A DNA stretch of 64,000 nt from Pyrobaculum neutrophilum V24Sta (GTDB taxonomy: Archaea; Thermoproteota; Thermoprotei; Thermoproteales; Thermoproteaceae). Position numbers and translations under genes: made by a program. The notes under the pieces were generated by a model, which worked only from the letters and a program-made list of their open reading frames with translations, did no database searches and was not told where the DNA came from. Of this stretch, positions 1 through 64,000 are shown in pieces. The stretch is taken from contig NC_010525.1 in assembly GCF_000019805.1 (NCBI RefSeq), positions 310,001 to 374,000 of the forward strand, written 5' to 3'. How positions within the stretch are numbered: the first letter of the stretch is position 1; each line of letters opens with the position of its first letter.

Positions 1-402
1 CTTGGCCGGCAGATTAGGGAGGCTAAGGCGCTGGCGGGGCACTACCTCCTCGGCAGGCCGCTTCCCGAGGACGTCAAGGCGTCTATGGAGAGGCACAACG
101 TGTTCGTTGCCTACATGGCGCTTCTGCTTATCGCGTCCGTGGTCCTCCTCTCCATAAGCGGCGTGGCGCTTGTCTATAGAGATGCCCTTGGCCTATCTGT
201 GGAAGAGGCGAGGCTTATGCTGTTGCTACACGACGTCGGCTTCGCCCTTGGGCTACTCTTCGTGGCGCTCCACGTGTTCGCCGTGTTGCACCCCGCCAAC
301 AGGCCGTTGCTCAACGCCATGTTCGGCGACGGGACCATCCCACTAGACTGGGCAAAAACACACATGCCAAACTACCTGAGGAGACGTGGAGCCGCTGTGT
401 AA
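1..402 (+). CDS. Formate-dehydrogenase-type cytochrome b subunit, C-terminal part (cut by left edge)
   Basis: The frame is open from base 1 to the TAA at 400-402 and gives 133 residues without a start. Two hydrophobic segments are visible (about residues 34-59 and 73-96). His77 (LLHDVG) and His91 (ALHVF) sit at helix positions that bind heme b in FdnI/DsrM-type cytochromes, and the tail MFGDGTIPLDWAKTHMP resembles the WAKEHHP end of formate dehydrogenase gamma subunits. Such proteins pass electrons between a membrane-bound oxidoreductase and quinone. The partner subunits would lie to the left, outside the window. A hydrogenase or thiosulfate-reductase cytochrome b of the same fold is the alternative. 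Confidence 0.72.
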   Translation, partial: LGRQIREAKALAGHYLLGRPLPEDVKASMERHNVFVAYMALLLIASVVLLSISGVALVYRDALGLSVEEARLMLLLHDVGFALGLLFVALHVFAVLHPANRPLLNAMFGDGTIPLDWAKTHMPNYLRRRGAAV

Positions 403-435
403 ATAATCACTTTTTCCTATAGTTTTAATAACGTG

Positions 436-454
436 CCCCGCCTTTTAGGCGGGG
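436..454. repeat. Perfect stem-loop, probable IS200/IS605-type end hairpin
   Basis: CCCCGCC (436-442) pairs with GGCGGGG (448-454) around a TTTTA loop. A hairpin of this kind directly after a TnpB reading frame is typical of archaeal IS200/IS605 element ends. Here it overlaps the stop codon of the TnpB relic on the minus strand. Confidence 0.6.
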
Positions 455-547
455 TTTCTCCTCACGCCTCTCTTCATTGAGGGCCAAGTCTCTTCCACGA
501 CTTCACGTCCGAGCTCCGGCCGGCCCTCTCTAAGACATCGCTCATTT
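445..547 (-). pseudogene. tnpB: C-terminal relic of an IS605-family TnpB
   Basis: Read on the minus strand, the frame ending at the TAA 445-447 gives about 30 residues that finish WPSMKRGVRRNPA. This is the characteristic tail of archaeal TnpB proteins (a GRP element, then PSMKRG and RRNPA). The frame is closed by a stop a few codons further upstream and no RuvC or zinc-finger part is recognisable, so only the 3' end of the element survives. The adjoining GC hairpin fits the element end. The call rests on recognising the tail motif; no transposase partner is present. Confidence 0.6.
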
Positions 548-566
548 AATCAACACGCGGGATTAG

Positions 567-752
567 CAGAGTGAAGCAAGTTCTATTGTAGAGGTGTGTC
601 CCGCCGGCGACATCAACGATCAGTCTCGCGGAGACTGGTATGTGGCGAAGGCTACTGGAGGTCAAGGGCCTAAGTACTTTGTGGACGGTGACATATTGGA
701 AAGAACAAAGAAGGAGGTGGAGAGTGGAAAAGCCTTATCGTCGGTGAAATGA
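567..752 (+). other. Short unrecognised open frame in the cas6-upstream gap
   Basis: A 61-codon frame without a clear start runs between stops at 564-566 and 750-752. It contains GDWYVAKATGG and PKYFVDGDILERTKKE. I do not recognise it. The pattern around VDG could be a fragment of the RuvC-I region of TnpB, which would fit the relic next door, but this is weak. The rest of the 403-780 gap holds the TnpB relic, its hairpin and the cas6 promoter. Confidence 0.2.
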
Positions 753-780
753 TTGTTTTAAATATGGGCGGAGAGGGTCC

Positions 781-1521
781 GTGGTCGTGGCGGTCTCTGT
801 CAAAGCCAGGGTGGCATCCCCGTGTCTCCTCACGGGCTGGTCCGGGTCGCTGGTGTACAACTTCTTTCTAACTGCCATTAGGAGGTCTGCTGAGCCCAAG
901 GGGAGGGTCTACGCCCACCCCCTCTACTACGGCGGCGCGCCCGTCCTCTCGGGGCTGAACGGGTCCCAGAGGGCCTTCGAGCCGGGGGCCGCCTTCGAGC
1001 TCCGGGCCCTCCTCTCCGACCACGACGCGCGGCTTCTTCTGGACTCCCTCGCCGCAGAGCCCAGGGTGGAGGCCGGCTGCGTGTTCGAGGCGGTGGGGGT
1101 CGACATCGCGCCGGCCGACGGGAAGCTGGAGGAGGGCCACGGCATGGCCGCCGTCGACGTGGCGTTTTACCCCACCGCCTTCATGTTCCACGGGAGAGAC
1201 GTCCTCTACCCCTCACCCCAGAGGCTCGCCTACAGCCTAGCCAAGACTTACCGCCAGCTCTACGGCGTTGATCTAAAGGAGTTGGCTGACCGGGCCCCCA
1301 CGGCGCTGGAGCTCGTCGGCATGCGCGTCAGAACTGGGTGGCTTAACATAGGCGAAGCTAGGAAGGTGCCAGTATTCCACGGAAGAGCACGCCTAGCCAT
1401 ATATGGAGACGTCGGCAAGTGGCTATCCCTTCTAAAGCTGGGCGAGCTAACCGGCGTAGGAATTTCAAGAGCAATAGGGCTCGGCAAATACAGAATTGAA
1501 AAGGTGGAGATCCTCATATAA
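781..1521 (+). CDS. cas6: CRISPR repeat endoribonuclease Cas6-like protein
   Basis: 246 residues, the usual size for Cas6. The C terminus has the glycine-rich loop GVGISRAIGLGKYR, matching the GxGxxRxxGfG signature of RAMP/Cas6 proteins, followed by a final beta strand. Cas6 cuts CRISPR repeat RNA to release crRNAs. The GTG start at 781 (V784 is possible) lies about 22 bases after a TTTAAATA TATA box at 755-762, so it is probably leaderless. No CRISPR array and no other cas gene is seen in this window, so this is an orphan copy beside a TnpB relic. Another RAMP-fold protein is the main alternative. Confidence 0.72.
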   Translation: MVVAVSVKARVASPCLLTGWSGSLVYNFFLTAIRRSAEPKGRVYAHPLYYGGAPVLSGLNGSQRAFEPGAAFELRALLSDHDARLLLDSLAAEPRVEAGCVFEAVGVDIAPADGKLEEGHGMAAVDVAFYPTAFMFHGRDVLYPSPQRLAYSLAKTYRQLYGVDLKELADRAPTALELVGMRVRTGWLNIGEARKVPVFHGRARLAIYGDVGKWLSLLKLGELTGVGISRAIGLGKYRIEKVEILI

Positions 1522-1685
1522 TTTTTAACCCCCCAGATGTCCCCATGCTGATGGTCACATGGCGGAGTATAGCGTAGATGCCGCCGGACGCGGGACGCCG
1601 TAGCTAGCCCGGCGCAGGGCTTGCTCTAGAGACACCGCGGCGTGTGTGGCGGAGAAGAGTTATATAGGGACGGCGTTTTTCGGCC

Positions 1686-2045
1686 GTGCCGGTTCTGCTC
1701 AGGGCTAAGGCCCACGGGCTTGTTGTCACTGGGAAGAACCTTTGGTACGAGGGGTCGCTGACGTTGGGAAGAGACATAATGGAGGCCGCCGGGTTCTACC
1801 CCCTGGAGAGGGTGGAGGTCTACAACGTGACAAACGGCGCTAGGTTCTCCACATATGTTATACCGGGCGCCGCGGGGGAGGTGGTGCTCAACGGCGCCGC
1901 GGCGAGGCTCGGCGAGGTGGGCGATGTGCTCATCGTCGCCGCGTACGACTGCGTAGAGGACCCAACTGCCCACGTTGCGACAGTAGCCATATTCCAAGGC
2001 AACAGGCTGAAGGAGGTGAGGAAGATTCCGACGGGGGTCCCCTAA
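1686..2045 (+). CDS. panD: Aspartate 1-decarboxylase (PanD family)
   Basis: 119 residues, the size of bacterial PanD pro-enzymes. It keeps the self-cleavage site Gly23-Ser24 (YEGSLTLGRDIMEAAG), where PanD makes its pyruvoyl cofactor. It also has the NGARFSTYVI and VVLNGAAARLGEVGD blocks that build the double-psi barrel active site. The reaction converts L-aspartate to beta-alanine for coenzyme A synthesis. The GTG start lies 26 bases after the TATATA box at 1660-1666. Many archaea instead use a PLP-dependent aspartate decarboxylase, so the bacterial-type enzyme is notable. No pantothenate genes adjoin it. Confidence 0.85.
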   Translation: MPVLLRAKAHGLVVTGKNLWYEGSLTLGRDIMEAAGFYPLERVEVYNVTNGARFSTYVIPGAAGEVVLNGAAARLGEVGDVLIVAAYDCVEDPTAHVATVAIFQGNRLKEVRKIPTGVP

Positions 2046-2128
2046 ACACAAACATACATAAGTAACTCGATTTGTATATACAAAGATGGATATAGAAAAT
2101 TTTATATGTACATATCAAGATTTGGTAT

Positions 2129-2953
2129 ATGAGGTGTAGCAAGGCGGGCATGTGCGTAACGCCCCTCGGCCTGGGGACCTTCGGGGTGGGGGGCGACTTC
2201 TGGACAGAGGATAGGGGGCGGGACTACGAGGCCGTCACAGCCCTGAGGAGGGGCCTCGAGCTGGGCGTCGGGCTTGTGGACACTTCGGAGCTGTACGGGA
2301 GAGGCCACGCCGAGGAGCTCGTCGGCGTGGCCGCCGGGGGGCTAGCCGGCGTTGTAATCATCACGAAGCTACAGCCCACCTCCGTCACGCTGGACGAGGT
2401 GGTGAAGAGGGCTGAGGCCTCCGCCAGGAGGCTGGGGAGGAGGCCCACAGCCGTCGCCATCCACTGGGTGCCCCCCAACGTCTCCGTATGCGACGTGGTT
2501 AAGGTGCTGGAGGCGGCGGTGGAGAAGGGAGCCGCCGACTACTACGGCCTCACCAACGTCACAGCCGGCATGCTGAAGACGGCGCTCGTGTGTGCAAAGA
2601 AGACCCAGCCCGCCTTTGTACAGAACAGATACAGCCTGCTACATAGACGCGACGAGATAGACGTGATCCCCCTGGCCAAGAGGGAGGGCCTAATATACAT
2701 GGCCTACAGCCCCCTGGAGAGGGGGGCCCTCGCCCTCGACTCCTACCTAGCCCAGGTGGGGCAGAGGTACGGCAAAACCGCGGCCCAGGTGGCTCTGAAC
2801 TGGTACATAAAGGCGGGGATAGTCCCCATAGTAAAAGCGGCCAACGTAGAACATGTGGAGGAGAACGCCGGAGCCCTCGGCTGGGCCCTCTCAGACAGAG
2901 ACTGGGAGGAGATAAACAAGTTCTACATACAGTACCGCTACGTCAACGAATAA
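2129..2953 (+). CDS. Aldo/keto reductase family oxidoreductase
   Basis: 274 residues forming an AKR-type TIM barrel. The catalytic tetrad is visible as Asp51, Tyr56, Lys80 and His112 (LVDTSELYG, VIITKL, VAIHWV). The C-terminal part has the NADP-binding pattern of the family (GIVPIVKAANVEHVEENAGA). It should reduce aldehydes or ketones with NAD(P)H in the cytoplasm; the substrate cannot be read from the sequence. The ATG at 2129 lies about 26 bases behind an ATTTTATATG TATA element, so the transcript is probably leaderless and the gene stands alone. Confidence 0.9.
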   Translation: MRCSKAGMCVTPLGLGTFGVGGDFWTEDRGRDYEAVTALRRGLELGVGLVDTSELYGRGHAEELVGVAAGGLAGVVIITKLQPTSVTLDEVVKRAEASARRLGRRPTAVAIHWVPPNVSVCDVVKVLEAAVEKGAADYYGLTNVTAGMLKTALVCAKKTQPAFVQNRYSLLHRRDEIDVIPLAKREGLIYMAYSPLERGALALDSYLAQVGQRYGKTAAQVALNWYIKAGIVPIVKAANVEHVEENAGALGWALSDRDWEEINKFYIQYRYVNE

Positions 2954-2980
2954 GATATAAAACCGCATCCTTTTTCCGCG

Positions 2981-3922
2981 GTGGTCCGCGTTGTAGTGGT
3001 GGGCGGCGGCATTGCCGGCATATACTTCACATACAAGCTACTCACTCTCACGAAGAAAGCCGAGGTGGTGTTGGTGGAGCCGAACCCCTACCACAACTTC
3101 GTAATCGGCGTCCCAATGGCCTACGCCGGCTTGATCAACTTCTCCGATCTCCTCTTCCCACTCTCCTCTCTAAAGAGGGTGAGGCACGTCCGCGACCGCG
3201 CCGTCTCTCTAGACGCCGGCCCCTCCATTAGGCTTGAAAGAGCTTTCACGCTTAGGGGGGACTACATCGTGTTGGCGCCGGGGGCATACAAGGTGGGCAC
3301 GGCGGACTACTGGACGGTGGAGGGGGCGGAGGCGCTGTATCAAAAGATCGTGAGGGCCCCCGCCGTCAGGTTCGTGGTAAGCGAGTTCACGCCGGTTATG
3401 GGCTTCCAGGAGCTGGCCTACTCCATCAAGACCCGCTTCCCCGAGAAGGACGTGTCTATACACCTGGTCTATATATCTGACGACTACCTCTTCCTCCTGG
3501 AGCCCTGGCGCGCGTCTGCGGCGAGGGTCGGCGTTCAAGTGTCTATGGACCCCCCGCCCCCCGACGGCCTACACATCTCGGTGCCAGCCGTGAGGCCCCA
3601 CCCCATCGCCCACGACCTAGAGGTCAACCCGGCTACTATGGAGACGCAGATAGAGAGGGTCTTCCTGATAGGGGACTCCTCCCTCCTCCGCCTCGGCCTT
3701 CCCCCGGTGGGCTGGGGCGCCCTCTGGCAGGCCAGCGCCGCCGCCCAAGCCATCGCCAGCGAGGTGGAGAAGGGCTACATAGAGGTGGAGGCTGAGGAGT
3801 GGAGCGCCAAGGACCCCGACAAGTTCAGGCAGTGGCTAACCTACCGCATGACCACGGGCACCCCCCTAGCCCACCTAAAAGGCCTCTACGACCTCTGGAA
3901 AAAGCTGTTTTCAACCCTATAA
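2981..3922 (+). CDS. Short NDH-2/SQR-like FAD oxidoreductase lacking cysteines
   Basis: 313 residues. The N-terminal Rossmann motif VVVGGGIAGIYFTY binds FAD. The second FAD contact near the C terminus is VFLIGDSSLLRLGLPPVGWGALWQA, recognisable as the FIGD(x)PP element of sulfide:quinone reductases and type II NADH dehydrogenases. It is about 70-110 residues shorter than either family, and the region where a full NAD-binding subdomain would lie is reduced. There is no cysteine anywhere, so it cannot use the disulfide chemistry of sulfide:quinone reductase. GTG start about 26 bases after AGATATAAAA. Function unknown beyond an FAD redox enzyme, possibly membrane-associated through its amphipathic C-terminal end. 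Confidence 0.75.
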   Translation: MVRVVVVGGGIAGIYFTYKLLTLTKKAEVVLVEPNPYHNFVIGVPMAYAGLINFSDLLFPLSSLKRVRHVRDRAVSLDAGPSIRLERAFTLRGDYIVLAPGAYKVGTADYWTVEGAEALYQKIVRAPAVRFVVSEFTPVMGFQELAYSIKTRFPEKDVSIHLVYISDDYLFLLEPWRASAARVGVQVSMDPPPPDGLHISVPAVRPHPIAHDLEVNPATMETQIERVFLIGDSSLLRLGLPPVGWGALWQASAAAQAIASEVEKGYIEVEAEEWSAKDPDKFRQWLTYRMTTGTPLAHLKGLYDLWKKLFSTL

Positions 3923-3991
3923 CTAGAACCAGTTTCGTTTCAGTTTTAACTTTGACAAAAAGACTTTAATATTCACATTGTTAATAGCGCT

Positions 3992-5698
3992 ATGCCGAGG
4001 TACGCCCTGGCGGGGCCGGCAAACGTGGGGAAGTCTTCGCTTTTTTACGCCTTGACTGGGATATATGTAAGAACTGCAAATTACCCAGGTACCACTGTGG
4101 AGATAAGAAGGGCGTTGATAAGGCGGGGAGGTGTTACAATTGAAGTGGTAGATCTCCCAGGAATTATCAATATAAAGAGTCCCGTGGATGAAGATGAAAG
4201 AGTTGCGTTCCGCGAGGCGTTTGAAGGGAATTACGACGGCGTTGTAGTGGTGGCGGCGCCACATGCAACAAAAGAGGCGATTGAGCTTGCGAAGTTGGTA
4301 AGTCAGAAGAAGCCCGTGATCTTTGTCTACAACATGGTGGACTTGGCAAAGCCGCCTTGGACCGAGGAGGAGCTATCTAAAACACTCGGCGTGCCCGTGG
4401 TATTTACATCTGCCGTAAAACGCGTTGGCATAGACAAATTAACCGAGTTAATGGCAAGGGGGGTGGGGGGTAAAATTACGGGAGATGTCCACATAGAAGT
4501 GCCGGCGGCCGTGGCCCTAAAAGCCGGCATCATCGCCAGACCCCCCTTTGCCGTTGCTACCCTACTGTTGCTCGGATTGGCCATGTTGTTTTTCCTACTC
4601 GCCTTCATGGAGGGGGTGACGCCCTTTGGCGAATTTCCATATGCGTTTATCCCCACGTGGGATTCCATTAGCGAATCTGTGGCCGAGGCGATTAAGGCGT
4701 CTGTCGGCGACCCCGTCCTCGCCTCTCTGTTGGCGGACGGCCTCTGGGGAGCCCTCTCTACCGTGGTGTCTATCTCGGTGTACGTCCTGGTGGCGCTCGC
4801 CCTAGTTCTGTTTTTTGAGGACAGCGGCCTCATAGGGCTACTGACGTACAAGCTGGAGAGGAGGTTGGCGGCACTGGGCATACCGCCGAGGGGGTTGGTG
4901 TGTCTCCTCGTGGGGGTGTCGTGTAACGTCCCGGCTGTCTCCACGGCGAGGGTGCTCTGGGGCCATGGAAACAGGCTGTTGACAGCCCTCCTCGTTCCCT
5001 ACGTGCCGTGCGTGGCTAGGTTGGCGATATTTACGGCAGTGGCTGTCGCCGCTTTGACAAAAACGCCCTACTTAATCCCCCTGGCGATCTTCCTGCCCTA
5101 CGCCGCCGCCTTTGCCGTATTATGGGTCGCCTCAGCTGTATATAGGTTAATGTCTGGCGTAAAGCCGGTGCCCGCCGGAGAGGTGCCGCCGACGCCCCTC
5201 ATGTTGCCAAACGGCCGCATATATCTGACGAAGCTGGCTATCTCCATGAAGGACTTTTTTACAAAGGTGGGGCTTCTAATCGCCATATTTGTCGCCGCGC
5301 TGTGGCCGCTGACGCACTTCGGCCCCGGCGGATACACGGAGGACATGGCCGCGTCGTATCTAGCGGAGCTCGGCAGGGCGATAGAGCCCCTCTTCGCCCC
5401 CCTGGGCCTTCCGTGGAACGTGGCGGCGAGTCTAGTGGGGGGCTGGGTGTTCAAGGAGGTGGTGCTTGGCCTCATGGAGGGGCTCAAGGCCCTGGACGCA
5501 CTGGTTGCTCTGCCGCTGCCCTCGGTCTTGGCCTTCCTAGTCTTCTCGGCGTTCTACTCCGCCTGCGTCGCCACCCTAGCCGCCGTCTACAGAACAGCCG
5601 GCGCAAGGGCGACCGCGCTGTCGGCGGCTGTCCAGCTGGCCTTGGCCTACGCCGCCGCCTATCTAACGTTCGTCGCAACCTCTGCACTGATGCGCTGA
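3992..5698 (+). CDS. feoB: Ferrous iron transporter FeoB
   Basis: 568 residues. The N-terminal GTPase domain shows G1 (GPANVGKSS, residues 8-16), G3 (DLPG, 54-57) and G4 (NMVD, 114-117). The membrane part carries the two Gate repeats with GVSCNVPA and VPCVARLAIF, the conserved cysteine motifs of FeoB. It imports Fe(II) across the cytoplasmic membrane. It is at the short end for the family, and no feoA lies next to it. TATA element CTTTAATA at about 3964-3971. Its last 36 bases overlap the 3' end of the convergent phoU gene. Confidence 0.95.
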   Translation: MPRYALAGPANVGKSSLFYALTGIYVRTANYPGTTVEIRRALIRRGGVTIEVVDLPGIINIKSPVDEDERVAFREAFEGNYDGVVVVAAPHATKEAIELAKLVSQKKPVIFVYNMVDLAKPPWTEEELSKTLGVPVVFTSAVKRVGIDKLTELMARGVGGKITGDVHIEVPAAVALKAGIIARPPFAVATLLLLGLAMLFFLLAFMEGVTPFGEFPYAFIPTWDSISESVAEAIKASVGDPVLASLLADGLWGALSTVVSISVYVLVALALVLFFEDSGLIGLLTYKLERRLAALGIPPRGLVCLLVGVSCNVPAVSTARVLWGHGNRLLTALLVPYVPCVARLAIFTAVAVAALTKTPYLIPLAIFLPYAAAFAVLWVASAVYRLMSGVKPVPAGEVPPTPLMLPNGRIYLTKLAISMKDFFTKVGLLIAIFVAALWPLTHFGPGGYTEDMAASYLAELGRAIEPLFAPLGLPWNVAASLVGGWVFKEVVLGLMEGLKALDALVALPLPSVLAFLVFSAFYSACVATLAAVYRTAGARATALSAAVQLALAYAAAYLTFVATSALMR

Positions 5699-6502
5699 GT
5701 AGAGGGCCATGTCTATGTACACCTCGGCCGAGTTCTCGAGGTAGTCCAAAACCCTAACCGCGTGAAGAGTCTCCCTCTCCCCCCGCGCCGCCTCCAGCGC
5801 CATGTGCCGCATGCCCCCCAGCCTTCTGAGGTACTCCAGAGCCCCCTCCAGATCCCCCCTAGCTCTCTCGAGCCCCTCAGCCGCCTCCGCCAGGAGCTTA
5901 AACAGCCGCCTGTCCGCCTCCTCCGCGGCGAGAGCCGCCAGGTGGTCGGCGGCCCGCTCGAAGTACCTAGCCAGCTGGATGTAGAAGGGGCAGGTGGGCG
6001 TGGGCCACCTCACGCAGAGCCTGCTCATCCTCAGCCTGTGCCTATCCACCTCCTGGTCCAACGCCGATATCCCCCTGGGGCTGGCGGCCCCAGCCGCCAG
6101 GGCGTCCGCCATGTACCTCACAGCCCTAAGCATCATCTCCGCCACCGCCCCCTTGTCCACCAGGCTGTCGAAAAAATCCACCCTAACCTCCCCGCCGGTC
6201 TCCGCCGCCCGGCCCTCCACCACCTCCAGAGCAGGCCTAAGCGCGTCGAGAGCCCCCGGCGGCGCCTCCGCCAAGACGACCGCGTCGAAGCCAGACGCGT
6301 AGGCCCCAACCACCACCTTCTCCACCCCACCCCGCCACGTAAACCTGGCGGTTCTCTCAACCCCCGCCGGCTTAACCCCCAGGAAGGGCCCCTCCCAGTA
6401 CACCACCACCTCCTCAACCCCAAAACGCGATATGTACTCCTTAGGCAGATAAACCACGTAGGACCCCCTCACCCTAATCAGCCTCCTGTTGGCGGACCTC
6501 AT
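5663..6502 (-). CDS. phoU: PhoU-family phosphate uptake regulator with N-terminal AbrB domain
   Basis: 279 residues. The first ~45 (RRLIRVRGSYVVYLPKEYIS) form a SpoVT/AbrB swapped-hairpin DNA-binding domain. The second half is helical and PhoU-like (ERAADHLAALAAEEAD, RVLDYLENSAEVY). This architecture is common in archaea, where PhoU-like proteins are thought to act directly on DNA. It is divergent from pstSCA across about 310 bases, which suggests control of that operon. A TATA-like AATATTTTT lies upstream on the minus strand. The 3' end overlaps feoB by 36 bases. Confidence 0.85.
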   Translation of the reverse strand: MRSANRRLIRVRGSYVVYLPKEYISRFGVEEVVVYWEGPFLGVKPAGVERTARFTWRGGVEKVVVGAYASGFDAVVLAEAPPGALDALRPALEVVEGRAAETGGEVRVDFFDSLVDKGAVAEMMLRAVRYMADALAAGAASPRGISALDQEVDRHRLRMSRLCVRWPTPTCPFYIQLARYFERAADHLAALAAEEADRRLFKLLAEAAEGLERARGDLEGALEYLRRLGGMRHMALEAARGERETLHAVRVLDYLENSAEVYIDMALYSAHQCRGCDER

Positions 6503-6535
6503 AGAGAAAACGCGGTAGAAAAATATTGCCCCATG

Positions 6536-6783
6536 TCACCCGGCAATCGCCGTCGACGCGGCCCACGCCTGGGGTCCTCGCCGGCGCCTCGGGCGGGGCC
6601 GGCGGGGAGGCTACCCCCTCCGGTCGCGGCCCCAGCCGCCGCTGTAGGCTTGAAAGCCGTCTGCCTGCGCAAGGGGTGCAGATTTGAGCGCGTAGGGGCC
6701 CGCCTACCCAGTTTTCGTATGAAAGGGGCCGCGCCGCCTCCCACCGCCGCGGGGGCCGAAGCCGCATGGATCATATGCGCCAG
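6536..6783. other. GC-rich phoU-pstS intergenic block with hairpin potential
   Basis: About 250 bases without a credible gene, markedly richer in G+C than typical intergenic DNA here. Local hairpins are visible, such as GGCT-TGAA-AGCC near 6650 and GTAGG/CCTAC around 6695-6710. In a hyperthermophile such a block can hold a structured RNA, but I recognise no known RNA family on either strand. It lies between the phoU promoter and the pstS TATA box (CATTAAAT, about 6784-6791). Confidence 0.3.
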
Positions 6784-6812
6784 GCATTAAATCCCCCGGA
6801 GGAGGGCCCGCC

Positions 6813-8093
6813 ATGGAGAGGAAAATCCTCTACATCGGGGCCGTGTTGGCGTTGGCAATCGTCGCCGCCGTGGTTGGGCTCTACCTGGGCCAGCAGACGA
6901 CGCAACCAGCCACGCCGACCCCCGCCCAGCAGACACAAACCACGCCGCAACCTGCCCAAACAACGCCGGCTACTACGCAAACTCCACAGAGCTCTCCTCC
7001 GCAGACGTCAACTCAGCAGCCTCAAGCCTCTCCGCCCGGCTGCGGCGGGGTTAGTGGGGAGATCGTGGCTGGGGGCGCCACATTCCCCGGCCCCCAGTAT
7101 GACGCCTGGATTAAGCAGTTCAGCGAGATCACGGGGGGTAGGGTGAAGATCACCTACAACTACCTCGGCTCGGGCGCCGGCCAGGCGGGCCTTATAAAGG
7201 GCGAGCTGGCCTTCGCCGGGTCGGACCTCCCGCTGGCCCCCGCCAGGTACCAGGAGCAGAGGGGCAAGATACTGCAGTTCCCCGTGGTGATGGGGGGCAT
7301 CCTGGTGGTGTACAACGTGCCCGAGGTGGCCTATGAGAAGACGGGGAAGAGGCTGAACCTCACGGCGGAGATAATCGGCGACATATACATGGGCAAGATA
7401 CGCTACTGGGACGACCCCAAGATCAAGGCCGTCAACCCCGCCCTCGCTGACCGCCTCCCGCACCAGCCCATCACCCCGGTACACAGGTCGGACGCGTCTG
7501 GCACAACCGGCTGGTTCACCCTCTTCCTAACAAAGGCCTACCCGCAGTGGAACCAGACGGTGGGGTGGGGCCTATCTGTTAACTGGCCCGTCGACCAGAT
7601 GGGAGTCGCCAGAGCCGGCCAGGGCAACCCCGGCGTGGCGCAGCTCGTGTTGAACACGCCCTACTCCATAGGCTACGTTGAGTACAACTACTGGGTCACC
7701 CAGCGGCAGAAGTTCGACGCCGTGGGCGGATACGCCCTCGTCCAAAACGGCAACGATGGGAAGTTCTACGACCCCACGCCGGAGACCATTGCGGAGGCCG
7801 CCTCCGAGGGGCTGAGGCAGGTGGCGGCTAAGATGGGCGGGTTCCCCAGCGCGTCTGACAACTGGTGGCAGGTGGTGCAGCTGTTCGCCTACCCGCCCAG
7901 GGGCTACCCCATTGTGGGGCTCTCCTTCGCCATGATAAGGACGGACTACAGCGGCTACCCAGACCCGAACACAGCCGCCGTGGTGAAGTGCTTCTTCCGC
8001 TACGTCCTCACCGAGGGCCAGAAGCGCCTAGTCGAGGGCTACCTCCCCCTGCCCCCGGAGCTGGCGCAGGTGGGCCTTAAGGCGGTGGGATGA
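6813..8093 (+). CDS. pstS: Phosphate ABC transporter substrate-binding protein PstS
   Basis: 426 residues. An N-terminal membrane segment (about 5-25) is followed by a Thr/Pro/Gln-rich linker (about 28-75) that tethers the binding domain outside the cell. The PstS phosphate pocket motifs are present: GGATFPGPQYDAWI, GSGAGQAGLI, FAGSDLPL and HRSDASGTTGWFT. It captures phosphate for PstC/PstA. A GGAGGAGG ribosome site precedes the ATG, together with a CATTAAAT TATA box. Its stop overlaps the pstC start as ATGA. Confidence 0.95.
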   Translation: MERKILYIGAVLALAIVAAVVGLYLGQQTTQPATPTPAQQTQTTPQPAQTTPATTQTPQSSPPQTSTQQPQASPPGCGGVSGEIVAGGATFPGPQYDAWIKQFSEITGGRVKITYNYLGSGAGQAGLIKGELAFAGSDLPLAPARYQEQRGKILQFPVVMGGILVVYNVPEVAYEKTGKRLNLTAEIIGDIYMGKIRYWDDPKIKAVNPALADRLPHQPITPVHRSDASGTTGWFTLFLTKAYPQWNQTVGWGLSVNWPVDQMGVARAGQGNPGVAQLVLNTPYSIGYVEYNYWVTQRQKFDAVGGYALVQNGNDGKFYDPTPETIAEAASEGLRQVAAKMGGFPSASDNWWQVVQLFAYPPRGYPIVGLSFAMIRTDYSGYPDPNTAAVVKCFFRYVLTEGQKRLVEGYLPLPPELAQVGLKAVG

Positions 8094-8968
8094 CGGCCGA
8101 GGCGTTGATACTCCTGTTTTTCCTATACGCCGCCTCCGCCCTCTTCCTCTTTTTCACAAGACTTCGGGCGGGCCTCAGGCTGCTCGCCCTGGCGGTGCCG
8201 GCGGTCGTGGCGGCGATGGTGGCGGTCTTCCTCGCCGGCGCTCTGCCCGCCCTCTCTAGGGAGGGGCTCTCCCTCTTCACAAGCTCCCTCTGGTCCTCCA
8301 GCGACGAGCGCTACGGCCTGCTGGGGGCGCTGTGGGGGACCTTCATAACGACCGCCGTCGCCCTCCCCCTGGCGGCGGCTATGGCGGTCTCCTTCGCGGT
8401 GTTTGTAAACGACATCGCGCCGGCGGGCCTCAGGAGGGGGCTGTCGGCCTTCATGGATCTGACGGCCGCGGTGCCCACGGTGGTCTACGGCCTGTGGGGC
8501 GCGGCCTTCCTCACCAAGTTCATACCGCCGAGCCTCCTAGCCGCCTCTCTCCTCCTAGCGGCCATAATTACGCCGTATGCCGCCGCCGTGATTAGGGAGG
8601 GGTACGCCTCTGTGCCGAGGGAGATCGCCGAGGCGGTGTACTCCCTCGGCGCCACCAAGTTCGAGGCGGCCCTTGTCAAGCTCCGCTACATTAGAAACTA
8701 CGTGCTCGGCGGCGTCTTCCTGGCGCTGGGGAGGGCGGTGGGGGAGACCGTGGCCGTTTCGATGGTGGTGGGCGGCAACCCCAGCTCCGGCGTCACCCTG
8801 AACCTCCTCAGCTCCGGCGTAACGGTCTCCTCCCTAATCGCCCTCCAGATGCCGTACGCCGACGCCACCGCCTACATGAAGCCCGCCCTCATGGCGGCTG
8901 CCCTGTTGCTGGCCGCGGCTGGACTTGCCATAAACGCCGCGGCGGTCTACCTCCTGTTTAAGAAATGA
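8090..8968 (+). CDS. pstC: Phosphate ABC transporter permease PstC
   Basis: 292 residues with about six membrane segments. The binding-protein-dependent permease EAA loop reads EIAEAVYSLGATKFEAALVKL, typical of PstC/PstA. It is the first of the two Pst permeases and forms the phosphate channel with PstA. It is translationally coupled through ATGA overlaps to pstS and pstA. Confidence 0.93.
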   Translation: MTAEALILLFFLYAASALFLFFTRLRAGLRLLALAVPAVVAAMVAVFLAGALPALSREGLSLFTSSLWSSSDERYGLLGALWGTFITTAVALPLAAAMAVSFAVFVNDIAPAGLRRGLSAFMDLTAAVPTVVYGLWGAAFLTKFIPPSLLAASLLLAAIITPYAAAVIREGYASVPREIAEAVYSLGATKFEAALVKLRYIRNYVLGGVFLALGRAVGETVAVSMVVGGNPSSGVTLNLLSSGVTVSSLIALQMPYADATAYMKPALMAAALLLAAAGLAINAAAVYLLFKK

Positions 8969-9843
8969 GGAGGGCGGTAAACGCCGCAGGCCTAGCCCTC
9001 TTCGCCGCCCTGGGCCTGCTGTCGCTGGCGCCGCTGGCCCTCGTGGTGGGGGACGTCCTCTACAGGGGGCTCGCCGCCATGTGGAAGCTCGGGCCCGGGT
9101 TCCTAACCGCCCTGCCGCCGACTCCCCTCGACGAGAGCGGGGGCGTGGGGCCGGCGCTGGCGGGCACCCTCTACATGACGGCGCTGGGCGCGCTGGCGGG
9201 CTTCCTCCTGGGGTTCCCCATCGGCGTATACATCGGCGAGTACAGGTGGGAGCTGGCGGCCAGGCTGGCCAGGGTGGGGGTGAACGTGCTGGTGGAGTTC
9301 CCCACCATAACCATAGGCCTCTTCGTCTACAGCCTAAGCGGTCTGCTGACCCCCGCGCTTAGGGCTCTGCCGCGGCCCCCGCCGCCCCTCGATCTATTCG
9401 TGGGGCCTCCCTCTGTCTTCAACGCATACGCGGGGGCCGCGGCGCTGGCGTTGATCATGACGCCGTACGTGGCGCTCTTCACCGCTTCGGCCTACGCCTC
9501 TGTGGCGGCGGGGCTGAGGGAGGCGGTGTACTCCATCGCCGGGGACGAGAGGAGGGCCCTCTTCGTGGCGATGAGGAAGGTGCTCTCCCGCGTCATAACG
9601 GCGGCGGCTCTCCTGGGCACGGCCAAGATAGCCGGCGAGACCGCCCCCCTCCTATTCACCGCGGGGTACAGCAACTACTACGGCCCCTTCACGAGGGAGA
9701 CTGCCTCCATCCCGGTGCTGATATACAGGTCGGCCTTGGCCCCCTACCCCATATACCACGAGGTGGCCTACGCGGCGGCAGCCCTACTGCTCCTCCTGGT
9801 GCTAGCCGCCTACGCCCTTGCCCAGCTGGCGGCGAAGAGATAA
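8965..9843 (+). CDS. pstA: Phosphate ABC transporter permease PstA
   Basis: 292 residues. Hydrophobic segments are spread over the whole length. The EAA loop is LREAVYSIAGDERRALFVAM, and the PstA-like end GETAPLLFTAGYSNY follows. It is the second permease of the phosphate importer. In most genomes the ATPase gene pstB follows directly. Here the next gene has its own TATA box and is unrelated, so the ATPase must be supplied from elsewhere. Confidence 0.93.
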   Translation: MRRAVNAAGLALFAALGLLSLAPLALVVGDVLYRGLAAMWKLGPGFLTALPPTPLDESGGVGPALAGTLYMTALGALAGFLLGFPIGVYIGEYRWELAARLARVGVNVLVEFPTITIGLFVYSLSGLLTPALRALPRPPPPLDLFVGPPSVFNAYAGAAALALIMTPYVALFTASAYASVAAGLREAVYSIAGDERRALFVAMRKVLSRVITAAALLGTAKIAGETAPLLFTAGYSNYYGPFTRETASIPVLIYRSALAPYPIYHEVAYAAAALLLLLVLAAYALAQLAAKR

Positions 9844-9864
9844 AAAACGGAGCGCCCCCGGCGT

Positions 9865-10419
9865 GTGCAGATCTTCCGCCCCTACAGAGACCACGCCAGA
9901 AGCGCCGCCTTTCTAGACGACAAGCGGCTGGGCAAACAGAGGGTTGAGGCCAAGCAGGTGATCCTCGCAATACTGAGGCGGAGGGGGGTTCTGCGAGACG
10001 GGAGGAGGGGCTGGCTGAACCACCCCATCGTGTTGATGTACGACGCGGGGCCCTACATAGACGACCTTGTGGCCTACTTCCACGCCGTGGTGGAGGAGTG
10101 GAGGCGCAGGGGGCGCCGCAACTCTCTGTCTCTAGCCGACGTGCAGCACCTCATCGCCCTGCTCCCCTCGGCCCCCGGCACCCCCATAACCCACACCCAC
10201 GAGGTGGAGTACAGAAGGGTCCTCCTCCTCAAGGACCCGTGCCACTACCTCGGCAAGCTGACGGAGGAGGAGCTGGCCGAGGTGCTGGAGACCGACCCCA
10301 CCCCCATACCCGGCGTAAACACCTGGATCTTCCAGATATGGGGCCGCTACAGGCAGTTCGTAGAGGCGCTGAGGAGAGGACAGGTTGACTGCAGAGGCAT
10401 ATTCCCGCGGGATAGGTGA
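9865..10419 (+). CDS. Endonuclease V/pyrimidine-dimer-excision-like protein (PF03013 family)
   Basis: 184 residues. The start QIFRPYRDHARSAAFLDDKRLGKQRVEAKQ and the GWLNHPIVLMY block match the MSMEG_6728-like branch of the pyrimidine dimer glycosylase (T4 endonuclease V) family. T4 endonuclease V removes UV photodimers, but this branch is poorly studied, so a DNA-repair role is an inference. The GTG start sits 26 bases behind GATAAAAAAC, so it has its own leaderless promoter and is not part of the pst operon. Confidence 0.7.
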   Translation: MQIFRPYRDHARSAAFLDDKRLGKQRVEAKQVILAILRRRGVLRDGRRGWLNHPIVLMYDAGPYIDDLVAYFHAVVEEWRRRGRRNSLSLADVQHLIALLPSAPGTPITHTHEVEYRRVLLLKDPCHYLGKLTEEELAEVLETDPTPIPGVNTWIFQIWGRYRQFVEALRRGQVDCRGIFPRDR

Positions 10420-10502
10420 CGCGACGGGCCCCGCCGCAGGCGCGGGGTAGCCCCGGAGGGGCGCCGGATAGCAGAGAAACTTAAAAACTTTAGAATTTCT
10501 GC

Positions 10503-11051
10503 ATGCGCCTCGTAATTACCTGTATGGACTACCGCCTAAGCGAGGAGGTCCTCAGGAGGGTCGGCCCAGGGGACCTCGTGGTCAGGACCGCCGGCGCCAA
10601 CGTAAGAGGCGTGGCGAGGTCTCTCGCGGGGCTCCCCGTCCAGGAGGTGCTCTACCTACCGCACACAGACTGCGCCGCCTTGAAGCTAGTCTACTCGGCC
10701 CTATCCCAGGGCCAGCCCGCCGACCCCCTGGTGGAGGAGGCTCTGGTGTCTCAGTACAGAGGCCGCCGCCCCGCCGACCTAGAGGAGCTGGAGAGGCTAC
10801 ACGTGGAGACCCAGGTGGCCATCCTCAGAACCCTCTTCCCCCACGCCAGGATCACCGTCGAGACAATAGACGTGTCCAAAATAAGGTGGCCCCCTAGGAA
10901 GCCCGTCTACCACCTCCTCAAGCCCCAGAGCCGCTACACCCAAGACATGATCGGCGCCTACATAATACAGGCCTTCAGGAGAGAAGACGTCCAGCCCGAC
11001 ATCAAGGTGGCGCAGACGCTGGGCCTCGCCCCCGGCGTCGCAGAGCTCTAG
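10503..11051 (+). CDS. Beta-carbonic-anhydrase-like zinc protein
   Basis: 182 residues. The zinc site of beta-carbonic anhydrases is recognisable: Cys7-x-Asp9-x-Arg11 (ITCMDYRL), His54 and Cys57 (LPHTDCAAL), with RTAGANV replacing the usual RNAGG. The middle (RGRRPADLEELERLHVETQ) and the C-terminal part differ from the housekeeping enzyme. Reversible CO2 hydration is the family reaction, but activity here is not assured. ACTTAAA promoter element about 24 bases upstream; single gene. Confidence 0.72.
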   Translation: MRLVITCMDYRLSEEVLRRVGPGDLVVRTAGANVRGVARSLAGLPVQEVLYLPHTDCAALKLVYSALSQGQPADPLVEEALVSQYRGRRPADLEELERLHVETQVAILRTLFPHARITVETIDVSKIRWPPRKPVYHLLKPQSRYTQDMIGAYIIQAFRREDVQPDIKVAQTLGLAPGVAEL

Positions 11052-11223
11052 CCACACGGCGGGGCTCCGGCGGGCCGGACTCAAGCAGTTCCACACGCCG
11101 GGTAGGCCGATAGATGGCGGTGCCTAGGCGGCCGTAGCTGGTCCAGGGCCGTGTGCCGGCTTTGCTTCAGGTGTTTACTTTCAGTCTACAATGTTTTTAA
11201 ATCTCTGTGGAGTCTGAGTACAC

Positions 11224-12549
11224 ATGATCGAGGAGCAGAACCCGTGGTGGATCTCGCCGGAGTTGATCAAGGAGAACGCCTACTACAGGAGGTATCTGTC
11301 CTCGCCCGTGCGTTGGGACGTGGAGCTGCCGGTCTCTCTCAAGCCCTACTCTCTAAACATCGTGTTTGGGCCGAGGCAGGTGGGCAAGTCGACTGCGCTT
11401 ATTCTGCTCATAAAAAGGCTTCTAGATGGCGGGACCGACCCCAGGGGGGTCTTCTACTTCGCCTGCGACAAGCTCGCCGACTATAGAGAGCTGGACAGGG
11501 TCTTGTCTAGGTACCTCGAGTTCAGGCGTAGAGCCGGCGTGAGCTCGTCGGTGATTGTGCTGGACGAGGTGACCTACCCGCGGGAGTGGTACAGGGCTGT
11601 CAAATACCGGATAGACAGGGGGGATTTCGAAAACGACGTGCTCATACTCACCGGCTCTCTGACAATAAGCGCCAAGGGGGAGGCGGAGACCTTCCCCGGG
11701 AGGAGGGGCCTTGGGAAAGTCCTCGTGATGCACCCCCTCCCCTTCTCCATGTTTGTAAGGCTGTTCGGGGTGGAGGTCCCCACCGGCGACTTGAGGTTCG
11801 TCGTAGACAACTTCCACAGATACCTCGGCCTACTGCCGAGGCTCTCCGAGCTGTTTAGATACTTCCTCGCCGTCGGGGGCTTCCCCAACGCGGTCAGGGA
11901 CTTCTTCACGAGAGGCGCCGTTTCGCAGGAGACGGAGTTCGACTTCGTCGGCAGCATCTCCAGCGATATCTACAAGCTACGGAGAAGCGAGACGTTCTTC
12001 AAGCTGACGGCCCGGGCCATAATCGAGAGGGCCTCCTCGGAGTTCAGCTTCCACACCATCTCGCGCGACTACGGCGTCGGCACCGTCAAGACGGCGGTTA
12101 GCTACGTCGGCCTCCTGGAGAAGCTCCACCTGCTGAAGACCGTCGAGGCCGTGGATCCAAACACGGGCCTCCCCATGCCCAGGAAGCTGAGGAAGTTCTA
12201 CCTCCTAGACCCCTTCATATACCACTCATTCTCCAAGTGGGTAGGCGCCGCCCCGCCGGACGAGGCGAAGATGGCGGAGGCCGCCGTGGCGGCCCACCTG
12301 GCCCGCCTCTACAAGCTCTACTACCTAAAGCTCAACGGCGAGGTCGACCTAGTGGCTGAGGTAGACGGAGAGCTCTGGGGCGTCGAGGTCAAATACGGCA
12401 GAGTTAGAAAAGGCGGAAGGAGGGCCGTCGGCAGAATCAAGAGGTTCATATACGTCAGCAGAGACGAAGCCGGCGACGACGTCATCCCAGCCCCCCTATT
12501 TCTGGCGATGTTGAAAACCCCCCACGCCGTGGAGATCGGAACGGCGTAA
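11224..12549 (+). CDS. ATPase with DUF4143 nuclease-like C-terminal domain
   Basis: 441 residues. Walker A FGPRQVGKSTA (residues 48-58), Walker B VIVLDEVTYP, sensor region ILTGSLT. The C-terminal part (LKLNGEVDLVAEVDGELWGVEVKYG) carries the D-(x)n-ExK pattern of the DUF4143 PD-(D/E)xK-like fold. Proteins of this archaeal ATPase_2/DUF4143 family are frequent in thermophile genomes and have no settled function; links to mobile elements or toxin-antitoxin-like behaviour have been proposed. TATA box TTTTTAAAT about 26 bases upstream; single gene. Confidence 0.8.
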   Translation: MIEEQNPWWISPELIKENAYYRRYLSSPVRWDVELPVSLKPYSLNIVFGPRQVGKSTALILLIKRLLDGGTDPRGVFYFACDKLADYRELDRVLSRYLEFRRRAGVSSSVIVLDEVTYPREWYRAVKYRIDRGDFENDVLILTGSLTISAKGEAETFPGRRGLGKVLVMHPLPFSMFVRLFGVEVPTGDLRFVVDNFHRYLGLLPRLSELFRYFLAVGGFPNAVRDFFTRGAVSQETEFDFVGSISSDIYKLRRSETFFKLTARAIIERASSEFSFHTISRDYGVGTVKTAVSYVGLLEKLHLLKTVEAVDPNTGLPMPRKLRKFYLLDPFIYHSFSKWVGAAPPDEAKMAEAAVAAHLARLYKLYYLKLNGEVDLVAEVDGELWGVEVKYGRVRKGGRRAVGRIKRFIYVSRDEAGDDVIPAPLFLAMLKTPHAVEIGTA

Positions 12550-12580
12550 TCCCCAGCTAACGTCGCGCGAGGTGACGCCG

Positions 12581-13489
12581 TTAATGCACGAGAGCCAGAA
12601 CCGAGGCCAGTACTATTATGCGTGCCGCCAACGCGATAGAGAGCCCGATGGCTCCTCTGGCTAGCCCCACCCGCGGGCCAAATATGGCGACCCACTGGGG
12701 GATGTACACCCTTAGGTAGAGTAGCGGTAGCATGAAGACGCTTGCGAGCAGTAGCGCCGCCAGCGCCTCGACCTCTCCCACCACGCCGGTTTTCACCAGC
12801 TGGCCCACGGCCGCCATGCCCGCGGTGGGGTGAAGCACGTATATTCCAACGGCAGGTAGTAGCTGTGGAGAAATGCCCATCGCATAGGAGGAGAGAGGGG
12901 TTGCGAGATGTTGCAGAACCCCGTATCTCAGGAGAAGCTCCACCGTGGTGACGGTGGCGGCGAAAACCACGGCGGTTTTCACAAACCTCCTCAGCCCCCT
13001 TCTCAACGCCGCCTTGTAGTTCCTACCAGGCTTCCTCGCCATCTCCTCCACAAGGCCTGTCTCTCTCCGATTCAGCGCCAGTCTCCCGGCCGCCACAACT
13101 ACGGCGAAAGACAACGCTCCATTGAGCCACATCGCCGACATATACATGAGACCTAGCCTAGGGCCTAACAGCGGTATCACCACGGGCAGATACACCGTGA
13201 AGGTCTCGTAAAACGGCACCGCGGCGGCGTTTAACAAAGACGCGAGAAGCACCTCCCTATCGTTTAACACGCCCCTATCTCTTAGGCTTTGCAACATGGC
13301 GTTAGACGCGGCAGGCGACACAAACGCCGTGGCGAAGGTAACGCCGCAGACGTCGGGGAGGTTGGCCAACCTCGCCACGCGGCGGAGAAACGACAGCTTG
13401 TACAAAACGCCGTATTCCAGAAGCACCTCCGCCGCTAGAAAGCCCAACAACATAGCCAGGAGAACCCCCGCTACCTCCTGCACCACCAT
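12581..13489 (-). CDS. Gate-domain (nucleoside recognition-like) membrane protein, second copy
   Basis: 302 residues, mostly hydrophobic, about eight membrane segments. It belongs to the Gate/nucleoside-recognition fold (SpmA/SpmB, also the channel part of FeoB). Two repeats are visible: LPDVCGVTFATAFVSPAASNAML with NAAAVPFYETF in the first half, and ISPQLLPAVGIYVLHPTAGM in the second. It is the last gene of a six-gene minus-strand operon with a metal-chelate type ABC importer. The substrate is unknown. It overlaps the methyltransferase by 19 bases and is a distant paralog of the gene at 14226-15122. Confidence 0.7.
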   Translation of the reverse strand: MVVQEVAGVLLAMLLGFLAAEVLLEYGVLYKLSFLRRVARLANLPDVCGVTFATAFVSPAASNAMLQSLRDRGVLNDREVLLASLLNAAAVPFYETFTVYLPVVIPLLGPRLGLMYMSAMWLNGALSFAVVVAAGRLALNRRETGLVEEMARKPGRNYKAALRRGLRRFVKTAVVFAATVTTVELLLRYGVLQHLATPLSSYAMGISPQLLPAVGIYVLHPTAGMAAVGQLVKTGVVGEVEALAALLLASVFMLPLLYLRVYIPQWVAIFGPRVGLARGAIGLSIALAARIIVLASVLALVH

Positions 13490-14235
13490 ACCGCCGCCTC
13501 CTTCACCTTATACTTGAAGACCACACCGCCGTCCCCCCGCCTCCCTAAACGCGGCAACGCCTCCACGACCCTCTCCACCTCGACTCCAAGATCCTCAGCC
13601 GCTTCTTCGACGCTTGGGTACTCTCTAACCACGTCTCTCTCGAAGATTCTGACGTTGGCGTAGACCCCCCTCTGGAGGAGGAAGTTGTAGAAGGCGGTGA
13701 ACCAAGGGCGGTGGGGCCGCTCTACGCCCAACGACCTGTAGAGCTGGGCCCAGCCAGGCACGCCGACGTGTAGAACAACGCAGACGCATCTAGCCGCCTC
13801 CTCCAACTTCTCCACCGCCCCCCTGAGGTCCTCCACGAGAAGGGAGTGGGCGGCCAGAGCTAAGTCGTGGCGGCCGACCTCCTCAAGAGAGACCTCCTCC
13901 CACCTCTTCTCCACTACGTCGACTTTAACGCCCTCCTCCTCGGCGTATTTCCTCAGGTATCGGGCCATCTCCCTAGAGGGCTCCACGGCGACGACGCGGC
14001 TCACCCTCTTGGCGAGAGGCACGGCGTAGGCCCCCGCCCCAGCCCCAACCTCAAGCACGGAGCTCCCCCCGCCGAGCCCCAGCTCCCCGAGGAGCCAGTC
14101 TAAAAACCTCTCCACCTCGACCCTCCTCCTCTTCGCAGATCTGTAGAACCTGGGGGCAGCCCTATCCCAGAAATCCGGCGGGGTCCTAACCTCCCTCCGC
14201 CACGCCGCCCACACCTCAGCCCAGTCTATATCCAT
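13471..14235 (-). CDS. Class I SAM-dependent methyltransferase
   Basis: 254 residues. SAM-binding motif I is VLEVGAGAGAYAVPLA (60-75), with the acidic end of strand 2 at VVAVEPSREM. The rest is typical of small-molecule methyltransferases, with no DNA or rRNA target motif. It is sandwiched between two Gate-domain genes and overlaps both, so it is co-translated with a transporter. A role in modifying the imported ligand, such as a corrinoid or metal chelator, is an inference; it does not look like the CbiT or CbiL families. Confidence 0.8.
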   Translation of the reverse strand: MDIDWAEVWAAWRREVRTPPDFWDRAAPRFYRSAKRRRVEVERFLDWLLGELGLGGGSSVLEVGAGAGAYAVPLAKRVSRVVAVEPSREMARYLRKYAEEEGVKVDVVEKRWEEVSLEEVGRHDLALAAHSLLVEDLRGAVEKLEEAARCVCVVLHVGVPGWAQLYRSLGVERPHRPWFTAFYNFLLQRGVYANVRIFERDVVREYPSVEEAAEDLGVEVERVVEALPRLGRRGDGGVVFKYKVKEAAVWWCRR

Positions 14236-15122
14236 ACCAGGGCAAGGATGAGAGCTGTTCTCACAGAGGTGGAGATAGCCATCAGGAGGGGCCCATCTCT
14301 AGGGCCAAACACGCCTACGTAATACGGCAAGATAGCCCTCAGCGCTGTGACGAAGGAGAAGGCGGATCCCAACAACATGGCTTTGACAGCTCTCCACCCG
14401 TCCAACAGCCCCGCGTTGATCAACGCAGCTGCAGCGGCGGCGCCTGCGGCGTAGTTAACCATGGAAGCCACGGCGACCCCCAGCTCTTCTGCAGACAGGG
14501 GGAAGGCCGACATGGCGGATTTCACATAGCTATTTAACACGCCAAAGAGGCCGAGAGAGGCGGCGAGCTCCACAACTGCCAAAGCGGCGGCAGAGGTCGC
14601 GAGGATCTTAACAGCCCTCCTCAACGCCCTCTTTAACGCGTTAAGCCCCCCGCCTCCCCCCACTACGACGGCGGACACGCGGCCGCTCCCCGCGACTAAA
14701 AGCCTAGATAACAACGCGAAGAGGAGCGTTTGGGCTAAGCCAACGAGGAGGAAGCAGGCGAAGTAGAGAGCGCCCCAGAGCCCGAGGAGAGCTAGAAGAG
14801 GTGGAAGCATAGAGTCCCAGTGTCTCACGGCGGCTGGGAAGGCGTTCATAAGAGAGGCCAGATACATCTCCCTCCGGCTAAGCCTACCCTCCCTATGTAG
14901 CGTGACTAGAAGAGCGTTTGCGCTTCTTACGTCGAAAAACGCAGTGATAAACGCCGCCGCGGCCTCGGGGCCAAGCCCGCTGAGTTTTACAAAAGGCGCC
15001 GCGAGAGGCCTCAACTTGTTCAACACGCCCCTCTCCATTAGAAAAGCGGCGAGGAGAGAGCCCCCGATTACGCTAGGCGCGAGGAACAAGACCTCGCGTA
15101 GAAGAGCCGCCGGGTTAATCAT
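14226..15122 (-). CDS. Gate-domain (nucleoside recognition-like) membrane protein, first copy
   Basis: 298 residues, hydrophobic throughout. Repeats ITAFFDVRSANALLVTL and LASLMNAFPAAVRHWDSM in the first half, and ELGVAVASMVNYAAGAAA in the second, match the Gate fold. FFDVRSANA aligns with FVSPAASNA of the copy at 12581-13489, so the two are paralogs and may form a heterodimer. The gene starts inside the 3' end of the ABC ATPase gene, which places it firmly in the metal-chelate transporter operon. Confidence 0.7.
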   Translation of the reverse strand: MINPAALLREVLFLAPSVIGGSLLAAFLMERGVLNKLRPLAAPFVKLSGLGPEAAAAFITAFFDVRSANALLVTLHREGRLSRREMYLASLMNAFPAAVRHWDSMLPPLLALLGLWGALYFACFLLVGLAQTLLFALLSRLLVAGSGRVSAVVVGGGGGLNALKRALRRAVKILATSAAALAVVELAASLGLFGVLNSYVKSAMSAFPLSAEELGVAVASMVNYAAGAAAAAALINAGLLDGWRAVKAMLLGSAFSFVTALRAILPYYVGVFGPRDGPLLMAISTSVRTALILALVWI

Positions 15123-15876
15123 GGGGGAGCACCACCACCCTCCCGTCTACCTCAAGCACTTTAACGCTTACGCCGTAGACCTCCCCAATTACGTCGTCTT
15201 TAATTACATCCCGGGGAGCCCCCGCCGCCACCACCCTACCCTCTTTCACCACTATGATCTTGTCCGAATACGCCGCGGCGAGGTTGGGGTCGTGGAGAGT
15301 CATCAAGACGGCCACGCCGCTGGCTTTCGCCAGCCTCCTAACGGTGGAGAGAACCCTCAGCTGGTTTCTAAAATCTAGGTGGGCTGTGGGCTCGTCTAGG
15401 AGGAGGACCTGAGGCTCTTGTACAAGCGCCCTAGCTATGAGGACAAGCTGTAGCTGGCCCCCGCTCAGATGGGTGTAGGGCCTCTCGGCGAGGCGCTCTA
15501 TACCCAAAAGCCGTAGCTTCTCCAGCGCCTTCTCGTAGTGCTCCCTCCCCGGGCTCTGGAGGAGGCCAAGCCGCGGGGCAAAGCCGGTGACCACCACGTC
15601 GATCACCCTATAGGGGAAGGGCGGGTGGTGGCTTTGCGGCACATAGCCAGCGAGTTGAGACCTCCTCCTAAAGGGCAGGGAGTGGAAGTCCGCCCCATCA
15701 ACGTATACGCACCTCGCCCTCGGCTTCAACAACCCGTAGATAGCCTTCAAAATTGTGGTTTTGCCGCTGCCGTTTGGCCCCAGCAGAACCGCCACCTCGC
15801 CCTTCCCCACGGAAAAGGTCACGCCGCTGATTGTAAACTCGCCGTAGCTAAACTCAAGCCCTTTTACCTCAAGCAT
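15115..15876 (-). CDS. ABC transporter ATPase, iron/cobalamin (FecE/BtuD) type
   Basis: 253 residues. Walker A LLGPNGSGKTT, signature HLSGGQLQLVLIARAL, Walker B VLLLDEPTAHLD and the switch histidine (MTLHDPN) are all present, so it should be active. It is closest to ATPases for metal-chelate uptake (FecE, BtuD, FhuC). It overlaps the permease gene by 8 bases upstream and the Gate gene by 8 bases downstream. Cobalamin, heme and siderophore cannot be told apart from the sequence. Confidence 0.92.
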   Translation of the reverse strand: MLEVKGLEFSYGEFTISGVTFSVGKGEVAVLLGPNGSGKTTILKAIYGLLKPRARCVYVDGADFHSLPFRRRSQLAGYVPQSHHPPFPYRVIDVVVTGFAPRLGLLQSPGREHYEKALEKLRLLGIERLAERPYTHLSGGQLQLVLIARALVQEPQVLLLDEPTAHLDFRNQLRVLSTVRRLAKASGVAVLMTLHDPNLAAAYSDKIIVVKEGRVVAAGAPRDVIKDDVIGEVYGVSVKVLEVDGRVVVLPHD

Positions 15877-16909
15877 GCCACCTGCCGCCCGTCTTCCTCA
15901 GGAGGTAGATGAAGAAGGGCACCCCAAGCACCGTGGTTAAAATACCCACGGGGATTTCAAAAGTGGCTACAGTCCGCGCTAGGGTGTCCGCGGCGCCCAT
16001 AAAGGCGGCGCCCCCCGCGATAGTCAGCGGCACTAGACCTCTGTGGCTTGGCCCAAAGGCCATCCTCATTATGTGCGGCACCATGAGCCCAACCCAGCCG
16101 ATGATCCCGCTGTAAGCCACAGAAACCGCCGTGAGTAGAGTAGCCACGAGGACAAAAAGCGCCTTCAGCTTCTCCACATCTACGCCGAGGGTCTTAGCCT
16201 CTTCCCCAAAGCTAAGAACGTCGAGGCGCCACCTCAAGAGATACGCCAGAGCTCCCAGCGCTGAGATTACGGGAACGGCGACAACGACGGCGTCCCAGCC
16301 CACCCCCGAGAAGCTACCCATTAGCCAATACACAGCCGCCGCGAGTCTGTTATGCTCCATCAGAAACTTGAGGAGAGACGTCAACGCCGTGAAAAGCGCG
16401 TTGACGATAATGCCGGCTAAGACGAGAGAGACGGGGGTGACGGAGCCTCCAATCCTCGCCAGGCTGTAGGTCATGAAGACGGCCAACAAGGCAAAGACAA
16501 ACGCTATGGGAGTCACGCTGGCGACAGCCAAGAAGCCTATAGCCAACGTGGCCCCGAAGGCCGCCCCGGAGGAGATGCCCAAGATGTAGCTATCGACAAG
16601 CGGGTTTTTAAACATGGCTTGAAGAATCAAGCCGGAGAGAGCCAACGCCGCGCCCACCGCCATAGAGAAGACAACCCTCGGCATCCTAATTCCAACGATA
16701 ACAACCTCATAGGTCGTGGGGTAGTGCAGATTCACCGCAGGCGAAACGACGCCAAATGTAACCACGCTGACGGCGGTGGAGAAAAGAGAAGCCAACTTAG
16801 CCGACACCACCATAACCACGTCGTATATAGGTATGGGGTACGCGCCCACCGAGATACTCACAAGAAACACCGCCAGGGGTAGCCCGTAGACGAGATACCT
16901 CACCCACAT
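15869..16909 (-). CDS. ABC transporter permease, FecCD/BtuC family
   Basis: 346 residues with about ten membrane segments. FecCD family markers include IRMPRVVFSMAVGAALALSG, MFKNPLVDSYILGISSGAAFG and GIIGWVGLMVPHIMRMAFG. I place the start at the ATG of MWVRYL (16909), which has a GAGGGG ribosome site, rather than an upstream ATG at 16936 inside the preceding gene. It forms the channel for the tandem-domain binding protein encoded immediately upstream. Confidence 0.92.
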   Translation of the reverse strand: MWVRYLVYGLPLAVFLVSISVGAYPIPIYDVVMVVSAKLASLFSTAVSVVTFGVVSPAVNLHYPTTYEVVIVGIRMPRVVFSMAVGAALALSGLILQAMFKNPLVDSYILGISSGAAFGATLAIGFLAVASVTPIAFVFALLAVFMTYSLARIGGSVTPVSLVLAGIIVNALFTALTSLLKFLMEHNRLAAAVYWLMGSFSGVGWDAVVVAVPVISALGALAYLLRWRLDVLSFGEEAKTLGVDVEKLKALFVLVATLLTAVSVAYSGIIGWVGLMVPHIMRMAFGPSHRGLVPLTIAGGAAFMGAADTLARTVATFEIPVGILTTVLGVPFFIYLLRKTGGRWHA

Positions 16910-19071
16910 ATCAACCCCTCGCCCACGTATGTACACGACACGTTATAGAACCTCCTCAACAGCTCCGCATGTATAGGTCTCCAATCTGGATAATACTCTG
17001 GATATATGGCGCGGCCAAAGGCGTATATGGCGCTTACGAACCTAGGGCCGTAGATCTCGGGGAAGTTTAAGCTATATGCAGATAGGACAACCCCGTAGAC
17101 CCTCCCCTCTCTCACGGCCTTTATCGCCCTCCACCTCGGATCGCTCAGGATAGCTTTCACCGCTTGCGCAGTTCTGTTGTAGTCAGACCACGCCACGATC
17201 AAGACGTCGGTTTTGTTTCCAAATAGGGCGATGAGCTTCTCCAGGTCAAACTTGGGGTACTGCACCGTGAAGTTGTAGTCAAAAGCCACGTTGTGCCCTC
17301 CCACCAGCTCCACGGTCTCCGCGTAGGCAGACCCCCTGTAGGACACGGAGATAGGCCCCCTCTCCAACACGCCTGTGGGGTAAATCACGAGGACATTTCT
17401 CCGCTTCTCCGGCGGGATCCCCCTCGCGATTTCAAGAGCTTTTTTGTACTCCCTCTCTAGAAAGTCCGCAAGAGCCTCCGCCTTCTCGGTGACGTTAAAC
17501 ACACGGCCGAGCGCTCTGATGATCCTGATGTTTTCATAAGGCATCTTCGTCCCCGTCTTATTGACATCGGTGATGCCGAACGCCAAGACCTTATACCCAA
17601 GCTCCCGCGACTTCTCCAACACCTGTCTCTCGCCGGGCTCAAAGCCGCCTTTCCAGCGGCCCATGATAATTAAGTCGGGCCGTAGAGCAGCCACTGCCTC
17701 CCAGTTTATACCCGAGAAGGTTTCGCCCACTGCCGGAGCGCCCCTGACCTCCTTAGGTAAAAACGACGCCCTGGCCACAGAGGGGCTGATCCCCACGACC
17801 CTATCTACGACCCCCAATACATAAAGCGCCTCGGCCCAACCGCTGTATAACACGATAACTCTCCTAGGCGGCGACTCGAAAGTCACCTCCCTCCCCATGG
17901 AATCCATAACTGTAACAGGGTAGAGTTGAGCCACGTTACACCTAAGCCCGCCCTCTACGTGACAAGACATGTTGTAGAACCTCCTGAGCAACTCTACATG
18001 TAGAGGTTTCCAGTCCGGGTAGTACTGTGGGTAGATCAAATGGCCTAGCGCGTAGATGGCGGAGATAAACCTAGGCGAGTATTCGTAGGGGTAGCTGAAG
18101 TCGTAGTATGAAAAGTTCACCCCGTAGACCCTCCCCTCTCTCACGGCCTTTATCACCCTCCACCTCGGATCGCCCAAGATCCTCTTGATCGCCCTATCGA
18201 CGTATCTCCCCCCGTGCCAATCCCTCACTATTACGACATCTGTCTTGTTTCCAAATAGGGCGATGAGCTTCTCCAGATCCAGCTTGGGGGTCTGGCTCAG
18301 GTTGTAATCAAAAGCGACGTTGTGTGCGCCTACAAGCTCCACGAGCTCGCCGGAGGCGCTACCTCTCCCCGACACGTAGATATCGCCGCTTGTGGCGAGG
18401 GAGTAGGCCGAGATCACGAGCACGTTTAACCTCTTCTCCGGCGGGATCCTCATCGCGATATCTAGAGCCTCTCTATACCTCTCCTCAAGCCAGCTGGCCA
18501 GCTCCTCGGCTCTATCCCGTACGTTGAAGACCTTGCCGAGCACTCTGACTATCCTGATGTTTTCATACGGCCAGGAGCTGTTTACGCCGGGCGCCACATA
18601 TCCAAAGGCGAGGACTTTGTATCCCAGCTCCCGGGACTTCTCTAAGACCTGTTGTTCACCGGCGGCGAAAACCCCGCCCCAGTAGCCCATCACCACCAAA
18701 TCCGGCTTCAAGGCGGCGACCGCCTCCCAGTTTATCCCGGAGTAGGTATCTCCCACGACGGTTCTGTTCCTAAGCGAAGCCGGCAGAGAGACCACGTCGG
18801 CGACGGATTTCCCAATCCCCACAACCCTATTCCACACCCCCAACACGTAGAGAAACTCGGCGTGGGTCAACGCCACCACCCTCTCGGGAGGTTTGTCAAA
18901 AACTACCACGCGCCCCGCAGAATCCACCACAGAGACGGGGGAGGGCCCGGCGGCTCTAGGCGGAGCCGTGGCGTTGGAGACGCCGCCCCCCGTGGGGGGT
19001 TTTGCCAGATAGAGGGCGAAAACAGCTAGGATTACCGCCAGGAGAACCCCTATTACAACTCTTGTATTCAT
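16900..19071 (-). CDS. Metal-chelate ABC binding protein with two tandem BtuF/FecB domains
   Basis: 723 residues, about twice the usual 300-350. An N-terminal membrane anchor (about 4-24) is followed by two complete periplasmic-binding domains. Each has a PPERVVAL- or PPRRVIVL-type start, SGINWEAVAAL(K/R)PDL(V/I)(V/I)MG, GDPRWR or SDPRWR, IKAVREGRVYGV and an end near YYPDW(K/R)P. The copies are very alike even at the DNA level (see the 17092 and 18121 repeats), so the duplication is fairly recent. It heads the six-gene minus-strand operon. Substrate probably a corrinoid, heme or iron chelate. Confidence 0.9.
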   Translation of the reverse strand: MNTRVVIGVLLAVILAVFALYLAKPPTGGGVSNATAPPRAAGPSPVSVVDSAGRVVVFDKPPERVVALTHAEFLYVLGVWNRVVGIGKSVADVVSLPASLRNRTVVGDTYSGINWEAVAALKPDLVVMGYWGGVFAAGEQQVLEKSRELGYKVLAFGYVAPGVNSSWPYENIRIVRVLGKVFNVRDRAEELASWLEERYREALDIAMRIPPEKRLNVLVISAYSLATSGDIYVSGRGSASGELVELVGAHNVAFDYNLSQTPKLDLEKLIALFGNKTDVVIVRDWHGGRYVDRAIKRILGDPRWRVIKAVREGRVYGVNFSYYDFSYPYEYSPRFISAIYALGHLIYPQYYPDWKPLHVELLRRFYNMSCHVEGGLRCNVAQLYPVTVMDSMGREVTFESPPRRVIVLYSGWAEALYVLGVVDRVVGISPSVARASFLPKEVRGAPAVGETFSGINWEAVAALRPDLIIMGRWKGGFEPGERQVLEKSRELGYKVLAFGITDVNKTGTKMPYENIRIIRALGRVFNVTEKAEALADFLEREYKKALEIARGIPPEKRRNVLVIYPTGVLERGPISVSYRGSAYAETVELVGGHNVAFDYNFTVQYPKFDLEKLIALFGNKTDVLIVAWSDYNRTAQAVKAILSDPRWRAIKAVREGRVYGVVLSAYSLNFPEIYGPRFVSAIYAFGRAIYPEYYPDWRPIHAELLRRFYNVSCTYVGEGLICG
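17092..17144. repeat. Internal direct repeat, copy 1 (binding-protein domain 2)
   Basis: 53 bases matching 18121-18173 at 52 of 53 positions. The offset is 1029 bases, exactly 343 codons, so the repeat marks the in-frame domain duplication of the binding protein gene. Confidence 0.9.
18121..18173. repeat. Internal direct repeat, copy 2 (binding-protein domain 1)
   Basis: Partner of 17092-17144. Further near-identical stretches occur around 17211-17260 and 18243-18292 (the LFGNKTDV region). The similarity could allow loss or gain of a domain by recombination. Confidence 0.9.
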
Positions 19072-19082
19072 AAAATCCAGAA

Positions 19083-19092
19083 GTAATATTAC
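19083..19092. promoter_or_regulatory. Perfect palindrome GTAATATTAC between TATA box and start of the binding-protein operon
   Basis: The 10-base palindrome lies at -12 to -21 from the ATG at 19071 (minus strand), just downstream of the TTTAAA TATA element at 19096-19101. That position suits a repressor operator. Its half-site GTAATA recurs at 19160 and 45251, before other metal genes. Confidence 0.45.
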
Positions 19093-19138
19093 AGATTTAA
19101 AGTTTTAAGGCCGGAAGAAGCGCGGAGGATTTAGGCAT

Positions 19139-19166
19139 TAATACTTAAATAGAAGTAACGTAATAC
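19139..19166 (+). promoter_or_regulatory. Promoter of split cobN with TAATAC element at -32
   Basis: TAATAC (19139-19144) directly precedes the TATA-like TTAAAT and starts exactly 32 bases before the ATG at 19171. A GTAATAC half-site follows at 19160-19166. The same hexamer at the same distance is found before 28572, 42309 and 61952. Confidence 0.5.
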
Positions 19167-19170
19167 AGCT

Positions 19171-21561
19171 ATGCTCCGGCTGTCTTTTATCGTGGGCTAC
19201 GGCGGCTCTATGTTGCCGGTTTTAGCTAAGGTGGCGGAGGAGGAGGCGAAGAAGTTGGGTTTTGAATACCTCGTGACCTCCGACGCGGCCGCCTCTGCCC
19301 ACGCCGATTTTTTAAAGGAGAGCGACGCCGTGTTGATCTATACACACCAGCTTGCCCCAGAGGTGGAATCTGCCATAAGAAGGTCCAGGGCTAAGGTCGT
19401 GGTTTCTCTAAACCCCGAGTACCACCCAGACATCGTAAGAGGTAGGCCGGACCTCTGGATCGAGGCTAGGCGGTACTTCGTAACCGGGGGAGAGAAAAAC
19501 CTTCGAAACGTTGTGCGTCTCCTCCTTAGGGAGCTCGGCGTGGCTGTGGAGGTAGAGGACGTGGAGCCCATCCCCTGGGACGGCATCTACCACCCGAAAT
19601 ACGGCGTTTTCACAGACCTAGAGGAGTACATGAGGAGGTACGAGAAGAGGGGGGAGGAGACGGTGGGGATACTGTTCTACAGGACAAACTGGCTCTACGG
19701 CAACACAAAACACGTAGATAGGCTCATAGAGGAGTTCGAGAAAGAGGGGGTCAACGTCATCGCCGTCTTCACCTACGGCTTCCGCGACGACATATTGAAG
19801 GCGCCTTCCAAGGAGGAGTCGGCGGCGAGGTACTTCATACGCGGCGGCAGACCTGTTGTAGACGCGGTGGTGAACCTGACCTCCTTCTTCATCCTCGACA
19901 GAGGTAGGTGGACTCTGGATCCCAACAGGATGAGGGTGGCAGACGGCGTTGGTCTCCTGAAGATGCTCAACGTCCCCATCATTACGCCCGCCCAGTCCTC
20001 GCGCCAGACTGTGAGGGAGTGGCTAGACAGCCCCGAGGGAATCGACTATATGAGCCAGGTTTACTACGTCGTTATGCCGGAGGTGGACGGCGGGATCGAG
20101 CCCTTCTTCCTAGTCGGCACTAGGGTAAACAGAGATGGGGCTAAGGTGGCGGACGTCTACGAACCCCACGTGTCCTACCTCGTCAGAAGGGTGAAGAGGT
20201 GGATAAGGCTCTCCAGGAAGTCGCCTAGCGAGAGGAAGATCGCCATAGTGCTCATAAATCCGCCGTGTAAAGGCCTTGAGGCCAACGTGGGGGTTGGCCT
20301 AGGGCTGGACGTGCCCGAGTCTGTGGTGAGGTTGTTAAAGAGGCTGAGGGAATTAGGCTATATCGTAGGGGGGGAGATCCCGGAGAGCGGGCAGGCCTTG
20401 ATAAAGCTCATCCTCTCGAGGAAGGCAATCAGCGAGTTTAGGTGGACCTCCGTCGAGACTATAGTCAAGTCGGGCGGCGCCGTGGGCTTCGTCGACTTAG
20501 ACACATACATGCGGTGGTTTAACGAGCTTCCCCCCGACGTGAGAGAGAAGATGGTGAAAGACTGGGGCCGCCCAGCCGACGTCTTAGGCGGGAGGTTCAA
20601 CAAGCTGTTTGTGGGGATGGTCTACCAAGGCAAGTTCGTAATACCCGGCGTGGTCTTCGGCAACGTGTTGATAATGCCTCAGCCTAAGTTCGGCTGCGCA
20701 GGTCCTCGGTGCGATGGGAGAGTCTGTAGAATCCTCCACGACCCAACCATCTCCCCGCCGCATCAGTGGCTAGCCGCGTACCGCTGGGCCACCAGAGTCT
20801 TCGGCGCAGACGTGTTAATACACTTCGGCACACACGGCGCTTTGGAGTTCCGCCCAGGCAAAGGCGTAGGCCTAGACGTCTCAAGCTGGCCCGAGATAAG
20901 CGTAGACGACGTCCCCCACCTCTACGTCTACGCCTTCACCAACCCCATGGAGGGCGTGATTGCAAAGAGGAGGAGCTACGCCGTGATTATAGACCACCTC
21001 TACCCGCCGATGGACACGGCAGAGGTGTTTGAACAGCTGGAGAAGTTGGTCAACGACTACTGGAGAGCAAAGCAGAACGGCAACTACGAGCAGGCCAAGA
21101 TCCTGTACGCCAAGATTAGGGAGGAGGCGGAGAAGGCCCACGTCAAGCCCAGGGTGAAAACCGACGACCCAGACGACTACGTGGAGGAGGTCCACAACTA
21201 CCTACGGATGGTGAGCGACACCGAGATAAACCTGGGGCTCCACATCTTCGGCCACCCCACAAGCGACGTGGAGAAACTCGCCAGATATGGCACCACCATA
21301 TTCCTCAAGGACACGGCGAGGTACCCCTCGGTCGTGAGGGCGTTGGCTGAGTACCTCGGCTTCGACTACGACGAGCTTAGGAGGAGGCCCGGAGAGGTGA
21401 ACAAACTCGGTATGACAAACGACGAGCTTCTCAAGAAGTTGAAGGAGATGGCGTATGCCGTTTCGAAGAGGCTAGTGGAGAGCGGATACACAAGCGCGGG
21501 GCTAACAGAAGAGGCGGTGGTGAAGGCGGTGGAGGAGGTGAGGACGGCCTTTGGGCTATGA
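19171..21561 (+). CDS. cobN: CobN-like chelatase large subunit, N-terminal half (split gene)
   Basis: 796 residues covering the N-terminal two-thirds of CobN/ChlH. The CobN core signature is visible: PPHQWLAAYRW and HFGTHGALEFRPGKGVGLD, the region of the proposed metal/tetrapyrrole-binding histidines. ATP-driven CobN-type chelatases insert Co (or Mg in ChlH) into tetrapyrroles with a ChlI/ChlD-type motor. The frame ends with an ATGA overlap into the gene for the C-terminal half, so the two parts are probably coupled in translation and assemble into one functional subunit. It is the first gene of a four-gene operon. Confidence 0.88.
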   Translation: MLRLSFIVGYGGSMLPVLAKVAEEEAKKLGFEYLVTSDAAASAHADFLKESDAVLIYTHQLAPEVESAIRRSRAKVVVSLNPEYHPDIVRGRPDLWIEARRYFVTGGEKNLRNVVRLLLRELGVAVEVEDVEPIPWDGIYHPKYGVFTDLEEYMRRYEKRGEETVGILFYRTNWLYGNTKHVDRLIEEFEKEGVNVIAVFTYGFRDDILKAPSKEESAARYFIRGGRPVVDAVVNLTSFFILDRGRWTLDPNRMRVADGVGLLKMLNVPIITPAQSSRQTVREWLDSPEGIDYMSQVYYVVMPEVDGGIEPFFLVGTRVNRDGAKVADVYEPHVSYLVRRVKRWIRLSRKSPSERKIAIVLINPPCKGLEANVGVGLGLDVPESVVRLLKRLRELGYIVGGEIPESGQALIKLILSRKAISEFRWTSVETIVKSGGAVGFVDLDTYMRWFNELPPDVREKMVKDWGRPADVLGGRFNKLFVGMVYQGKFVIPGVVFGNVLIMPQPKFGCAGPRCDGRVCRILHDPTISPPHQWLAAYRWATRVFGADVLIHFGTHGALEFRPGKGVGLDVSSWPEISVDDVPHLYVYAFTNPMEGVIAKRRSYAVIIDHLYPPMDTAEVFEQLEKLVNDYWRAKQNGNYEQAKILYAKIREEAEKAHVKPRVKTDDPDDYVEEVHNYLRMVSDTEINLGLHIFGHPTSDVEKLARYGTTIFLKDTARYPSVVRALAEYLGFDYDELRRRPGEVNKLGMTNDELLKKLKEMAYAVSKRLVESGYTSAGLTEEAVVKAVEEVRTAFGL

Positions 21562-23069
21562 CCGAGGCCAAGGCGATCTCTAGACAGGCGCAGAGGCTCG
21601 CCGAGGCGTTTAAAAACGTGCTTAAGGCTGTGGAGCTCGTTAGAGAAAGCGGCGAGGCGGAGTACGGAGGTTTTCTAAACGGGCTGGAGGGCGGCTTCGT
21701 GGAGCCGGGGCCCGCCGGGTCGTTGACCCGGGGGAAGCTCGAGATCCTCCCCACCGGCCGCAACTTCTTCGCCGTCGACCCAACCCAGATGCCCACCCCC
21801 GCGGCTTGGGAAATAGGCGTACAGTCCGCCAAGAAGCTCCTCGAGTACTACCTCAAGGAGGAGGGGAGGTATCCCGAGTCCGTGGGGGAGGTCCTCTGGT
21901 CGAAAGACGCGTATAGGGCAGACGGAGAGCAGTTGGCCCAGATCCTCTACCTAATTGGGGTAAGGCCTGTGTGGGACTCCGGCGGGAGCGTGAGGGGGGT
22001 CGAGCCCATCCCTCTGGAGGAGCTGGGGAGGCCGAGGATAGACGTGTTGGTTAGAATAAGCGGCATCGTGAGAGACACCCTGCCCAACTACGTCCACCTA
22101 ATAGACGAGGCGGTGGCTAAGGTCGTGGCGCTGGACGAGCCGCTTGAGGTGAACTACGTGAAGAAGCACTACCTGGAGAACCTGCTGAAGCTCAAGGCGG
22201 AGGGGGTAGAGGGCGACGTGGAGGAGATGGCCAAGGCGAGGGTTTTCGCCGAGCCTCCAGGCGCATACGGGGCGGGGGTAAACTACGCTGTGGAGGCCTC
22301 GGCTTGGAGGACAGACGAGGATTTGGCCAAGGTCTGGATCCAGTGGTCGAGCTATATGTACACCAGGAGGAGCTACGGGAAGCCCGCGCCCGAGGCCCTG
22401 ATGTTGAACCTCCGCTATGTCGACGTGGTAAATAGAAACCACGAAAGCGACGAGTTCGACATATTCGGCTGCTGTTGCTACTACTCCTACCACGGCGGTT
22501 TCTACAACGCCGCCAAGGCGGTAAGCGGGAAAAACGTGAAGATCGTGACCGTCGACACCCGCGACGTCTCTAACGTAGAGGTGAGAGACATGAGGGAGGA
22601 GGTGGAGCGCGTGGTGAGAGCTAAGCTCCTCAACCCCGTCTGGATCTCCGAGATGAAGAAACACGGCTACAGAGGCGCCAACGAGTTCCAGAGGAAGATA
22701 CTCCACCTCTACGGCTGGTCGGCCACGGCCAAAGTCGTCGAGAAGTGGGTTTTCGACGAAATCGCCAAAACCTACATTCTAGACCCAGAGATGAGGAAGT
22801 GGTTCCTTGAGAACAACCCATGGGCGGCTGAGGAGGTCGCGAGGAGGCTCATAGAGGCGGCCCAGAGAGGCCTGTGGAAAGCCGACAAGGACTTGCTGGA
22901 CAAGCTGAGGGAGGCATACGGCGAGATAGAGGGCGTTCTTGAGGAGGAGGTGGGGGAGGGGGAGGTGCAGGGAGGCTCCATAGAGATATACACGGCGGAG
23001 GACGTAGACGTGTGGAAAAACCAGGAGACGGTCAAGAAGATAGAAAAACTGTGGATAAAGCTGAGGTGA
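21558..23069 (+). CDS. cobN: CobN-like chelatase large subunit, C-terminal half (split gene)
   Basis: 503 residues matching the C-terminal third of CobN. Markers are [55 protein letters not shown] and the ESDEFD block. Where CobN proteins usually have an acidic stretch before YYxYHGG, this one has three cysteines in a row ([11 protein letters not shown]), which is unusual. A helical segment precedes the conserved region, so the break lies in a natural linker. ATGA overlap with the N-terminal half; the TGATG overlap with the ChlID gene fixes that start at 23069. Confidence 0.88.
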
Positions 23070-24982
23070 TGGAGGAGGCGAGGGAACGCCGGGTTGTCTA
23101 CCCCTTCGCCGCGATTGTAGGCCAAGAAAAGGCCAAGCTGGCTCTGCTGGCGGTCTCGGTGAACCCCGCCATTGGCGGGGTCCTCCTCGCCGGAGACAAG
23201 GGGACGGGCAAATCGACTATGGTGAGGGCGCTCGCCGACCTCCTCCCCGAGATAGAGGTGGTAGAGGGGTGCCCCTTCGGTTGCAACCCACACAACCCGG
23301 CGGAGATGTGCGACGAGTGCTACCTGAAGTGGAAAAGAGGCGAGATAAAGGTGGCGAAGAGGAAGATGCGCGTTATAGACCTCCCCCTAAGCATCACAGT
23401 GGATAGGCTGGTGGGGACGCTCGACATAAAGAGGGCGCTCGCCGAGGGGATAAGAGCGCTTCAGCCGGGCCTCCTCGCCGAGGCCAACCGAAACATACTG
23501 TATATAGACGAGGTAAACCTGCTAGACGACTACATAATAGACGTCTTGTTAGACGCTGCGGCGATGGGCTGGAACATCGTGGAGAGAGAGGGCATATCTG
23601 TGAAACACCCAGCCCGCTTCATATTAATCGGTAGTATGAACCCAGAGGAGGGCGAGCTTAGGCCCCAGCTGTTAGACAGATTCGGCCTATATGTGAAGGT
23701 GGAGGCCTCCATGAACCCGGAGGAGAGGATAGAGATAATCAGGAGGGTCGAGGAGTTCAACAGAGACCCAATAGCCTTCTACAGAAAGTGGGAGCCCGAG
23801 CAGAACAGGCTTAGGGAGGCTATATCTAGAGCTAGACAGATAGTCAACGACGTCCAAATAGACGAAGACCTCATGAAGTTCATAGTCAAGACTATAACAG
23901 ACCTAAAGATCAGAAGCCACAGGGCAGAGATTACGGTTGTTAGAACAGCCAAGTCCATAGCCGCCCTCGACGGCCGCCTCAAGGTCAACCTAGACGACGT
24001 GAAAAAGGCCATGGAGCTCGCCCTACCCCACCGCCTCAGGGCAACACCCTTCGAGCCGCCTCCGCCGCCTCCCGCAAGCTCTCCGCCATCTCCCCAGCAG
24101 AACGACGGCGGAGGCGACAGAGGGCCGCAGGGAGGCGGAGGGGGACAGGGAGGGGGAGAGGCGGGCGGCGGGAGGGGAGGCGGGGAGAGGCAGTTCGGCG
24201 AGGAGAAGCCCCCCTACGAGCCCCGGGAGACGCCCGTCCGCCTTAGGGGGGAGGAGGAGGGGGGCGGCGGGAGGCGGGCTAGGAGAGCCTACGAGCTTAA
24301 AATCGGCGGGAGCCACGGCGTAGTTACAACCTACGCGATCCCAAGGGGGGAGGCGGCGGATATACACATCACCGCGACGTTGACAGCCGCAGCGCTCAGA
24401 AGGCTAGGCGCCGGCCTCCCCCTCGCCGTAGATAATGAGGATCTTAGAATAAACGTAAGAAGAGCCAGAGTGCCCGTCCTCCGCGTCGTCCTGCTTGACT
24501 CAAGTGGGAGCATGGCCGCCTTGAGGAGGATAGCGGTGGCGAAGGGGCTTGTGAGAAAGCTAGCGGAGTCCTCCTACAGGGGGAGGGAGTACATCTCGTT
24601 GATCGTCTTCAGAGGAGGCGGAGCCCAGGTGGTGGTGCCCCCAGTGAGGAAATACGAGGAGGTCCTCGCCGCCTTATCCGCCGTACCCACCGGCGGCAGA
24701 ACGCCGTTGCCCCACGCCCTGGAGACCCTCTATAGGATAGCCAAAAGCTTCAGGGCTAAATATAGAGACGCCAAGGTGGTGGGGGTCTTGATAACAGACG
24801 GCAAAGCCAACGTCCCACTGTATAGAAACGTAACAGAGGACCTAGAGAGGCTCTCCCACCTGTTAAAGAAGGCGGGTGTGGAGCTGGAGATATACGCCAC
24901 CAGAGGCAGAGGCTTCGACCCAGCCCCCACCTACATAGACCTAATAGCGAGCATCACCTCGGCCAAGGTAGTAGAGGTGTGA
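23069..24982 (+). CDS. ChlI-ChlD fusion: AAA+ motor plus von Willebrand A domain of a metal chelatase
   Basis: 637 residues from the ATG that overlaps the previous stop; an ATG 57 bases upstream is also open but lies inside cobN. The AAA+ half has Walker [10 protein letters not shown], the ChlI cysteine insertion (CPFGCNP, CDEC) and Walker [12 protein letters not shown] Pro/Gly/Arg-rich acidic linker follows. The C-terminal vWA domain has the MIDAS motif LLDSSGSM. It is the ATP-driven motor for CobN. It lies between two different CobN genes and could serve both. Confidence 0.9.
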
Positions 24983-27900
24983 AGATAGTAGTTATCTCCA
25001 CCAAGCCCTCCCTTCGTACGCTTTTTGACGTGGCGAAGGAAGTAGAGGCAGAGGCCGGCGTATCCATAGAGCTACAGACCTACTATATACACAGCTCTGT
25101 GGACTATGCCGCTGTTGAAAACGCCGACGTTATCCTAATAGACGTGAGAGGGGATGCGCCTAGGGAGCTTATAAATGCCGTGGAGAAAAGCAGAGCTAAA
25201 GTAGTCATCCCATTGGTGGGCGGCTCGCCTGGAACACTTGCGCTTTTAAGACTTGGAGGCTTCAGCGGAGTTGAAATAGCGAAGAGAGTGCCGGAGCAAG
25301 ACTTCGACACAGACCGCGTAGACTTCTCAAAGATCTCCAAGGTGTTATCCGCCGTAGAAACTGCGGGCAGGGTGTTGCCAGTGGGGCCGTTGAGACATCT
25401 AAGAAATTGGATCTGGGCCACGAAATACTGGGCCTACTGGGGTAGGGAAAACTTAGCTAATTTGTTCAAGCTTATTCTCGCCGAGTATTTCGGCGCAGGG
25501 GTAAAATACGGCGAGCCTAAGCTAGTGGGAGAATTCGCAGTGTATACCCCTGGCATAGGATTTACATATGAGCCACCAGAGACGAAAGGGCCTGTAGTGT
25601 TGATATTTACCTACGCAGGTATGCACTTCGATGAAACTCTGCCCGTAGCCCTCAAACTAAAGGAAGAGTTGGAGAAACTCGGCGTAAATGCCTTTATTGC
25701 GACAGGAGGAGTCACAGATGGGCTACTTAAACAACTGGAAGCGTTGAGGAAGTACACCCTCGTAGGGGGGAGGTCTGTAGACGCCGTCATAAACCTCCAG
25801 TGGTTTGTCATAAACGGCGGGCCCTACGGCGGGTCTCCGGAGCCCACCCGCGAGCTGTTTAAAGAAAGGGGGTCTCTCCTCTTCAACGGCTTGGTCGCCT
25901 ATACGCGGAGGATTTCGCAGTGGGAGAAAGATCCCAGAGGTCTCTCTCCCGTGGAAGTTGTAGGGGGCGTCGCCCTCCCGGAGATAGATGGGGCAATAGA
26001 GCCTATTATCTCGGCGGGTTTAGACGACAGCATATATGCAGAAATGGTAGTCTTAGAGGAGAGAGTGAAGAAAAAGGCTAGGAGAGTGGCTAACTGGATA
26101 AAGCTCAGGCAGAAGCCCCCCTCAGAGAGGAGGGTGGCGATTGTGATATACAACTACCCACCGGGGGAGCATAATGTGGGCAATGCCGCATATTTAGACA
26201 CTTTAGCTAGCCTTGCTGTAATTCTAAAGGCGTTGAGAGAAGCCGGCTATAGGACCCGGGCGTTAGATAAAGAGGAGCTTCGACGTCTTATAGCAGAGAG
26301 GTTTTTAGTCAACTCGCCGCAGTGGGGAAGCCATGGCGATGTGCCAAAGTTGCCGGTGTCTGAATACTTAAGGTGGTTTAACACACTGGCCAACAGAGAC
26401 GAGGTTATAAAAACGTGGGGCGAGCCCCCAGGCGGTATAAACGTAGAGGGGGACAGCTTTTTAATCCCCGGCGTAGTACTCGACAACGTCTTCATCGGCG
26501 TGCAACCCCCCAGAGGCTTCCACGAAGATCCATCTAAACTGTATCACTCAAAGGACATACCGCCTCACCACCAGTACTTGGCCTTCTACTACTGGATTAA
26601 AGAGGTCTTTAAGGCAGACGTAATAATACATGTAGGTACACACGGCACGCTTGAGCTTATGCCAGGGAAAGAGGTGGGGTTATCGGATAGGTGTTGGCCT
26701 GATATTCTCATCGGCGACACCCCCCACATATACATCTACCATGTGACAAACCCGTCTGAGATGACTATCGCCAAGAGGAGGAGCTACGCCTATATTATAA
26801 CACACGGCACTCCGCCGTTTACACAAGCAGATCTCTACGGCGAATATGTGGAGCTTGAGGAGCTCCTAGAGGAGGCCGAGAAGGGGGGAGAAGACGTGAG
26901 GAGGTTAATAGAGGAGAAGTGTAGAAAACTAAATATCCCCTGCGGCGACTTGGAGAGATTACACGACTACCTAATGGAGATGAAACGGGCGGTGATCCCG
27001 CGGGGCCTCCACGTCTTTGGCAGTAGGTGGAGTGTAGAAGACGTAGTGAACTACATAGCCTTTGTCCTTAGGAGAGAGGGGGATGTCCCATCGCTACATA
27101 GGCTAATTCTAGAGGAGAGGGGGGTCAACTACGACGGAGTGGAGAAGGCGGGAGGGGGGAGGTTGCTTGTAGAGGCGGAGGAGGAGGCGAGAAGGATGAT
27201 TAAAGAAGCTCTCTCGGGGGGAGACCCGGCTAAGTATTTCAAAAAGAGGAGGGGAGAGGCCGAGGAGGTGTTTAGATATGTACGTGATTTAGCCAAGAGA
27301 ATTCTAGAGTCTGACGAAGTGTCCTCTTTACTAAAGGCCTTAGACGGGAGATATGTAGAGCCTAGAGTCGCCGGAGAGCCGTTGAGAACGCCAGAGGTTT
27401 TCCCCACAGGCTCCCACGGCTACGCCTTCGACCCCAGGCTTATACCTACGAAAGCCGCGTATATACGCGGGATAAACCTCGCCGAGGAGTTGGTAAAGAG
27501 GTATAGGGAGAAGTACGGACGTTACCCAGAGAGCGTCGCTGTCGTCCTATGGGGCTTTGAAACTGCGCAGACCAGAGGCGAGACGGTAGGCCAAATCTTA
27601 CAGCTCTTAGGCGTGAGACTTGTGAGAAAACACGGACCTTGGGCTCCCGAGCTTGAGCCTATTCCTCTGGAGGAGCTCGGGAGGCCGAGGATAGACGTGG
27701 TTGTAACAATCTGCGGTTTCTTCCGCGACATGTTTCCCAACCTCATCTCTCTCATAGATAGAGCGGTGAAGCTAGTTGCCAGCTTAGATGAACCGCTTGA
27801 GATGAACTACGTGAGAAAACACTACCTTGAAATAGGCCGCATCACTAGGATATTTGGCCCTAAGCCGGGGACATACGGCACCCGTCTCCCCGAGTTCATA

Positions 27901-28542
27901 GAGAGCTCTAGTTGGAAAAACGAGGGGGAGCTCGTCGAGGTGTACGTGGGAGACATGATGTATGGATACGGCGATGATATCCACGGCGAAGCTATGAGAG
28001 AGCTTTTCGTACAGCTCCTTAAGAAGGTAGAGGTGGTGAGCCAAGTGAGAAGCGCTACGGAGTACGACATAGCCGACCTAGACCACTACTACGAATTTCT
28101 CGGCGGGCTTAAAAAAGCCGTGGAGACTCTAGCCGGAAGGAGGGTGGAGGCCTATTGGGTAGACACCACTGGAGAAAAGATGAGAGTTAGGACGGTAGAA
28201 GAGGCGGTAGACTTCGCCCTAAGGACAAGATTACTAAACCCCAAGTGGGCTGAGGAAATGCTTAAACACGGCTACGACGGGGCGCGGGAGATCGCCAAGA
28301 GGGTGGAATATGTGCTAGGGCATGCCGCGTTAACAGGCACGGTGGATAGATGGTTTTGGCGTCAAATAGCTGAGATGTATGTAAAAAATGTCGAGATGAG
28401 AGAACGAATCAAAACAGTAAACCCATGGGCGCTTTATGAAATTATAAAACGGCTAGAGGAAGCCCACAGAAGAGGCTACTGGGAAGGCGACGAAGAAATT
28501 AAGAAAATTGCAGAAGAGCTAGAGGGCATATTAGAGGAGTAA
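24979..28542 (+). CDS. cobN: Second, intact CobN-like chelatase large subunit
   Basis: 1187 residues, full CobN length, starting with GTG in a GTGA overlap with the ChlID gene. Core motifs: [47 protein letters not shown] and [16 protein letters not shown]. At the conserved PTGRN/PTPAAW element it reads [19 protein letters not shown], so it differs from the split copy and from typical CobN there. The gene looks more A+T-rich than its neighbours. It may use a different metal or tetrapyrrole, or work in removal rather than insertion of metal. Confidence 0.9.
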
Positions 28543-28558
28543 TACTTAAAACGTATTA
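28540..28558 (+). promoter_or_regulatory. Inverted repeat TAATAC-N7-GTATTA overlapping the promoter of the orphan binding protein
   Basis: TAATAC (28540-28545) and GTATTA (28553-28558) are perfect reverse complements separated by TTAAAAC, which includes the TATA-like TTAAAA. TAATAC begins exactly 32 bases before the ATG at 28572. A repressor bound here would cover the TATA box. The left arm overlaps the stop codon of the preceding cobN. Confidence 0.5.
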
Positions 28559-28571
28559 TTATCATAGTCGT

Positions 28572-30620
28572 ATGAAATGGAAAATAATTTCCCTATTGGT
28601 GGTAATACTGGCGGCTATTGCCGCAGTATACCTCCTTTTGCCAAAGGGGCCGTCCCCCGCTCAGACGGCGCCTACGGCGGCTGTCTCGCCTACGGCTTCT
28701 CCCACAGCAGTCGCTACGCAACCGCCTGCTCAGACCCCGGCGGTCTCCCGGCAGATCGTCGTCGTTGATTTCCGAGGTAAGAGGATTGTTCTTCCTAAGC
28801 CTCCCGAGAGGATCGTGGTGCTCAACTCCTACTGGGCAGAGGTGTTGGTGGCGTTGGGGGCTGGGGATAAGATCGTCGGCATCGGGAGATACGTAGACGC
28901 CGACGAGTATCTGCCGCCGGAGGTGAGGAAGAAGCCGGTGGTTGGGGATCTATTCGGCGGGGTTAACGTGGAGGCGGTGGTGGCTCTCAAGCCTGACGTG
29001 GTGGTGACAGACTACGGCTATGGAAAAGCAGACGAGGTGATAAAGAGACTTGAGGAGGCGGGCGTCCCGGTCGTGGCGTTGTTTATGCGGGGGACTCCAG
29101 ACGAGTTGAGGGCTGTGGAGGTGTTGGGCAACCTCACGGGGGCTGTGGATAAGGCGAGGGAGCTGGAGGCCTTTATGGCCAAGAGGTTTGAGGAGCTGAG
29201 GGCCGGGGCGGCGAAGATAAAGGAGAGGAAGAGGGCTGTGTTGATCTTCGGCAGTAGCATACTGGCCGGCGGCCCGCTGTCTTTAGCCGCCAACTCGTCC
29301 TTCGGCATGGCGTTGGTTGAGGCCGGCGCTGTAAACATGGCGTTGGAGCAGTTCCCAAACCAGGCCTGGCCTAAGATAGACATGGAAACGTTGATAAGGT
29401 GGGACCCCGACGTGGTTTTAATAGCGGCGTCTGCGGAAGACGCCGGGAGGATATTCGACAAGATCAGATCAGACGAGAGGTGGCGCGTCTTAAAGGCGTA
29501 TAAAAACGGCGAGATATACCTAGTCCCCTGGGGGTCTAAGATAGGGGATATATTCAACTGGGGGCCCCGGGACGTAGTCGGCAGGGAGTACATCGCGGAG
29601 GTGCTCTATCCCGACGTCTACGCCTTTGACTGGCGGGGAGATCTAGAGCGCCTAGGAGATATGTACGGCGTGTCTATCCCGCCGCAGACCTACGCCGTGT
29701 ACAACATAAACTGGAAGGAGGTGGTAGACCTGGCGGGGAACGTGGTTAAGATCCCCAGCAGGGTGGAGAGGTTTGCCACTTTTGTCGCATATCAACTCCC
29801 CATCGCCTTCAACGTCACCTCTAGGCTCGTCGCCGTGGGGAGAGACGCTGTCCAAGGCGTCTTCGCCCCTCTGATGAAGGCGGCTTTCCCCGCCGTGGTA
29901 AATCTGCCGACGCCTGGAGATCGCTTCAAGGTAAACGTCGAAGCTCTCGTCCAGCTGAAGCCGCAGGTGGTGTTTAACTGGGCGGTAAACCCCGACGACG
30001 TAAGAACAATGCAGAGGGCTAACCTAACCCTGGTACAGGTGGTGGTTAACAACTTCACAGACGCCGAGAGGCTCGTCTGGCTATACGGCGTGGTCTTCGA
30101 CAGATTGCCCAGGGCTAGACAGATCGTCAACGACATGGAGGACATAGTGAAGTTTGTCGCCAACAGAACCGCGTCGGTGAGAGAAAAGGCGAGGGTCCTA
30201 TACCTCTGGGTAGACCCGCTGACGGTGGCGGGAGGCGCCTCCCTCTTTAGCCAAAACATAGAGCTGGCGGGCGGGGTAAACGTAGCCGCGGCCGACTACC
30301 CCACCATGAACACCGTGAAGGTGGACCCCGAGCGGATACTTAAGTGGAACCCAGACGTGATAATCATCGCCTGGCAGGCGAGATACAACGAGTCTGCCGT
30401 CTTGAACAACCCGGTATACCGCGGGGTAAACGCCGTGAAAAACGGCAGAGTATACAAAAAACCCATCCTCTCAGAGATGACCCCGGACGCCGCCCTCTCG
30501 GTGTTGTGGACAGCCACAAAGCTCTACCCAGACCTCTTCAGAGACGTAAACTTCACCAAGGTAGCCGACTACTACTACAGGAGGTGGTACGGCGTATCCT
30601 ACACACAGGTCTGGGGGTAA
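28572..30620 (+). CDS. Orphan metal-chelate binding protein with two tandem BtuF/FecB domains
   Basis: 682 residues. Membrane anchor (about 4-23), Pro/Thr/Ala-rich linker (about 26-60), then two binding domains: the first starts at KPPERIVVLNSYWAEVLVAL and the second at VVDLAGNVVKIPSRVERFATF. Each domain has a (V/A)(V/L)KP(D/Q)VV strand and ends with a KNGxxY element. It has the same double architecture as the 723-residue protein but is diverged from it. No permease or ATPase follows. It probably feeds the FecCD/BtuCD systems encoded at 15-17 kb or 43-45 kb. Confidence 0.88.
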   Translation: MKWKIISLLVVILAAIAAVYLLLPKGPSPAQTAPTAAVSPTASPTAVATQPPAQTPAVSRQIVVVDFRGKRIVLPKPPERIVVLNSYWAEVLVALGAGDKIVGIGRYVDADEYLPPEVRKKPVVGDLFGGVNVEAVVALKPDVVVTDYGYGKADEVIKRLEEAGVPVVALFMRGTPDELRAVEVLGNLTGAVDKARELEAFMAKRFEELRAGAAKIKERKRAVLIFGSSILAGGPLSLAANSSFGMALVEAGAVNMALEQFPNQAWPKIDMETLIRWDPDVVLIAASAEDAGRIFDKIRSDERWRVLKAYKNGEIYLVPWGSKIGDIFNWGPRDVVGREYIAEVLYPDVYAFDWRGDLERLGDMYGVSIPPQTYAVYNINWKEVVDLAGNVVKIPSRVERFATFVAYQLPIAFNVTSRLVAVGRDAVQGVFAPLMKAAFPAVVNLPTPGDRFKVNVEALVQLKPQVVFNWAVNPDDVRTMQRANLTLVQVVVNNFTDAERLVWLYGVVFDRLPRARQIVNDMEDIVKFVANRTASVREKARVLYLWVDPLTVAGGASLFSQNIELAGGVNVAAADYPTMNTVKVDPERILKWNPDVIIIAWQARYNESAVLNNPVYRGVNAVKNGRVYKKPILSEMTPDAALSVLWTATKLYPDLFRDVNFTKVADYYYRRWYGVSYTQVWG

Positions 30621-30732
30621 CGGGTTCTTAACCCCCTTTTTCGCCTCCGCCGGAGTAGGCTGAAAATTTCGATCCAGCGTCCCAACTTATTTTAAACGTA
30701 AGATATAAATATGGGAAATTTGTCCCCTATTT

Positions 30733-32553
30733 ATGCAGGAGATGATCCAGAAGTACCTGGCTTGGAACTCCCTGGAGGTGAACGAAAACGCGAATAGGTA
30801 CCCAAGCCCAACCGGCTTTTTCTCCTACCTACTGGAGGAGCACATGCCCGTGGATCTACCCGCCAAGGTAGCCGAGGCGCACCAGGAGGGGCTTATCTAC
30901 GTACACAAGCTCCCCTACTCGGCCTACCTGCCCTACTGCTCTGGCCACTCGATAAGTAGGCTGTTGAAGCAGGGGTTGGTCACGCCGATAATCGCCTCGC
31001 GGCCGGCGCGGCACCTCGACACCTTCGTAGACCACGTGGCCAACTTCCTCTCCACGGCGCAGCACTACTTCACGGGGGCCCAGGCCTTCTCAAGCGTTGA
31101 GTGGTACGCCGGGCCCTTCATCAGAAACGACAAGCTGGACTTCAAGGCGGTGAAGCAGAGCGTCCAGAGGCTAGTCTACAACCTAAACTACCCAAGCAGG
31201 GTGGGGTTCCAGACGCCCTTTACCAACTTCACAGTGACGATGAATGCGCCGAGGAAGATGTTGGACGGCGACCGCGCTGTGTACGACGGAAAAGAGGTCG
31301 AGCCGCTCGGCGTCTACGAGGAGGAGGCCAAGCTCTTCCTAAAAGCCCTAACCTCGGTTCTAAAGGAGGGAGACGCCGAGGGGAAGCCCTTCACCTTCCC
31401 CATACCTACGCTCATGACCACCGCCACCTGGCTCTGGGAAGACCCGGAGATCTTCGAGGCGGTCTTCACCACCGCCGCCAAGAGGGGGAGCTTCTACTGG
31501 CTTAACACAAGGGTTGTCGACCCGGACGGGTCCTTCGCCATGTGTTGCAGGATAAACATAGACAGGAACGAGCTCATGTACGCCAAAGGTGCACGCATCT
31601 CCCTCAAGAGAGATGTGAAGTTGGCGACTGAGGACCTCTGGAGCCGCATGGAGAAGCAGAGGTTCGGCGGCGTCTGGGCCCTCCCCGACGTCACGGGGTC
31701 GGTTGGCGTGATAGACGTCAACCTCCCCCGCATAGCCCTCGACGCCAGAGGAGACGACGGGAGGTTCTGGGAGCTCTACGGGGAGAGGCTGGAGCTTGTC
31801 AAGAGGGGATTGGACTGGCTCAGGGAGAGGTACGTCAAGCTCCTCAAGACGGAGATGTACAGCTTCGTCAGGAGGTACCTGCCCGAGTTCCCCACGTCGC
31901 ATTTCAACACCATAGGCATAATAGGCCTCCCGGAGGCCGCCGCCATATACATGGGCAAGCCCGACCTTTGGACAGAGGGCTCCCACAGAGATTGGGCTGC
32001 CGCGGCCGACCTGATGAAGAAGATGGTGTCCTTCGCCGTAGAGAAAGCTAGGGAGTGGATGTCGGAGGAGGGAACGCCCTGGAACGTGGAGGAGGTGCCG
32101 GGGGAGAGCGCCGCCGCCAAGCTGGCGATTAAAGACGCCAGGAGGTACCCAGAGCTGGCGCAGTACCTCCCAGACCTCATATACAGCACCTCCGTAGCCC
32201 CTTACTACGCCCCCATGGAGCTGTGGGAGAGGGTGGAGGTGGAGGCCAAGGTGCAGAGGGAGTTCACCGGCGGCGTCATGATGCACATATTCCTAGGGGA
32301 GGAGCCGGACCCCGAGGCCTTGGCCAAGCTAGCCAGGAGGATAACAGAGACAGAGGTGGTCTACTGGAGCTTCACCCCAGCCCAGACCCACTGCCCCCGC
32401 TGCGGCAGAACCTACACCGGGCTCTACAAGAGGTGCCCCTCCTGCGGCTACGAGGGCGTGGAGGTGTGGAGCCGCATAATCGGCTACTACAGACCTCTCA
32501 AGAACTGGAACCCCTACAGGAGGAGGGAGTTCTGGCTCAGGAGGCATTACTAA
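30733..32553 (+). CDS. nrdD: Anaerobic ribonucleoside-triphosphate reductase NrdD
   Basis: 606 residues. NrdD markers: the N-terminal substrate pocket (YLPYCSGHS), VGFQTPFTNFTV, and a C-terminal zinc site (CPRCG...CPSCG) followed by VWSRIIGYYRPLKNWN, whose Gly is the radical site. It reduces ribonucleotides to deoxyribonucleotides without oxygen. It lacks the long N-terminal ATP-cone of bacterial NrdD. GATATAAAT TATA box about 26 bases upstream. It overlaps nrdG by one base. Confidence 0.93.
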   Translation: MQEMIQKYLAWNSLEVNENANRYPSPTGFFSYLLEEHMPVDLPAKVAEAHQEGLIYVHKLPYSAYLPYCSGHSISRLLKQGLVTPIIASRPARHLDTFVDHVANFLSTAQHYFTGAQAFSSVEWYAGPFIRNDKLDFKAVKQSVQRLVYNLNYPSRVGFQTPFTNFTVTMNAPRKMLDGDRAVYDGKEVEPLGVYEEEAKLFLKALTSVLKEGDAEGKPFTFPIPTLMTTATWLWEDPEIFEAVFTTAAKRGSFYWLNTRVVDPDGSFAMCCRINIDRNELMYAKGARISLKRDVKLATEDLWSRMEKQRFGGVWALPDVTGSVGVIDVNLPRIALDARGDDGRFWELYGERLELVKRGLDWLRERYVKLLKTEMYSFVRRYLPEFPTSHFNTIGIIGLPEAAAIYMGKPDLWTEGSHRDWAAAADLMKKMVSFAVEKAREWMSEEGTPWNVEEVPGESAAAKLAIKDARRYPELAQYLPDLIYSTSVAPYYAPMELWERVEVEAKVQREFTGGVMMHIFLGEEPDPEALAKLARRITETEVVYWSFTPAQTHCPRCGRTYTGLYKRCPSCGYEGVEVWSRIIGYYRPLKNWNPYRRREFWLRRHY

Positions 32554-33272
32554 TGCTGGCCGCCGGTTGGAAGGGCATATCTACAGTTGACGTCCACGGC
32601 GCAGTGACCTTCACCCTCTGGCTCTGCGGGTGCAACCTAAGATGCCCCTTCTGCCACAACTGGAGGATAGCCGAGCGGCAGAACTGCGGCGAGCTAGACG
32701 TGGAGAGGCTCCTGGACGAGCTCGCCCGCGCCAAGCCCTACATAGACTATCTACACGTCACAGGCGGAGAGCCCCTGCTACAGGCGGAGGAGCTGAGACA
32801 CCTCTTCAAAAGGGCTGGGGAAGCCGGCGTAGCCAGAAGCCTCAACACTAACGCCACCCTCACCAAAGCCCTAGAAAAAGTCATAGACGAGATAGACCAC
32901 CTAGCCACAGACCTAAAAATACCGGACCGGATGTACGGCGTTCCACACTGGCAACAGCTGTGGCAGAACTTCCTCACCTCTCTAAAAACCGCCTCAAGTA
33001 GAAAAATCTCCATCGAGCTCAGAATCCCCGCCGCAAACCTCCCCCTAGAGACCTACGCAAAAAGGATAGAGGAGGTGAGCAACGCCCTAGCGGAGACCGA
33101 GGTCACGGTGGTGATACAGCCGCTCCTAGGCCCACCCACCACAGACCCAAGAGACCCCCAGTGGTGTAGACAACACTGCAACCCGCCCCCAAGCCACCTA
33201 CAGCAACTAGCTAAACTGGCCGCCGCCCTGGGAAAAGTGGTGATAAAGAACTACGGCATCTTCACCAACTAA
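32553..33272 (+). CDS. nrdG: Anaerobic ribonucleotide reductase activating protein (radical SAM)
   Basis: 239 residues from the ATG that overlaps the nrdD stop (TAATG). The radical-SAM cluster motif is Cys27-x3-Cys31-x2-Cys34 (GCNLRCPFCHNW), followed by the GGEPLL element. It makes the glycyl radical on NrdD. It is longer than E. coli NrdG and closer to the archaeal/PflA-like activator type. The open frame extends upstream inside nrdD, but that part is not coding. Confidence 0.92.
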   Translation: MLAAGWKGISTVDVHGAVTFTLWLCGCNLRCPFCHNWRIAERQNCGELDVERLLDELARAKPYIDYLHVTGGEPLLQAEELRHLFKRAGEAGVARSLNTNATLTKALEKVIDEIDHLATDLKIPDRMYGVPHWQQLWQNFLTSLKTASSRKISIELRIPAANLPLETYAKRIEEVSNALAETEVTVVIQPLLGPPTTDPRDPQWCRQHCNPPPSHLQQLAKLAAALGKVVIKNYGIFTN

Positions 33273-33302
33273 GCCTCAAATTTTAAAAAATTCTTGACCT
33301 CT

Positions 33303-33935
33303 ATGGGTATCCGAACCGTAACAATCCTTATCTTCGTGATAATCTTCCTCATGGTGTCCATACTGTTCCACCTGCCAGTCTCGGTACGCTTCTCGGTAGG
33401 TAAGGCGCCGCCGGGGACTTGTAAATTTGTGTTCAACAACACGATGCTGAACTATACTATGTATGTGGAGTACTGGAACGGGAGCTTGATATATAGGGGA
33501 CGCGGGTGGTATCTAGTAGCCACGGGGGCCAGGGACTTCGCCATGGGGGGACTGGAGCTGGAGTACAGCAACGGCACGAGGAGGTCTGTGGAGATAGCGG
33601 GAGTAGAAAAAGACGGAGCATTCCTGATGACCGGCTACCATCAACCACTCATTTACACGCTTGACGTTGCCTGCGACATCTATCTACAGTATCTCAGGGG
33701 GCAGCTACCCACACCTTACGAGGTGAAGAGGGAGGGCGGCAAGGTGGTGGTAGTTACCAGGTACTCCTCCAGCGGCTACGCAAGATACGAGTGGAGCGGA
33801 AACGTGCTGACACGCTTCATCTACGACGTAAAATACCCCAACGGGGTCAGGATCGTGGAGGAGCTAACTCTACACGAGCAGAAGCCATACGACGAGAAGC
33901 TCTACGAAGCGGTCCTACAGAAGCTGGGCAGGTAG
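33303..33935 (+). CDS. Membrane-anchored extracellular protein of unknown function
   Basis: 210 residues from the ATG at 33303, about 20 bases after an A/T-rich TTTTAAAAAA element. One N-terminal hydrophobic helix (about 5-27) is followed by a predicted beta-rich outside domain with several Asn-x-Thr/Ser sequons (FNNTML, LNYTMY, WNGSLI) that could be glycosylated. I do not recognise the family. Cysteines near the start of the outside domain (GTCKF) and in the middle (VACDIY) could form a disulfide. A single gene after nrdDG, with no functional clue from context. Confidence 0.6.
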   Translation: MGIRTVTILIFVIIFLMVSILFHLPVSVRFSVGKAPPGTCKFVFNNTMLNYTMYVEYWNGSLIYRGRGWYLVATGARDFAMGGLELEYSNGTRRSVEIAGVEKDGAFLMTGYHQPLIYTLDVACDIYLQYLRGQLPTPYEVKREGGKVVVVTRYSSSGYARYEWSGNVLTRFIYDVKYPNGVRIVEELTLHEQKPYDEKLYEAVLQKLGR

Positions 33936-34132
33936 CGCTCCAAGGTCGCCAGCCTCGGCGGTCCAGCCGCTGGGAGTTCTCCATGTTTCGAGGAGGCCGC
34001 GGCGTTCCCCTCTACTTCCTCCTTTCCGGGGGCACAGGTCTTGACTCGGGCACGCTGGGGCTGGGGGACCGCCTTCATCTTCTGTATCAAATCGCTTTAT
34101 ATGTGACATGGCCGTCTGCGGGGTGGGCTTAC

Positions 34133-34258
34133 TTATTCGCTTAGTTGCCCGGCGGCGGATTCTGCCTCTGACACGGCATGTTCTATGGTTCTGAGCTCCT
34201 CTTCGCCTGGCTTCCAGTAGCCACTTCTGTAGGCCTCAAAGAGCTTCTCGGCAATGCC
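34133..34258 (-). pseudogene. C-terminal relic of a third CobN
   Basis: On the minus strand the frame ending at the TAA 34133-34135 reads IAEKLFEAYRSGYWKPGEEE and continues for about 20 residues. This aligns with the extreme C termini of the two CobN proteins in this window ([13 protein letters not shown] and [18 protein letters not shown]). It has no start and joins the MFS fragment out of frame. The approximately 200 bases to its left (33936-34132) hold no gene I can support. Confidence 0.65.
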
Positions 34259-34526
34259 CCCAGCTAATCATAAACCTCGCGATCCACTTCCTAGCGCTGA
34301 ACCTCTCCACGATATATGTGCCGGGGATTTCCAATATGAAGTAGCCTATGAACAAGATCCCAGCCGCAAGGCCCAAGTCTGCGTCGCTGAGGCCCAACGT
34401 CTCCCTCATGCCCAAGGCGGCGACGCTGAGGTTCACCCTGTCGATAAAAGCCCAGAGGTAGGCGATCCACACCACCGGGATTATACGCCTCCACTTCTTA
34501 GCAAGAACTGTACCTCGAAACCCCAT
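34259..34526 (-). pseudogene. N-terminal relic of an MFS transporter (ACS-type)
   Basis: About 90 residues from an ATG at 34526: AYLWAFIDRVNLSVAALGM is the first-helix signature of the anion:cation symporter branch of the major facilitator superfamily, and helices 2-3 follow (GLAAGILFIGYFILEIPG). Similarity stops at RFMISWG, where the sequence switches into CobN C-terminal code in another frame. A full protein would have 12 helices, so the gene is dead. The join suggests a single deletion between two genes that once lay in the same direction. Confidence 0.75.
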
Positions 34527-34695
34527 ACCTAGAAAAACTATTCTTCATATGAACTATTATCTAAATTATAATTGTATGAAATATGGAGATGTGCCCCTCC
34601 GCTTCGACGTTTGCCCCAACCTTTTTGCCGATCATAATCCGGAATTCGAGGCAGAGCCCGGCGCGGATTATTTAAGTAGTGGATGTGGGCATATT

Positions 34696-35715
34696 GTGGT
34701 TAGGGTTAAGCTTAGGTTTGCCGGGGGGCTCCAGGTGGTTTTTAGCGACAGGGAGAGGGCGTTGAGACAGGTGGAGGAGCTGGCGGAGAGGGGGACCCAC
34801 AAGCCCGTGTTGATATACGGTCCGGAGGGCTGCGGAAAGACGGCGCTTTTGAGGCAGGCCTTCGAGATCTTGAAGGAGTGGGGCTACGGCGTGATCTACT
34901 ACAGCCCTGCGGAGTGGGCCGGCGGGCGGCTACTGACCACCGAAGATCTGAGGGAGCTCGCCAGAGGCGTTGCCGAGGTGCTGAATTTACCCGCGGCGGT
35001 TTTAGACAAGCTACTGGAGCTCGCGGCGAGGGCGGTTAGGCTGGGGAGGGGGAGGGTGGCGGTGCTTCTCGACGACGTCTTTCAGGCGGTGGGCGTAGAT
35101 AGGGCGGAGCACCTGGTGAAGGCGCTTCTGAACTTTATCGAGTATCCGCCGAGGGACTACGAGCGGGTTGTGGTGCTGGCGGCGTCAAGTGAGGGGACGA
35201 CCCGCCGGAGGGTCGGCAGACACAGGTGGGCCGAGCTGAGAGTTATGTGGAACATGCCAAGGGCTGGATTTGGGGAGCTCCTCAGCCAGATACCTCCCCC
35301 CAAGCCCGATTTAGACACGGCGTGGAGGCTCACCGGCGGCAACCCAGACCTAGCCGGCGAGCTCGCGGCGGGGGGCTGGGACGTAGGCTGGGCCGTGGCG
35401 AAGATCGCGGCGGAGAGAAGGATACGGGAGCTGGCCGCCTCGCTTAGCCAGAGGCAACGCGCCGTTCTCCAAGAGGCCTTGGAGGACCCAGACGCCGTGG
35501 AGAAACACATGGCCGAGGAGGGGGCAGAGGCTCTGAAGCTCGTGGAGGCGCTGGTGGACCGAAACCTCATCATCGACTGGCTACCGGAGAGGGAGGGCCG
35601 CCTCTGGATAGACGAGCCGCCCCCCGAGAGGGACCCAGTCATCGGGGTGGGGAAGAGCTTCGCCTGGCAGACTCCCCTCCACAGAGAGGCCGTGAGAAAA
35701 GCCCTCACCCCTTGA
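34696..35715 (+). CDS. Archaeal AAA/ATPase_2-type ATP-binding protein
   Basis: 339 residues from the GTG at 34696. I prefer this start because it lies about 26 bases after ATTATTTAAG (34667-34676) and opens with VVRVKLRFAGGLQVVF, while the upstream extension to 34549 does not look like protein. Walker A is YGPEGCGKTALL and Walker B is VAVLLDDVF. The C-terminal part (SLSQRQRAVLQEALEDP) looks like a winged-helix region. Paralogs of this ATPase type are numerous in Thermoproteales and mostly uncharacterised. Function not known. Confidence 0.72.
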   Translation: MVRVKLRFAGGLQVVFSDRERALRQVEELAERGTHKPVLIYGPEGCGKTALLRQAFEILKEWGYGVIYYSPAEWAGGRLLTTEDLRELARGVAEVLNLPAAVLDKLLELAARAVRLGRGRVAVLLDDVFQAVGVDRAEHLVKALLNFIEYPPRDYERVVVLAASSEGTTRRRVGRHRWAELRVMWNMPRAGFGELLSQIPPPKPDLDTAWRLTGGNPDLAGELAAGGWDVGWAVAKIAAERRIRELAASLSQRQRAVLQEALEDPDAVEKHMAEEGAEALKLVEALVDRNLIIDWLPEREGRLWIDEPPPERDPVIGVGKSFAWQTPLHREAVRKALTP

Positions 35716-35932
35716 GCTTGAGCAACCTACGCGGCGGTCAGAGCTAGCTGTGTGGTAACGAGCTTATGGCGCTGATTTGGGAGCGGGTCTTCGCTGTTAT
35801 CGCCATGTGGCGACTTCTCAATGTAGATGGAGTGGGTGCATAGCGGGCGGGTGGGGTGGTGCGGTGTTGTGTAATTTATCACAAGTGGCCTGCCGCATAG
35901 AAAGCTTATAAATATGCGGCTTGGGAAACTGT

Positions 35933-38110
35933 ATGAGGGGTTGGTGGTTTCTTGCGTGTGTTCTTGTGCTTGCGGCTTCTGCGGGTGCGCAACTGGTTGC
36001 CCCCAAGAACCCAAACATGGCCTATGTAGAGTATAGATTCTGGGTGGGCTCTGTGCCGTCTTATGTGGTGATGTGGAGCGCCGGCAATCAGAGCTACAAT
36101 GTATACATTTTTACCGAGGATCAGTACCAGATCTGGCAGAGCAAGCCAGCTCAGGCAGCGTACTACGGGACGTTGCAACCTGGCGAGCTGAAGGCGGTGC
36201 CGTTGAACCAAACCGGCGGCTACCGGCTTGTAATAGAGGCCGGCAGAGGGCGCTCTCCCCAGGTGGGCTTTAGAGTTTTTGAAAAAGGCCTCACCACAGG
36301 CGTAGTTAGCTATCCCAGGGGGGAGGTGAGAACCCGGTGGGTCATGGGCTACTTCAACATCTCGGACATAAACACCAGGTCGGGAAGCTGGGCGGTGTTT
36401 CTAGGGCTACCAGTAGAGGTGCGGTTGGTAAACGGGACCGCAGTCCACTACTGGGCCGTGGTTTGGATAAGCAAAAGCGATTGGGAGGAGGGGGCAGAGG
36501 TCTACTACTACTCAAGCCGCGACAGCACTCCCTACTACGGGGGGTACGGCTACCAATACTTCCCCAGCGCCGACTACCAAGTCTACAGAAGTGAAGATGC
36601 GGATTTCGACAAGGTTGTATCTTTTAGATCTCCGAAGATGCCTCTCGCAGGTTATTTCGTCGGTGCAGTAGGCGTAGATAGGGGAGTGGTGTGGATAAAC
36701 TTCACGATGGTCTTCATTAGAAGCGGGGGCTACATCCCGCCGACGGTGAAGAAATACAGCGTTAAGGTCTTTCCGCCGGCTCCGGCGCAGTCTGCCGACA
36801 TAGTGGCAACCGCCAGATATCTGAGCAGGTCGGGCGGGCCGTTGTTAGTTGAGTTGGGCATAGGGGAGGTGGGGAAGTACTACGTCACCACCTTCTACTC
36901 CCTCAAGGCGGAGATGGCGCTTGTGTTTTGGGATGGAAGCGCTTGGCGGCCTTTCCCCGATCTCTACAGCTTTGGTGTTAACACGGGGGGCTGGCCTACG
37001 AACGTGGTGGTGAGCTACAGAGGCGGCTATGCCTATCTAAACGCGTCGGCGGGGTTGAAGCCCCAGAGGCTTGTCAATAGCCCGCCGCCGCCCCGTCTCT
37101 ACCTCACCTACGTAGCCTACAGCAACCCACTCACCGGCTCCTCCTACGGCGTCTACATAACGGCGCCTGTCACCATAAGAGAAAACCAGACGCTCGTCAA
37201 CGCATCAGACGGCAGATATGTACTCGCCGGCTACTTAGTAAATGGGAACTTCACCAGGGAGCCGCCGACGTTGAAGCCGAGCGATAGGTGGTTTACCACA
37301 TACGTAGTAGAGCCTAAATACGTGCTGATATCTCCAACTCCGACGACAAGCCCGTCGCCCACCTCCACGGCTACATCTCCGCAGTGGCCTACCTCCACCC
37401 AGTCTACACAGCCGCCAACACAAACAAGCGTGGCAACAACTACCCAAGCCACTCCAACGTCGACGCCCCAACCCACGAGCCCCACGTCTAGCGTCTATCC
37501 ACCACCCCCAACAAGCCAAATCTTTGACTCCATGCTGATTGTTTTTGCCATCATTGCTATACTTGTTATAGTTATTGTAGTTGTCATTATCGCGTGGCGG
37601 AGGAGGTCGGGTGGAGGAGGCGCGTCGGTCGTACTCGTCAAGACCGCTACTGTGGGCGGAGATCTAGGCAAGGGGTTGAAGGAGTTAAGAAGTGGTGTCC
37701 TTGAACTGATCTTTACCGCGCTCTTAGGAAGCGTTTTCATGTGGTTTGCCAGTATGTTGACGGGGGTGTTGGCAATCGTGTCAACATGGCGCGGGTTGTC
37801 GGCCCTCAAGGAGTATGTGGGAAGTATCACCCTGGGCAAGCTTGGGATCATCTTGTTAGCATCTACTTTTATGTTAGGTGGCGTCTCCACGGTGATGGCT
37901 ATACCATACGTCATAGGGGGGCCCTTGTTCGGGGTTCAGATCTATAGAATTGGGAAATTCTTCAACAACAGTCTAATAAAGGTCGGGGGCATCCTTACAG
38001 CCATACCGCTTGCCATACTTGCGCTTATACCCGCCGCAGGTGTTATAGGACCTATCCTGATATACATAGGTCTCGGAAAAATACAGAAAAATTTAGGGCT
38101 TTCCAAATAA
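35933..38110 (+). CDS. Thermopsin-like secreted domain fused to a DUF973-like membrane domain
   Basis: 725 residues from the ATG at 35933, about 26 bases after CTTATAAATA. Signal peptide 1-20. The ectodomain has the thermopsin (peptidase A5) pattern YFNISDIN...VEVRLVNGTAVHYWAVVW and later VWINFTMVFIRSGG, with many Asn sequons. A Ser/Thr/Pro-rich stalk (about 466-522) leads to one membrane helix (about 532-556) and then a C-terminal domain with four hydrophobic segments resembling DUF973 (LGKGLKELRSGVLELIFTA). Thermopsins are acid proteases, but I cannot point to the catalytic residues here. Possibly a membrane-bound surface protein rather than a soluble protease. Confidence 0.6.
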   Translation: MRGWWFLACVLVLAASAGAQLVAPKNPNMAYVEYRFWVGSVPSYVVMWSAGNQSYNVYIFTEDQYQIWQSKPAQAAYYGTLQPGELKAVPLNQTGGYRLVIEAGRGRSPQVGFRVFEKGLTTGVVSYPRGEVRTRWVMGYFNISDINTRSGSWAVFLGLPVEVRLVNGTAVHYWAVVWISKSDWEEGAEVYYYSSRDSTPYYGGYGYQYFPSADYQVYRSEDADFDKVVSFRSPKMPLAGYFVGAVGVDRGVVWINFTMVFIRSGGYIPPTVKKYSVKVFPPAPAQSADIVATARYLSRSGGPLLVELGIGEVGKYYVTTFYSLKAEMALVFWDGSAWRPFPDLYSFGVNTGGWPTNVVVSYRGGYAYLNASAGLKPQRLVNSPPPPRLYLTYVAYSNPLTGSSYGVYITAPVTIRENQTLVNASDGRYVLAGYLVNGNFTREPPTLKPSDRWFTTYVVEPKYVLISPTPTTSPSPTSTATSPQWPTSTQSTQPPTQTSVATTTQATPTSTPQPTSPTSSVYPPPPTSQIFDSMLIVFAIIAILVIVIVVVIIAWRRRSGGGGASVVLVKTATVGGDLGKGLKELRSGVLELIFTALLGSVFMWFASMLTGVLAIVSTWRGLSALKEYVGSITLGKLGIILLASTFMLGGVSTVMAIPYVIGGPLFGVQIYRIGKFFNNSLIKVGGILTAIPLAILALIPAAGVIGPILIYIGLGKIQKNLGLSK

Positions 38111-38322
38111 AGGAAAGGATCAAATTTATTTTCTAGATTCCAATATCTTGGACCATCCCAGGTATCGACGCTTTCGAGTCCCCCGTTTACGGTTATTTGC
38201 CTCATGAGAAGACCAAGAGGTTTCCCTCATAAGAGTACACCCCACATGCGGATTGATACAACTCCATTAATTAGTTGACTGGTCGTAGCTGTTAAAGTTT
38301 ATATTGGTGGTCAAGTTCCTAC

Positions 38323-38595
38323 ATGGGGAAGTGGCTGTTGAGGATTCTCAAGGCTTGGGTCGCGTTTGGGGCGCTCCTCCTCATATTTATCGGCGTTCTG
38401 CTATTCCCCTTTACTCTCCTTCTGGGGGCCGTTAGCTTCGCCGCCGGCTGGTACATACTGCTATACGTCGTTTTCTCGGGGAGCGAGGGCTTTCGGCGGG
38501 GGTTCGCCATTGGGTGGAGATGCGGCGCGGGGGATAGGGAGGCTTGTGAAGAGTTTAAAAAGCTGTTTGAGTCGGCGAGGGGGAGGGGGGCTTAA
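38323..38595 (+). CDS. Small two-helix membrane protein, unknown
   Basis: 90 residues. Two hydrophobic segments (about 5-33 and 36-52) are followed by a charged tail with two cysteines (GWRCGAGDREACEEFKK). ATG 26 bases after a TTTATATT box, so it has its own leaderless promoter. I do not recognise it. The 38111-38322 gap before it is A+T-rich and holds no gene I can support. Confidence 0.6.
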   Translation: MGKWLLRILKAWVAFGALLLIFIGVLLFPFTLLLGAVSFAAGWYILLYVVFSGSEGFRRGFAIGWRCGAGDREACEEFKKLFESARGRGA

Positions 38596-39243
38596 ACTCG
38601 GCGATTTTTCTCCCCACGACCGCATATGTCTTTAGACCTGCGCAGTCTGGGCAGTAGTGGCGGCCCCCCACGACGACCGCCCTTTCTGCTAGGGTTGCGA
38701 CGCCGCATCTCTCGCAGAGGGTCCAGCTCGGCCTTGTTCTTTAGAGGGTCGAGGATGGGGTCTGGGGGCACCTCCTCTACCTTGAATATGGCGTCTGGAG
38801 CATCCAGCACCTCTTCCGAGGCCTCCTCCATCAGGCTCCGGATTGACGTTCCTCCTCCGTGAGCTGGGGTAGGCGGCTCCAGTAGTCCCGGTATCGGGGG
38901 TTCTCCATGGTTGGGGTGGAGAGGCGGCCGGCGAGCGAGATCCTGACGGCTTAACTGTCGACGAGGATAAGGGCAGATATGACCGCGTCTCTGAAGATAA
39001 GCTGTTGCCCGGCGCCGAGCCGTTGAGCTCCTGGACCCCGTCTGCGAAACGGGTGTTGTCGGCTAGAGCGATTATGTCGGCGCTGTCGGCTGGCAAGACG
39101 CCTTGCCTCTCCAGCGCCTCGCGCCTGTCTTCACGCCTAGTGCCAGCCCTACGCACATGTGGCCGTGTAGCTCCGCCGCCTTGTTTAAAAGCCCCAAGAG
39201 GTCTCTCCTCTGGAGGAGCTCCCATCTGTTTCCGAAACCTCAT
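38555..39243 (-). pseudogene. FmdE-family protein, broken by several frameshifts
   Basis: No single frame is intact, but successive minus-strand frames give a colinear FmdE-type protein. First LLGLLNKAAELHGHMCVGLA (the HGHxCxG motif), then ALERQGVLPADSADIIALAD and RFADGVQELNGSAPG, then QQLIFRDAVISALIL after a shift. The C-terminal zinc ribbon is LCERCGVATLAERAVVVGG...YCPDCAG in yet another frame. At least three shifts are needed. FmdE-like proteins occur with formylmethanofuran or molybdenum enzymes and are often metal-related. The stop taken is 38553-38555; the true end may be near 38596. Confidence 0.75.
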
Positions 39244-39317
39244 ACGTTAACGCAGGACACGTATTATTAAGAGTTGCCGCTGGGGCATTGCTTTTAAGGC
39301 TGTGGCAACCATCGGCC

Positions 39318-41036
39318 ATGTCCTCGGGGGAGGCGGTTGTGCCGCCTAGTCTCAAGTGGAAGACTGTGGACTTCTCCCTCTATTTCAAGCTCTATGGGGA
39401 GAGCGTGAGAGATGTCTTCCGCTTCTGGATGGGGGAGGCGGGGCGGCTTGTGTGGAGGCGGCCGCCGTCTAAGGCGTATGAGGGGGGAGTGTGGTTTCCA
39501 GATGGGGAGCTCTCTCCCTACGAGAACGTGGTTGGGAGGCATAGGGGGTCTTGGGTGTGGGATAAGGTGGCGCTGGTGTGGGAGAGCGAGGAGGGGGAGG
39601 TGAGGGCGTATACATACGGCGATTTGGATCGGCTTGTGGGGGAGATGGCGGGCGTGCTGAGGGGGCTTGGGGTGGGGAGGGGGGACTGGGTGGTTTTCTA
39701 CGCCCCGCCTACGCCGGAGGTTGTGGCTTTGATGCTCGCGGCGGTCAGGATTGGGGCGCCCTTTGAGCCGGTCTTCACCGGCTGGGGGTGGTACGCCCTG
39801 GCTAGGAGGGTCGCCAGCAGGCGGCCGAAGGCTGTTGTGACGGTGGACGCCTTCCCCAGGCGGGGGAGGCCTGTGAGGGTGAAGGAGGCGGTGGATAAGG
39901 CCGTCCCCGAGGAGGTGAGGGTTCTGGTGGTGCCTAGGATGGGCGTGGGGGTGGCTAGGCGCCGCAACGACGTCTTACTAGAGGAGGTGGAGCGGGCGCC
40001 GTGGGAGGAGGCGGTTGTCCCCAGCGGCCACCCGCTCTTCGGCCTCCACGCCGGCTACCCCGAGGGGCCGAGGCCGCTTACCCACCGGGCGGGGGGCTAT
40101 CTGACGCAGACCTACGCCACCACCAGGTGGCTGGGGGTTAGGCCGAGGGACACCTACTTCTGTACGGTCCTCCCGGGGTGGATCACGGGCGTAACCTACG
40201 TCCTCTTCGGCCCGCTGATGGTGGGCTCGTCTGTGGTGGTGTACGAGGGGGGGCCGGACTACCCCCACTGGGATAGGTGGTGGTCTATCATAGAGAGGTA
40301 CGCCGTGACGGTGTTCGTCACCACGGCCGGCGCCCTCCGGTACCTCTCCAGGCAGGACCCGGAACTATTGAAGCGGCACAACCTGGACACCCTCCGCCTG
40401 ATTATAACCACCGCGGAGCCCATGGAGGTGGAGATCTGGCGGTGGACGTACCAATACGTGGGTACTGGGACGGCGCCCACAGTCGACTCTCTGCCGGAGA
40501 AGCTCAGCGGGAGGATCCCCGTGATACACAGCTTTATACAGACGGAGTTCGGCACCTTCGTGACGGGGCCTCTGCCGGACTACGTCTTCACGCCGCTGAA
40601 GCCCGGCTCCGCCGGCCCGCCCATGCCTGGCTTCGCCCTAGACGTGGTGGACGAGCTGGGCAACCCCGTGAGGGGGAGGCCGGGCAGGCTCGTGGCGAAG
40701 GCCCCCTGGCCGGCCACGCCGGCGGAGCTGGAGTTCTCCGGCGTATACGACACGGGCGATCTGGCGGTAATGGACGGCGATCTCTACATATTCCCGATGG
40801 GGAGGAGAGACGGAGTGCTTAAGGTAAACGGCTACAGGATAAGCCCCGGGGAGATCAAGGAGGCTCTGTGGAGGGCGCTGGGCGCCGAGGCGGAGGTGGG
40901 GAAGGTGAGGGACCCCCTGAAGTTCGAGGCCCCGGTGGTGAAGGTCAAGGGGGGCCACAGAGCAGAGGACGTCAGAAGGCTTGTGCGGGAGATGGTGGGC
41001 CCCATAGCGGAGCCCGCAGAGGTGGTGGCGGAATAG
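39318..41036 (+). CDS. Acetyl-CoA-synthetase-like protein with degenerate active-site motifs
   Basis: 572 residues from the ATG at 39318, about 26 bases after CTTTTAAGG. It follows acetyl-CoA synthetase closely (LPGWITGVTYVLFGPLMVGS, YEGGPDYPHWDRWW, YDTGDLAVMDGDLYIFPMGR, DGVLKVNGYRISPGEIKEAL). However, the ATP-binding P-loop usually written TSGTTGKPK is HAGYPEGPR here, WWQTETG is FIQTEFG, and the protein stops just before the PKTRSGK segment that carries the catalytic lysine. A canonical ligase reaction is therefore unlikely. It may be a regulatory or repurposed paralog, or a gene in early decay with an intact frame. Confidence 0.8.
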   Translation: MSSGEAVVPPSLKWKTVDFSLYFKLYGESVRDVFRFWMGEAGRLVWRRPPSKAYEGGVWFPDGELSPYENVVGRHRGSWVWDKVALVWESEEGEVRAYTYGDLDRLVGEMAGVLRGLGVGRGDWVVFYAPPTPEVVALMLAAVRIGAPFEPVFTGWGWYALARRVASRRPKAVVTVDAFPRRGRPVRVKEAVDKAVPEEVRVLVVPRMGVGVARRRNDVLLEEVERAPWEEAVVPSGHPLFGLHAGYPEGPRPLTHRAGGYLTQTYATTRWLGVRPRDTYFCTVLPGWITGVTYVLFGPLMVGSSVVVYEGGPDYPHWDRWWSIIERYAVTVFVTTAGALRYLSRQDPELLKRHNLDTLRLIITTAEPMEVEIWRWTYQYVGTGTAPTVDSLPEKLSGRIPVIHSFIQTEFGTFVTGPLPDYVFTPLKPGSAGPPMPGFALDVVDELGNPVRGRPGRLVAKAPWPATPAELEFSGVYDTGDLAVMDGDLYIFPMGRRDGVLKVNGYRISPGEIKEALWRALGAEAEVGKVRDPLKFEAPVVKVKGGHRAEDVRRLVREMVGPIAEPAEVVAE

Positions 41037-41054
41037 CTTATATCTGTATGTGAG

Positions 41055-41540
41055 GTGGCCGTGTGGCTTAGGAGAGGTCTCTGGATCAGCACAATCGCCG
41101 CCGTCGTGATCCTAGCCCTGTTGCCCTCCGTATCGTATCTCGGCCTGCGCCACCCGGCGAACCTAGCCGGGATGTACCTACTCACGGCGCTGGCGGCCGG
41201 CGCGCTCTACAGCTTCTCCAAGGCGCTTGGGGAGCGCCTCTTCCTCCTCCTCGGCCTTCTGGTGGTCCCCACAGCGGCGGCCGGCGTGGCGCTTCTCTCC
41301 GCTGGGTGGGAGGCCGGCGGGTACCTAATCGCGGCGGCCTACTGGGGGGAGCCCGTCATGGGCTACTTCATATATCGGAGGCTGGCGGGGAGGTGGAGGG
41401 GGGTTTTCCTAGCCTCGGCGGCGGCCTACGCCTACAGCCTCCCCCTCACGCTGTTTGGCCTATGGCTTGTGCCGGCGGTGGCGGATGCCGTAAAGCTCGC
41501 CGCGCTGGTGAATCTGCTTAGGGAGCCGGTGAGGTTATAA
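41055..41540 (+). CDS. Small integral membrane protein, unknown
   Basis: 161 residues, about five hydrophobic segments with small charged loops (RRLAGRWRG). Behind CTTATAT at 41037-41043, the start may be the GTG at 41055 or the in-frame GTG at 41061. No family recognised. It sits between the ACS-like gene and the DUF364 gene and has its own promoter, so no operon partner is implied. Confidence 0.55.
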   Translation: MAVWLRRGLWISTIAAVVILALLPSVSYLGLRHPANLAGMYLLTALAAGALYSFSKALGERLFLLLGLLVVPTAAAGVALLSAGWEAGGYLIAAAYWGEPVMGYFIYRRLAGRWRGVFLASAAAYAYSLPLTLFGLWLVPAVADAVKLAALVNLLREPVRL

Positions 41541-41560
41541 AACCTGTCTTTTTGTATTAC

Positions 41561-42286
41561 GTGCTTGTTAGGAGGGTGGCGGAGTACGTCTCGCAGATGG
41601 CGGAGGGCCTGAAGGTGCTGGACTACTGCGTATGTCTCTCGGGCGTCTACGTAGTGGTCGAGGGGCCGCGGGGGAGGGCGCTGGGCTTCGCCCACGTACC
41701 TAGGGAGGACCTCCACGAGCTAGGCGAGGTGAGGCCACCCGCGCTGGAGGAAATGGCCGAATTCGTCGTGGATCTACACCCCATAAACAGAGCGCTGGGC
41801 GTGGCGATGGTAAACGCCGTCTCTCAGTACCACCTCGGGCCTGTGGAGCCGGGCGACTTGATGAAGTACTACGCGGGGGACCCCGTGTGTCTAGTAGGCA
41901 ACATGGGGCCGCTCGCCGAGTCCCTCAGGAGGAGGGGCCACCAGGTCTACGTATTCGAGAAGTCGCCCCACCTCAGATTCGGCGCGTACTCCGAGGTGGA
42001 GGAGAGGATCCTCCTCCCCCGCTGCAGGACGGTCATAATCACCGGCATGACCCTGCTGAACTTCACAATCGACGACGTGTTGGCCGCCTCCCGGGGGGTA
42101 AACATACTCACCGGCCCCACGGCAGGTGTGCACCCAGACGCGCTGAGGGGCACCGGGGTACATGTGGTGGCCTCCATGAAGTTCAACATTGAGCCGACGA
42201 TACGCCACCTCAAGCTGGGCCGCTACATCTCCCTAGCGCTACACAGAGACCTAGGCACCCCCTACGCCCTATCCGTTAATACTTAA
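41561..42286 (+). CDS. DUF364 putative heavy-metal-chelation domain protein
   Basis: 241 residues from the GTG at 41561, 26 bases after TTATAAAA; an upstream TTG is less likely. The order of blocks matches DUF364/DUF4213: LGVAMVNAVSQYH, then a Rossmann-like half (VCLVGNMGPLAESLRRRGHQVYVFEKSP) and ILTGPTAGVHPDALRGTGV. Proteins of this family are often beside metal transporters and have been suggested to bind or process metal chelates. It lies directly before the third binding-protein/permease/ATPase set, which supports that role by context. Confidence 0.75.
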   Translation: MLVRRVAEYVSQMAEGLKVLDYCVCLSGVYVVVEGPRGRALGFAHVPREDLHELGEVRPPALEEMAEFVVDLHPINRALGVAMVNAVSQYHLGPVEPGDLMKYYAGDPVCLVGNMGPLAESLRRRGHQVYVFEKSPHLRFGAYSEVEERILLPRCRTVIITGMTLLNFTIDDVLAASRGVNILTGPTAGVHPDALRGTGVHVVASMKFNIEPTIRHLKLGRYISLALHRDLGTPYALSVNT

Positions 42287-42291
42287 ATACA
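42277..42291 (+). promoter_or_regulatory. Promoter of the third binding protein with TAATAC element at -32
   Basis: TAATAC (42277-42282) followed by TTAAATAC; the hexamer begins exactly 32 bases before the ATG at 42309. The core TTAATACTTAAATA is the same as that before the split cobN (19138). Confidence 0.5.
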
Positions 42292-42308
42292 CATAACATA
42301 CTACGGCC

Positions 42309-43499
42309 ATGAGGAAAGCCATCTATCTGGGAATCGCCGCACTCATAATCCTAGCTCTTTTAGCCTACTATCTCTCCCAACAGCCGGGGGCGCCGACCGC
42401 CGCTCCCCCGGCTCAAACCACGGCCCCTCCACCCGCCGCGACTGGCGTTTCAACGGCTACGCCGCCTCCCACCGCCCGTGCTGTGGAGGTGGTGGATGTG
42501 TTGGGGCGGCGGGTGTCTGTGAAGGCGCCTGTGTCTAGAGTTGTGGCTTTGGGGCCGGGGGCGCTTAGGCTCGTGGTATATCTCAACGCCACAGACAAAC
42601 TAGCCGGGATAGAAGAGATAGAGAAGAGGCCACCGCGGGGTAGAGACTACGGCTACATCCTCTGGGCAAAAAACCTCACCTCGCTCCCGGTGATCGGCCA
42701 GGGCGGCCCCGACAGCCCCGTCAACTTTGAGGCTGTTATGAAGGTGGGCCCCGACGTAATCGTTATGTCTCCGGTGCTGGCCAACTCCCCCGACCAAGTA
42801 CAGGAGAAAACCGGCATACCCGTGGTGGTGGTCTCGTACAGCAACGCCGTGGGCGGGGTAAACTTCACCACTCTCTTCCAGTCGCTGAGGACGTTAGGCG
42901 TCGTGTTGGGTAGAGAGGAGAGGGCTGAGGAGCTGGTTAGATACATGGAGGATTTGATCAAGGATCTCAAGAGGCGCACCGCCAACATAACCCAAAGGCC
43001 GAAGGTGTACGTAGGCGCAATCTCCTACAAGGGCGGCCAGCCCTTCGAGAGCACCATGTCGAAGTTCCCGCCGCTGGTCTTGCTAAACACGCCGGGCGTC
43101 GCAGATAAATACGGCATACAGCCGGGGGCCAAGATCGACTGGGAGGCGCTCTTGAAGGAGCAGCCAGACGTGATCTTCATCGACTTGGGGAACTACGCCC
43201 TGGTGGCGCAGGACTTTAACAAGAGCCGGGATAGGTACTGCTCTCTTAAGGCCTTTAGAGAGGGGAGGGTATACGGGATACTGCCCTTTAACCACTACTG
43301 GAGCAACATCGCTACGCTCTTTGCTGATGCCTACTTTATGGGTAAGGTGCTTTATCCGGAGGCGTTTAGGGATGTGGATCCTGTGGCTAAGGCTGACGAG
43401 ATCTATAGGGAGTTCCTCGGCGCGCCCCTCTACACGGCGGTAGCCAAGGATTTCAAAGGAGGATTTAGACAGCTGACGGAGTTCAAATGCGGGTCTTAG
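42309..43499 (+). CDS. Metal-chelate ABC transporter binding protein (single BtuF/FecB domain)
   Basis: 396 residues. Membrane anchor (about 5-22), Pro/Thr/Ala-rich linker (24-57), then one binding domain: VVDVLGRRVSVKAPVSRVVAL, VNFEAVMKVGPDVIVM, IDWEALLKEQPDVIFI, FREGRVYGILPF. Unlike the two tandem-domain paralogs it has a single domain. It overlaps the permease gene by 13 bases, forming a complete transporter with the next two genes. The ligand is probably a corrinoid, cobalt or iron chelate, with CbiMQO genes next door favouring cobalt. Confidence 0.9.
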   Translation: MRKAIYLGIAALIILALLAYYLSQQPGAPTAAPPAQTTAPPPAATGVSTATPPPTARAVEVVDVLGRRVSVKAPVSRVVALGPGALRLVVYLNATDKLAGIEEIEKRPPRGRDYGYILWAKNLTSLPVIGQGGPDSPVNFEAVMKVGPDVIVMSPVLANSPDQVQEKTGIPVVVVSYSNAVGGVNFTTLFQSLRTLGVVLGREERAEELVRYMEDLIKDLKRRTANITQRPKVYVGAISYKGGQPFESTMSKFPPLVLLNTPGVADKYGIQPGAKIDWEALLKEQPDVIFIDLGNYALVAQDFNKSRDRYCSLKAFREGRVYGILPFNHYWSNIATLFADAYFMGKVLYPEAFRDVDPVAKADEIYREFLGAPLYTAVAKDFKGGFRQLTEFKCGS

Positions 43500-44503
43500 C
43501 GTCGTATCTCCTGTTGGTTGGGGTGTTGGCGGCGCTTTTCCTCTACTCGCTTTCTGTTGGAGCGTACAGCTACGGCCCTCTGGATGTGCTTAAGGCGGCG
43601 TTGTGGGGGTCTGGGCCTGAGGCGCTTGTGGCGAAGATGCGTCTGGCGAGGGCTGTGGCGTCTGTGGCGGTGGGGGCCGCCCTCGCTGTGGCGGGGGCCG
43701 CTCTACAGGCGGTTTTGAGGAACCCCCTCGCCTCGCCCTTCACCCTCGGGATCCCCCAGGCGGCGGCCTTGGGCGTGGCTGTGGCGGTGATGGTGGCGGG
43801 GGCGGGGACAGTGACGCGCGGTCTGCTGGACATATCCAACCCCTACCTCGTCGTGGGGTTGGCCTTCCTCTCGGCTCTCTTGAACGGCCTCCTCGTGCTC
43901 TTCCTCGCCTCGTTGACCGGCTTCAGCGTGGCCTCTGTGGTTCTGGCGATGGTGGTGGTCTCCTCTGTGTATCAGGCGGCGCTGGCCCTCCTCCAGTACC
44001 TCTACCTCAACGATATACAGACGGCGGCTGTGGTCTTCTGGACTTTTGGAGACGTGGGGAGGCCCGGCTACTGGGAGAGCTTTATGCTTCTCGCCGTGGC
44101 GGCCGCCTCAGCTCTCTACTTCCTCGCCAACTCGGCGGGGTACAACCTGGTGGCCGTGGGGGAGGAGGTGGCGAAGACCTCGGGGGTGGACCCCGCCAGG
44201 CTGAGGTTGACCACCCTCGTGGCCGTGACGCTGGTGGTGGCGGTGTTGGTGTCCTTCACGGGGGTCATCGGCTTCGTGGGCCTGGCGGCTCCGCACATAG
44301 CGAGGCTCTTAGTGGGGGGGAGCCACACGAGGCTTATCCCCGCCTCCGCGGCGGCCGGCGCCGCCCTTGTGCTGGGGGCAGACGTCGTGGGGAGGCTGGC
44401 GAAGCCTCCCGTGATAATTCCGGTGGGGATCACCTTGAGCTTCGTGGGGGCTGCCTTCATACTGGCTCTGCTCTTTAGGCTGAGGAGGTATGGTGAGTAT
44501 TAG
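43487..44503 (+). CDS. ABC transporter permease, FecCD/BtuC family
   Basis: 338 residues with about nine to ten membrane segments. FecCD markers: LRNPLASPFTLGIPQAAALG, GVIGFVGLAAPHIARLLVGG and SHTRLIPASAAAGA. It forms the membrane channel of the third metal-chelate importer and is coupled to the ATPase gene by a 14-base overlap. Confidence 0.93.
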   Translation: MRVLASYLLLVGVLAALFLYSLSVGAYSYGPLDVLKAALWGSGPEALVAKMRLARAVASVAVGAALAVAGAALQAVLRNPLASPFTLGIPQAAALGVAVAVMVAGAGTVTRGLLDISNPYLVVGLAFLSALLNGLLVLFLASLTGFSVASVVLAMVVVSSVYQAALALLQYLYLNDIQTAAVVFWTFGDVGRPGYWESFMLLAVAAASALYFLANSAGYNLVAVGEEVAKTSGVDPARLRLTTLVAVTLVVAVLVSFTGVIGFVGLAAPHIARLLVGGSHTRLIPASAAAGAALVLGADVVGRLAKPPVIIPVGITLSFVGAAFILALLFRLRRYGEY

Positions 44504-45242
44504 GATAGAGGGGGTTGAGTTCAGCTATCCCTCGCGGCAGGCGCTTAGGGGGGTCACCGTGGAAATCCCGCCGAGGTCTTTTACGGCGGTGCTTGGGCCA
44601 AACGGGGCTGGGAAAAGCACCCTCATGAAGATCATGGCGTCTGTCCTAAAGCCCAGGAGGGGGGCGGTGTACTTCGACGGGAGGATTCCGCGGAGGGAGG
44701 AGCTGTATAGGACGGTGGGCTACGTCCCGCAGAGGGCCGCCCCAGGAGGCCGGCTGAGGGTTATCGACCTGGTGGTGAGCTCTAGGAAGCCCTACTTCCG
44801 CTTCTTCCCCACCGCCGGGGACTACAGAGCCGCCGAGGAGGCCCTCAAGCGCGTTGGGGTTAGCCACCTAAGGGATAGGTTTCTGGAGGAGCTGAGCGGC
44901 GGCGAGTTCCAGCTGGTCCTCCTGGCTAGGGCACTCGCGGTGGAGCCGAGGGTCCTCCTGCTGGATGAGCCCTTCAACAACCTAGATCTGAGACATCAGC
45001 TGGAGGTGGCCTCGCTGTTGAGGAAGCTCTCCAGCGACGTCACCGTGGTGGCTGTTCTACACGATTTAAACATGGCACTGAGGTACGCCGACTACGCCAT
45101 ATTTATGTCCCGCGGGGAGGTATACGCCGCGGGGCCTACCAAAGCCGTCTTTAGAGAAGACGTCATATACGACGTCTACGGCGTCAAGACGAAAATACTT
45201 TGGGAAATCCCCGCCGTCATCCCCCAGCAACCGCCGGGATAA
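44490..45242 (+). CDS. ABC transporter ATPase, iron/cobalamin (FecE/BtuD) type
   Basis: 250 residues. Walker A LGPNGAGKSTLMK, signature ELSGGEFQLVLLARAL, Walker B VLLLDEPFNNLD and switch His (VLHDLN) are intact. It energises the third metal-chelate importer. It resembles the ATPase at 15115-15876 in length and organisation but is not a recent copy. Confidence 0.93.
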   Translation: MVSIRIEGVEFSYPSRQALRGVTVEIPPRSFTAVLGPNGAGKSTLMKIMASVLKPRRGAVYFDGRIPRREELYRTVGYVPQRAAPGGRLRVIDLVVSSRKPYFRFFPTAGDYRAAEEALKRVGVSHLRDRFLEELSGGEFQLVLLARALAVEPRVLLLDEPFNNLDLRHQLEVASLLRKLSSDVTVVAVLHDLNMALRYADYAIFMSRGEVYAAGPTKAVFREDVIYDVYGVKTKILWEIPAVIPQQPPG

Positions 45243-45250
45243 CATATACC

Positions 45251-45279
45251 GTAATACATAATTAAGATGTATTTATTAC
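45251..45279 (+). promoter_or_regulatory. GTAATAC ... GTATTTATTAC inverted half-sites upstream of cbiM
   Basis: GTAATA (45251-45256) and TATTAC (45274-45279) are perfect inverted arms 17 bases apart; inside them TAATAC faces GTATTT. The pair lies upstream of the cbiM TATA element (GTATTTATA, about 45287-45295) and uses the half-site seen before the other metal genes. Spaced inverted half-sites are what NikR-type regulators use, but the match to any known archaeal operator is not established. Confidence 0.45.
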
Positions 45280-45314
45280 AATGAAAGTATTTATAGGTGC
45301 GAAATCACCCTCTT

Positions 45315-45923
45315 ATGCATATACCGGATGGGTATCTAGACCCCATCTCGGCCGGCGTGACCTGGGCGATAATGTTAATCTACGGCTTTTTTGCGTATAG
45401 GAAGGCGGCGCTTGGGAAAAACCTGGAGGTTGTGGTTGGGCTAGCCGCCGCGATTTTTATAGCGCAGATGTTTAACTGGCCTATCCCCGGCGGGACCTCT
45501 CTCCATCTCGTCGGCGGGGCGCTCGCCGCTATTATGTTGGGGCCCTTCGAGGCGTTTTTCGTGTTGCTCCTCGTCCTCCTCGCGCAGACGTTGGTTTTCC
45601 ACGACGGGGGGATCACAACGCTTGGGGCCAACGTGATAAACATGGGCGTGGTCGCGCCGCTTGTGGGCTGGGCGGCGTGGAGGCTACTCTCCAGATACAA
45701 CAAGCCGCTTGCGGCGGCTGTGGCTGGGTGGGCTAGCATCACCGTGGCGGGGATGGCGGCGGGGTTTGAGATCGGTGTGAGCCCCTACTTCCCCTACGCC
45801 TGGACAATCAGCGTGCCTGTGATGACCACGTGGCACGCGCTGTTGGGCATAGTAGAGGGGGTTATAACGGCGGCCGTGGTGGAGTACCTGCTCAGGAGGG
45901 CTCCCCAGTACGTGAGGGTATGA
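45315..45923 (+). CDS. cbiM: Cobalt/nickel ECF transporter substrate subunit CbiM
   Basis: 202 residues from the ATG that gives the diagnostic metal-binding N terminus MHIPDGYL; an upstream GTG (45297) would bury this motif. Further conserved parts are NWPIPGGTSLHLVGG and the histidine in VFHDGGITTLGANVINMG. CbiM/NikM binds Co(II) or Ni(II) through its N-terminal Met-His. First gene of an overlapping cbiM-N-Q-O set. Cobalt versus nickel cannot be decided from sequence: CobN argues for cobalt, the hydrogenase for nickel. Confidence 0.95.
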   Translation: MHIPDGYLDPISAGVTWAIMLIYGFFAYRKAALGKNLEVVVGLAAAIFIAQMFNWPIPGGTSLHLVGGALAAIMLGPFEAFFVLLLVLLAQTLVFHDGGITTLGANVINMGVVAPLVGWAAWRLLSRYNKPLAAAVAGWASITVAGMAAGFEIGVSPYFPYAWTISVPVMTTWHALLGIVEGVITAAVVEYLLRRAPQYVRV

Positions 45924-46231
45924 AGAAGCTGTACATATTCCTGGCGTTGATGGCGCTTGTGTCGCCGGTGTTCGGCGTGTGGCTAGCCAACTTGATTGGC
46001 TACCACGAGCCGCTTGACGTGGCCGCGGACATGATAAACGAAGTGGCTAACGAGACGTTGCACAAGGTAATACTGCAGGACGTCAGCGACCAGATGAACT
46101 GGACCCCACTGAAGGACTACACGGTGCCGGGGCTTCCCGACTGGCTTGGCTACATCATATCGGCGTATATAGGCCTCGCAATATTTATAGCCCTCTGGCT
46201 GGTAGCTAGACGTGTTAAGAAAACTCGTTGA
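45920..46231 (+). CDS. CbiN/PDGLE-like accessory subunit of the cobalt/nickel transporter
   Basis: 103 residues, ATG overlapping the cbiM stop. Signal-like first helix, an outside loop and a second helix near the C terminus (LGYIISAYIGLAIFIALWLVARR). This layout, and the place between cbiM and cbiQ, match CbiN or PDGLE subunits, although the PDGLE sequence itself is not present. The loop ends near LKDYTVPGLPDW, resembling the PDY-PG region of PDGLE proteins. Confidence 0.7.
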   Translation: MKKLYIFLALMALVSPVFGVWLANLIGYHEPLDVAADMINEVANETLHKVILQDVSDQMNWTPLKDYTVPGLPDWLGYIISAYIGLAIFIALWLVARRVKKTR

Positions 46232-46796
46232 AGATATTACTGAGGCCGTCGCGGCGTTTGAGAGGACGCCCAGGGTGGAAAACACCCCCTTTTCTATCCT
46301 CCTCCTCGTCTCCACCGCGGCGGCCTCCTTCTCCCCCTCGGTCCACACCGCCGCGGCGTTTTTCGCCCTGGGCCTTCTCTTCGCCGCCGCGGCTAGGGAG
46401 GTGAAGCCGTGGGCTCTAGCGGCTTTCTTCTCCCTCTTCTTCTCGGGGCTGGTCTCCCTACCGGCCGCCCTAGGCCTGCTCCCCAGCAGGACAGACCCGC
46501 TCCTCTTCGTGACGAGGACGGTCTCCGCGGCGTCGGCGGCCACGGGAGGCCTTCTCCTCACCGGCTGGTGGGGCTTCGTGAGGTCCCTCAGGCTGAGGGG
46601 GGACTTGAGGCGTATGTTCGAGCTTATGCCGCTGTCCGTCATAGCCATTGGCAGGGCGGCGGTGGTCATAGCGGCGGCTAAGGAGGCTAGGGGCGAGGAC
46701 AAGAGGGCTGTGGCGGCGGCTGTAGGCGACGTTTTGCTATACGGCATACAGAGGGGGGTAAGCCTGAGGATGGCCTATGAGGCGCGAAGTGCTTAA
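46212..46796 (+). CDS. cbiQ: ECF transporter transmembrane subunit CbiQ
   Basis: 194 residues, GTG start inside the previous gene. Four or so hydrophobic segments and the coupling region LRRMFELMPLSVIAIGRAAVVI before a helical end. It is somewhat shorter than usual CbiQ (about 220-260), mainly at the C-terminal side. It links CbiM to the ATPase CbiO; overlaps cbiO by 20 bases. Confidence 0.85.
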   Translation: MLRKLVEDITEAVAAFERTPRVENTPFSILLLVSTAAASFSPSVHTAAAFFALGLLFAAAAREVKPWALAAFFSLFFSGLVSLPAALGLLPSRTDPLLFVTRTVSAASAATGGLLLTGWWGFVRSLRLRGDLRRMFELMPLSVIAIGRAAVVIAAAKEARGEDKRAVAAAVGDVLLYGIQRGVSLRMAYEARSA

Positions 46797-47448
46797 GGCC
46801 GTCGACGTCTACTTCGGCTATTCGGAGGACGTGCTGACGGGGGTTAGCCTATCGGTTGGGGAGGGTCAGTTCGTGGCGGTGATGGGGCCCACCGGCTCGG
46901 GCAAGACAACCCTCCTCCTGGTGCTGGCCGGCCTCCTCAAGCCGCGGAGGGGGGAGGTGTACTTCATGGGGGAGCCCCTGGAGGGGCAGCTCCAGGCGGC
47001 TAGGAGGCAGATGGGGGTGGTGTTCCAGAACCCAGACGACATGTTCTTCAACCACACTGTGAGGGACGAGATCGCCTACACGGCCGTGAGGATCTACGGC
47101 AGAGAGGAGGGGCTTAAGCTCGCCGAGGAGGCGGCAAAGGCCCTCGGCATAGAGGGCCTCCTAGATAGGCCTCCCTACAAGCTCAGCGGGGGGCAGAAGA
47201 GGCTTGTCTCCCTGGCCGCCGCCACCGCCCACAGGCCTAGGCTACTCCTGTTGGACGAGCCGACGACTTACCTAGACGAAGACGCGTACGAAGTTGTAGT
47301 TAACTATCTCGCGAAACTTAAAGCCGGCGGCGTCTCTGCGGTAATTGCCACACACGACGAAGAACTTGCCGTCAGACTTGCAGACTCTGTTTATAAACTA
47401 CGCGAGGGGAAGCTCACTCCATATACGCCGCGTAGAAAGCTATGTTAA
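46777..47448 (+). CDS. cbiO: ECF transporter ATPase CbiO
   Basis: 223 residues. Walker A MGPTGSGKTT, Q-loop VVFQNPDDMFFNHTV (typical of CbiO/EcfA), signature LSGGQKRLVSLAAATAH, Walker B LLLLDEPTTYLD and His switch ATHDEE. It energises Co/Ni uptake by CbiMNQ. Its stop overlaps the end of a convergent hypothetical gene by 9 bases. Confidence 0.95.
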   Translation: MRREVLKAVDVYFGYSEDVLTGVSLSVGEGQFVAVMGPTGSGKTTLLLVLAGLLKPRRGEVYFMGEPLEGQLQAARRQMGVVFQNPDDMFFNHTVRDEIAYTAVRIYGREEGLKLAEEAAKALGIEGLLDRPPYKLSGGQKRLVSLAAATAHRPRLLLLDEPTTYLDEDAYEVVVNYLAKLKAGGVSAVIATHDEELAVRLADSVYKLREGKLTPYTPRRKLC

Positions 47449-47736
47449 GACATAGAGAGTTTTCTCCTTAATACTCCTCATAAGCGCCTCTTTCGCAGTG
47501 CCTTTCATAGTTTTCGCCTCTGTATATCTTTCAAGAAGTTGTGCAAATTCTGTTGCTATGGCCTTTGCCTCTTCTCCCTCTGCAATAAGCTCTGCCCTAG
47601 GCGGCGGCCTCTCGCCAACTCTCCATATAAGCAGTCGTAAATTTAAAGAGAGCCAAGTCTCTTCTACGTATATATATATCTTCTCGCCGTATGTATATAT
47701 TTTGCCCCCCTTCTGGGCTAAAAGGCGGAGCGCCAT
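47440..47736 (-). CDS. Hypothetical protein, 98 residues
   Basis: A short beta-rich N-terminal half (GGKIYTYGEKIYIYVEE) is followed by a helical half (EEAKAIATEFAQLLERYTEA). No family recognised. It is more A+T-rich than its surroundings. It starts only 4 bases after the end of the gene at 47741 and so could be the last gene of the hyp operon; it could also be spurious. Confidence 0.45.
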   Translation of the reverse strand: MALRLLAQKGGKIYTYGEKIYIYVEETWLSLNLRLLIWRVGERPPPRAELIAEGEEAKAIATEFAQLLERYTEAKTMKGTAKEALMRSIKEKTLYVLT

Positions 47737-47740
47737 GTTT

Positions 47741-48448
47741 TTACATCGGAATTTTAAATATATAACCCACTACTTTTTTCTCCGGCGGCTCTCTAGGCAA
47801 GCCAAAAGAGACGTTGAATCTATCTATTGGCTTGCCGCCGGGGGCTGGGAATAGGAAGTGGTTCTTGGGGTTGAAGGGATCTCTTAAAGCAACTACGGCA
47901 GGGGGAATTCTTGCAGGTATGTAGTGGAGCCTGATATATACCTCTTTCACCTCGCCGTCTCTATATCTAAAATACAGGGGCTCGTATTCATAAATGCCGC
48001 CGTCTCCCCTCCATCCGAAGAAGAGAATCCCCTCTAACGCCCCGGCTATCCACTTCGCTGAATAGTACGCGACATGGGGCTCGTCGCCGCCCAGCCTAAT
48101 TTTTGAAAGCGGCTCTTGGTTCAACGCGGCTGTGGCCGCTAGCTTTCTATCTATTCTATCTATGGCTCTGTCCGGCGGAACGCCCCGCCTCAAGAGCCTG
48201 CCTAACAACTTGGGGAGCCCCCATCTACGCGCCACGTCGATTAGGTAGATGCCGGGTCTCACGCGGCTGTCCCCCACGCCGCATATCACCACCGCCTCTT
48301 TCAAGCTGACCACTGCCCCGTCTATTTCAACTTCTACCGTCCCCCCGCTCTCAGCTAATCTATACGCGCTGTTTTTAACCTCGCCGTCTCCGCCCTCGTA
48401 GCGGAGGGGGATGCCGCCGCAGAGCAACCTATATTCCAAGGTGGGCAA
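47741..48448 (-). CDS. Hypothetical protein linked to hypF, 235 residues
   Basis: Overlaps the 3' end of hypF by 20 bases, so it is probably co-translated with the maturation genes. Visible blocks are VVICGVGDSRVRPGIYLIDV and LFFGWRGDGGIYEYEPLYF, and the end is Pro/Lys-rich. No membrane segment, signal or known motif is seen. The family is unknown to me; context suggests a role around hydrogenase maturation or nickel, but that is only association. Confidence 0.6.
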   Translation of the reverse strand: MPTLEYRLLCGGIPLRYEGGDGEVKNSAYRLAESGGTVEVEIDGAVVSLKEAVVICGVGDSRVRPGIYLIDVARRWGLPKLLGRLLRRGVPPDRAIDRIDRKLAATAALNQEPLSKIRLGGDEPHVAYYSAKWIAGALEGILFFGWRGDGGIYEYEPLYFRYRDGEVKEVYIRLHYIPARIPPAVVALRDPFNPKNHFLFPAPGGKPIDRFNVSFGLPREPPEKKVVGYIFKIPM

Positions 48449-50675
48449 GGTAGTACAGCTGGCCGAGGGCTATGCCTCCGTCGCCAGGCGGCGTCTTCGA
48501 CGGGAGAGCCGCTCTTCCACATACCGACTCCAGCCCGGCGATTATGTAATCATTTACGGCAACTCCGCCTCCGACCACTATATGTCTTACGCCCTTCCTC
48601 TCCGCCGTCTCGCAAGCCCACTTGCCGAGGATCTGCCCCAGCTTATACTGGGCTGTATATGCAAGGTCTTTTACATCGGCGCCTCTTAGGTAAAGCTCCA
48701 CAAGGCGGCCGAACAGCTCCACCTGGTCCTCCGCGTCGAGCTGGAGAAGCCTCCCGCCGGACGCAGCCGCCTCAAGCCTAATCGCCGGCTCGCCTTCGTA
48801 TGTCCTCTCCCACGCCACGCCGAGGGCCGCCGCCACCGCGTCTAGGAACCTCCCCACGCTGGAGGTGTATATCCGGGGGCTCTTGATCTCCCTCGCCGCG
48901 ATCTGGGCCTCGGCTAAGCCGCCGGGGAGCCTCCCGGCCAGCTTCAGCCTCTCCACGAGGCCCCAGTCCTCGCCGAAGTGTTTAAACAGGTAGGCCAGCG
49001 CCATCCGGGCCGGCCTCACGGCGGCGAGGTCGCCCCCCGGCATGGGGACGTAGGTCAGGTGGCGGACCCGCTCGTACCTCGGCCCCTCTACGTAGAGCAC
49101 CTCGCCCCCCCACGCCGCGCCGTCTTCTCCAAGCCCCACGCCGTCTATGGCCACGGCCAGGAAGGGCTCGGCCACGCCTACGTCGGCCGCGGCGGCTAGC
49201 GCGTGGGCGTGGTGGTGCTGGACTGTGTACACCTCGGCGTTTAGCTCCCCAGCCCACTCCCTACACAGCCTGTGGGAGCTGTAGGCCGGGTTTAGGTCGC
49301 AGACGAGGGCCGGGGCCTCGGCCCTATAAGCCTGGGCCAACCAACGGAGCTCCCGGTCGAGGTCCTCAAGCGCTCTGAAGCTGTCTAGATCGCCGATGTA
49401 CTGGGTCAAGACGGCCTTGTCCCCAACCCCCACGGCGCCCGCCGTCTGCAGATCGGCGCCGAAGGCCACGGCCGCTCTGCCGAGGCGGAGGGGCATCTTC
49501 ACCCAGACGGGCGCGTAGCCCCTCCCCCTCCTCAGCAACACGGGCCTACCCGCCGTGAACCTCACCACGCTGTCGTCCACCCTGTGGACGATCTCGAGGT
49601 CGTGGTCCAGCACGTAGTCGGCCACGCCCAGCCTCAAGACGCACCTCCGGTCTGTACACATGGGCTCGCCGTGTATGTTCCCGCTGGTGGCTATGGCGAA
49701 CCTATCCCTAATCTCCGACAGGAGGAGGTAGTGGAGCGCCGTGTAGGGGAGGAAAACCCCCTCCCTGTCTAGGCCGGGCGAGACCAGGGGAGAGGCGGGG
49801 CTGCCGTCTCTCTTGGGCAACAGGACCACCGGCCTCCTAGGCGACGTGAGTAGCTCCGCGGCCGCCCCGTCGACCACGACGAGCCGCCCCGCGGTCTCTA
49901 GGTCGAGCGCCATGACTGCGAAGGGCTGGCTGGGCCTCCTCTTCCTCCTCCTAAGCTCCGCCACGACCCCGTCGTCGCTGGCGAGGGCGAAGATGTGGAA
50001 CCCCCCGACCCCCTTCACAGCCACGATGCGGCCCTCCTCCACCAGGCGGGCCGCCTCAGATATCGGGTCCTCCGCCTCCACCGGCCTCCCAGCTGAGTCG
50101 AGCAACGTGAGCCGAGGCCCGTCGTTTCTACAGGAGATGCCTTGGTAGAAGAAGCGCCTCACGCCGCCCACCTCAGCGCTACTGTACTCCCTGGCGCACT
50201 CCTCACACATCGGAAAAGCCGACCAGCTGGTGTTCTCCCTGTCGTAGGGCAACCTCCTGATGACGGAGAACCTCGGCCCGCAGAAGCTACAGGAGTTGAA
50301 GGGGTACCGCCCCCGCCTCCCGCCTCCCCCCAACACCTCCCTGAGGCAGTCCTCACATATGGCCAAGTCGGGGGGGATCATGGAGGGCGTCTGCACCTCC
50401 TCCGAGCTCTTCTCGATGACAAACGCCCTAGCCCCCCTGGGCTCCACCTCCACGGCCTTCACCTCCTCGATGTAGATGGCCTTAGGCCGCCCGTTTAGAA
50501 GCGCGTCCAAGAACTCCCCGCTCCTCTCCCCCTCGACGTATATCTCCACCTCCCCCCCGCCGAGGTTCTTCACATAGCCGCCGAGGCCCAGCCGGTCAGC
50601 TAGGATTTTGACGTACGGCCTAAAGCCGACCCCCTGGACTATGCCAGATATGTGTATGAGGTACGCCTTAGGCAA
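48429..50675 (-). CDS. hypF: Carbamoyltransferase HypF
   Basis: 748 residues. N-terminal acylphosphatase domain (GIVQGVGFRPYV), zinc fingers (Cys107-x2-Cys110, Cys129-x2-Cys132, Cys157-x2-Cys160), YrdC-like domain (about 200-390) and Kae1-like domain with HHHAHALAAAADVG. It makes thiocarbamate on HypE from carbamoyl phosphate, the source of the CN ligands of the [NiFe] site. At the last zinc position the usual CPxCGP is SCRNDGP, so one cysteine is replaced. Operon order hypE, MBL gene, hypD, hypC, hypF. Confidence 0.95.
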   Translation of the reverse strand: MPKAYLIHISGIVQGVGFRPYVKILADRLGLGGYVKNLGGGEVEIYVEGERSGEFLDALLNGRPKAIYIEEVKAVEVEPRGARAFVIEKSSEEVQTPSMIPPDLAICEDCLREVLGGGGRRGRYPFNSCSFCGPRFSVIRRLPYDRENTSWSAFPMCEECAREYSSAEVGGVRRFFYQGISCRNDGPRLTLLDSAGRPVEAEDPISEAARLVEEGRIVAVKGVGGFHIFALASDDGVVAELRRRKRRPSQPFAVMALDLETAGRLVVVDGAAAELLTSPRRPVVLLPKRDGSPASPLVSPGLDREGVFLPYTALHYLLLSEIRDRFAIATSGNIHGEPMCTDRRCVLRLGVADYVLDHDLEIVHRVDDSVVRFTAGRPVLLRRGRGYAPVWVKMPLRLGRAAVAFGADLQTAGAVGVGDKAVLTQYIGDLDSFRALEDLDRELRWLAQAYRAEAPALVCDLNPAYSSHRLCREWAGELNAEVYTVQHHHAHALAAAADVGVAEPFLAVAIDGVGLGEDGAAWGGEVLYVEGPRYERVRHLTYVPMPGGDLAAVRPARMALAYLFKHFGEDWGLVERLKLAGRLPGGLAEAQIAAREIKSPRIYTSSVGRFLDAVAAALGVAWERTYEGEPAIRLEAAASGGRLLQLDAEDQVELFGRLVELYLRGADVKDLAYTAQYKLGQILGKWACETAERKGVRHIVVGGGVAVNDYIIAGLESVCGRAALPSKTPPGDGGIALGQLYYLAHLGI

Positions 50676-51015
50676 GCTCCTTCAAGCCCCGGCTCACCCC
50701 CTGCCTAACCTCCTCGGCGATCTTCAACACCCTCCACATCTCCTCCTCGATCACCTTAGCCGCCGCGTCTGGGTCCTCGCCCGTGGAGGCGGCCAGCTCC
50801 CTCGCCATCTGCTTCCACATCTCCATGCTCTCCTTCAGCGACTCCATGTCCACCTTCGCAATTATCACCCCCGCGTGGACCATCACCAGGTCGCCCACCT
50901 GGAGTTGCCCCTCCTCTATTCCCACCACCGCCGGCCTCTCAACGCCGTCTCCCGGGTCCACGAAGGCGATGCCGCCCTCGATCCTCTTAACGACGGAGGG
51001 TACCGCCCAACACAT
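50668..51015 (-). CDS. hypC: Hydrogenase maturation chaperone HypC with C-terminal extension
   Basis: 115 residues from the ATG giving MCWAVPSVVKRIEGG, whose Cys2 is essential in HypC. The OB-fold core ends near GVIIAKVD. A helical tail of about 50 residues follows (VDMESLKESMEMWKQMAREL), making it longer than typical HypC. It carries the Fe(CN)2CO unit with HypD. The frame continues upstream into hypD, but the HypC start is unmistakable and lies 1 base past the hypD stop. Confidence 0.92.
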   Translation of the reverse strand: MCWAVPSVVKRIEGGIAFVDPGDGVERPAVVGIEEGQLQVGDLVMVHAGVIIAKVDMESLKESMEMWKQMARELAASTGEDPDAAAKVIEEEMWRVLKIAEEVRQGVSRGLKELA

Positions 51016-51016
51016 A

Positions 51017-52297
51017 CTAAGCCAGCCCAACCTCCTTCGCCACCTCCAGCGCAAGCCCCCCGCCGCCGAACCTCGCCCAGATGGCGCACGTCCCCTCCAC
51101 AGACACCATACAGGGGCCGACGGGGTGGTCGGGCGTACACGCCTTCATGAAGAGGGGGCAGTCGGTGGGCTTGGCCTTGCCTAGGTTGACCTCGGCGCAT
51201 TTACAGCCGGGCGGCAGATCGTACCGCCACCTCTCCGGCGTTAGATCCGGAATTCCGAAGTGTGCGAAGGCGTCGTACTGCTTAAACTGCTCCCTCAGCG
51301 CGAGGCCGCTCTTGGGGATGTAGCCGATGCCGCGCCACGCCGTATCCACGGTCTCAAACACGGTGTTGATGGAGGACTGGGCCTTGAGGTCGCCCTCCCA
51401 CTTGACAGCCCTCGTGTATTCGATCACCACCTTGTGCTCCCCGTTTTTTATCTGCTTCAGTATCTCCGCAACCGCCGTCAAGACGTCGTTTGGCTCAAAG
51501 CCCGAGACGACAACCGGGATGCGGTACTGCTCAGCCACCGGGGCCCACGCCTTCCCCCCGACGATCGTAGACACGTGGCCCGGCGCTATGACGCCGGAGA
51601 TGGGGTAGTCGGTGGGCTTCTCCTTTACCATATCCAGCGCGTAGAACATGGCGGGAGGCGTCAGCTTGACCAGAGACATCAGCTTGAGGTTGGGAGGCAC
51701 GAGCCCCCTCAGGATGGCCTCGGAGTAGCCAGGCGCCACCGTCTCAAAGCCTATGCCCAGGAAGAGGGAGGGCTTGTTGTGCTTCTTGGCGTCTATAGCC
51801 GCGTGGAGGAAGGTGTGTATAAGCCTCACGTCGGCCCCCATCGCCTTAGCCTCAGCCAGCGACCTGGCCCCCCTCACCCTCTGGAGGGCCGGGAGCCTGA
51901 AGACGTCTCCGTATGTATACACGACCACCCCCTCAAAGGCCAGCTTGATGGCCTCCTCTAGGTAGTAGGAGGGGGTGACGCAGACGGGGCAGCCGGGCCC
52001 CGCCACAAGCTCCACGTTGTCCACACCAGCCATCTCCAGGACGCTCCTGAGGCCGAAGTGGACGATGGTCCACTCGTGGGTGCCGCAGAAGTCCATGATC
52101 TTGTATACGTAGTCCCCATCCCTCCTCTTGAGCTCCTCGGCGTATTTCCTGATGTACTGAACCAGCATGCCCGTGATCTTGCTCTTCCGCCTAAAGGCCA
52201 GCTCAAGGGCGGCCATCTCCTTACGCATCATAGAACAGTTGAAACAGTCGATGGAGGGCGCTGGGCCAGGAAACTCGTTCAGAGATAGGCAGGACAT
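51017..52297 (-). CDS. hypD: Hydrogenase maturation protein HypD
   Basis: 426 residues. Conserved HypD cysteine motifs: FCGTHEWTI, AGPGCPVCVTP and the C-terminal cluster region (GCKCAEVNLG, DCPLF, HPVGPCMVSVEGTC). It has an extra N-terminal stretch with CFNCSMM. HypD is the iron-sulfur scaffold on which the Fe(CN)2CO centre is built with HypC. ATG about 20 bases behind a TTTTAAATA box on the minus strand, so an internal promoter may exist between it and the upstream MBL gene. Confidence 0.95.
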   Translation of the reverse strand: MSCLSLNEFPGPAPSIDCFNCSMMRKEMAALELAFRRKSKITGMLVQYIRKYAEELKRRDGDYVYKIMDFCGTHEWTIVHFGLRSVLEMAGVDNVELVAGPGCPVCVTPSYYLEEAIKLAFEGVVVYTYGDVFRLPALQRVRGARSLAEAKAMGADVRLIHTFLHAAIDAKKHNKPSLFLGIGFETVAPGYSEAILRGLVPPNLKLMSLVKLTPPAMFYALDMVKEKPTDYPISGVIAPGHVSTIVGGKAWAPVAEQYRIPVVVSGFEPNDVLTAVAEILKQIKNGEHKVVIEYTRAVKWEGDLKAQSSINTVFETVDTAWRGIGYIPKSGLALREQFKQYDAFAHFGIPDLTPERWRYDLPPGCKCAEVNLGKAKPTDCPLFMKACTPDHPVGPCMVSVEGTCAIWARFGGGGLALEVAKEVGLA

Positions 52298-52317
52298 GAC
52301 CTAGAGATCGATTCTAT

Positions 52318-52890
52318 TTAAAAGCTTGAGGGGGAGGTCTCCAGATGCACCACCTGCGTGTAGGGCTGGGAGATGTCTCTAAACTTGATGTAGGGCCGCG
52401 CCCCCTCGAAGTGGATAGGCACCGCGATCTTTGGACGAATGAGTTTGACAGCCTCGGCGGCCTCCTCCGCCGTCATGGTGCCGTCTCCGCCGATGGGCGC
52501 CAGGAAGACGTCTGCCCTAATCTTCGCCATCTCCCCGATGAGGTCGGTGTCCCCCGGGTGGTACAGCGATACGCCGTCCGCCTCCACTAGGTACCCCACG
52601 CCCGTCCCCTTGGGATGCGCCGGGGCGCCGCCCACCAGCTTCGTGACGTTGTACGCCTCCACTACGGACACGGCGAAGGGCCCCAGCTCAAGCCTATCCC
52701 CCGGCTTTACCGCGGGGGGCGCCAGGCCGCCGGCGCCGCCGTAGTGCCTCGGGTGGAGGTGGGTGTAGAGGACGTGTCTGCAGGCGGGCTTCAACACGTC
52801 TATACAGAGCGAGTCGCCGCCCGCCGATATCTCAACCCCGGCGTAGTCCCGCCGCACCACCGCCACCCCCCTAAACAGCAGCCTCAGCAT
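52318..52890 (-). CDS. Metallo-beta-lactamase-fold protein (UPF0173-like) in the hyp operon
   Basis: 190 residues. The fold is clear (GGDSLCIDV, YTHLHPRHYGG, LYHPGDTD, APIGGDGTMTAEEAAE, IAVPIHFEG), as in the UPF0173 hydrolases. The metal motif HxHxDH is changed to His44-x-His46-x-Arg48-His49, losing the aspartate that usually binds the second metal. It overlaps hypE by 7 bases and lies before hypD, so it is expressed with the maturation genes. A one-metal hydrolase or an unknown maturation role is possible. Confidence 0.82.
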   Translation of the reverse strand: MLRLLFRGVAVVRRDYAGVEISAGGDSLCIDVLKPACRHVLYTHLHPRHYGGAGGLAPPAVKPGDRLELGPFAVSVVEAYNVTKLVGGAPAHPKGTGVGYLVEADGVSLYHPGDTDLIGEMAKIRADVFLAPIGGDGTMTAEEAAEAVKLIRPKIAVPIHFEGARPYIKFRDISQPYTQVVHLETSPSSF

Positions 52891-53915
52891 ATCCTCGGCA
52901 CGATGTCGCCCCTGGGAGGCTCCAGAATCCTAAGCCCGCCCGCCACCGTCTTCAGCAGGACGTATCCCCTGTGTTGCCTCGCCTCTCTAAACTCGCCCAC
53001 CACCCGCGCGTTTTGGAACCCCAGCCCCCTCATGAACTTCACCACCTCCTCGGCGACGGCGGGGTCCACCGCCAGGACGGCCGCCCCCTCGCTCGCCAGG
53101 TAGAGCGGGTCTATGCCGAGCATCCCGGCGTACGACGCCACCTCCGGCCTCACCGGGAGGCTCTCCTCCTCCACCACAATCACGCCGCCGCCGGCCTTAG
53201 CCCAGTCGTTCAACACCATCGCGAGGCCGCCCCTAGTGGGGTCCCTAGCCGCGTGGATGTACTCGCCGTATTTCTCCACCAGCGGCACCATGAGCTTAGT
53301 AAGCGGCTTCACGTCGCTCTTAAGCTGTAGCTGCTCCGGCTTGTCCACGTCCCCCATCTGAAGCATGAGGATGACGGCGCCGTGGTCCCCCACGAAGTCG
53401 CTCACCACGATCTTGTCGCCGTGCCTCGGCTTATCCACGATGATCCTATCCGCCACCCCTATCCCCACCGTCGTAATGACGATCTTGTCAAGCTGGCCCT
53501 TGGGCATGACCTTGAAGTCCCCGCCTATGAGGGCCACGCCCTCCGCCTCGAGTACGGATAGGAAGGACTTGACCACTCTGTCAAGCGTCTCGTAGGGGAG
53601 CCCCTCCTCGGCGATTATGGAGTCCAGCATCGCCAGGGGCCTACCCCCCAGCATCAACACGTCGTTTATAGAGCCTGAGGCCGCCAACATCCCGATGTCC
53701 CCCCCGGGGAAAAACGGCGGGTTGACAGTATATGCGTCCACAGTCACCACGAGGTACCGCCCGTCGGCCATCGGTATGGCGGCGGCGTCGTCGGGGAAGT
53801 CGAGCCCAAGCCCCCCCGCCACCTTCTTAAGCCCCTCGGGCAGACGTCTGAGGAACAGCTTTTCGACGATCTCCGACGTCTCCACCCCGCCGGAGCCGTG
53901 AGACAGCTTAATCAC
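52884..53915 (-). CDS. hypE: Hydrogenase maturation protein HypE
   Basis: 343 residues from the GTG before IKLSHGSGG, the usual HypE start; the open frame extends 23 codons further, but the TTTTAAATAG box at 53934-53943 fits the shorter form. ATP-binding parts (PDDAAAIPM, GSINDVLMLGG, GGDFKVM, DPTRGGLAM) and the C-terminal PRIC are present; that last cysteine receives the carbamoyl group from HypF. First gene of the leftward hyp operon, divergent from 53985. Confidence 0.95.
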   Translation of the reverse strand: MIKLSHGSGGVETSEIVEKLFLRRLPEGLKKVAGGLGLDFPDDAAAIPMADGRYLVVTVDAYTVNPPFFPGGDIGMLAASGSINDVLMLGGRPLAMLDSIIAEEGLPYETLDRVVKSFLSVLEAEGVALIGGDFKVMPKGQLDKIVITTVGIGVADRIIVDKPRHGDKIVVSDFVGDHGAVILMLQMGDVDKPEQLQLKSDVKPLTKLMVPLVEKYGEYIHAARDPTRGGLAMVLNDWAKAGGGVIVVEEESLPVRPEVASYAGMLGIDPLYLASEGAAVLAVDPAVAEEVVKFMRGLGFQNARVVGEFREARQHRGYVLLKTVAGGLRILEPPRGDIVPRIC

Positions 53916-53984
53916 AAGGGGCCACAACCCCCTATTTAAAAACGTAGAAGGATAAAGGATATATGCCCGTTCGAAGTGATACAT

Positions 53985-54452
53985 ATGCGCGTCTTAGTCG
54001 GCTACATTGGCTATCTTTTTAAGGGCGACTGCGCCGTTGGGCTCAGGGCTGGGGAGCTGCTCCGCGGCCGGGGGGTAGAGGCGGTGGAGTTGTCGGGAGA
54101 CGTCTTCACGATGGTGGACGAGCTCATGAAGCTGAAGCCGGAGAAGCTGATCTTGGTGGGCGCCGCCCAGAGAGGCCGCAGACCCGGCGCCGTGGAGGTG
54201 TACAAGTTCACGCCGAGGAGCTTCGGCAGCCCCCTGGAGATAAACGACGCCCTGAGGCCCTCGCTGGAGGGGAGGATCTCGCTGGAAGACCTCCTCATCG
54301 GCCTCAGCGTCTTGGGGAGGCCCACCGACGAGATATACGTCGTGGAGTGCGAACCGCCGAGGCCCGACCCCGTCGTCGGTCTCTCGCCCGAGGGGGAGAA
54401 ATGCGCGGAGGAGCTGGCGAAGAGGGCGGAGGAGCTCTATGTGCAGGCTTGA
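53985..54452 (+). CDS. Hydrogenase-maturation-protease-like protein lacking the nickel-binding residues
   Basis: 155 residues from the ATG behind GATATATGC. It follows the HycI/HyaD fold: LVGYIGYLFKGDCAVGLRAG in place of GxGNxLxxDDGxG, then LKPEKLILVGAAQRGRRPG and ISLEDLLIGLSVLG. The acidic residue after GD is Cys, the usual VDA is VGA, and the His of the third position is missing (LRPSLEG). Active proteases use those three residues to sense nickel, so this copy may be a non-catalytic chaperone or regulator. It overlaps the next gene by 14 bases. Confidence 0.65.
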   Translation: MRVLVGYIGYLFKGDCAVGLRAGELLRGRGVEAVELSGDVFTMVDELMKLKPEKLILVGAAQRGRRPGAVEVYKFTPRSFGSPLEINDALRPSLEGRISLEDLLIGLSVLGRPTDEIYVVECEPPRPDPVVGLSPEGEKCAEELAKRAEELYVQA

Positions 54453-55077
54453 GGAGAAGGACCTGGACATTCTGAGAGTCGCCTTCTACAAGAGGGGGGC
54501 AAAGTTCTACGGCATATATAAGGAGGTCAAGCTCCCCCTGGCCACCGCCTGGAGGAGGACAAACAAGCTGTTGTCCCTCGGCTTCCTCGCGGAGAGAGAC
54601 GAAAAGCTCTACGTAACCGACAAGGGGCTGATCGCCCTGGCCTACGCCGGAGACACCGCGGCGTTGGGCGAGCTGGCGAGGCACTACGGCGAGCCCCCCG
54701 AGGCCGTTAAGTACCTCATAGACGAGGTCTGCGGCTCGGTCGCCCTGGAATACATCCCGCTGGAGAAGTTCTCCGAGGTGGCCAAGCTTTTAGACATCGG
54801 CAACCTCTACCGCTACAAGGGGACCGTTGCCGAGAGACTCGTGGCGAAGATAATGCTGGAGTTCTGCAGGCCCTGCCGCGTCGACACCGAGGAGGGGTCC
54901 TACGTCCTCGGCAACGGGTTCATAGTAGCGGCCCACTGTAGGCTCTGCAACGGCGGGAGCTACGAGCTGCTGCCCGACTGCACACGCATGGCGGAAATTT
55001 TCTCCAACGTGAAAAAGGTGTTTATTAAGAGTGGGGGGGAGGGGAGACATGAAGATAACAAGACGCGATGTACTTAG
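54439..55077 (+). CDS. Winged-helix protein with C-terminal cysteine pairs, upstream of the hydrogenase genes
   Basis: 212 residues. The N-terminal part (LDILRVAFYKRGAKFYGIYK, LPLATAWRRTNKLLSLGFLA, LYVTDKGLIAL) is a winged-helix DNA-binding domain. The C-terminal half has CRPC and CRLC plus another Cys near the end, a possible zinc or iron-sulfur site. It overlaps hynS by 29 bases at its 3' end. Position suggests a transcription regulator of the hydrogenase operon, perhaps redox- or metal-sensing; no target is proven. Confidence 0.65.
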   Translation: MCRLEEKDLDILRVAFYKRGAKFYGIYKEVKLPLATAWRRTNKLLSLGFLAERDEKLYVTDKGLIALAYAGDTAALGELARHYGEPPEAVKYLIDEVCGSVALEYIPLEKFSEVAKLLDIGNLYRYKGTVAERLVAKIMLEFCRPCRVDTEEGSYVLGNGFIVAAHCRLCNGGSYELLPDCTRMAEIFSNVKKVFIKSGGEGRHEDNKTRCT

Positions 55078-56365
55078 GGCGGGTTCCCTAGCGGCGGCCC
55101 TCTCCGCTTTAAACTGGCCAGCGCTTGTAAAAGCGGCGGGGGAGGCTGTGAAGGACGGCCTTGTAAACATCGTTTGGTTCGAGGCGCAGGACTGCGCCGG
55201 CAACACAACCGCGGTTATCCAGGCCACAGACCCGTCCCTCCTAGACGTCTTGCTCGGCACGACGCCTCTCGTGGGCCCCGGCACAGTGCGGCTGATATTC
55301 CACGAGACCGTGATGCCCCAGTGGGGCACCTACCACGTGAAGGAGGCCACAGACGTGGCCGACCACAAGATCCTAGAGAACTACCTCCAGACCCAGCCGC
55401 CGCCCGGCGATGCGATGAAAATACTTGAGGAGATAGCGGAGGGCAAATACGGGCCGTACGTGTTGGTTCTGGAGGGGAGCTTCCCGCAGGAGTACGGAAT
55501 ATCCGGCACAAACATCGAGCAGAAGGGCGGCTACTACTGCCTAGTGGGCCACAGGACGTGTACAGATTGGGCGAAGCTCCTCTTCAAGAACGCACTCGCC
55601 GTAGTGGCAGTAGGCAACTGCGCCGCCTACGGCGGCCTCGTGGCGAACAAGGTGCTGGAGCCCCCGCCCGGCTTCAAGTTCCCCACGTGGTCCCCATCGC
55701 CGACCGGCGCCGTCGGCATGTTCGACGACCCGGTGAGGGGTATAAAGGGCATGATACACATCGACTACTTCCAGCCTGAGGTGGAGCCGTTTAGGAAGTA
55801 CATAGACGAAGGCGGCGTGCCCGACTTCAAGACTATGAAGCCCGCCGTGGCGGTGCCCGGCTGCCCCGCAAACGGCAACGGCATACTGAGGACCCTCGCG
55901 CTTCTGACGCTTGTCGCCGCCGGGTTGCTTAAGCCGGACGTCCTGGAGAGAAAGGCCTTCCTAGACCAGTACGCCAGGCCGCGCTTCATATTTGAAAACA
56001 CAGTTCATGAGCAGTGTCCACGCGCCGCATCCTACGCAGCTGGCGACCTAAGGCCCTACCCGGGCGCCGGCGACTACAAGTGCCTATTCGGCGTCGGATG
56101 CAAGGGGCCGATATCCAACTGCCCGTGGAACAAGGTGGGTTGGGTCAGCGGCATAGGCGGACCTACGAGGACGGGAGGCGTCTGCATTGGCTGCACCATG
56201 CCGGGCTTCACCGACGCCTTCGAGCCCTTCTACGCGCCGCTCAACGCGCCTAGGTTGCCGACGACGGAGACGCTGGGGGTTGCGCTGGGCGGCGCCGCTC
56301 TACTTGGCGTCGCCGGAGCATACCTAGCCTCAAAGGCGGCTAAGCCCAAGGAGGAGAAGAAATGA
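55049..56365 (+). CDS. hynS: [NiFe] hydrogenase small subunit (membrane-bound, hyn/isp type)
   Basis: 438 residues from the ATG behind GTTTATTAAG. Tat signal ITRRDVLRAG (Arg5-Arg6) exports the folded dimer. Cluster ligands: AVGNC and VPGCPANG (proximal), HEQC and KCLFGVGC (distal), NCP, CIGC (medial). At the first proximal motif CxxC the sequence is Cys49-Ala-Gly-Asn52, so one usual cysteine is asparagine. A C-terminal hydrophobic helix (GVALGGAALLGVAGAYLA) anchors it outside the membrane. It passes electrons from H2 to Isp1/Isp2. ATGA overlap with isp1. Confidence 0.95.
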   Translation: MKITRRDVLRAGSLAAALSALNWPALVKAAGEAVKDGLVNIVWFEAQDCAGNTTAVIQATDPSLLDVLLGTTPLVGPGTVRLIFHETVMPQWGTYHVKEATDVADHKILENYLQTQPPPGDAMKILEEIAEGKYGPYVLVLEGSFPQEYGISGTNIEQKGGYYCLVGHRTCTDWAKLLFKNALAVVAVGNCAAYGGLVANKVLEPPPGFKFPTWSPSPTGAVGMFDDPVRGIKGMIHIDYFQPEVEPFRKYIDEGGVPDFKTMKPAVAVPGCPANGNGILRTLALLTLVAAGLLKPDVLERKAFLDQYARPRFIFENTVHEQCPRAASYAAGDLRPYPGAGDYKCLFGVGCKGPISNCPWNKVGWVSGIGGPTRTGGVCIGCTMPGFTDAFEPFYAPLNAPRLPTTETLGVALGGAALLGVAGAYLASKAAKPKEEKK

Positions 56366-57135
56366 AGGAGCTACTTGAGCTAGCTCTCTGGGTCTTCTTC
56401 CCTGTTGCGTTGGTGATTTTCGCCTTCGGAGCCGCATACAGAATACTGCGCTACGTCTTCCTCTACCAGAAGGGCGTCTATGTACACAGAAGCACCGGGG
56501 CTGGGGCGAAGATTAAGGGGCTAGTCATGACCTTCCTCAACCCCATAATATTCAATATTAGGACAAAGCCAATCGACTTCTTTGCTGGGCTGTTGGCGCT
56601 TCACTTCGTAGGCCTTATCCTCCTGATATTCCTACTGGCGCAACACGTGGCATATCTATCGGCATTTATACCGTTCTACTCCCTGCTCTGGCCTTTTGCG
56701 CTTCCAATAAGCTCAATAACTGGAGCTCTAACTGTGACATCTCCCATAGGGGGAGAGATCAGAGTTAGCCCCATATGGGGTCCGCTGACTGTGGTACTAA
56801 ACGGCGACGTCCTCACCATCTTCTCGCTGATTGGCATTGGCTACAAGATCGTTGAGAAGCTCTGGGAGAAGGCCCACGGCGCTAAGAACGTCCGCGTGGG
56901 CGATCTCCTCATATGGCCTCTACTCTTCGTCATCGTGGTGACTGGGTGGCTTGCGGCCCACCACTACCCGCCGGGCATCGAGAACTACAGGTTGGTGCTT
57001 GGTCTCCACATAGCCGCCTCTGCCTTGTTCGTGGCCGTGTGGCCGTTTACCAAGTTCTTCCACTTCGTGTGGGGGTACTGGTACGGGAAGCTCCACGAGT
57101 GGTACGACGTTGTTATAAAGCGGGGGGCCCACTAA
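56362..57135 (+). CDS. isp1: Isp1: membrane cytochrome b of the hydrogenase
   Basis: 257 residues with five to six hydrophobic segments. Histidines in helices (ALHFVGL, LAQHVAYL, AAHHYPPG, LGLHIAAS) fit a NarI/DsrM-like di-heme cytochrome b. The order small subunit, isp1, isp2, large subunit is the known layout of Isp-type hydrogenases (Thiocapsa, Acidianus), where Isp1 moves electrons from the outward-facing hydrogenase to the membrane. The overlap with hynS indicates co-translation. Confidence 0.88.
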   Translation: MKELLELALWVFFPVALVIFAFGAAYRILRYVFLYQKGVYVHRSTGAGAKIKGLVMTFLNPIIFNIRTKPIDFFAGLLALHFVGLILLIFLLAQHVAYLSAFIPFYSLLWPFALPISSITGALTVTSPIGGEIRVSPIWGPLTVVLNGDVLTIFSLIGIGYKIVEKLWEKAHGAKNVRVGDLLIWPLLFVIVVTGWLAAHHYPPGIENYRLVLGLHIAASALFVAVWPFTKFFHFVWGYWYGKLHEWYDVVIKRGAH

Positions 57136-57184
57136 TTTCGCTTTTATGAAAACTGTATTTTTTTAACTCTCATCACTTCTACCC

Positions 57185-58480
57185 ATGCTTGCGGTGCCTA
57201 AGCTGAATTCTGTTACGCTCCACTATTTTGAAAACTGTGTAGGGTGCGCCGCATGTGCCCCCTCCTGCCCCTATTTCTACGTAGATGAGCGGTACAGCCC
57301 TGTGGAGAAGGCTGAGTTCTTGAGGGAGATGCTCAGAGCTAGGTATACGCTATCGGGTAGGCTTTTCGGCCGCCTCGTCGGCGCGAGGATGCCAAAGAGC
57401 GAGGACGAGATGTGGAAGATCCTGGAGTTTGCCTATAGGTGTACCAACTGCGGCCACTGCTATGTGACATGTCCCTTCGGCATAGACAGCGGAGCGATGG
57501 TGCGCCTCCTGAAGCAGACGCTGTATTCTGCCGGGGTAGCGCCGACTTTGATGAAGCAGTTTGCGGGCTTCGAGGGGAGCGGCCAGTATCTACAGCACCC
57601 GTCGGTCAAGGGCGTGTGGGATGCCTTCATGGCCGAGGCCGCTAAGCTGGGCGCGCCGGTGGACAAGAAGGGGGCGCGGGTCCTCCTCATGGTTTCGTTT
57701 ATGGACGTGGTGCTGATGAGGGACACGGTGTTGAACACCATAAAGATCTTGAAGAGGGTGGGCGAGGATTTCACGATCCCGTCGCGGCCGCTGGGCGTGA
57801 GGCCGCCCATTGGGGCTGTGGTGGGAGACCCGGCGGCGCAGAGGGCGGCGGTGGAAGATGTGGTGAAGTACGCGGAGTCTATCTCGCCGCAGATCCTCGT
57901 CACGATAGACGGGGGCTTCGTATACCCCAACCTCAGGTTCGAGGCTACAAACCTGCTGAGGAGGAAGTTCAGCTTCAAGGTTTACCACGTCACGGAGCTC
58001 CTCGCCGAGTACCTCAGGGAGGGCAAGCTGAAGCTCAAGAAGACGGGGGCCAAGGTGACCTGGCACGACCCGTGCCAGCTGGGGAGGAGGGCCGGCGTGT
58101 TTGAGGAGCCGAGGGAGGTGCTGGAGGCGTTTACCGACTACCGCGATCTTCCTCACAACAGAGCTAACAGCCTTTGTTGTGGCGGCGGAGATGGCATAAA
58201 CTGTCTCACGAAGGAGATGCACATGGCCATGGGCAAGCTCCTGGGGATGGACATATGGGGGATGTTGAGCGCCCGGGAGAAGGAATTTGTAGAGAAGAGT
58301 GAAGATGCCTATAAGAAGGCCATAAGGAGGAAGATGGACGACGTGAGGAAGAGCGGTGCGGAGGTTGTCGTCACCGCTTGCCCAGTCGGTATAGAAACTA
58401 TTAGGTTAGGCACACAGCTCTACGGCGTAAATGCCAAGGTAGTACACATCGTAGACCTAGTCGCCGAGGCCCTGGAGTAA
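57185..58480 (+). CDS. isp2: Isp2: HdrD-like iron-sulfur protein of the hydrogenase
   Basis: 431 residues. Two 4Fe-4S motifs: CVGCAACAPSCP near residue 20 and CTNCGHCYVTCP near 90. CCG-type domains follow (WHDPCQLGRR, LCCGGGDG, TACPVGIE) as in heterodisulfide reductase HdrD and DsrK. It faces the cytoplasm and takes electrons from Isp1, probably to quinone or a thiol/sulfur acceptor. ATG about 26 bases behind a TTTTTTTAAC element, so it may have its own promoter besides read-through from hynS-isp1. Confidence 0.9.
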   Translation: MLAVPKLNSVTLHYFENCVGCAACAPSCPYFYVDERYSPVEKAEFLREMLRARYTLSGRLFGRLVGARMPKSEDEMWKILEFAYRCTNCGHCYVTCPFGIDSGAMVRLLKQTLYSAGVAPTLMKQFAGFEGSGQYLQHPSVKGVWDAFMAEAAKLGAPVDKKGARVLLMVSFMDVVLMRDTVLNTIKILKRVGEDFTIPSRPLGVRPPIGAVVGDPAAQRAAVEDVVKYAESISPQILVTIDGGFVYPNLRFEATNLLRRKFSFKVYHVTELLAEYLREGKLKLKKTGAKVTWHDPCQLGRRAGVFEEPREVLEAFTDYRDLPHNRANSLCCGGGDGINCLTKEMHMAMGKLLGMDIWGMLSAREKEFVEKSEDAYKKAIRRKMDDVRKSGAEVVVTACPVGIETIRLGTQLYGVNAKVVHIVDLVAEALE

Positions 58481-58541
58481 TGCCCTTAATTTTTCACAGT
58501 TGAGAAAACTAGATTTTTTAAAGCCCCCTTCGAATTGTCCT

Positions 58542-60458
58542 ATGTCTACGGTAAAGATCTGGATTGACCCCATTACGCGTATTGAGGGACATCTAGCTTT
58601 ATACGCCGAGATAAACTCGGCCAGCAGAGCTGTGCAGACGGCTAGAACTACCGTCATGATGTTCCGCGGGTTCGAGGTCTTCCTAAGGGGGAGGCCACCC
58701 GAGGACGCTCCCCACATAGTTTCTCGTACATGTGGCGTCTGCGGCGCGGCCCACGCCAACGCGTCTGTGAGGGCATGCGACGTAGCCGCCGGAATGACGC
58801 CGTATCCCATGGGAAACGTGTTGAGGACTCTGGCCTACGCCATGACCGACTACACCTACGACCACCCGCTGATTTTGAACATGTTGGAGGGGCCGGACTA
58901 CAGCGAGGCTATCGTCAGCAAGCTGACGCCGTCGGTGTGGAAGATCGCCCAGGAGACGCCGGCTCAGTACTCCGCCATTCACGGATACCGGACGATTGCA
59001 GATATCATGAAGGATCTGAACCCCATCACCGGCAGGATATGGCAGTTGACTGTGAAGTACCAGAGGATCGCGAGGGAGGCCGGCGTCTTGATCTACGGCA
59101 GACACTCCCACCCGTCTACGTTGATTCCGGCGGGCATTTCGACGGACATCTCCAATCTGCCGTCTCTCATCCAGGAGTACTATGCGAGGCTTTCGCAACT
59201 TACCGCCTGGGTTAAGTTCGTCTGGGCTATCTGGCAGGACCTCTACGAGTTCTACCGCGACCACGTAACTACGCCGGATGGTAAGCCCTACGCCACTACC
59301 CAAGGCAAGACCCACGACCCGCCGGTGATGCTCGCCGGCGGTTTTGCAGACGACCCCGAGGTGTACAGCAACATAACCGACGAGGCGAAGGGCGACTGGA
59401 GGGAGCTCTACGCGAGGCTTGACCAGGCCTACAACGCGAGGGGGGAGAAGCCGGGCTTCGCCATCGGCCACGATATATACAGCAAGAACCCGACGGAGAT
59501 CCAGCTCGGCTATGTGGAGTTCGCCGACTCTTCCTTCTACGAGGACTGGGTGAAGAGCAACGTGGCGCCGCCCACCGGCTGGATAAAGGAGGACCCCATC
59601 GGCCGGCCGTTGGTAAATGGAACAGAGCTCTTCAAGTACCACATGTGGAATAGGACCACTATCCCGAAGCCCGGCGCCATCAACTTCGCTGAGAAGTATA
59701 GCTGGGCGGCTGAGCCTAGGCTTGTGCTTAAGGACGGCCGCATCGCGCCTATTGAGACCGGCCCCATCTCGCAACTGTGGCTTGACACGCTACACGCCAC
59801 GAAGTTTGAGCTGGCCGGCTTCAAGGCCTGGGAGTCCAACGGTAGCCAGATGAAGATCTATCTCCCCGGCGGGACCGAGGCGCCCGACCTGCCGCCCGGC
59901 ACCAAGGACGAGCTCGTCATTACGTGGAATCTGCCCAAGTACTCAACGACGTTTGAACGTCTGCTGGCCCGCGCGGTTCACCTCGCCGTGGTGAACGCCA
60001 TCGCTTGGGCCAACCTGCTGTATAGCCTACAGCTGGTGAACGCCGGCAAGATACAGACCTCTAGGCCGTGGAGCTACGGCAAGTGGCCCGACTTCAGCTA
60101 CAGCTTCGGCTGGTGGCAGGTGCCGCGTGGCAACTGTATGCACTGGCTCGTGCAGAAGGGCGGGAGGATCGTGAACTACCAGTACGAGGCTCCGACGACG
60201 CCTAACGTCAGCCCGTCTAATAACCGCTGTACTGACCCGTGGAAGGGCCAGTGCGCCGGGCCCTTCGAGATGTCTGTAAGGAACAGCGTGGTGACGGAGG
60301 AGCTTCCGCCTGACCAGTGGACTGGCCTCGACCAGGTGAGGGCAATCAGGAGCTTCGACCCATGTCTCGCCTGTGCGGTGCACTTCGAGGCCAAGGGCGA
60401 AGGGGGCAGAGTTATGAACGTGATTGAGAAGGTGATCTGGAATGCCTGCGCCATTTAA
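58542..60458 (+). CDS. hynL: [NiFe] hydrogenase large subunit
   Basis: 638 residues from the ATG behind TTTTTTAAAG; a TTG further up (58500) is not needed. The nickel ligands are intact: Cys64-x2-Cys67 (RTCGVCGAAHA) and Cys608-x2-Cys611 (DPCLACAVH). After His614 comes a 24-residue tail (FEAKGEGG...) of the kind removed by the maturation protease, whose gene follows at once. It is the H2-activating subunit, exported with hynS by the Tat system. Placement in the Isp-type group 1 uptake hydrogenases follows from the gene order. Confidence 0.96.
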   Translation: MSTVKIWIDPITRIEGHLALYAEINSASRAVQTARTTVMMFRGFEVFLRGRPPEDAPHIVSRTCGVCGAAHANASVRACDVAAGMTPYPMGNVLRTLAYAMTDYTYDHPLILNMLEGPDYSEAIVSKLTPSVWKIAQETPAQYSAIHGYRTIADIMKDLNPITGRIWQLTVKYQRIAREAGVLIYGRHSHPSTLIPAGISTDISNLPSLIQEYYARLSQLTAWVKFVWAIWQDLYEFYRDHVTTPDGKPYATTQGKTHDPPVMLAGGFADDPEVYSNITDEAKGDWRELYARLDQAYNARGEKPGFAIGHDIYSKNPTEIQLGYVEFADSSFYEDWVKSNVAPPTGWIKEDPIGRPLVNGTELFKYHMWNRTTIPKPGAINFAEKYSWAAEPRLVLKDGRIAPIETGPISQLWLDTLHATKFELAGFKAWESNGSQMKIYLPGGTEAPDLPPGTKDELVITWNLPKYSTTFERLLARAVHLAVVNAIAWANLLYSLQLVNAGKIQTSRPWSYGKWPDFSYSFGWWQVPRGNCMHWLVQKGGRIVNYQYEAPTTPNVSPSNNRCTDPWKGQCAGPFEMSVRNSVVTEELPPDQWTGLDQVRAIRSFDPCLACAVHFEAKGEGGRVMNVIEKVIWNACAI

Positions 60459-60973
60459 TGCTGTTGGTTGTTGGGTTGGGCAACGTAGTCTACGGGGACG
60501 ACGGCTTTGGTAGCTGTCTGGCGCAAGCCCTCTCCCAGTACAACGATTTTGTTTTTGACGGGAACGCCCACGGCATTGGGGTTTTGGGGACTTTAGCCGA
60601 CTACGACGTCTTGGTCTTCCTCGACATAGACGTGAGGCTTCCGCCGGGGGCTGTGGCCGTCGAGAGGATAGAGGGCTCTCTTACCCTTAGGGAGACTAGG
60701 CTTGTGGATGCCCACAGGGCGCCGCCTTCTCTCCTGGTGGGCTACCTTAGGGCGATGGGGCGGGACCCGAAGGCCTACCTGATCGCGGTGGGGCCTAAGA
60801 CTCTTGACCCGCTTTCTCCGCCGTCTCAGGAGGTGATTAAGGCGGTGTCTACGGCGGTTGAGGAGCTGAGGAAGTTGCTGGGGCAGTTCGGCGTAGATTT
60901 GAAGGTCGGGGGGGACGTGGTGGAAGAGTTTAAAAACTGCTACCGGAGAGCTCTGAAGTATGAGCGAGTTTAG
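60458..60973 (+). CDS. Hydrogenase maturation protease
   Basis: 171 residues, start overlapping the hynL stop (TAATG). HyaD/HybD/HycI family: VVGLGNVVYGDDGFG (acidic nickel ligand), FLDIDVRLPPGAV (second Asp), LVDAHRAPPSLLVGYL (His). All three metal-sensing positions are filled, so it should cut the C-terminal tail of HynL after nickel insertion. The C-terminal part is longer than typical, with a helical end. It overlaps the following small gene by 14 bases. Confidence 0.92.
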   Translation: MLLVVGLGNVVYGDDGFGSCLAQALSQYNDFVFDGNAHGIGVLGTLADYDVLVFLDIDVRLPPGAVAVERIEGSLTLRETRLVDAHRAPPSLLVGYLRAMGRDPKAYLIAVGPKTLDPLSPPSQEVIKAVSTAVEELRKLLGQFGVDLKVGGDVVEEFKNCYRRALKYERV

Positions 60974-61217
60974 GGAGCTGGGGAGGGCGCTTGGCCTTTT
61001 GAAGAGGGAGCTCCTCGGCCCCGTGGAGGAGGCGTTGAAGCCTGTGGAGGACTTGGCGTCTTTTCTCACGAGGCCTGTGGAGGAGGCCTTCAGGGAGGCG
61101 GTTGGAGATGTGCTGTATAGGCAGCTGACCAACCTGGGGGAGGCGCGGCGGCTAGAGGCCGGTGTGGACCCGGCGAAGTTGCTCGAGGCCGTGAAGCGGC
61201 AGCTGGGGGTGGTATGA
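60960..61217 (+). CDS. Small helical protein of the hydrogenase operon, unknown
   Basis: 85 residues, almost entirely charged helices (LGRALGLLKRELLGPVEEAL, KPVEDLASFLTRPVEEAFRE), no cysteine, no membrane segment. Coupled to the protease gene (14-base overlap) and to the next gene (GTATGA overlap). I do not recognise it. Its place suggests a dedicated chaperone or assembly factor for this hydrogenase, which is an inference from context. Confidence 0.6.
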   Translation: MSEFRELGRALGLLKRELLGPVEEALKPVEDLASFLTRPVEEAFREAVGDVLYRQLTNLGEARRLEAGVDPAKLLEAVKRQLGVV

Positions 61218-61531
61218 CGTTTAGGATGGACGACGGGATTTCGCCTAGGGATCTGAAGATTGAGGCCATACTGGAGGGGCTGAGGGGGATTAGGAAGATG
61301 TATCTCGAGTGCGTGTCGCGGGGGAAGCCGGCTGTGTGTTACGCCAAGGCGGCTGGGGAGCTCATCTCCATGTTTGGCTCCCTTATGCCTAACGTGTGGC
61401 ACGACCAGGAGCTTAGGTTCTACATACTGAGGGGGGCCGACGGGGCGCTTCTCTTCTACGACGCCGAGGCGGATAGATACGCCCTTGTGGACATCGGCAA
61501 GGCCGTGTCGTCGGTGCTGGGCCATGGTTAA
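61214..61531 (+). CDS. Small protein of the hydrogenase operon, unknown
   Basis: 105 residues. First half helical with two cysteines (YLECVSRGKPAVCYAKAAGE), second half beta-rich (LRFYILRGADGALLFYD). No known motif. Overlaps both neighbours (the small helical gene by 4 bases and nikR by 8), so it is part of the same transcript. Could be a binding partner for the Tat signal or for nickel, but there is no direct evidence. Confidence 0.6.
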   Translation: MTFRMDDGISPRDLKIEAILEGLRGIRKMYLECVSRGKPAVCYAKAAGELISMFGSLMPNVWHDQELRFYILRGADGALLFYDAEADRYALVDIGKAVSSVLGHG

Positions 61532-61922
61532 GAGGATCTCCATCGTCCTCGACGACGATCTGTACAAGGAGATGGAGAGGCTGATGACGGAGCTCGGCGA
61601 GGTCAACCGCTCCCGCTTCATCGCCTCCGTCATCGCCGAGAAGATCGGCGAGGCCTCTAAAACGCCTGTGGCCTCCCTCGTGGTCATCGTCTACGACCAC
61701 GAGGTGGGGGACGTGGCGAAGCACTTGACTGAGGTTCAGCACGACTTCAACGACGTGATTAGGGTGACCACACACGTGCATCTAGACGAAAGGAACTGTA
61801 TGGAGGTTATCCACGCAGTGGGCGAGGGCCAGAGGATTAGGGAGCTGACCTCCCGGATTTCCAGGATAGGGAGGGGTATCCGCTTCTTAAAGGTTATCAA
61901 CGTCCCGAAGGAGGCGCTGTAA
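61524..61922 (+). CDS. nikR: Nickel-responsive regulator NikR
   Basis: 132 residues from the ATG giving MVKRISIVLDDDLYKEMERL, a ribbon-helix-helix DNA-binding domain. The C-terminal ACT-like domain has His73, His84, His86 and Cys92 (QHDFND, THVHLD, NCMEV), the same spacing as the nickel ligands His76, His87, His89 and Cys95 of E. coli NikR. It should bind Ni(II) and DNA. Embedded in the hydrogenase/hyp gene string and placed just before hypA, it probably adjusts nickel uptake or hydrogenase maturation. Confidence 0.92.
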   Translation: MVKRISIVLDDDLYKEMERLMTELGEVNRSRFIASVIAEKIGEASKTPVASLVVIVYDHEVGDVAKHLTEVQHDFNDVIRVTTHVHLDERNCMEVIHAVGEGQRIRELTSRISRIGRGIRFLKVINVPKEAL

Positions 61923-61932
61923 TACTTTAATA
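61920..61932 (+). promoter_or_regulatory. hypA promoter with TAATAC element at -32
   Basis: TAATAC (61920-61925) followed by TTTAATA; the hexamer starts exactly 32 bases before the hypA ATG at 61952, as in the cobN, 28572 and 42309 promoters. It overlaps the nikR stop codon, so a NikR-linked feedback is conceivable. Confidence 0.45.
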
Positions 61933-61951
61933 GACCAGACGTTTTTTACCT

Positions 61952-62362
61952 ATGCATGAGTGGTCTCTCGCGCTTTCGGTTGTCCAAACGGTGGACAGGT
62001 GGGCTAGGGAGCACAACGCCGAGGTGAAGAGGGTTGTCCTCTCGGTGCCGGTGGTATCGCAGCTGGACCTCTCCATCTTGCGGGAGGCTTTCGACATGTT
62101 GAAGATGGATTCTAGGCTGGAGAAGGCTACCCTAGACGTAAAGGTGAGGTCTCCAAGGTACAGATGTAGGGCGTGTGGATACGTATTCGGCCACGAGGAG
62201 GTCTCGTCCCAGATCGAGGCGCTGGTTGGGAAATATGGGGAGGAGTACCCGCTCCACCTCGTTCCCGAGCTTCTGCCGGCCTTTGTTAAATGCCCCAGGT
62301 GCGGCTCCCACGACATCGAGGCGGATCTCGCAATACAGGTGGAGGAGATAGAGACGATATGA
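61952..62362 (+). CDS. hypA: Hydrogenase/nickel metallochaperone HypA
   Basis: 136 residues, archaeal length. N-terminal nickel site MHEWSLA (Met1-His2-Glu3). Zinc finger CRACG and CPRCG, separated by an insertion as in Thermococcus HypA. It delivers Ni(II) to the large subunit together with HypB. The stop overlaps the start of the P-loop ATPase gene (ATGA), consistent with a HypA-HypB pair. Confidence 0.95.
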   Translation: MHEWSLALSVVQTVDRWAREHNAEVKRVVLSVPVVSQLDLSILREAFDMLKMDSRLEKATLDVKVRSPRYRCRACGYVFGHEEVSSQIEALVGKYGEEYPLHLVPELLPAFVKCPRCGSHDIEADLAIQVEEIETI

Positions 62363-63084
62363 GGCCCCTGCTGGAGAGGGCTAGGGACAACCTCCGCGGC
62401 AGGGAGGTGGTGGCTGTGATGAGCGGGAAGGGCGGCGTCGGCAAGTCCACCGTGGCGGCTCTCCTGGCTGTGGGGAGGGGCAACACGGCGCTGGTCGATC
62501 TGGACATATTCGGCATGTCTACGCCGAGGCTCTTCGGCGTGGTTGGGAGGCTACACGAGGTGGAGAAGGAGGGGATTAGGCCTTTCGAGGTGGGGGGAGT
62601 TAAGCTGTTTAGCCTCGGCGGTGTGGTTGGAGATAGGTATGTGGTTCTTCCGGGGGCTAACGAGGGCGGCGTGGTGGAGGCCATCCTCGCCTTCGCGGAC
62701 CTCCGCGGCGTTGATAGGGTTGTGGTGGACATGCCGCCGGGCATGGGCGAGGCCCTCCTGGCGCTTGAGAGGGTGGCCAGGTTCAAGCCTGTGCTTGTGT
62801 CTACGCCCTCCGCCATGTCTGTAAAGGTGGTGTCTCACCTGGCTGAGTACCTCGTGGAGAGGGGGGCGAAGCCGGCTGCCCTCGTGTTAAACATGGCCTA
62901 TGTGGAGTGCGGCGGGGGTAGGGTGTACCCATTCGGCAGAGGAGATGATGCGAGGCGGCTGGCGGAGCGGCTGGGGGCGGCCTTGGTGGAGCTCCCCATA
63001 GACCCGGAGCTGGAGAGCTACGTTGGGAGAATCGGCGAATATAGGGGGCCCGCGTATAGGGAGCTCCTCAAGGCGGGGCTGTGA
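62359..63084 (+). CDS. hypB: Mrp/MinD-family ATPase, probable archaeal HypB
   Basis: 241 residues from the ATG that overlaps hypA. Deviant Walker A VMSGKGGVGKSTVAAL, NTALVDLDIFG, VVDMPPGMGEALLAL. It is not the GTPase HypB of bacteria; Thermococcus uses an Mrp/MinD-type ATPase as HypB with HypA, and the pairing here fits that. No CxxC pair for an Fe-S cluster carrier of the Mrp/NBP35 kind is obvious, which supports the HypB reading. GTGA overlap with the next gene. Confidence 0.82.
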   Translation: MRPLLERARDNLRGREVVAVMSGKGGVGKSTVAALLAVGRGNTALVDLDIFGMSTPRLFGVVGRLHEVEKEGIRPFEVGGVKLFSLGGVVGDRYVVLPGANEGGVVEAILAFADLRGVDRVVVDMPPGMGEALLALERVARFKPVLVSTPSAMSVKVVSHLAEYLVERGAKPAALVLNMAYVECGGGRVYPFGRGDDARRLAERLGAALVELPIDPELESYVGRIGEYRGPAYRELLKAGL

Positions 63085-63668
63085 GCTACGGCGCCTCCTA
63101 CTACTTCTGGGCCATATACGGCACGGAGATAGACGTACCAGCTTTCTTAAACAAGCTGGTCGGCCTCGGCTACGAGGTTGGGAAGGCGTACTACAGGTCG
63201 GGCTCGGTCCAGGTGGAGCCCCTCCCGGGGGGCCACGCCGCGAGGAGGGTGTACGAGGAGGGGGAGGTGAGGGTTTATGTGGACACGGCTAGGTGGGCGG
63301 TTGGAGTATCCGGCGAGGGGTACCACCTCACGGCGAGGGGAGTAGCCGACGTCTCAAGGGCGTTTATGGAGCTGTCTTTCCCCGAGCCTCCCCGCGCAGA
63401 GTTCCACGTGTCTCTGGGCTTCTCCGGGGAGAACTGCAGGAGGGGGGTGGTGAAGATAGCCGACCTGGAGATGGCCGTCGACGGCTTTGTGCTTACGGCG
63501 GGGTCGCCTCAGGGGGGCGAGGGGGTCTACGCCGCCGTAAACCCCGCGGGGGGCGGGAGGTACATACTCTACGTCGTGGTGGGGGGCGGCTGGAGCTACG
63601 TGGTCACCTATATGAAGAGGATTGGAGATGTTTTAAACGGGATAGTGCAGTACGTAACCTGCAGATAA
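63081..63668 (+). CDS. Hypothetical protein at the end of the hypAB string, 195 residues
   Basis: GTG start in a GTGA overlap with hypB, so translation is coupled. Predicted alpha/beta: ASYYFWAIYGTEIDVPAFLN at the start, a central beta-rich part, then GGGRYILYVVVGGGWSYVVT and a short helix. Cysteines only at NCRRG and near the C terminus (VTCR). No family recognised. Function perhaps tied to nickel delivery, on context alone. Confidence 0.6.
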   Translation: MSYGASYYFWAIYGTEIDVPAFLNKLVGLGYEVGKAYYRSGSVQVEPLPGGHAARRVYEEGEVRVYVDTARWAVGVSGEGYHLTARGVADVSRAFMELSFPEPPRAEFHVSLGFSGENCRRGVVKIADLEMAVDGFVLTAGSPQGGEGVYAAVNPAGGGRYILYVVVGGGWSYVVTYMKRIGDVLNGIVQYVTCR

Positions 63669-63714
63669 TTATAATTCGCTAGAAATCTTTAAATTCTAGA
63701 GTCGGATGTTTCCT

Positions 63715-64000
63715 ATGAAGGCGGGGGACATAGCCAGGAAACCGCCTGTGACGGTCGCCCAGACGGCCTCCATAAGAGAGGCGGCGAAGCTCATGGCCGA
63801 GGCGAGGGTTGGGCTTGTGGTGGTGGTGGACCCGGGGGACCCGGGGCGTATACTTGGCGTCGTGAGCGAGCGGGATGTGATAAGGGCGGTGGCCTCCGGC
63901 CTAGACCTATCGCGTCCGGTGAGAGACGTCATGTCCTCTCCTGTGGTCGCCGTAGATGCTGAGGAGCCGGTGCAGAACGCGGCTAGGGCTATGCGGAACC
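63715..64000 (+). CDS. CBS-domain protein, N-terminal part (cut by right edge)
   Basis: About 95 residues are visible: MKAGDIARKPPVTVAQTASI, then GRILGVVSERDVIRAVASGL and VRDVMSSPVVAVDAEEPVQN. This is one CBS repeat and the start of a second; such pairs bind adenosine nucleotides and act as switches. Two in-frame ATGs exist (63706 and 63715); TTTAAATT at about 63687-63694 favours 63715 for a leaderless transcript. The protein may be a stand-alone CBS pair or have a further domain outside the window. Confidence 0.8.
   Translation, partial: MKAGDIARKPPVTVAQTASIREAAKLMAEARVGLVVVVDPGDPGRILGVVSERDVIRAVASGLDLSRPVRDVMSSPVVAVDAEEPVQNAARAMRN

Follow-up and report, generated by a model that had tools for sequence, protein, structure and literature searches.

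The 64,000-nucleotide stretch of DNA from the hyperthermophilic archaeon Pyrobaculum neutrophilum V24Sta analysed here (the window) carries, at positions 12581-30620, a minus-strand importer operon back-to-back with a plus-strand chelatase operon. We tentatively propose, as a reading that may well be correct, that together they form a cassette for the import and metal exchange of a non-corrinoid metallotetrapyrrole, most likely heme or another metalloporphyrin-type ring. The gene content of this cassette, its conserved linkage, its separation from corrin synthesis and the distinct residue types of the chelatases, with their differing gene neighbourhoods, were observed here, and from them we infer the substrate, the metal, the reaction direction and the roles of the Gate proteins and the methyltransferase. 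All of the genes named in an earlier reading of these letters alone (the sequence-only reading) were found, and their arrangement is not attributable to chance. In both operons neighbouring genes overlap or are directly adjacent, and the two are separated by a 99-bp spacer (19072-19170), a putative divergent promoter region containing a TATA-like element near 19140-19150 and a palindrome, GTAATATTAC, at 19083-19092, which is kept in a sister species (genome G004).

On the minus strand, the importer operon encodes a tandem-domain substrate-binding protein with an N-terminal anchor and two Peripla_BP_2 stretches (binding protein 1, P0006; 16900-19071), a FecCD/BtuC-type permease (15869-16936; PF01032, 284 bits), an ABC ATPase (15115-15876; ABC_tran, 101 bits), the membrane protein GateA (P0003; 14226-15122), a class I SAM-dependent methyltransferase (13471-14235; Methyltransf_25, 44 bits) and a second membrane protein, GateB (12581-13489). 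The AF2 model of binding protein 1, searched with Foldseek, matched iron-chelate, molybdate and heme binders; since siderophore, molybdate and heme binders matched alike, the fold was rejected as a guide to the substrate. GateA matched the Pfam nucleoside recognition family Gate (PF07670) at 33 bits, above the cut-off, and its AF2 model (pLDDT 82.6) resembled CNT transporters too weakly (top TMq 0.55, every E-value at least 0.001) for the Gate identity to be assigned by fold. GateB, which has hydrophobic segments, gave no match in the Pfam search and was recognised only through its homology to GateA (34% identity); a Gate-like protein also adjoins ChlID in many relatives. Linkage of the methyltransferase was seen in genomes G000, G004 and G124, and in the last of these (locus L119) a homologue with 35% identity lies between the SBP and FecCD genes.

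The plus-strand operon begins with a C-type chelatase encoded by two ORFs, an N-part (P0007; 19171-21561; PF02514, 583 bits), which covers positions 2-664 of the CobN profile and contains C366, C509, C514 and C519, and a C-part (P0008; 21558-23069; PF02514, 604 bits), which covers positions 676-1088. These are followed by ChlID (P0009; 23012-24982), which joins an AAA motor to a von Willebrand (VWA) domain, a full-length H-type chelatase (P0010; 24979-28542; PF02514, 1104 bits) and a second tandem-domain substrate-binding protein (P0011; 28572-30620; two Peripla_BP_2 stretches, 199 bits), which is 28% identical to binding protein 1. The description of two CobN-type chelatases around one ChlID thus held for the second enzyme, whereas the first is divided between two ORFs. 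Because other genomes show this split too, two of them with the part order reversed, and the parts are fused in some relatives, a sequencing error is ruled out. P0010 passed the TIGR02025 (BchH) cut-off (886 against 829), but a D-type control passed as well, indicating that this profile is not specific; it missed the TIGR02257 (CobN) cut-off (681 against 822), whereas a D-type archaeal control scored 1038. The parts of the split enzyme, scored apart and not as one chain, reached 329 and 455 on TIGR02257, and ChlID scored 658 bits against TIGR02442, under the cut-off of 779. The PDB entries closest to P0010 were ChlH (607 bits), CobN (538 bits) and HmuS (400 bits).

Archaeal chelatases were typed by the residues aligned with the HmuS metal ligand His-1209. 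D-type enzymes have Asp-Asp at the axial position, as in CobN; H-type enzymes, including P0010 (residues 1034-1043, with HVGTHG at 551-556), share LDHxxEFxGG with the heme dechelatase HmuS; and C-type enzymes, including P0007/P0008, carry Cys-Cys-Cys at this site and, in the cleft-gating loop, CX4CX4C. The CCC of P0008 (residues 305-307, its only cysteines) aligns with L-D-H1209 of HmuS, C307 with His-1209 itself, and the CX4CX4C loop with HmuS Phe-502/His-506; by alignment, the C-type cysteines map to the same cleft as the metal-ligand residues of H-type enzymes and HmuS. LDHxxEFxGG is absent from P0008, where other residues occupy the aligned site, and the CobN Asp-Asp (xDD) is absent from both P0008 and P0010, with CCC and LDH in its place. 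Two family-wide cleft features, the THG histidine and NPxE, are kept in the window chelatases. The Cys columns were invariant in 24/24 C-type sequences and absent from the D and H types, save for one Cys in an H-type; row L051_17756 of the residue table, an N-part joined to a mismatched C-part, is to be disregarded. The likeness to HmuS drawn by the sequence-only reading therefore has a residue-level basis in full-length P0010 and none in the split C-type enzyme.

These types differ in their neighbours. CbiZ adjoins 14 of the 19 D-type enzymes, an association that the tree shows in two distinct lineages, as against 1/43 for the C- and H-types together (C-type 0/25; H-type 1/18, the exception being locus L087). 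FecCD genes, which are rare (1-4 per genome), occur within 8 kb of 13/25 C-type entries, ECF transporters of 6/25 and Gate genes of 10/25. Each of the C- and H-types is also found without the other. As far as our literature search reached, the C-type is a previously undescribed chelatase variant. It is possible, though we hold this with some doubt, that the split C-type enzymes form a novel class within the class I chelatases, in which a cleft lined by six or seven cysteines (C366, CX4CX4C and CC(C)) would carry out thiolate or iron-sulfur chemistry. With a dedicated importer and a Gate transporter, they would then make up an archaeal pathway, widespread and so far undescribed, that recovers or swaps the metal in tetrapyrroles from the environment.

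The entire locus is kept in G004, at 97-98% DNA identity compared with ~93% for the flanks, and similar sets of importer, chelatase and ChlID are present in Archaeoglobaceae, Hadesarchaea and further Thermoproteota; the order in Archaeoglobus UBA234 (L055) is SBPx2-FecCD-ABC-CobN(C)-CobN(H)-ChlID. The linkage between the two operons on which the sequence-only reading depended is thus conserved. Among the Thermoproteaceae searched, the cassette's FecCD copy was found only in G000 and G004. No earlier description of the archaeal cassette was found in the open-access literature.

The proposal that imported tetrapyrroles are modified and their metal exchanged draws support from this linkage, but its corrinoid branch is disfavoured. 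As had been stated, no cbi/cob ring-synthesis gene was detected in the window, and the annotated proteins surrounding the cassette include none from a cbi gene; however, a cbi cluster lies ~50 kb upstream. The genome makes corrinoids elsewhere, with an anaerobic-type cbi cluster that has its own CbiX cobaltochelatase (CbiX-CbiC). CobN and CbiD are decoupled, in that the chelatases occur without CbiD in two Thermoproteaceae genomes and CbiD without the chelatases in seven, all seven of the latter encoding a CbiZ-domain protein. Both the presence of CbiX-CbiC and this decoupling disfavour cobalt insertion by the cassette CobN for a local B12 pathway. A salvage route, in which incomplete or metal-poor corrinoids are imported and CobN-ChlID (re)inserts cobalt, would account for the CobN-family enzymes and BtuCD-like importer of the cassette; D-type archaeal CobN loci carry BtuFCD and CbiZ, a cobalamin salvage role has been proposed for haloarchaeal cobN-chlID (PMC8305020), and G004 keeps CbiS, CobT and CobD without CbiD, indicating that it salvages corrinoids. 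We nevertheless consider this route rather unlikely, given that the window chelatases are of the C- and H-types, beside which CbiZ is absent in all but one case, that the CbiD-containing, chelatase-free genomes have CbiZ-domain proteins, and that a separate FecCD system, likely a corrinoid importer judging from its similarity, shares 56-60% with the cbi-linked copies in G001/G002 and ~30% with the cassette's FecCD.

Two chelatases with differing metal-site residues and one common motor, together with the resemblance of the H-type enzyme to ChlH and the linked methyltransferase, could also indicate a new metallotetrapyrrole cofactor, for which one chelatase would strip the imported ring, the other would insert a different metal and the methyltransferase would modify the product, as BchM does after ChlH. 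This is unlikely: the separate occurrence of the C- and H-types implies that a two-step exchange is not obligatory, the methyltransferase matches BchM weakly (25 bits), and no user enzyme was identified. Recruitment of the chelatases to acquire metal from non-tetrapyrrole chelates, such as siderophore-like compounds or a thiol metallophore, would fit the siderophore and molybdate binders that were the first fold matches of the binding proteins, the Cys-rich site of the C-type and the absence of FeoB from every Thermoproteaceae genome, although the last point, being family-wide, is uninformative as to whether the cassette replaces FeoB. Retention of the family cleft residues argues against it, and, to our knowledge, tetrapyrroles are the substrates of every class I chelatase yet characterised; we consider it improbable.

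Under the proposed import and metal exchange of a non-corrinoid ring, surface-anchored tandem binding proteins would capture the ring and the FecCD permease and ATPase would carry it into the cytoplasm, where the two class I chelatases would share one ChlID motor. The H-type enzyme would grip the metal of the ring with H555, the THG histidine, on one side and H1036 on the other, and would most likely extract it, in the manner of HmuS acting on heme; the C-type would use cysteines instead and may either extract or insert a soft metal. A product, whether metal ion or ring, is probably transported or tagged by the Gate proteins and methyltransferase. Several points count against this scheme. Heme meets no obvious need, because each of the 19 Thermoproteaceae apparently has the means to synthesise it, with AhbC/D-like, HemC and SUMT-like genes throughout the family (AhbD scoring below its curated cut-off); heme auxotrophy as the reason for the cassette is accordingly unsupported. 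Metal removal is opposed by the closeness of P0010 to ChlH, a metal-inserting enzyme whose axial residue is likewise His, and by the fact that ChlID drives insertion in characterised systems, whereas the HmuS operon has no ChlID motor. Most Gate partners adjoin C-type rather than H-type enzymes, and the single H-type locus near CbiZ (L087) weighs against a non-corrinoid substrate.

The cassette gives a testable role to archaeal chelatase homologues, whose automatic names ("cobaltochelatase", "magnesium chelatase") are probably wrong for such genes. The division into Cys, His and Asp types by the metal-ligand residue, with a different gene neighbourhood for each, constitutes a rule that can be tested on a few purified proteins, and it suggests a likely route by which tetrapyrroles or metals are scavenged in hot, anoxic settings. 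The use of many HmuS/CobN/ChlH homologues in archaea was called unclear in a 2025 study of HmuS (PMC12583661), and CobN-like proteins of Methanosarcina barkeri shift with the iron and sulfur source (PMC10846266).

Among known systems, the BtuFCD corrinoid importer with CbiZ, found beside CobN-ChlID in D-type loci, shares the SBP-FecCD-ATPase architecture, but the cassette has tandem-domain SBPs and extra Gate and methyltransferase genes, and lacks CbiZ. The aerobic cobaltochelatase CobN(ST) belongs to the same Pfam family (PF02514), and ChlID replaces CobST in some organisms; CobN differs in its axial Asp-Asp, as opposed to Cys-Cys-Cys or Asp-His here, and in context, the P. neutrophilum cbi cluster being of the anaerobic type with CbiX. 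The magnesium chelatase ChlH/BchH, the closest solved relative of P0010, likewise has an axial His and an I/D motor, but its motif is VSHYFDSD rather than the HmuS-like LDHxxEFxGG; no (bacterio)chlorophyll pathway is expected in Pyrobaculum. HmuS/BtuS, the heme dechelatase of the Bacteroidota hmu operon, shares the class I chelatase family and linkage to uptake genes, and, with the H-type enzyme, LDHxxEFxGG and the THG histidine. In HmuS this motif binds metal together with His-538, and H538A abolishes dechelation (PMC12583661). HmuS is a periplasmic protein that has a membrane anchor and a Met-rich insertion; P0007, P0008 and P0010 have no hydrophobic segment that could serve as an N-terminal anchor and at most 3 Met per 40 residues. 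The gene content also differs from that of the hmuYRSTUV operon, and the archaeal system has a ChlID motor, imports by ABC/ECF transporters and includes a second enzyme, of the Cys type.

In the closed genome of P. neutrophilum V24Sta (1,769,823 bases), translation and family searches confirmed the presence of the genes that the sequence-only reading had named at 12581–30620. The minus-strand operon encodes, in order, a two-domain binding protein, a FecCD permease, an ATPase, a Gate-type membrane protein (GateA), a methyltransferase and GateB, with adjacent genes overlapping by 8 to 37 bases. It lies 99 bases from the plus-strand operon, which encodes the N- and C-parts of a CobN-type chelatase, ChlID, a full-length CobN and a second two-domain binding protein; of the two chelatases originally proposed, the second is therefore full length and the first consists of two separate genes. 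The split pair was also found in G004 (the sister species) and, with reversed gene order, in genomes G007 and G009, and the chelatase is fused or split in Archaeoglobales and other Thermoproteota, so that we judged the split to be old.

In the structure of HmuS, the heme dechelatase of Bacteroidota, the cleft metal is bound by His-538 (HFGTHG) and His-1209 (LSLDHxxEFMGG), the H538A substitution abolishes dechelation, and loop I, with Phe-502 and His-506, shuts over the ring (PMC12583661). Alignment of these metal-site and loop positions with archaeal chelatases showed that the THG histidine is retained in every archaeal sequence compared, and that the position of His-1209 is occupied by xDD, as in CobN (D-type, 19), LDH, as in HmuS (H-type, 18), CC(C) (C-type, 25 entries, including one mis-paired) or DSC (4). 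The types were separated in a tree without the axial motif columns, built from two fragments (about 115 residues), with its topology taken without support values; in it CobN belonged to the D group, ChlH lay close to the H group and HmuS formed a long branch between groups. Of the 19 D-type genes, 14 had a CbiZ (corrinoid-salvage amidohydrolase) gene no more than 8 kb away, as did 1 of the 43 genes of H- or C-type (Fisher p = 5e-9, loci non-independent); CbiZ was present both in the main D group and at L094 and L095, two D sequences nested inside the H group. The tree and the NCBIfam scores place these two chelatases (genomes G090 and G120) in the H clade, yet they carry IDD at the axial position and adjoin a Gate protein as well as CbiZ and BtuFCD-like genes, an apparent switch to a corrinoid substrate. 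The DSC chelatases (L092, L093, L096 and L097), beside ChlID in another Thermoproteota family, are a further type besides D, H and C. A relative of the C-type enzymes in a bacterial MAG (Desulfobacca, L059) has CTD at the axial position and adjoins ChlID and FecCD/ABC genes.

The full-length enzyme of the window, P0010, is H-type, with its ten-residue axial motif at 1034–1043 and HVGTHG at 551. Among solved structures it is closest to ChlH (607 bits), followed by CobN (538) and HmuS (400). The split enzyme, P0007 plus P0008, is C-type. The only cysteines of P0008 are C305–C307, the third position of this triplet being Ser or Gly in two C-type sequences; P0007 carries C366, C509, C514 and C519. 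All four P0007 columns are cysteine in 24/24 C-type sequences, and the other types have a single cysteine over these columns, at 514 in one H-type sequence. Since C519 and H523 align gap-free with the gating-loop Phe-502 and His-506 of HmuS, and the other cysteines with its cleft and loop, the alignment suggests that thiols probably surround the metal site.

The predicted linkage of importer and chelatases was borne out. All eleven cassette genes were found in G004, where the block has 97–98% DNA identity to the window and the flanking DNA about 93%. A GTDB genome scan with the split C-part as query matched C-type enzymes in Archaeoglobaceae, Hadesarchaea, Alkanophagales and others, and the gene order in Archaeoglobus UBA234 (L055) runs from a two-domain binding protein through FecCD, ATPase and two chelatases to ChlID. 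Because Thermoproteaceae genomes contain only one to four FecCD copies, this adjacency is not attributable to chance. An ECF-type transporter and a secreted beta-propeller protein replace the FecCD importer in G007, G009, L051, L080, L098 and L102; a Gate protein often follows ChlID (L056, L088, L098, L101, L103, L115, L118 and L120), and in G124 the binding-protein and FecCD genes flank a methyltransferase homologue (35%). Candidate surface receptors are encoded at L029:18034–19755, L032:7605–9326 and L080:5934–7823: WD40-like beta-propeller proteins that have a hydrophobic segment at the N terminus and adjoin an ECF-type transporter and a C-type chelatase. At L098:14306–15846, an ABC-3 (zinc/manganese-type) permease and ATPase beside a C-type cassette with Gate offer a possible hint to the metal handled.

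Use of the CobN proteins for cobalt insertion in a local cobalamin pathway would be an alternative role, which the following findings disfavour. A cbi cluster does exist at about 253–263 kb (CbiX–CbiC fusion, CbiG, CbiH, CbiD, CbiL, CbiF, CobT and CbiS), but its own CbiX already provides for this step. The CobN family and CbiD are also decoupled among 19 Thermoproteaceae genomes: the former occurs in four (G000, the genome studied here, G004, G007 and G009) and the latter in nine, with chelatases but no CbiD in G004 and G009 and the converse in seven; G004 retains the salvage genes CbiS, CobT and CobD. Another FecCD system, present in most Thermoproteaceae, shares 56–60% identity with the copies that G001 and G002 carry next to their cbi clusters and only about 30% with the cassette FecCD, and is the better candidate for the corrinoid importer. 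In the G000 cbi cluster, CbiE falls into two overlapping ORFs (G000:C1:255911–256449; L023:9846–10450) covering profile positions 1–104 and 106–206, through a frameshift, through decay or through an error in sequencing; should the split be real, it may impair the B12 pathway. At 42309–47448, CbiM-type ECF transport genes follow a second SBP–FecCD–ABC system of the window; the homologues of this system in G009 adjoin hydrogenase-maturation-like genes (HypF, HypD-like), which suggests nickel uptake.

From the observed gene content, linkage and residues, we propose a mechanism in which the substrate, the metal, the direction and the roles of the Gate proteins and methyltransferase are inferences. 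Substrate would be imported via the binding proteins and FecCD/ATPase, the H-type enzyme would remove its metal at the expense of ATP, the C-type enzyme would perform a second, thiol-based metal step powered by the same ChlID motor, and the Gate proteins and methyltransferase would move or tag the products. Heme import for iron would fit, by analogy with HmuS and with the CobN-like proteins of Methanosarcina barkeri, which vary with iron and sulfur source (PMC10846266); Pyrobaculum, however, appears to synthesize its own heme (PMC3004389), which counts against it.

The chelatase, importer and ChlID families are already known. In the open-access literature searched, we found no description of the C-type/H-type pairing, the cysteine-lined C-type site or the archaeal importer–chelatase linkage, and the authors of the HmuS study termed the archaeal homologues unassigned (PMC12583661). 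The comparison with HmuS drawn from the sequence alone holds for the LDH motif and THG histidine of the H-type enzyme, but the Met-rich insertion, membrane anchor and hmu operon that define HmuS are missing; the cassette is therefore not an HmuS, although its H-type enzyme may work like one.
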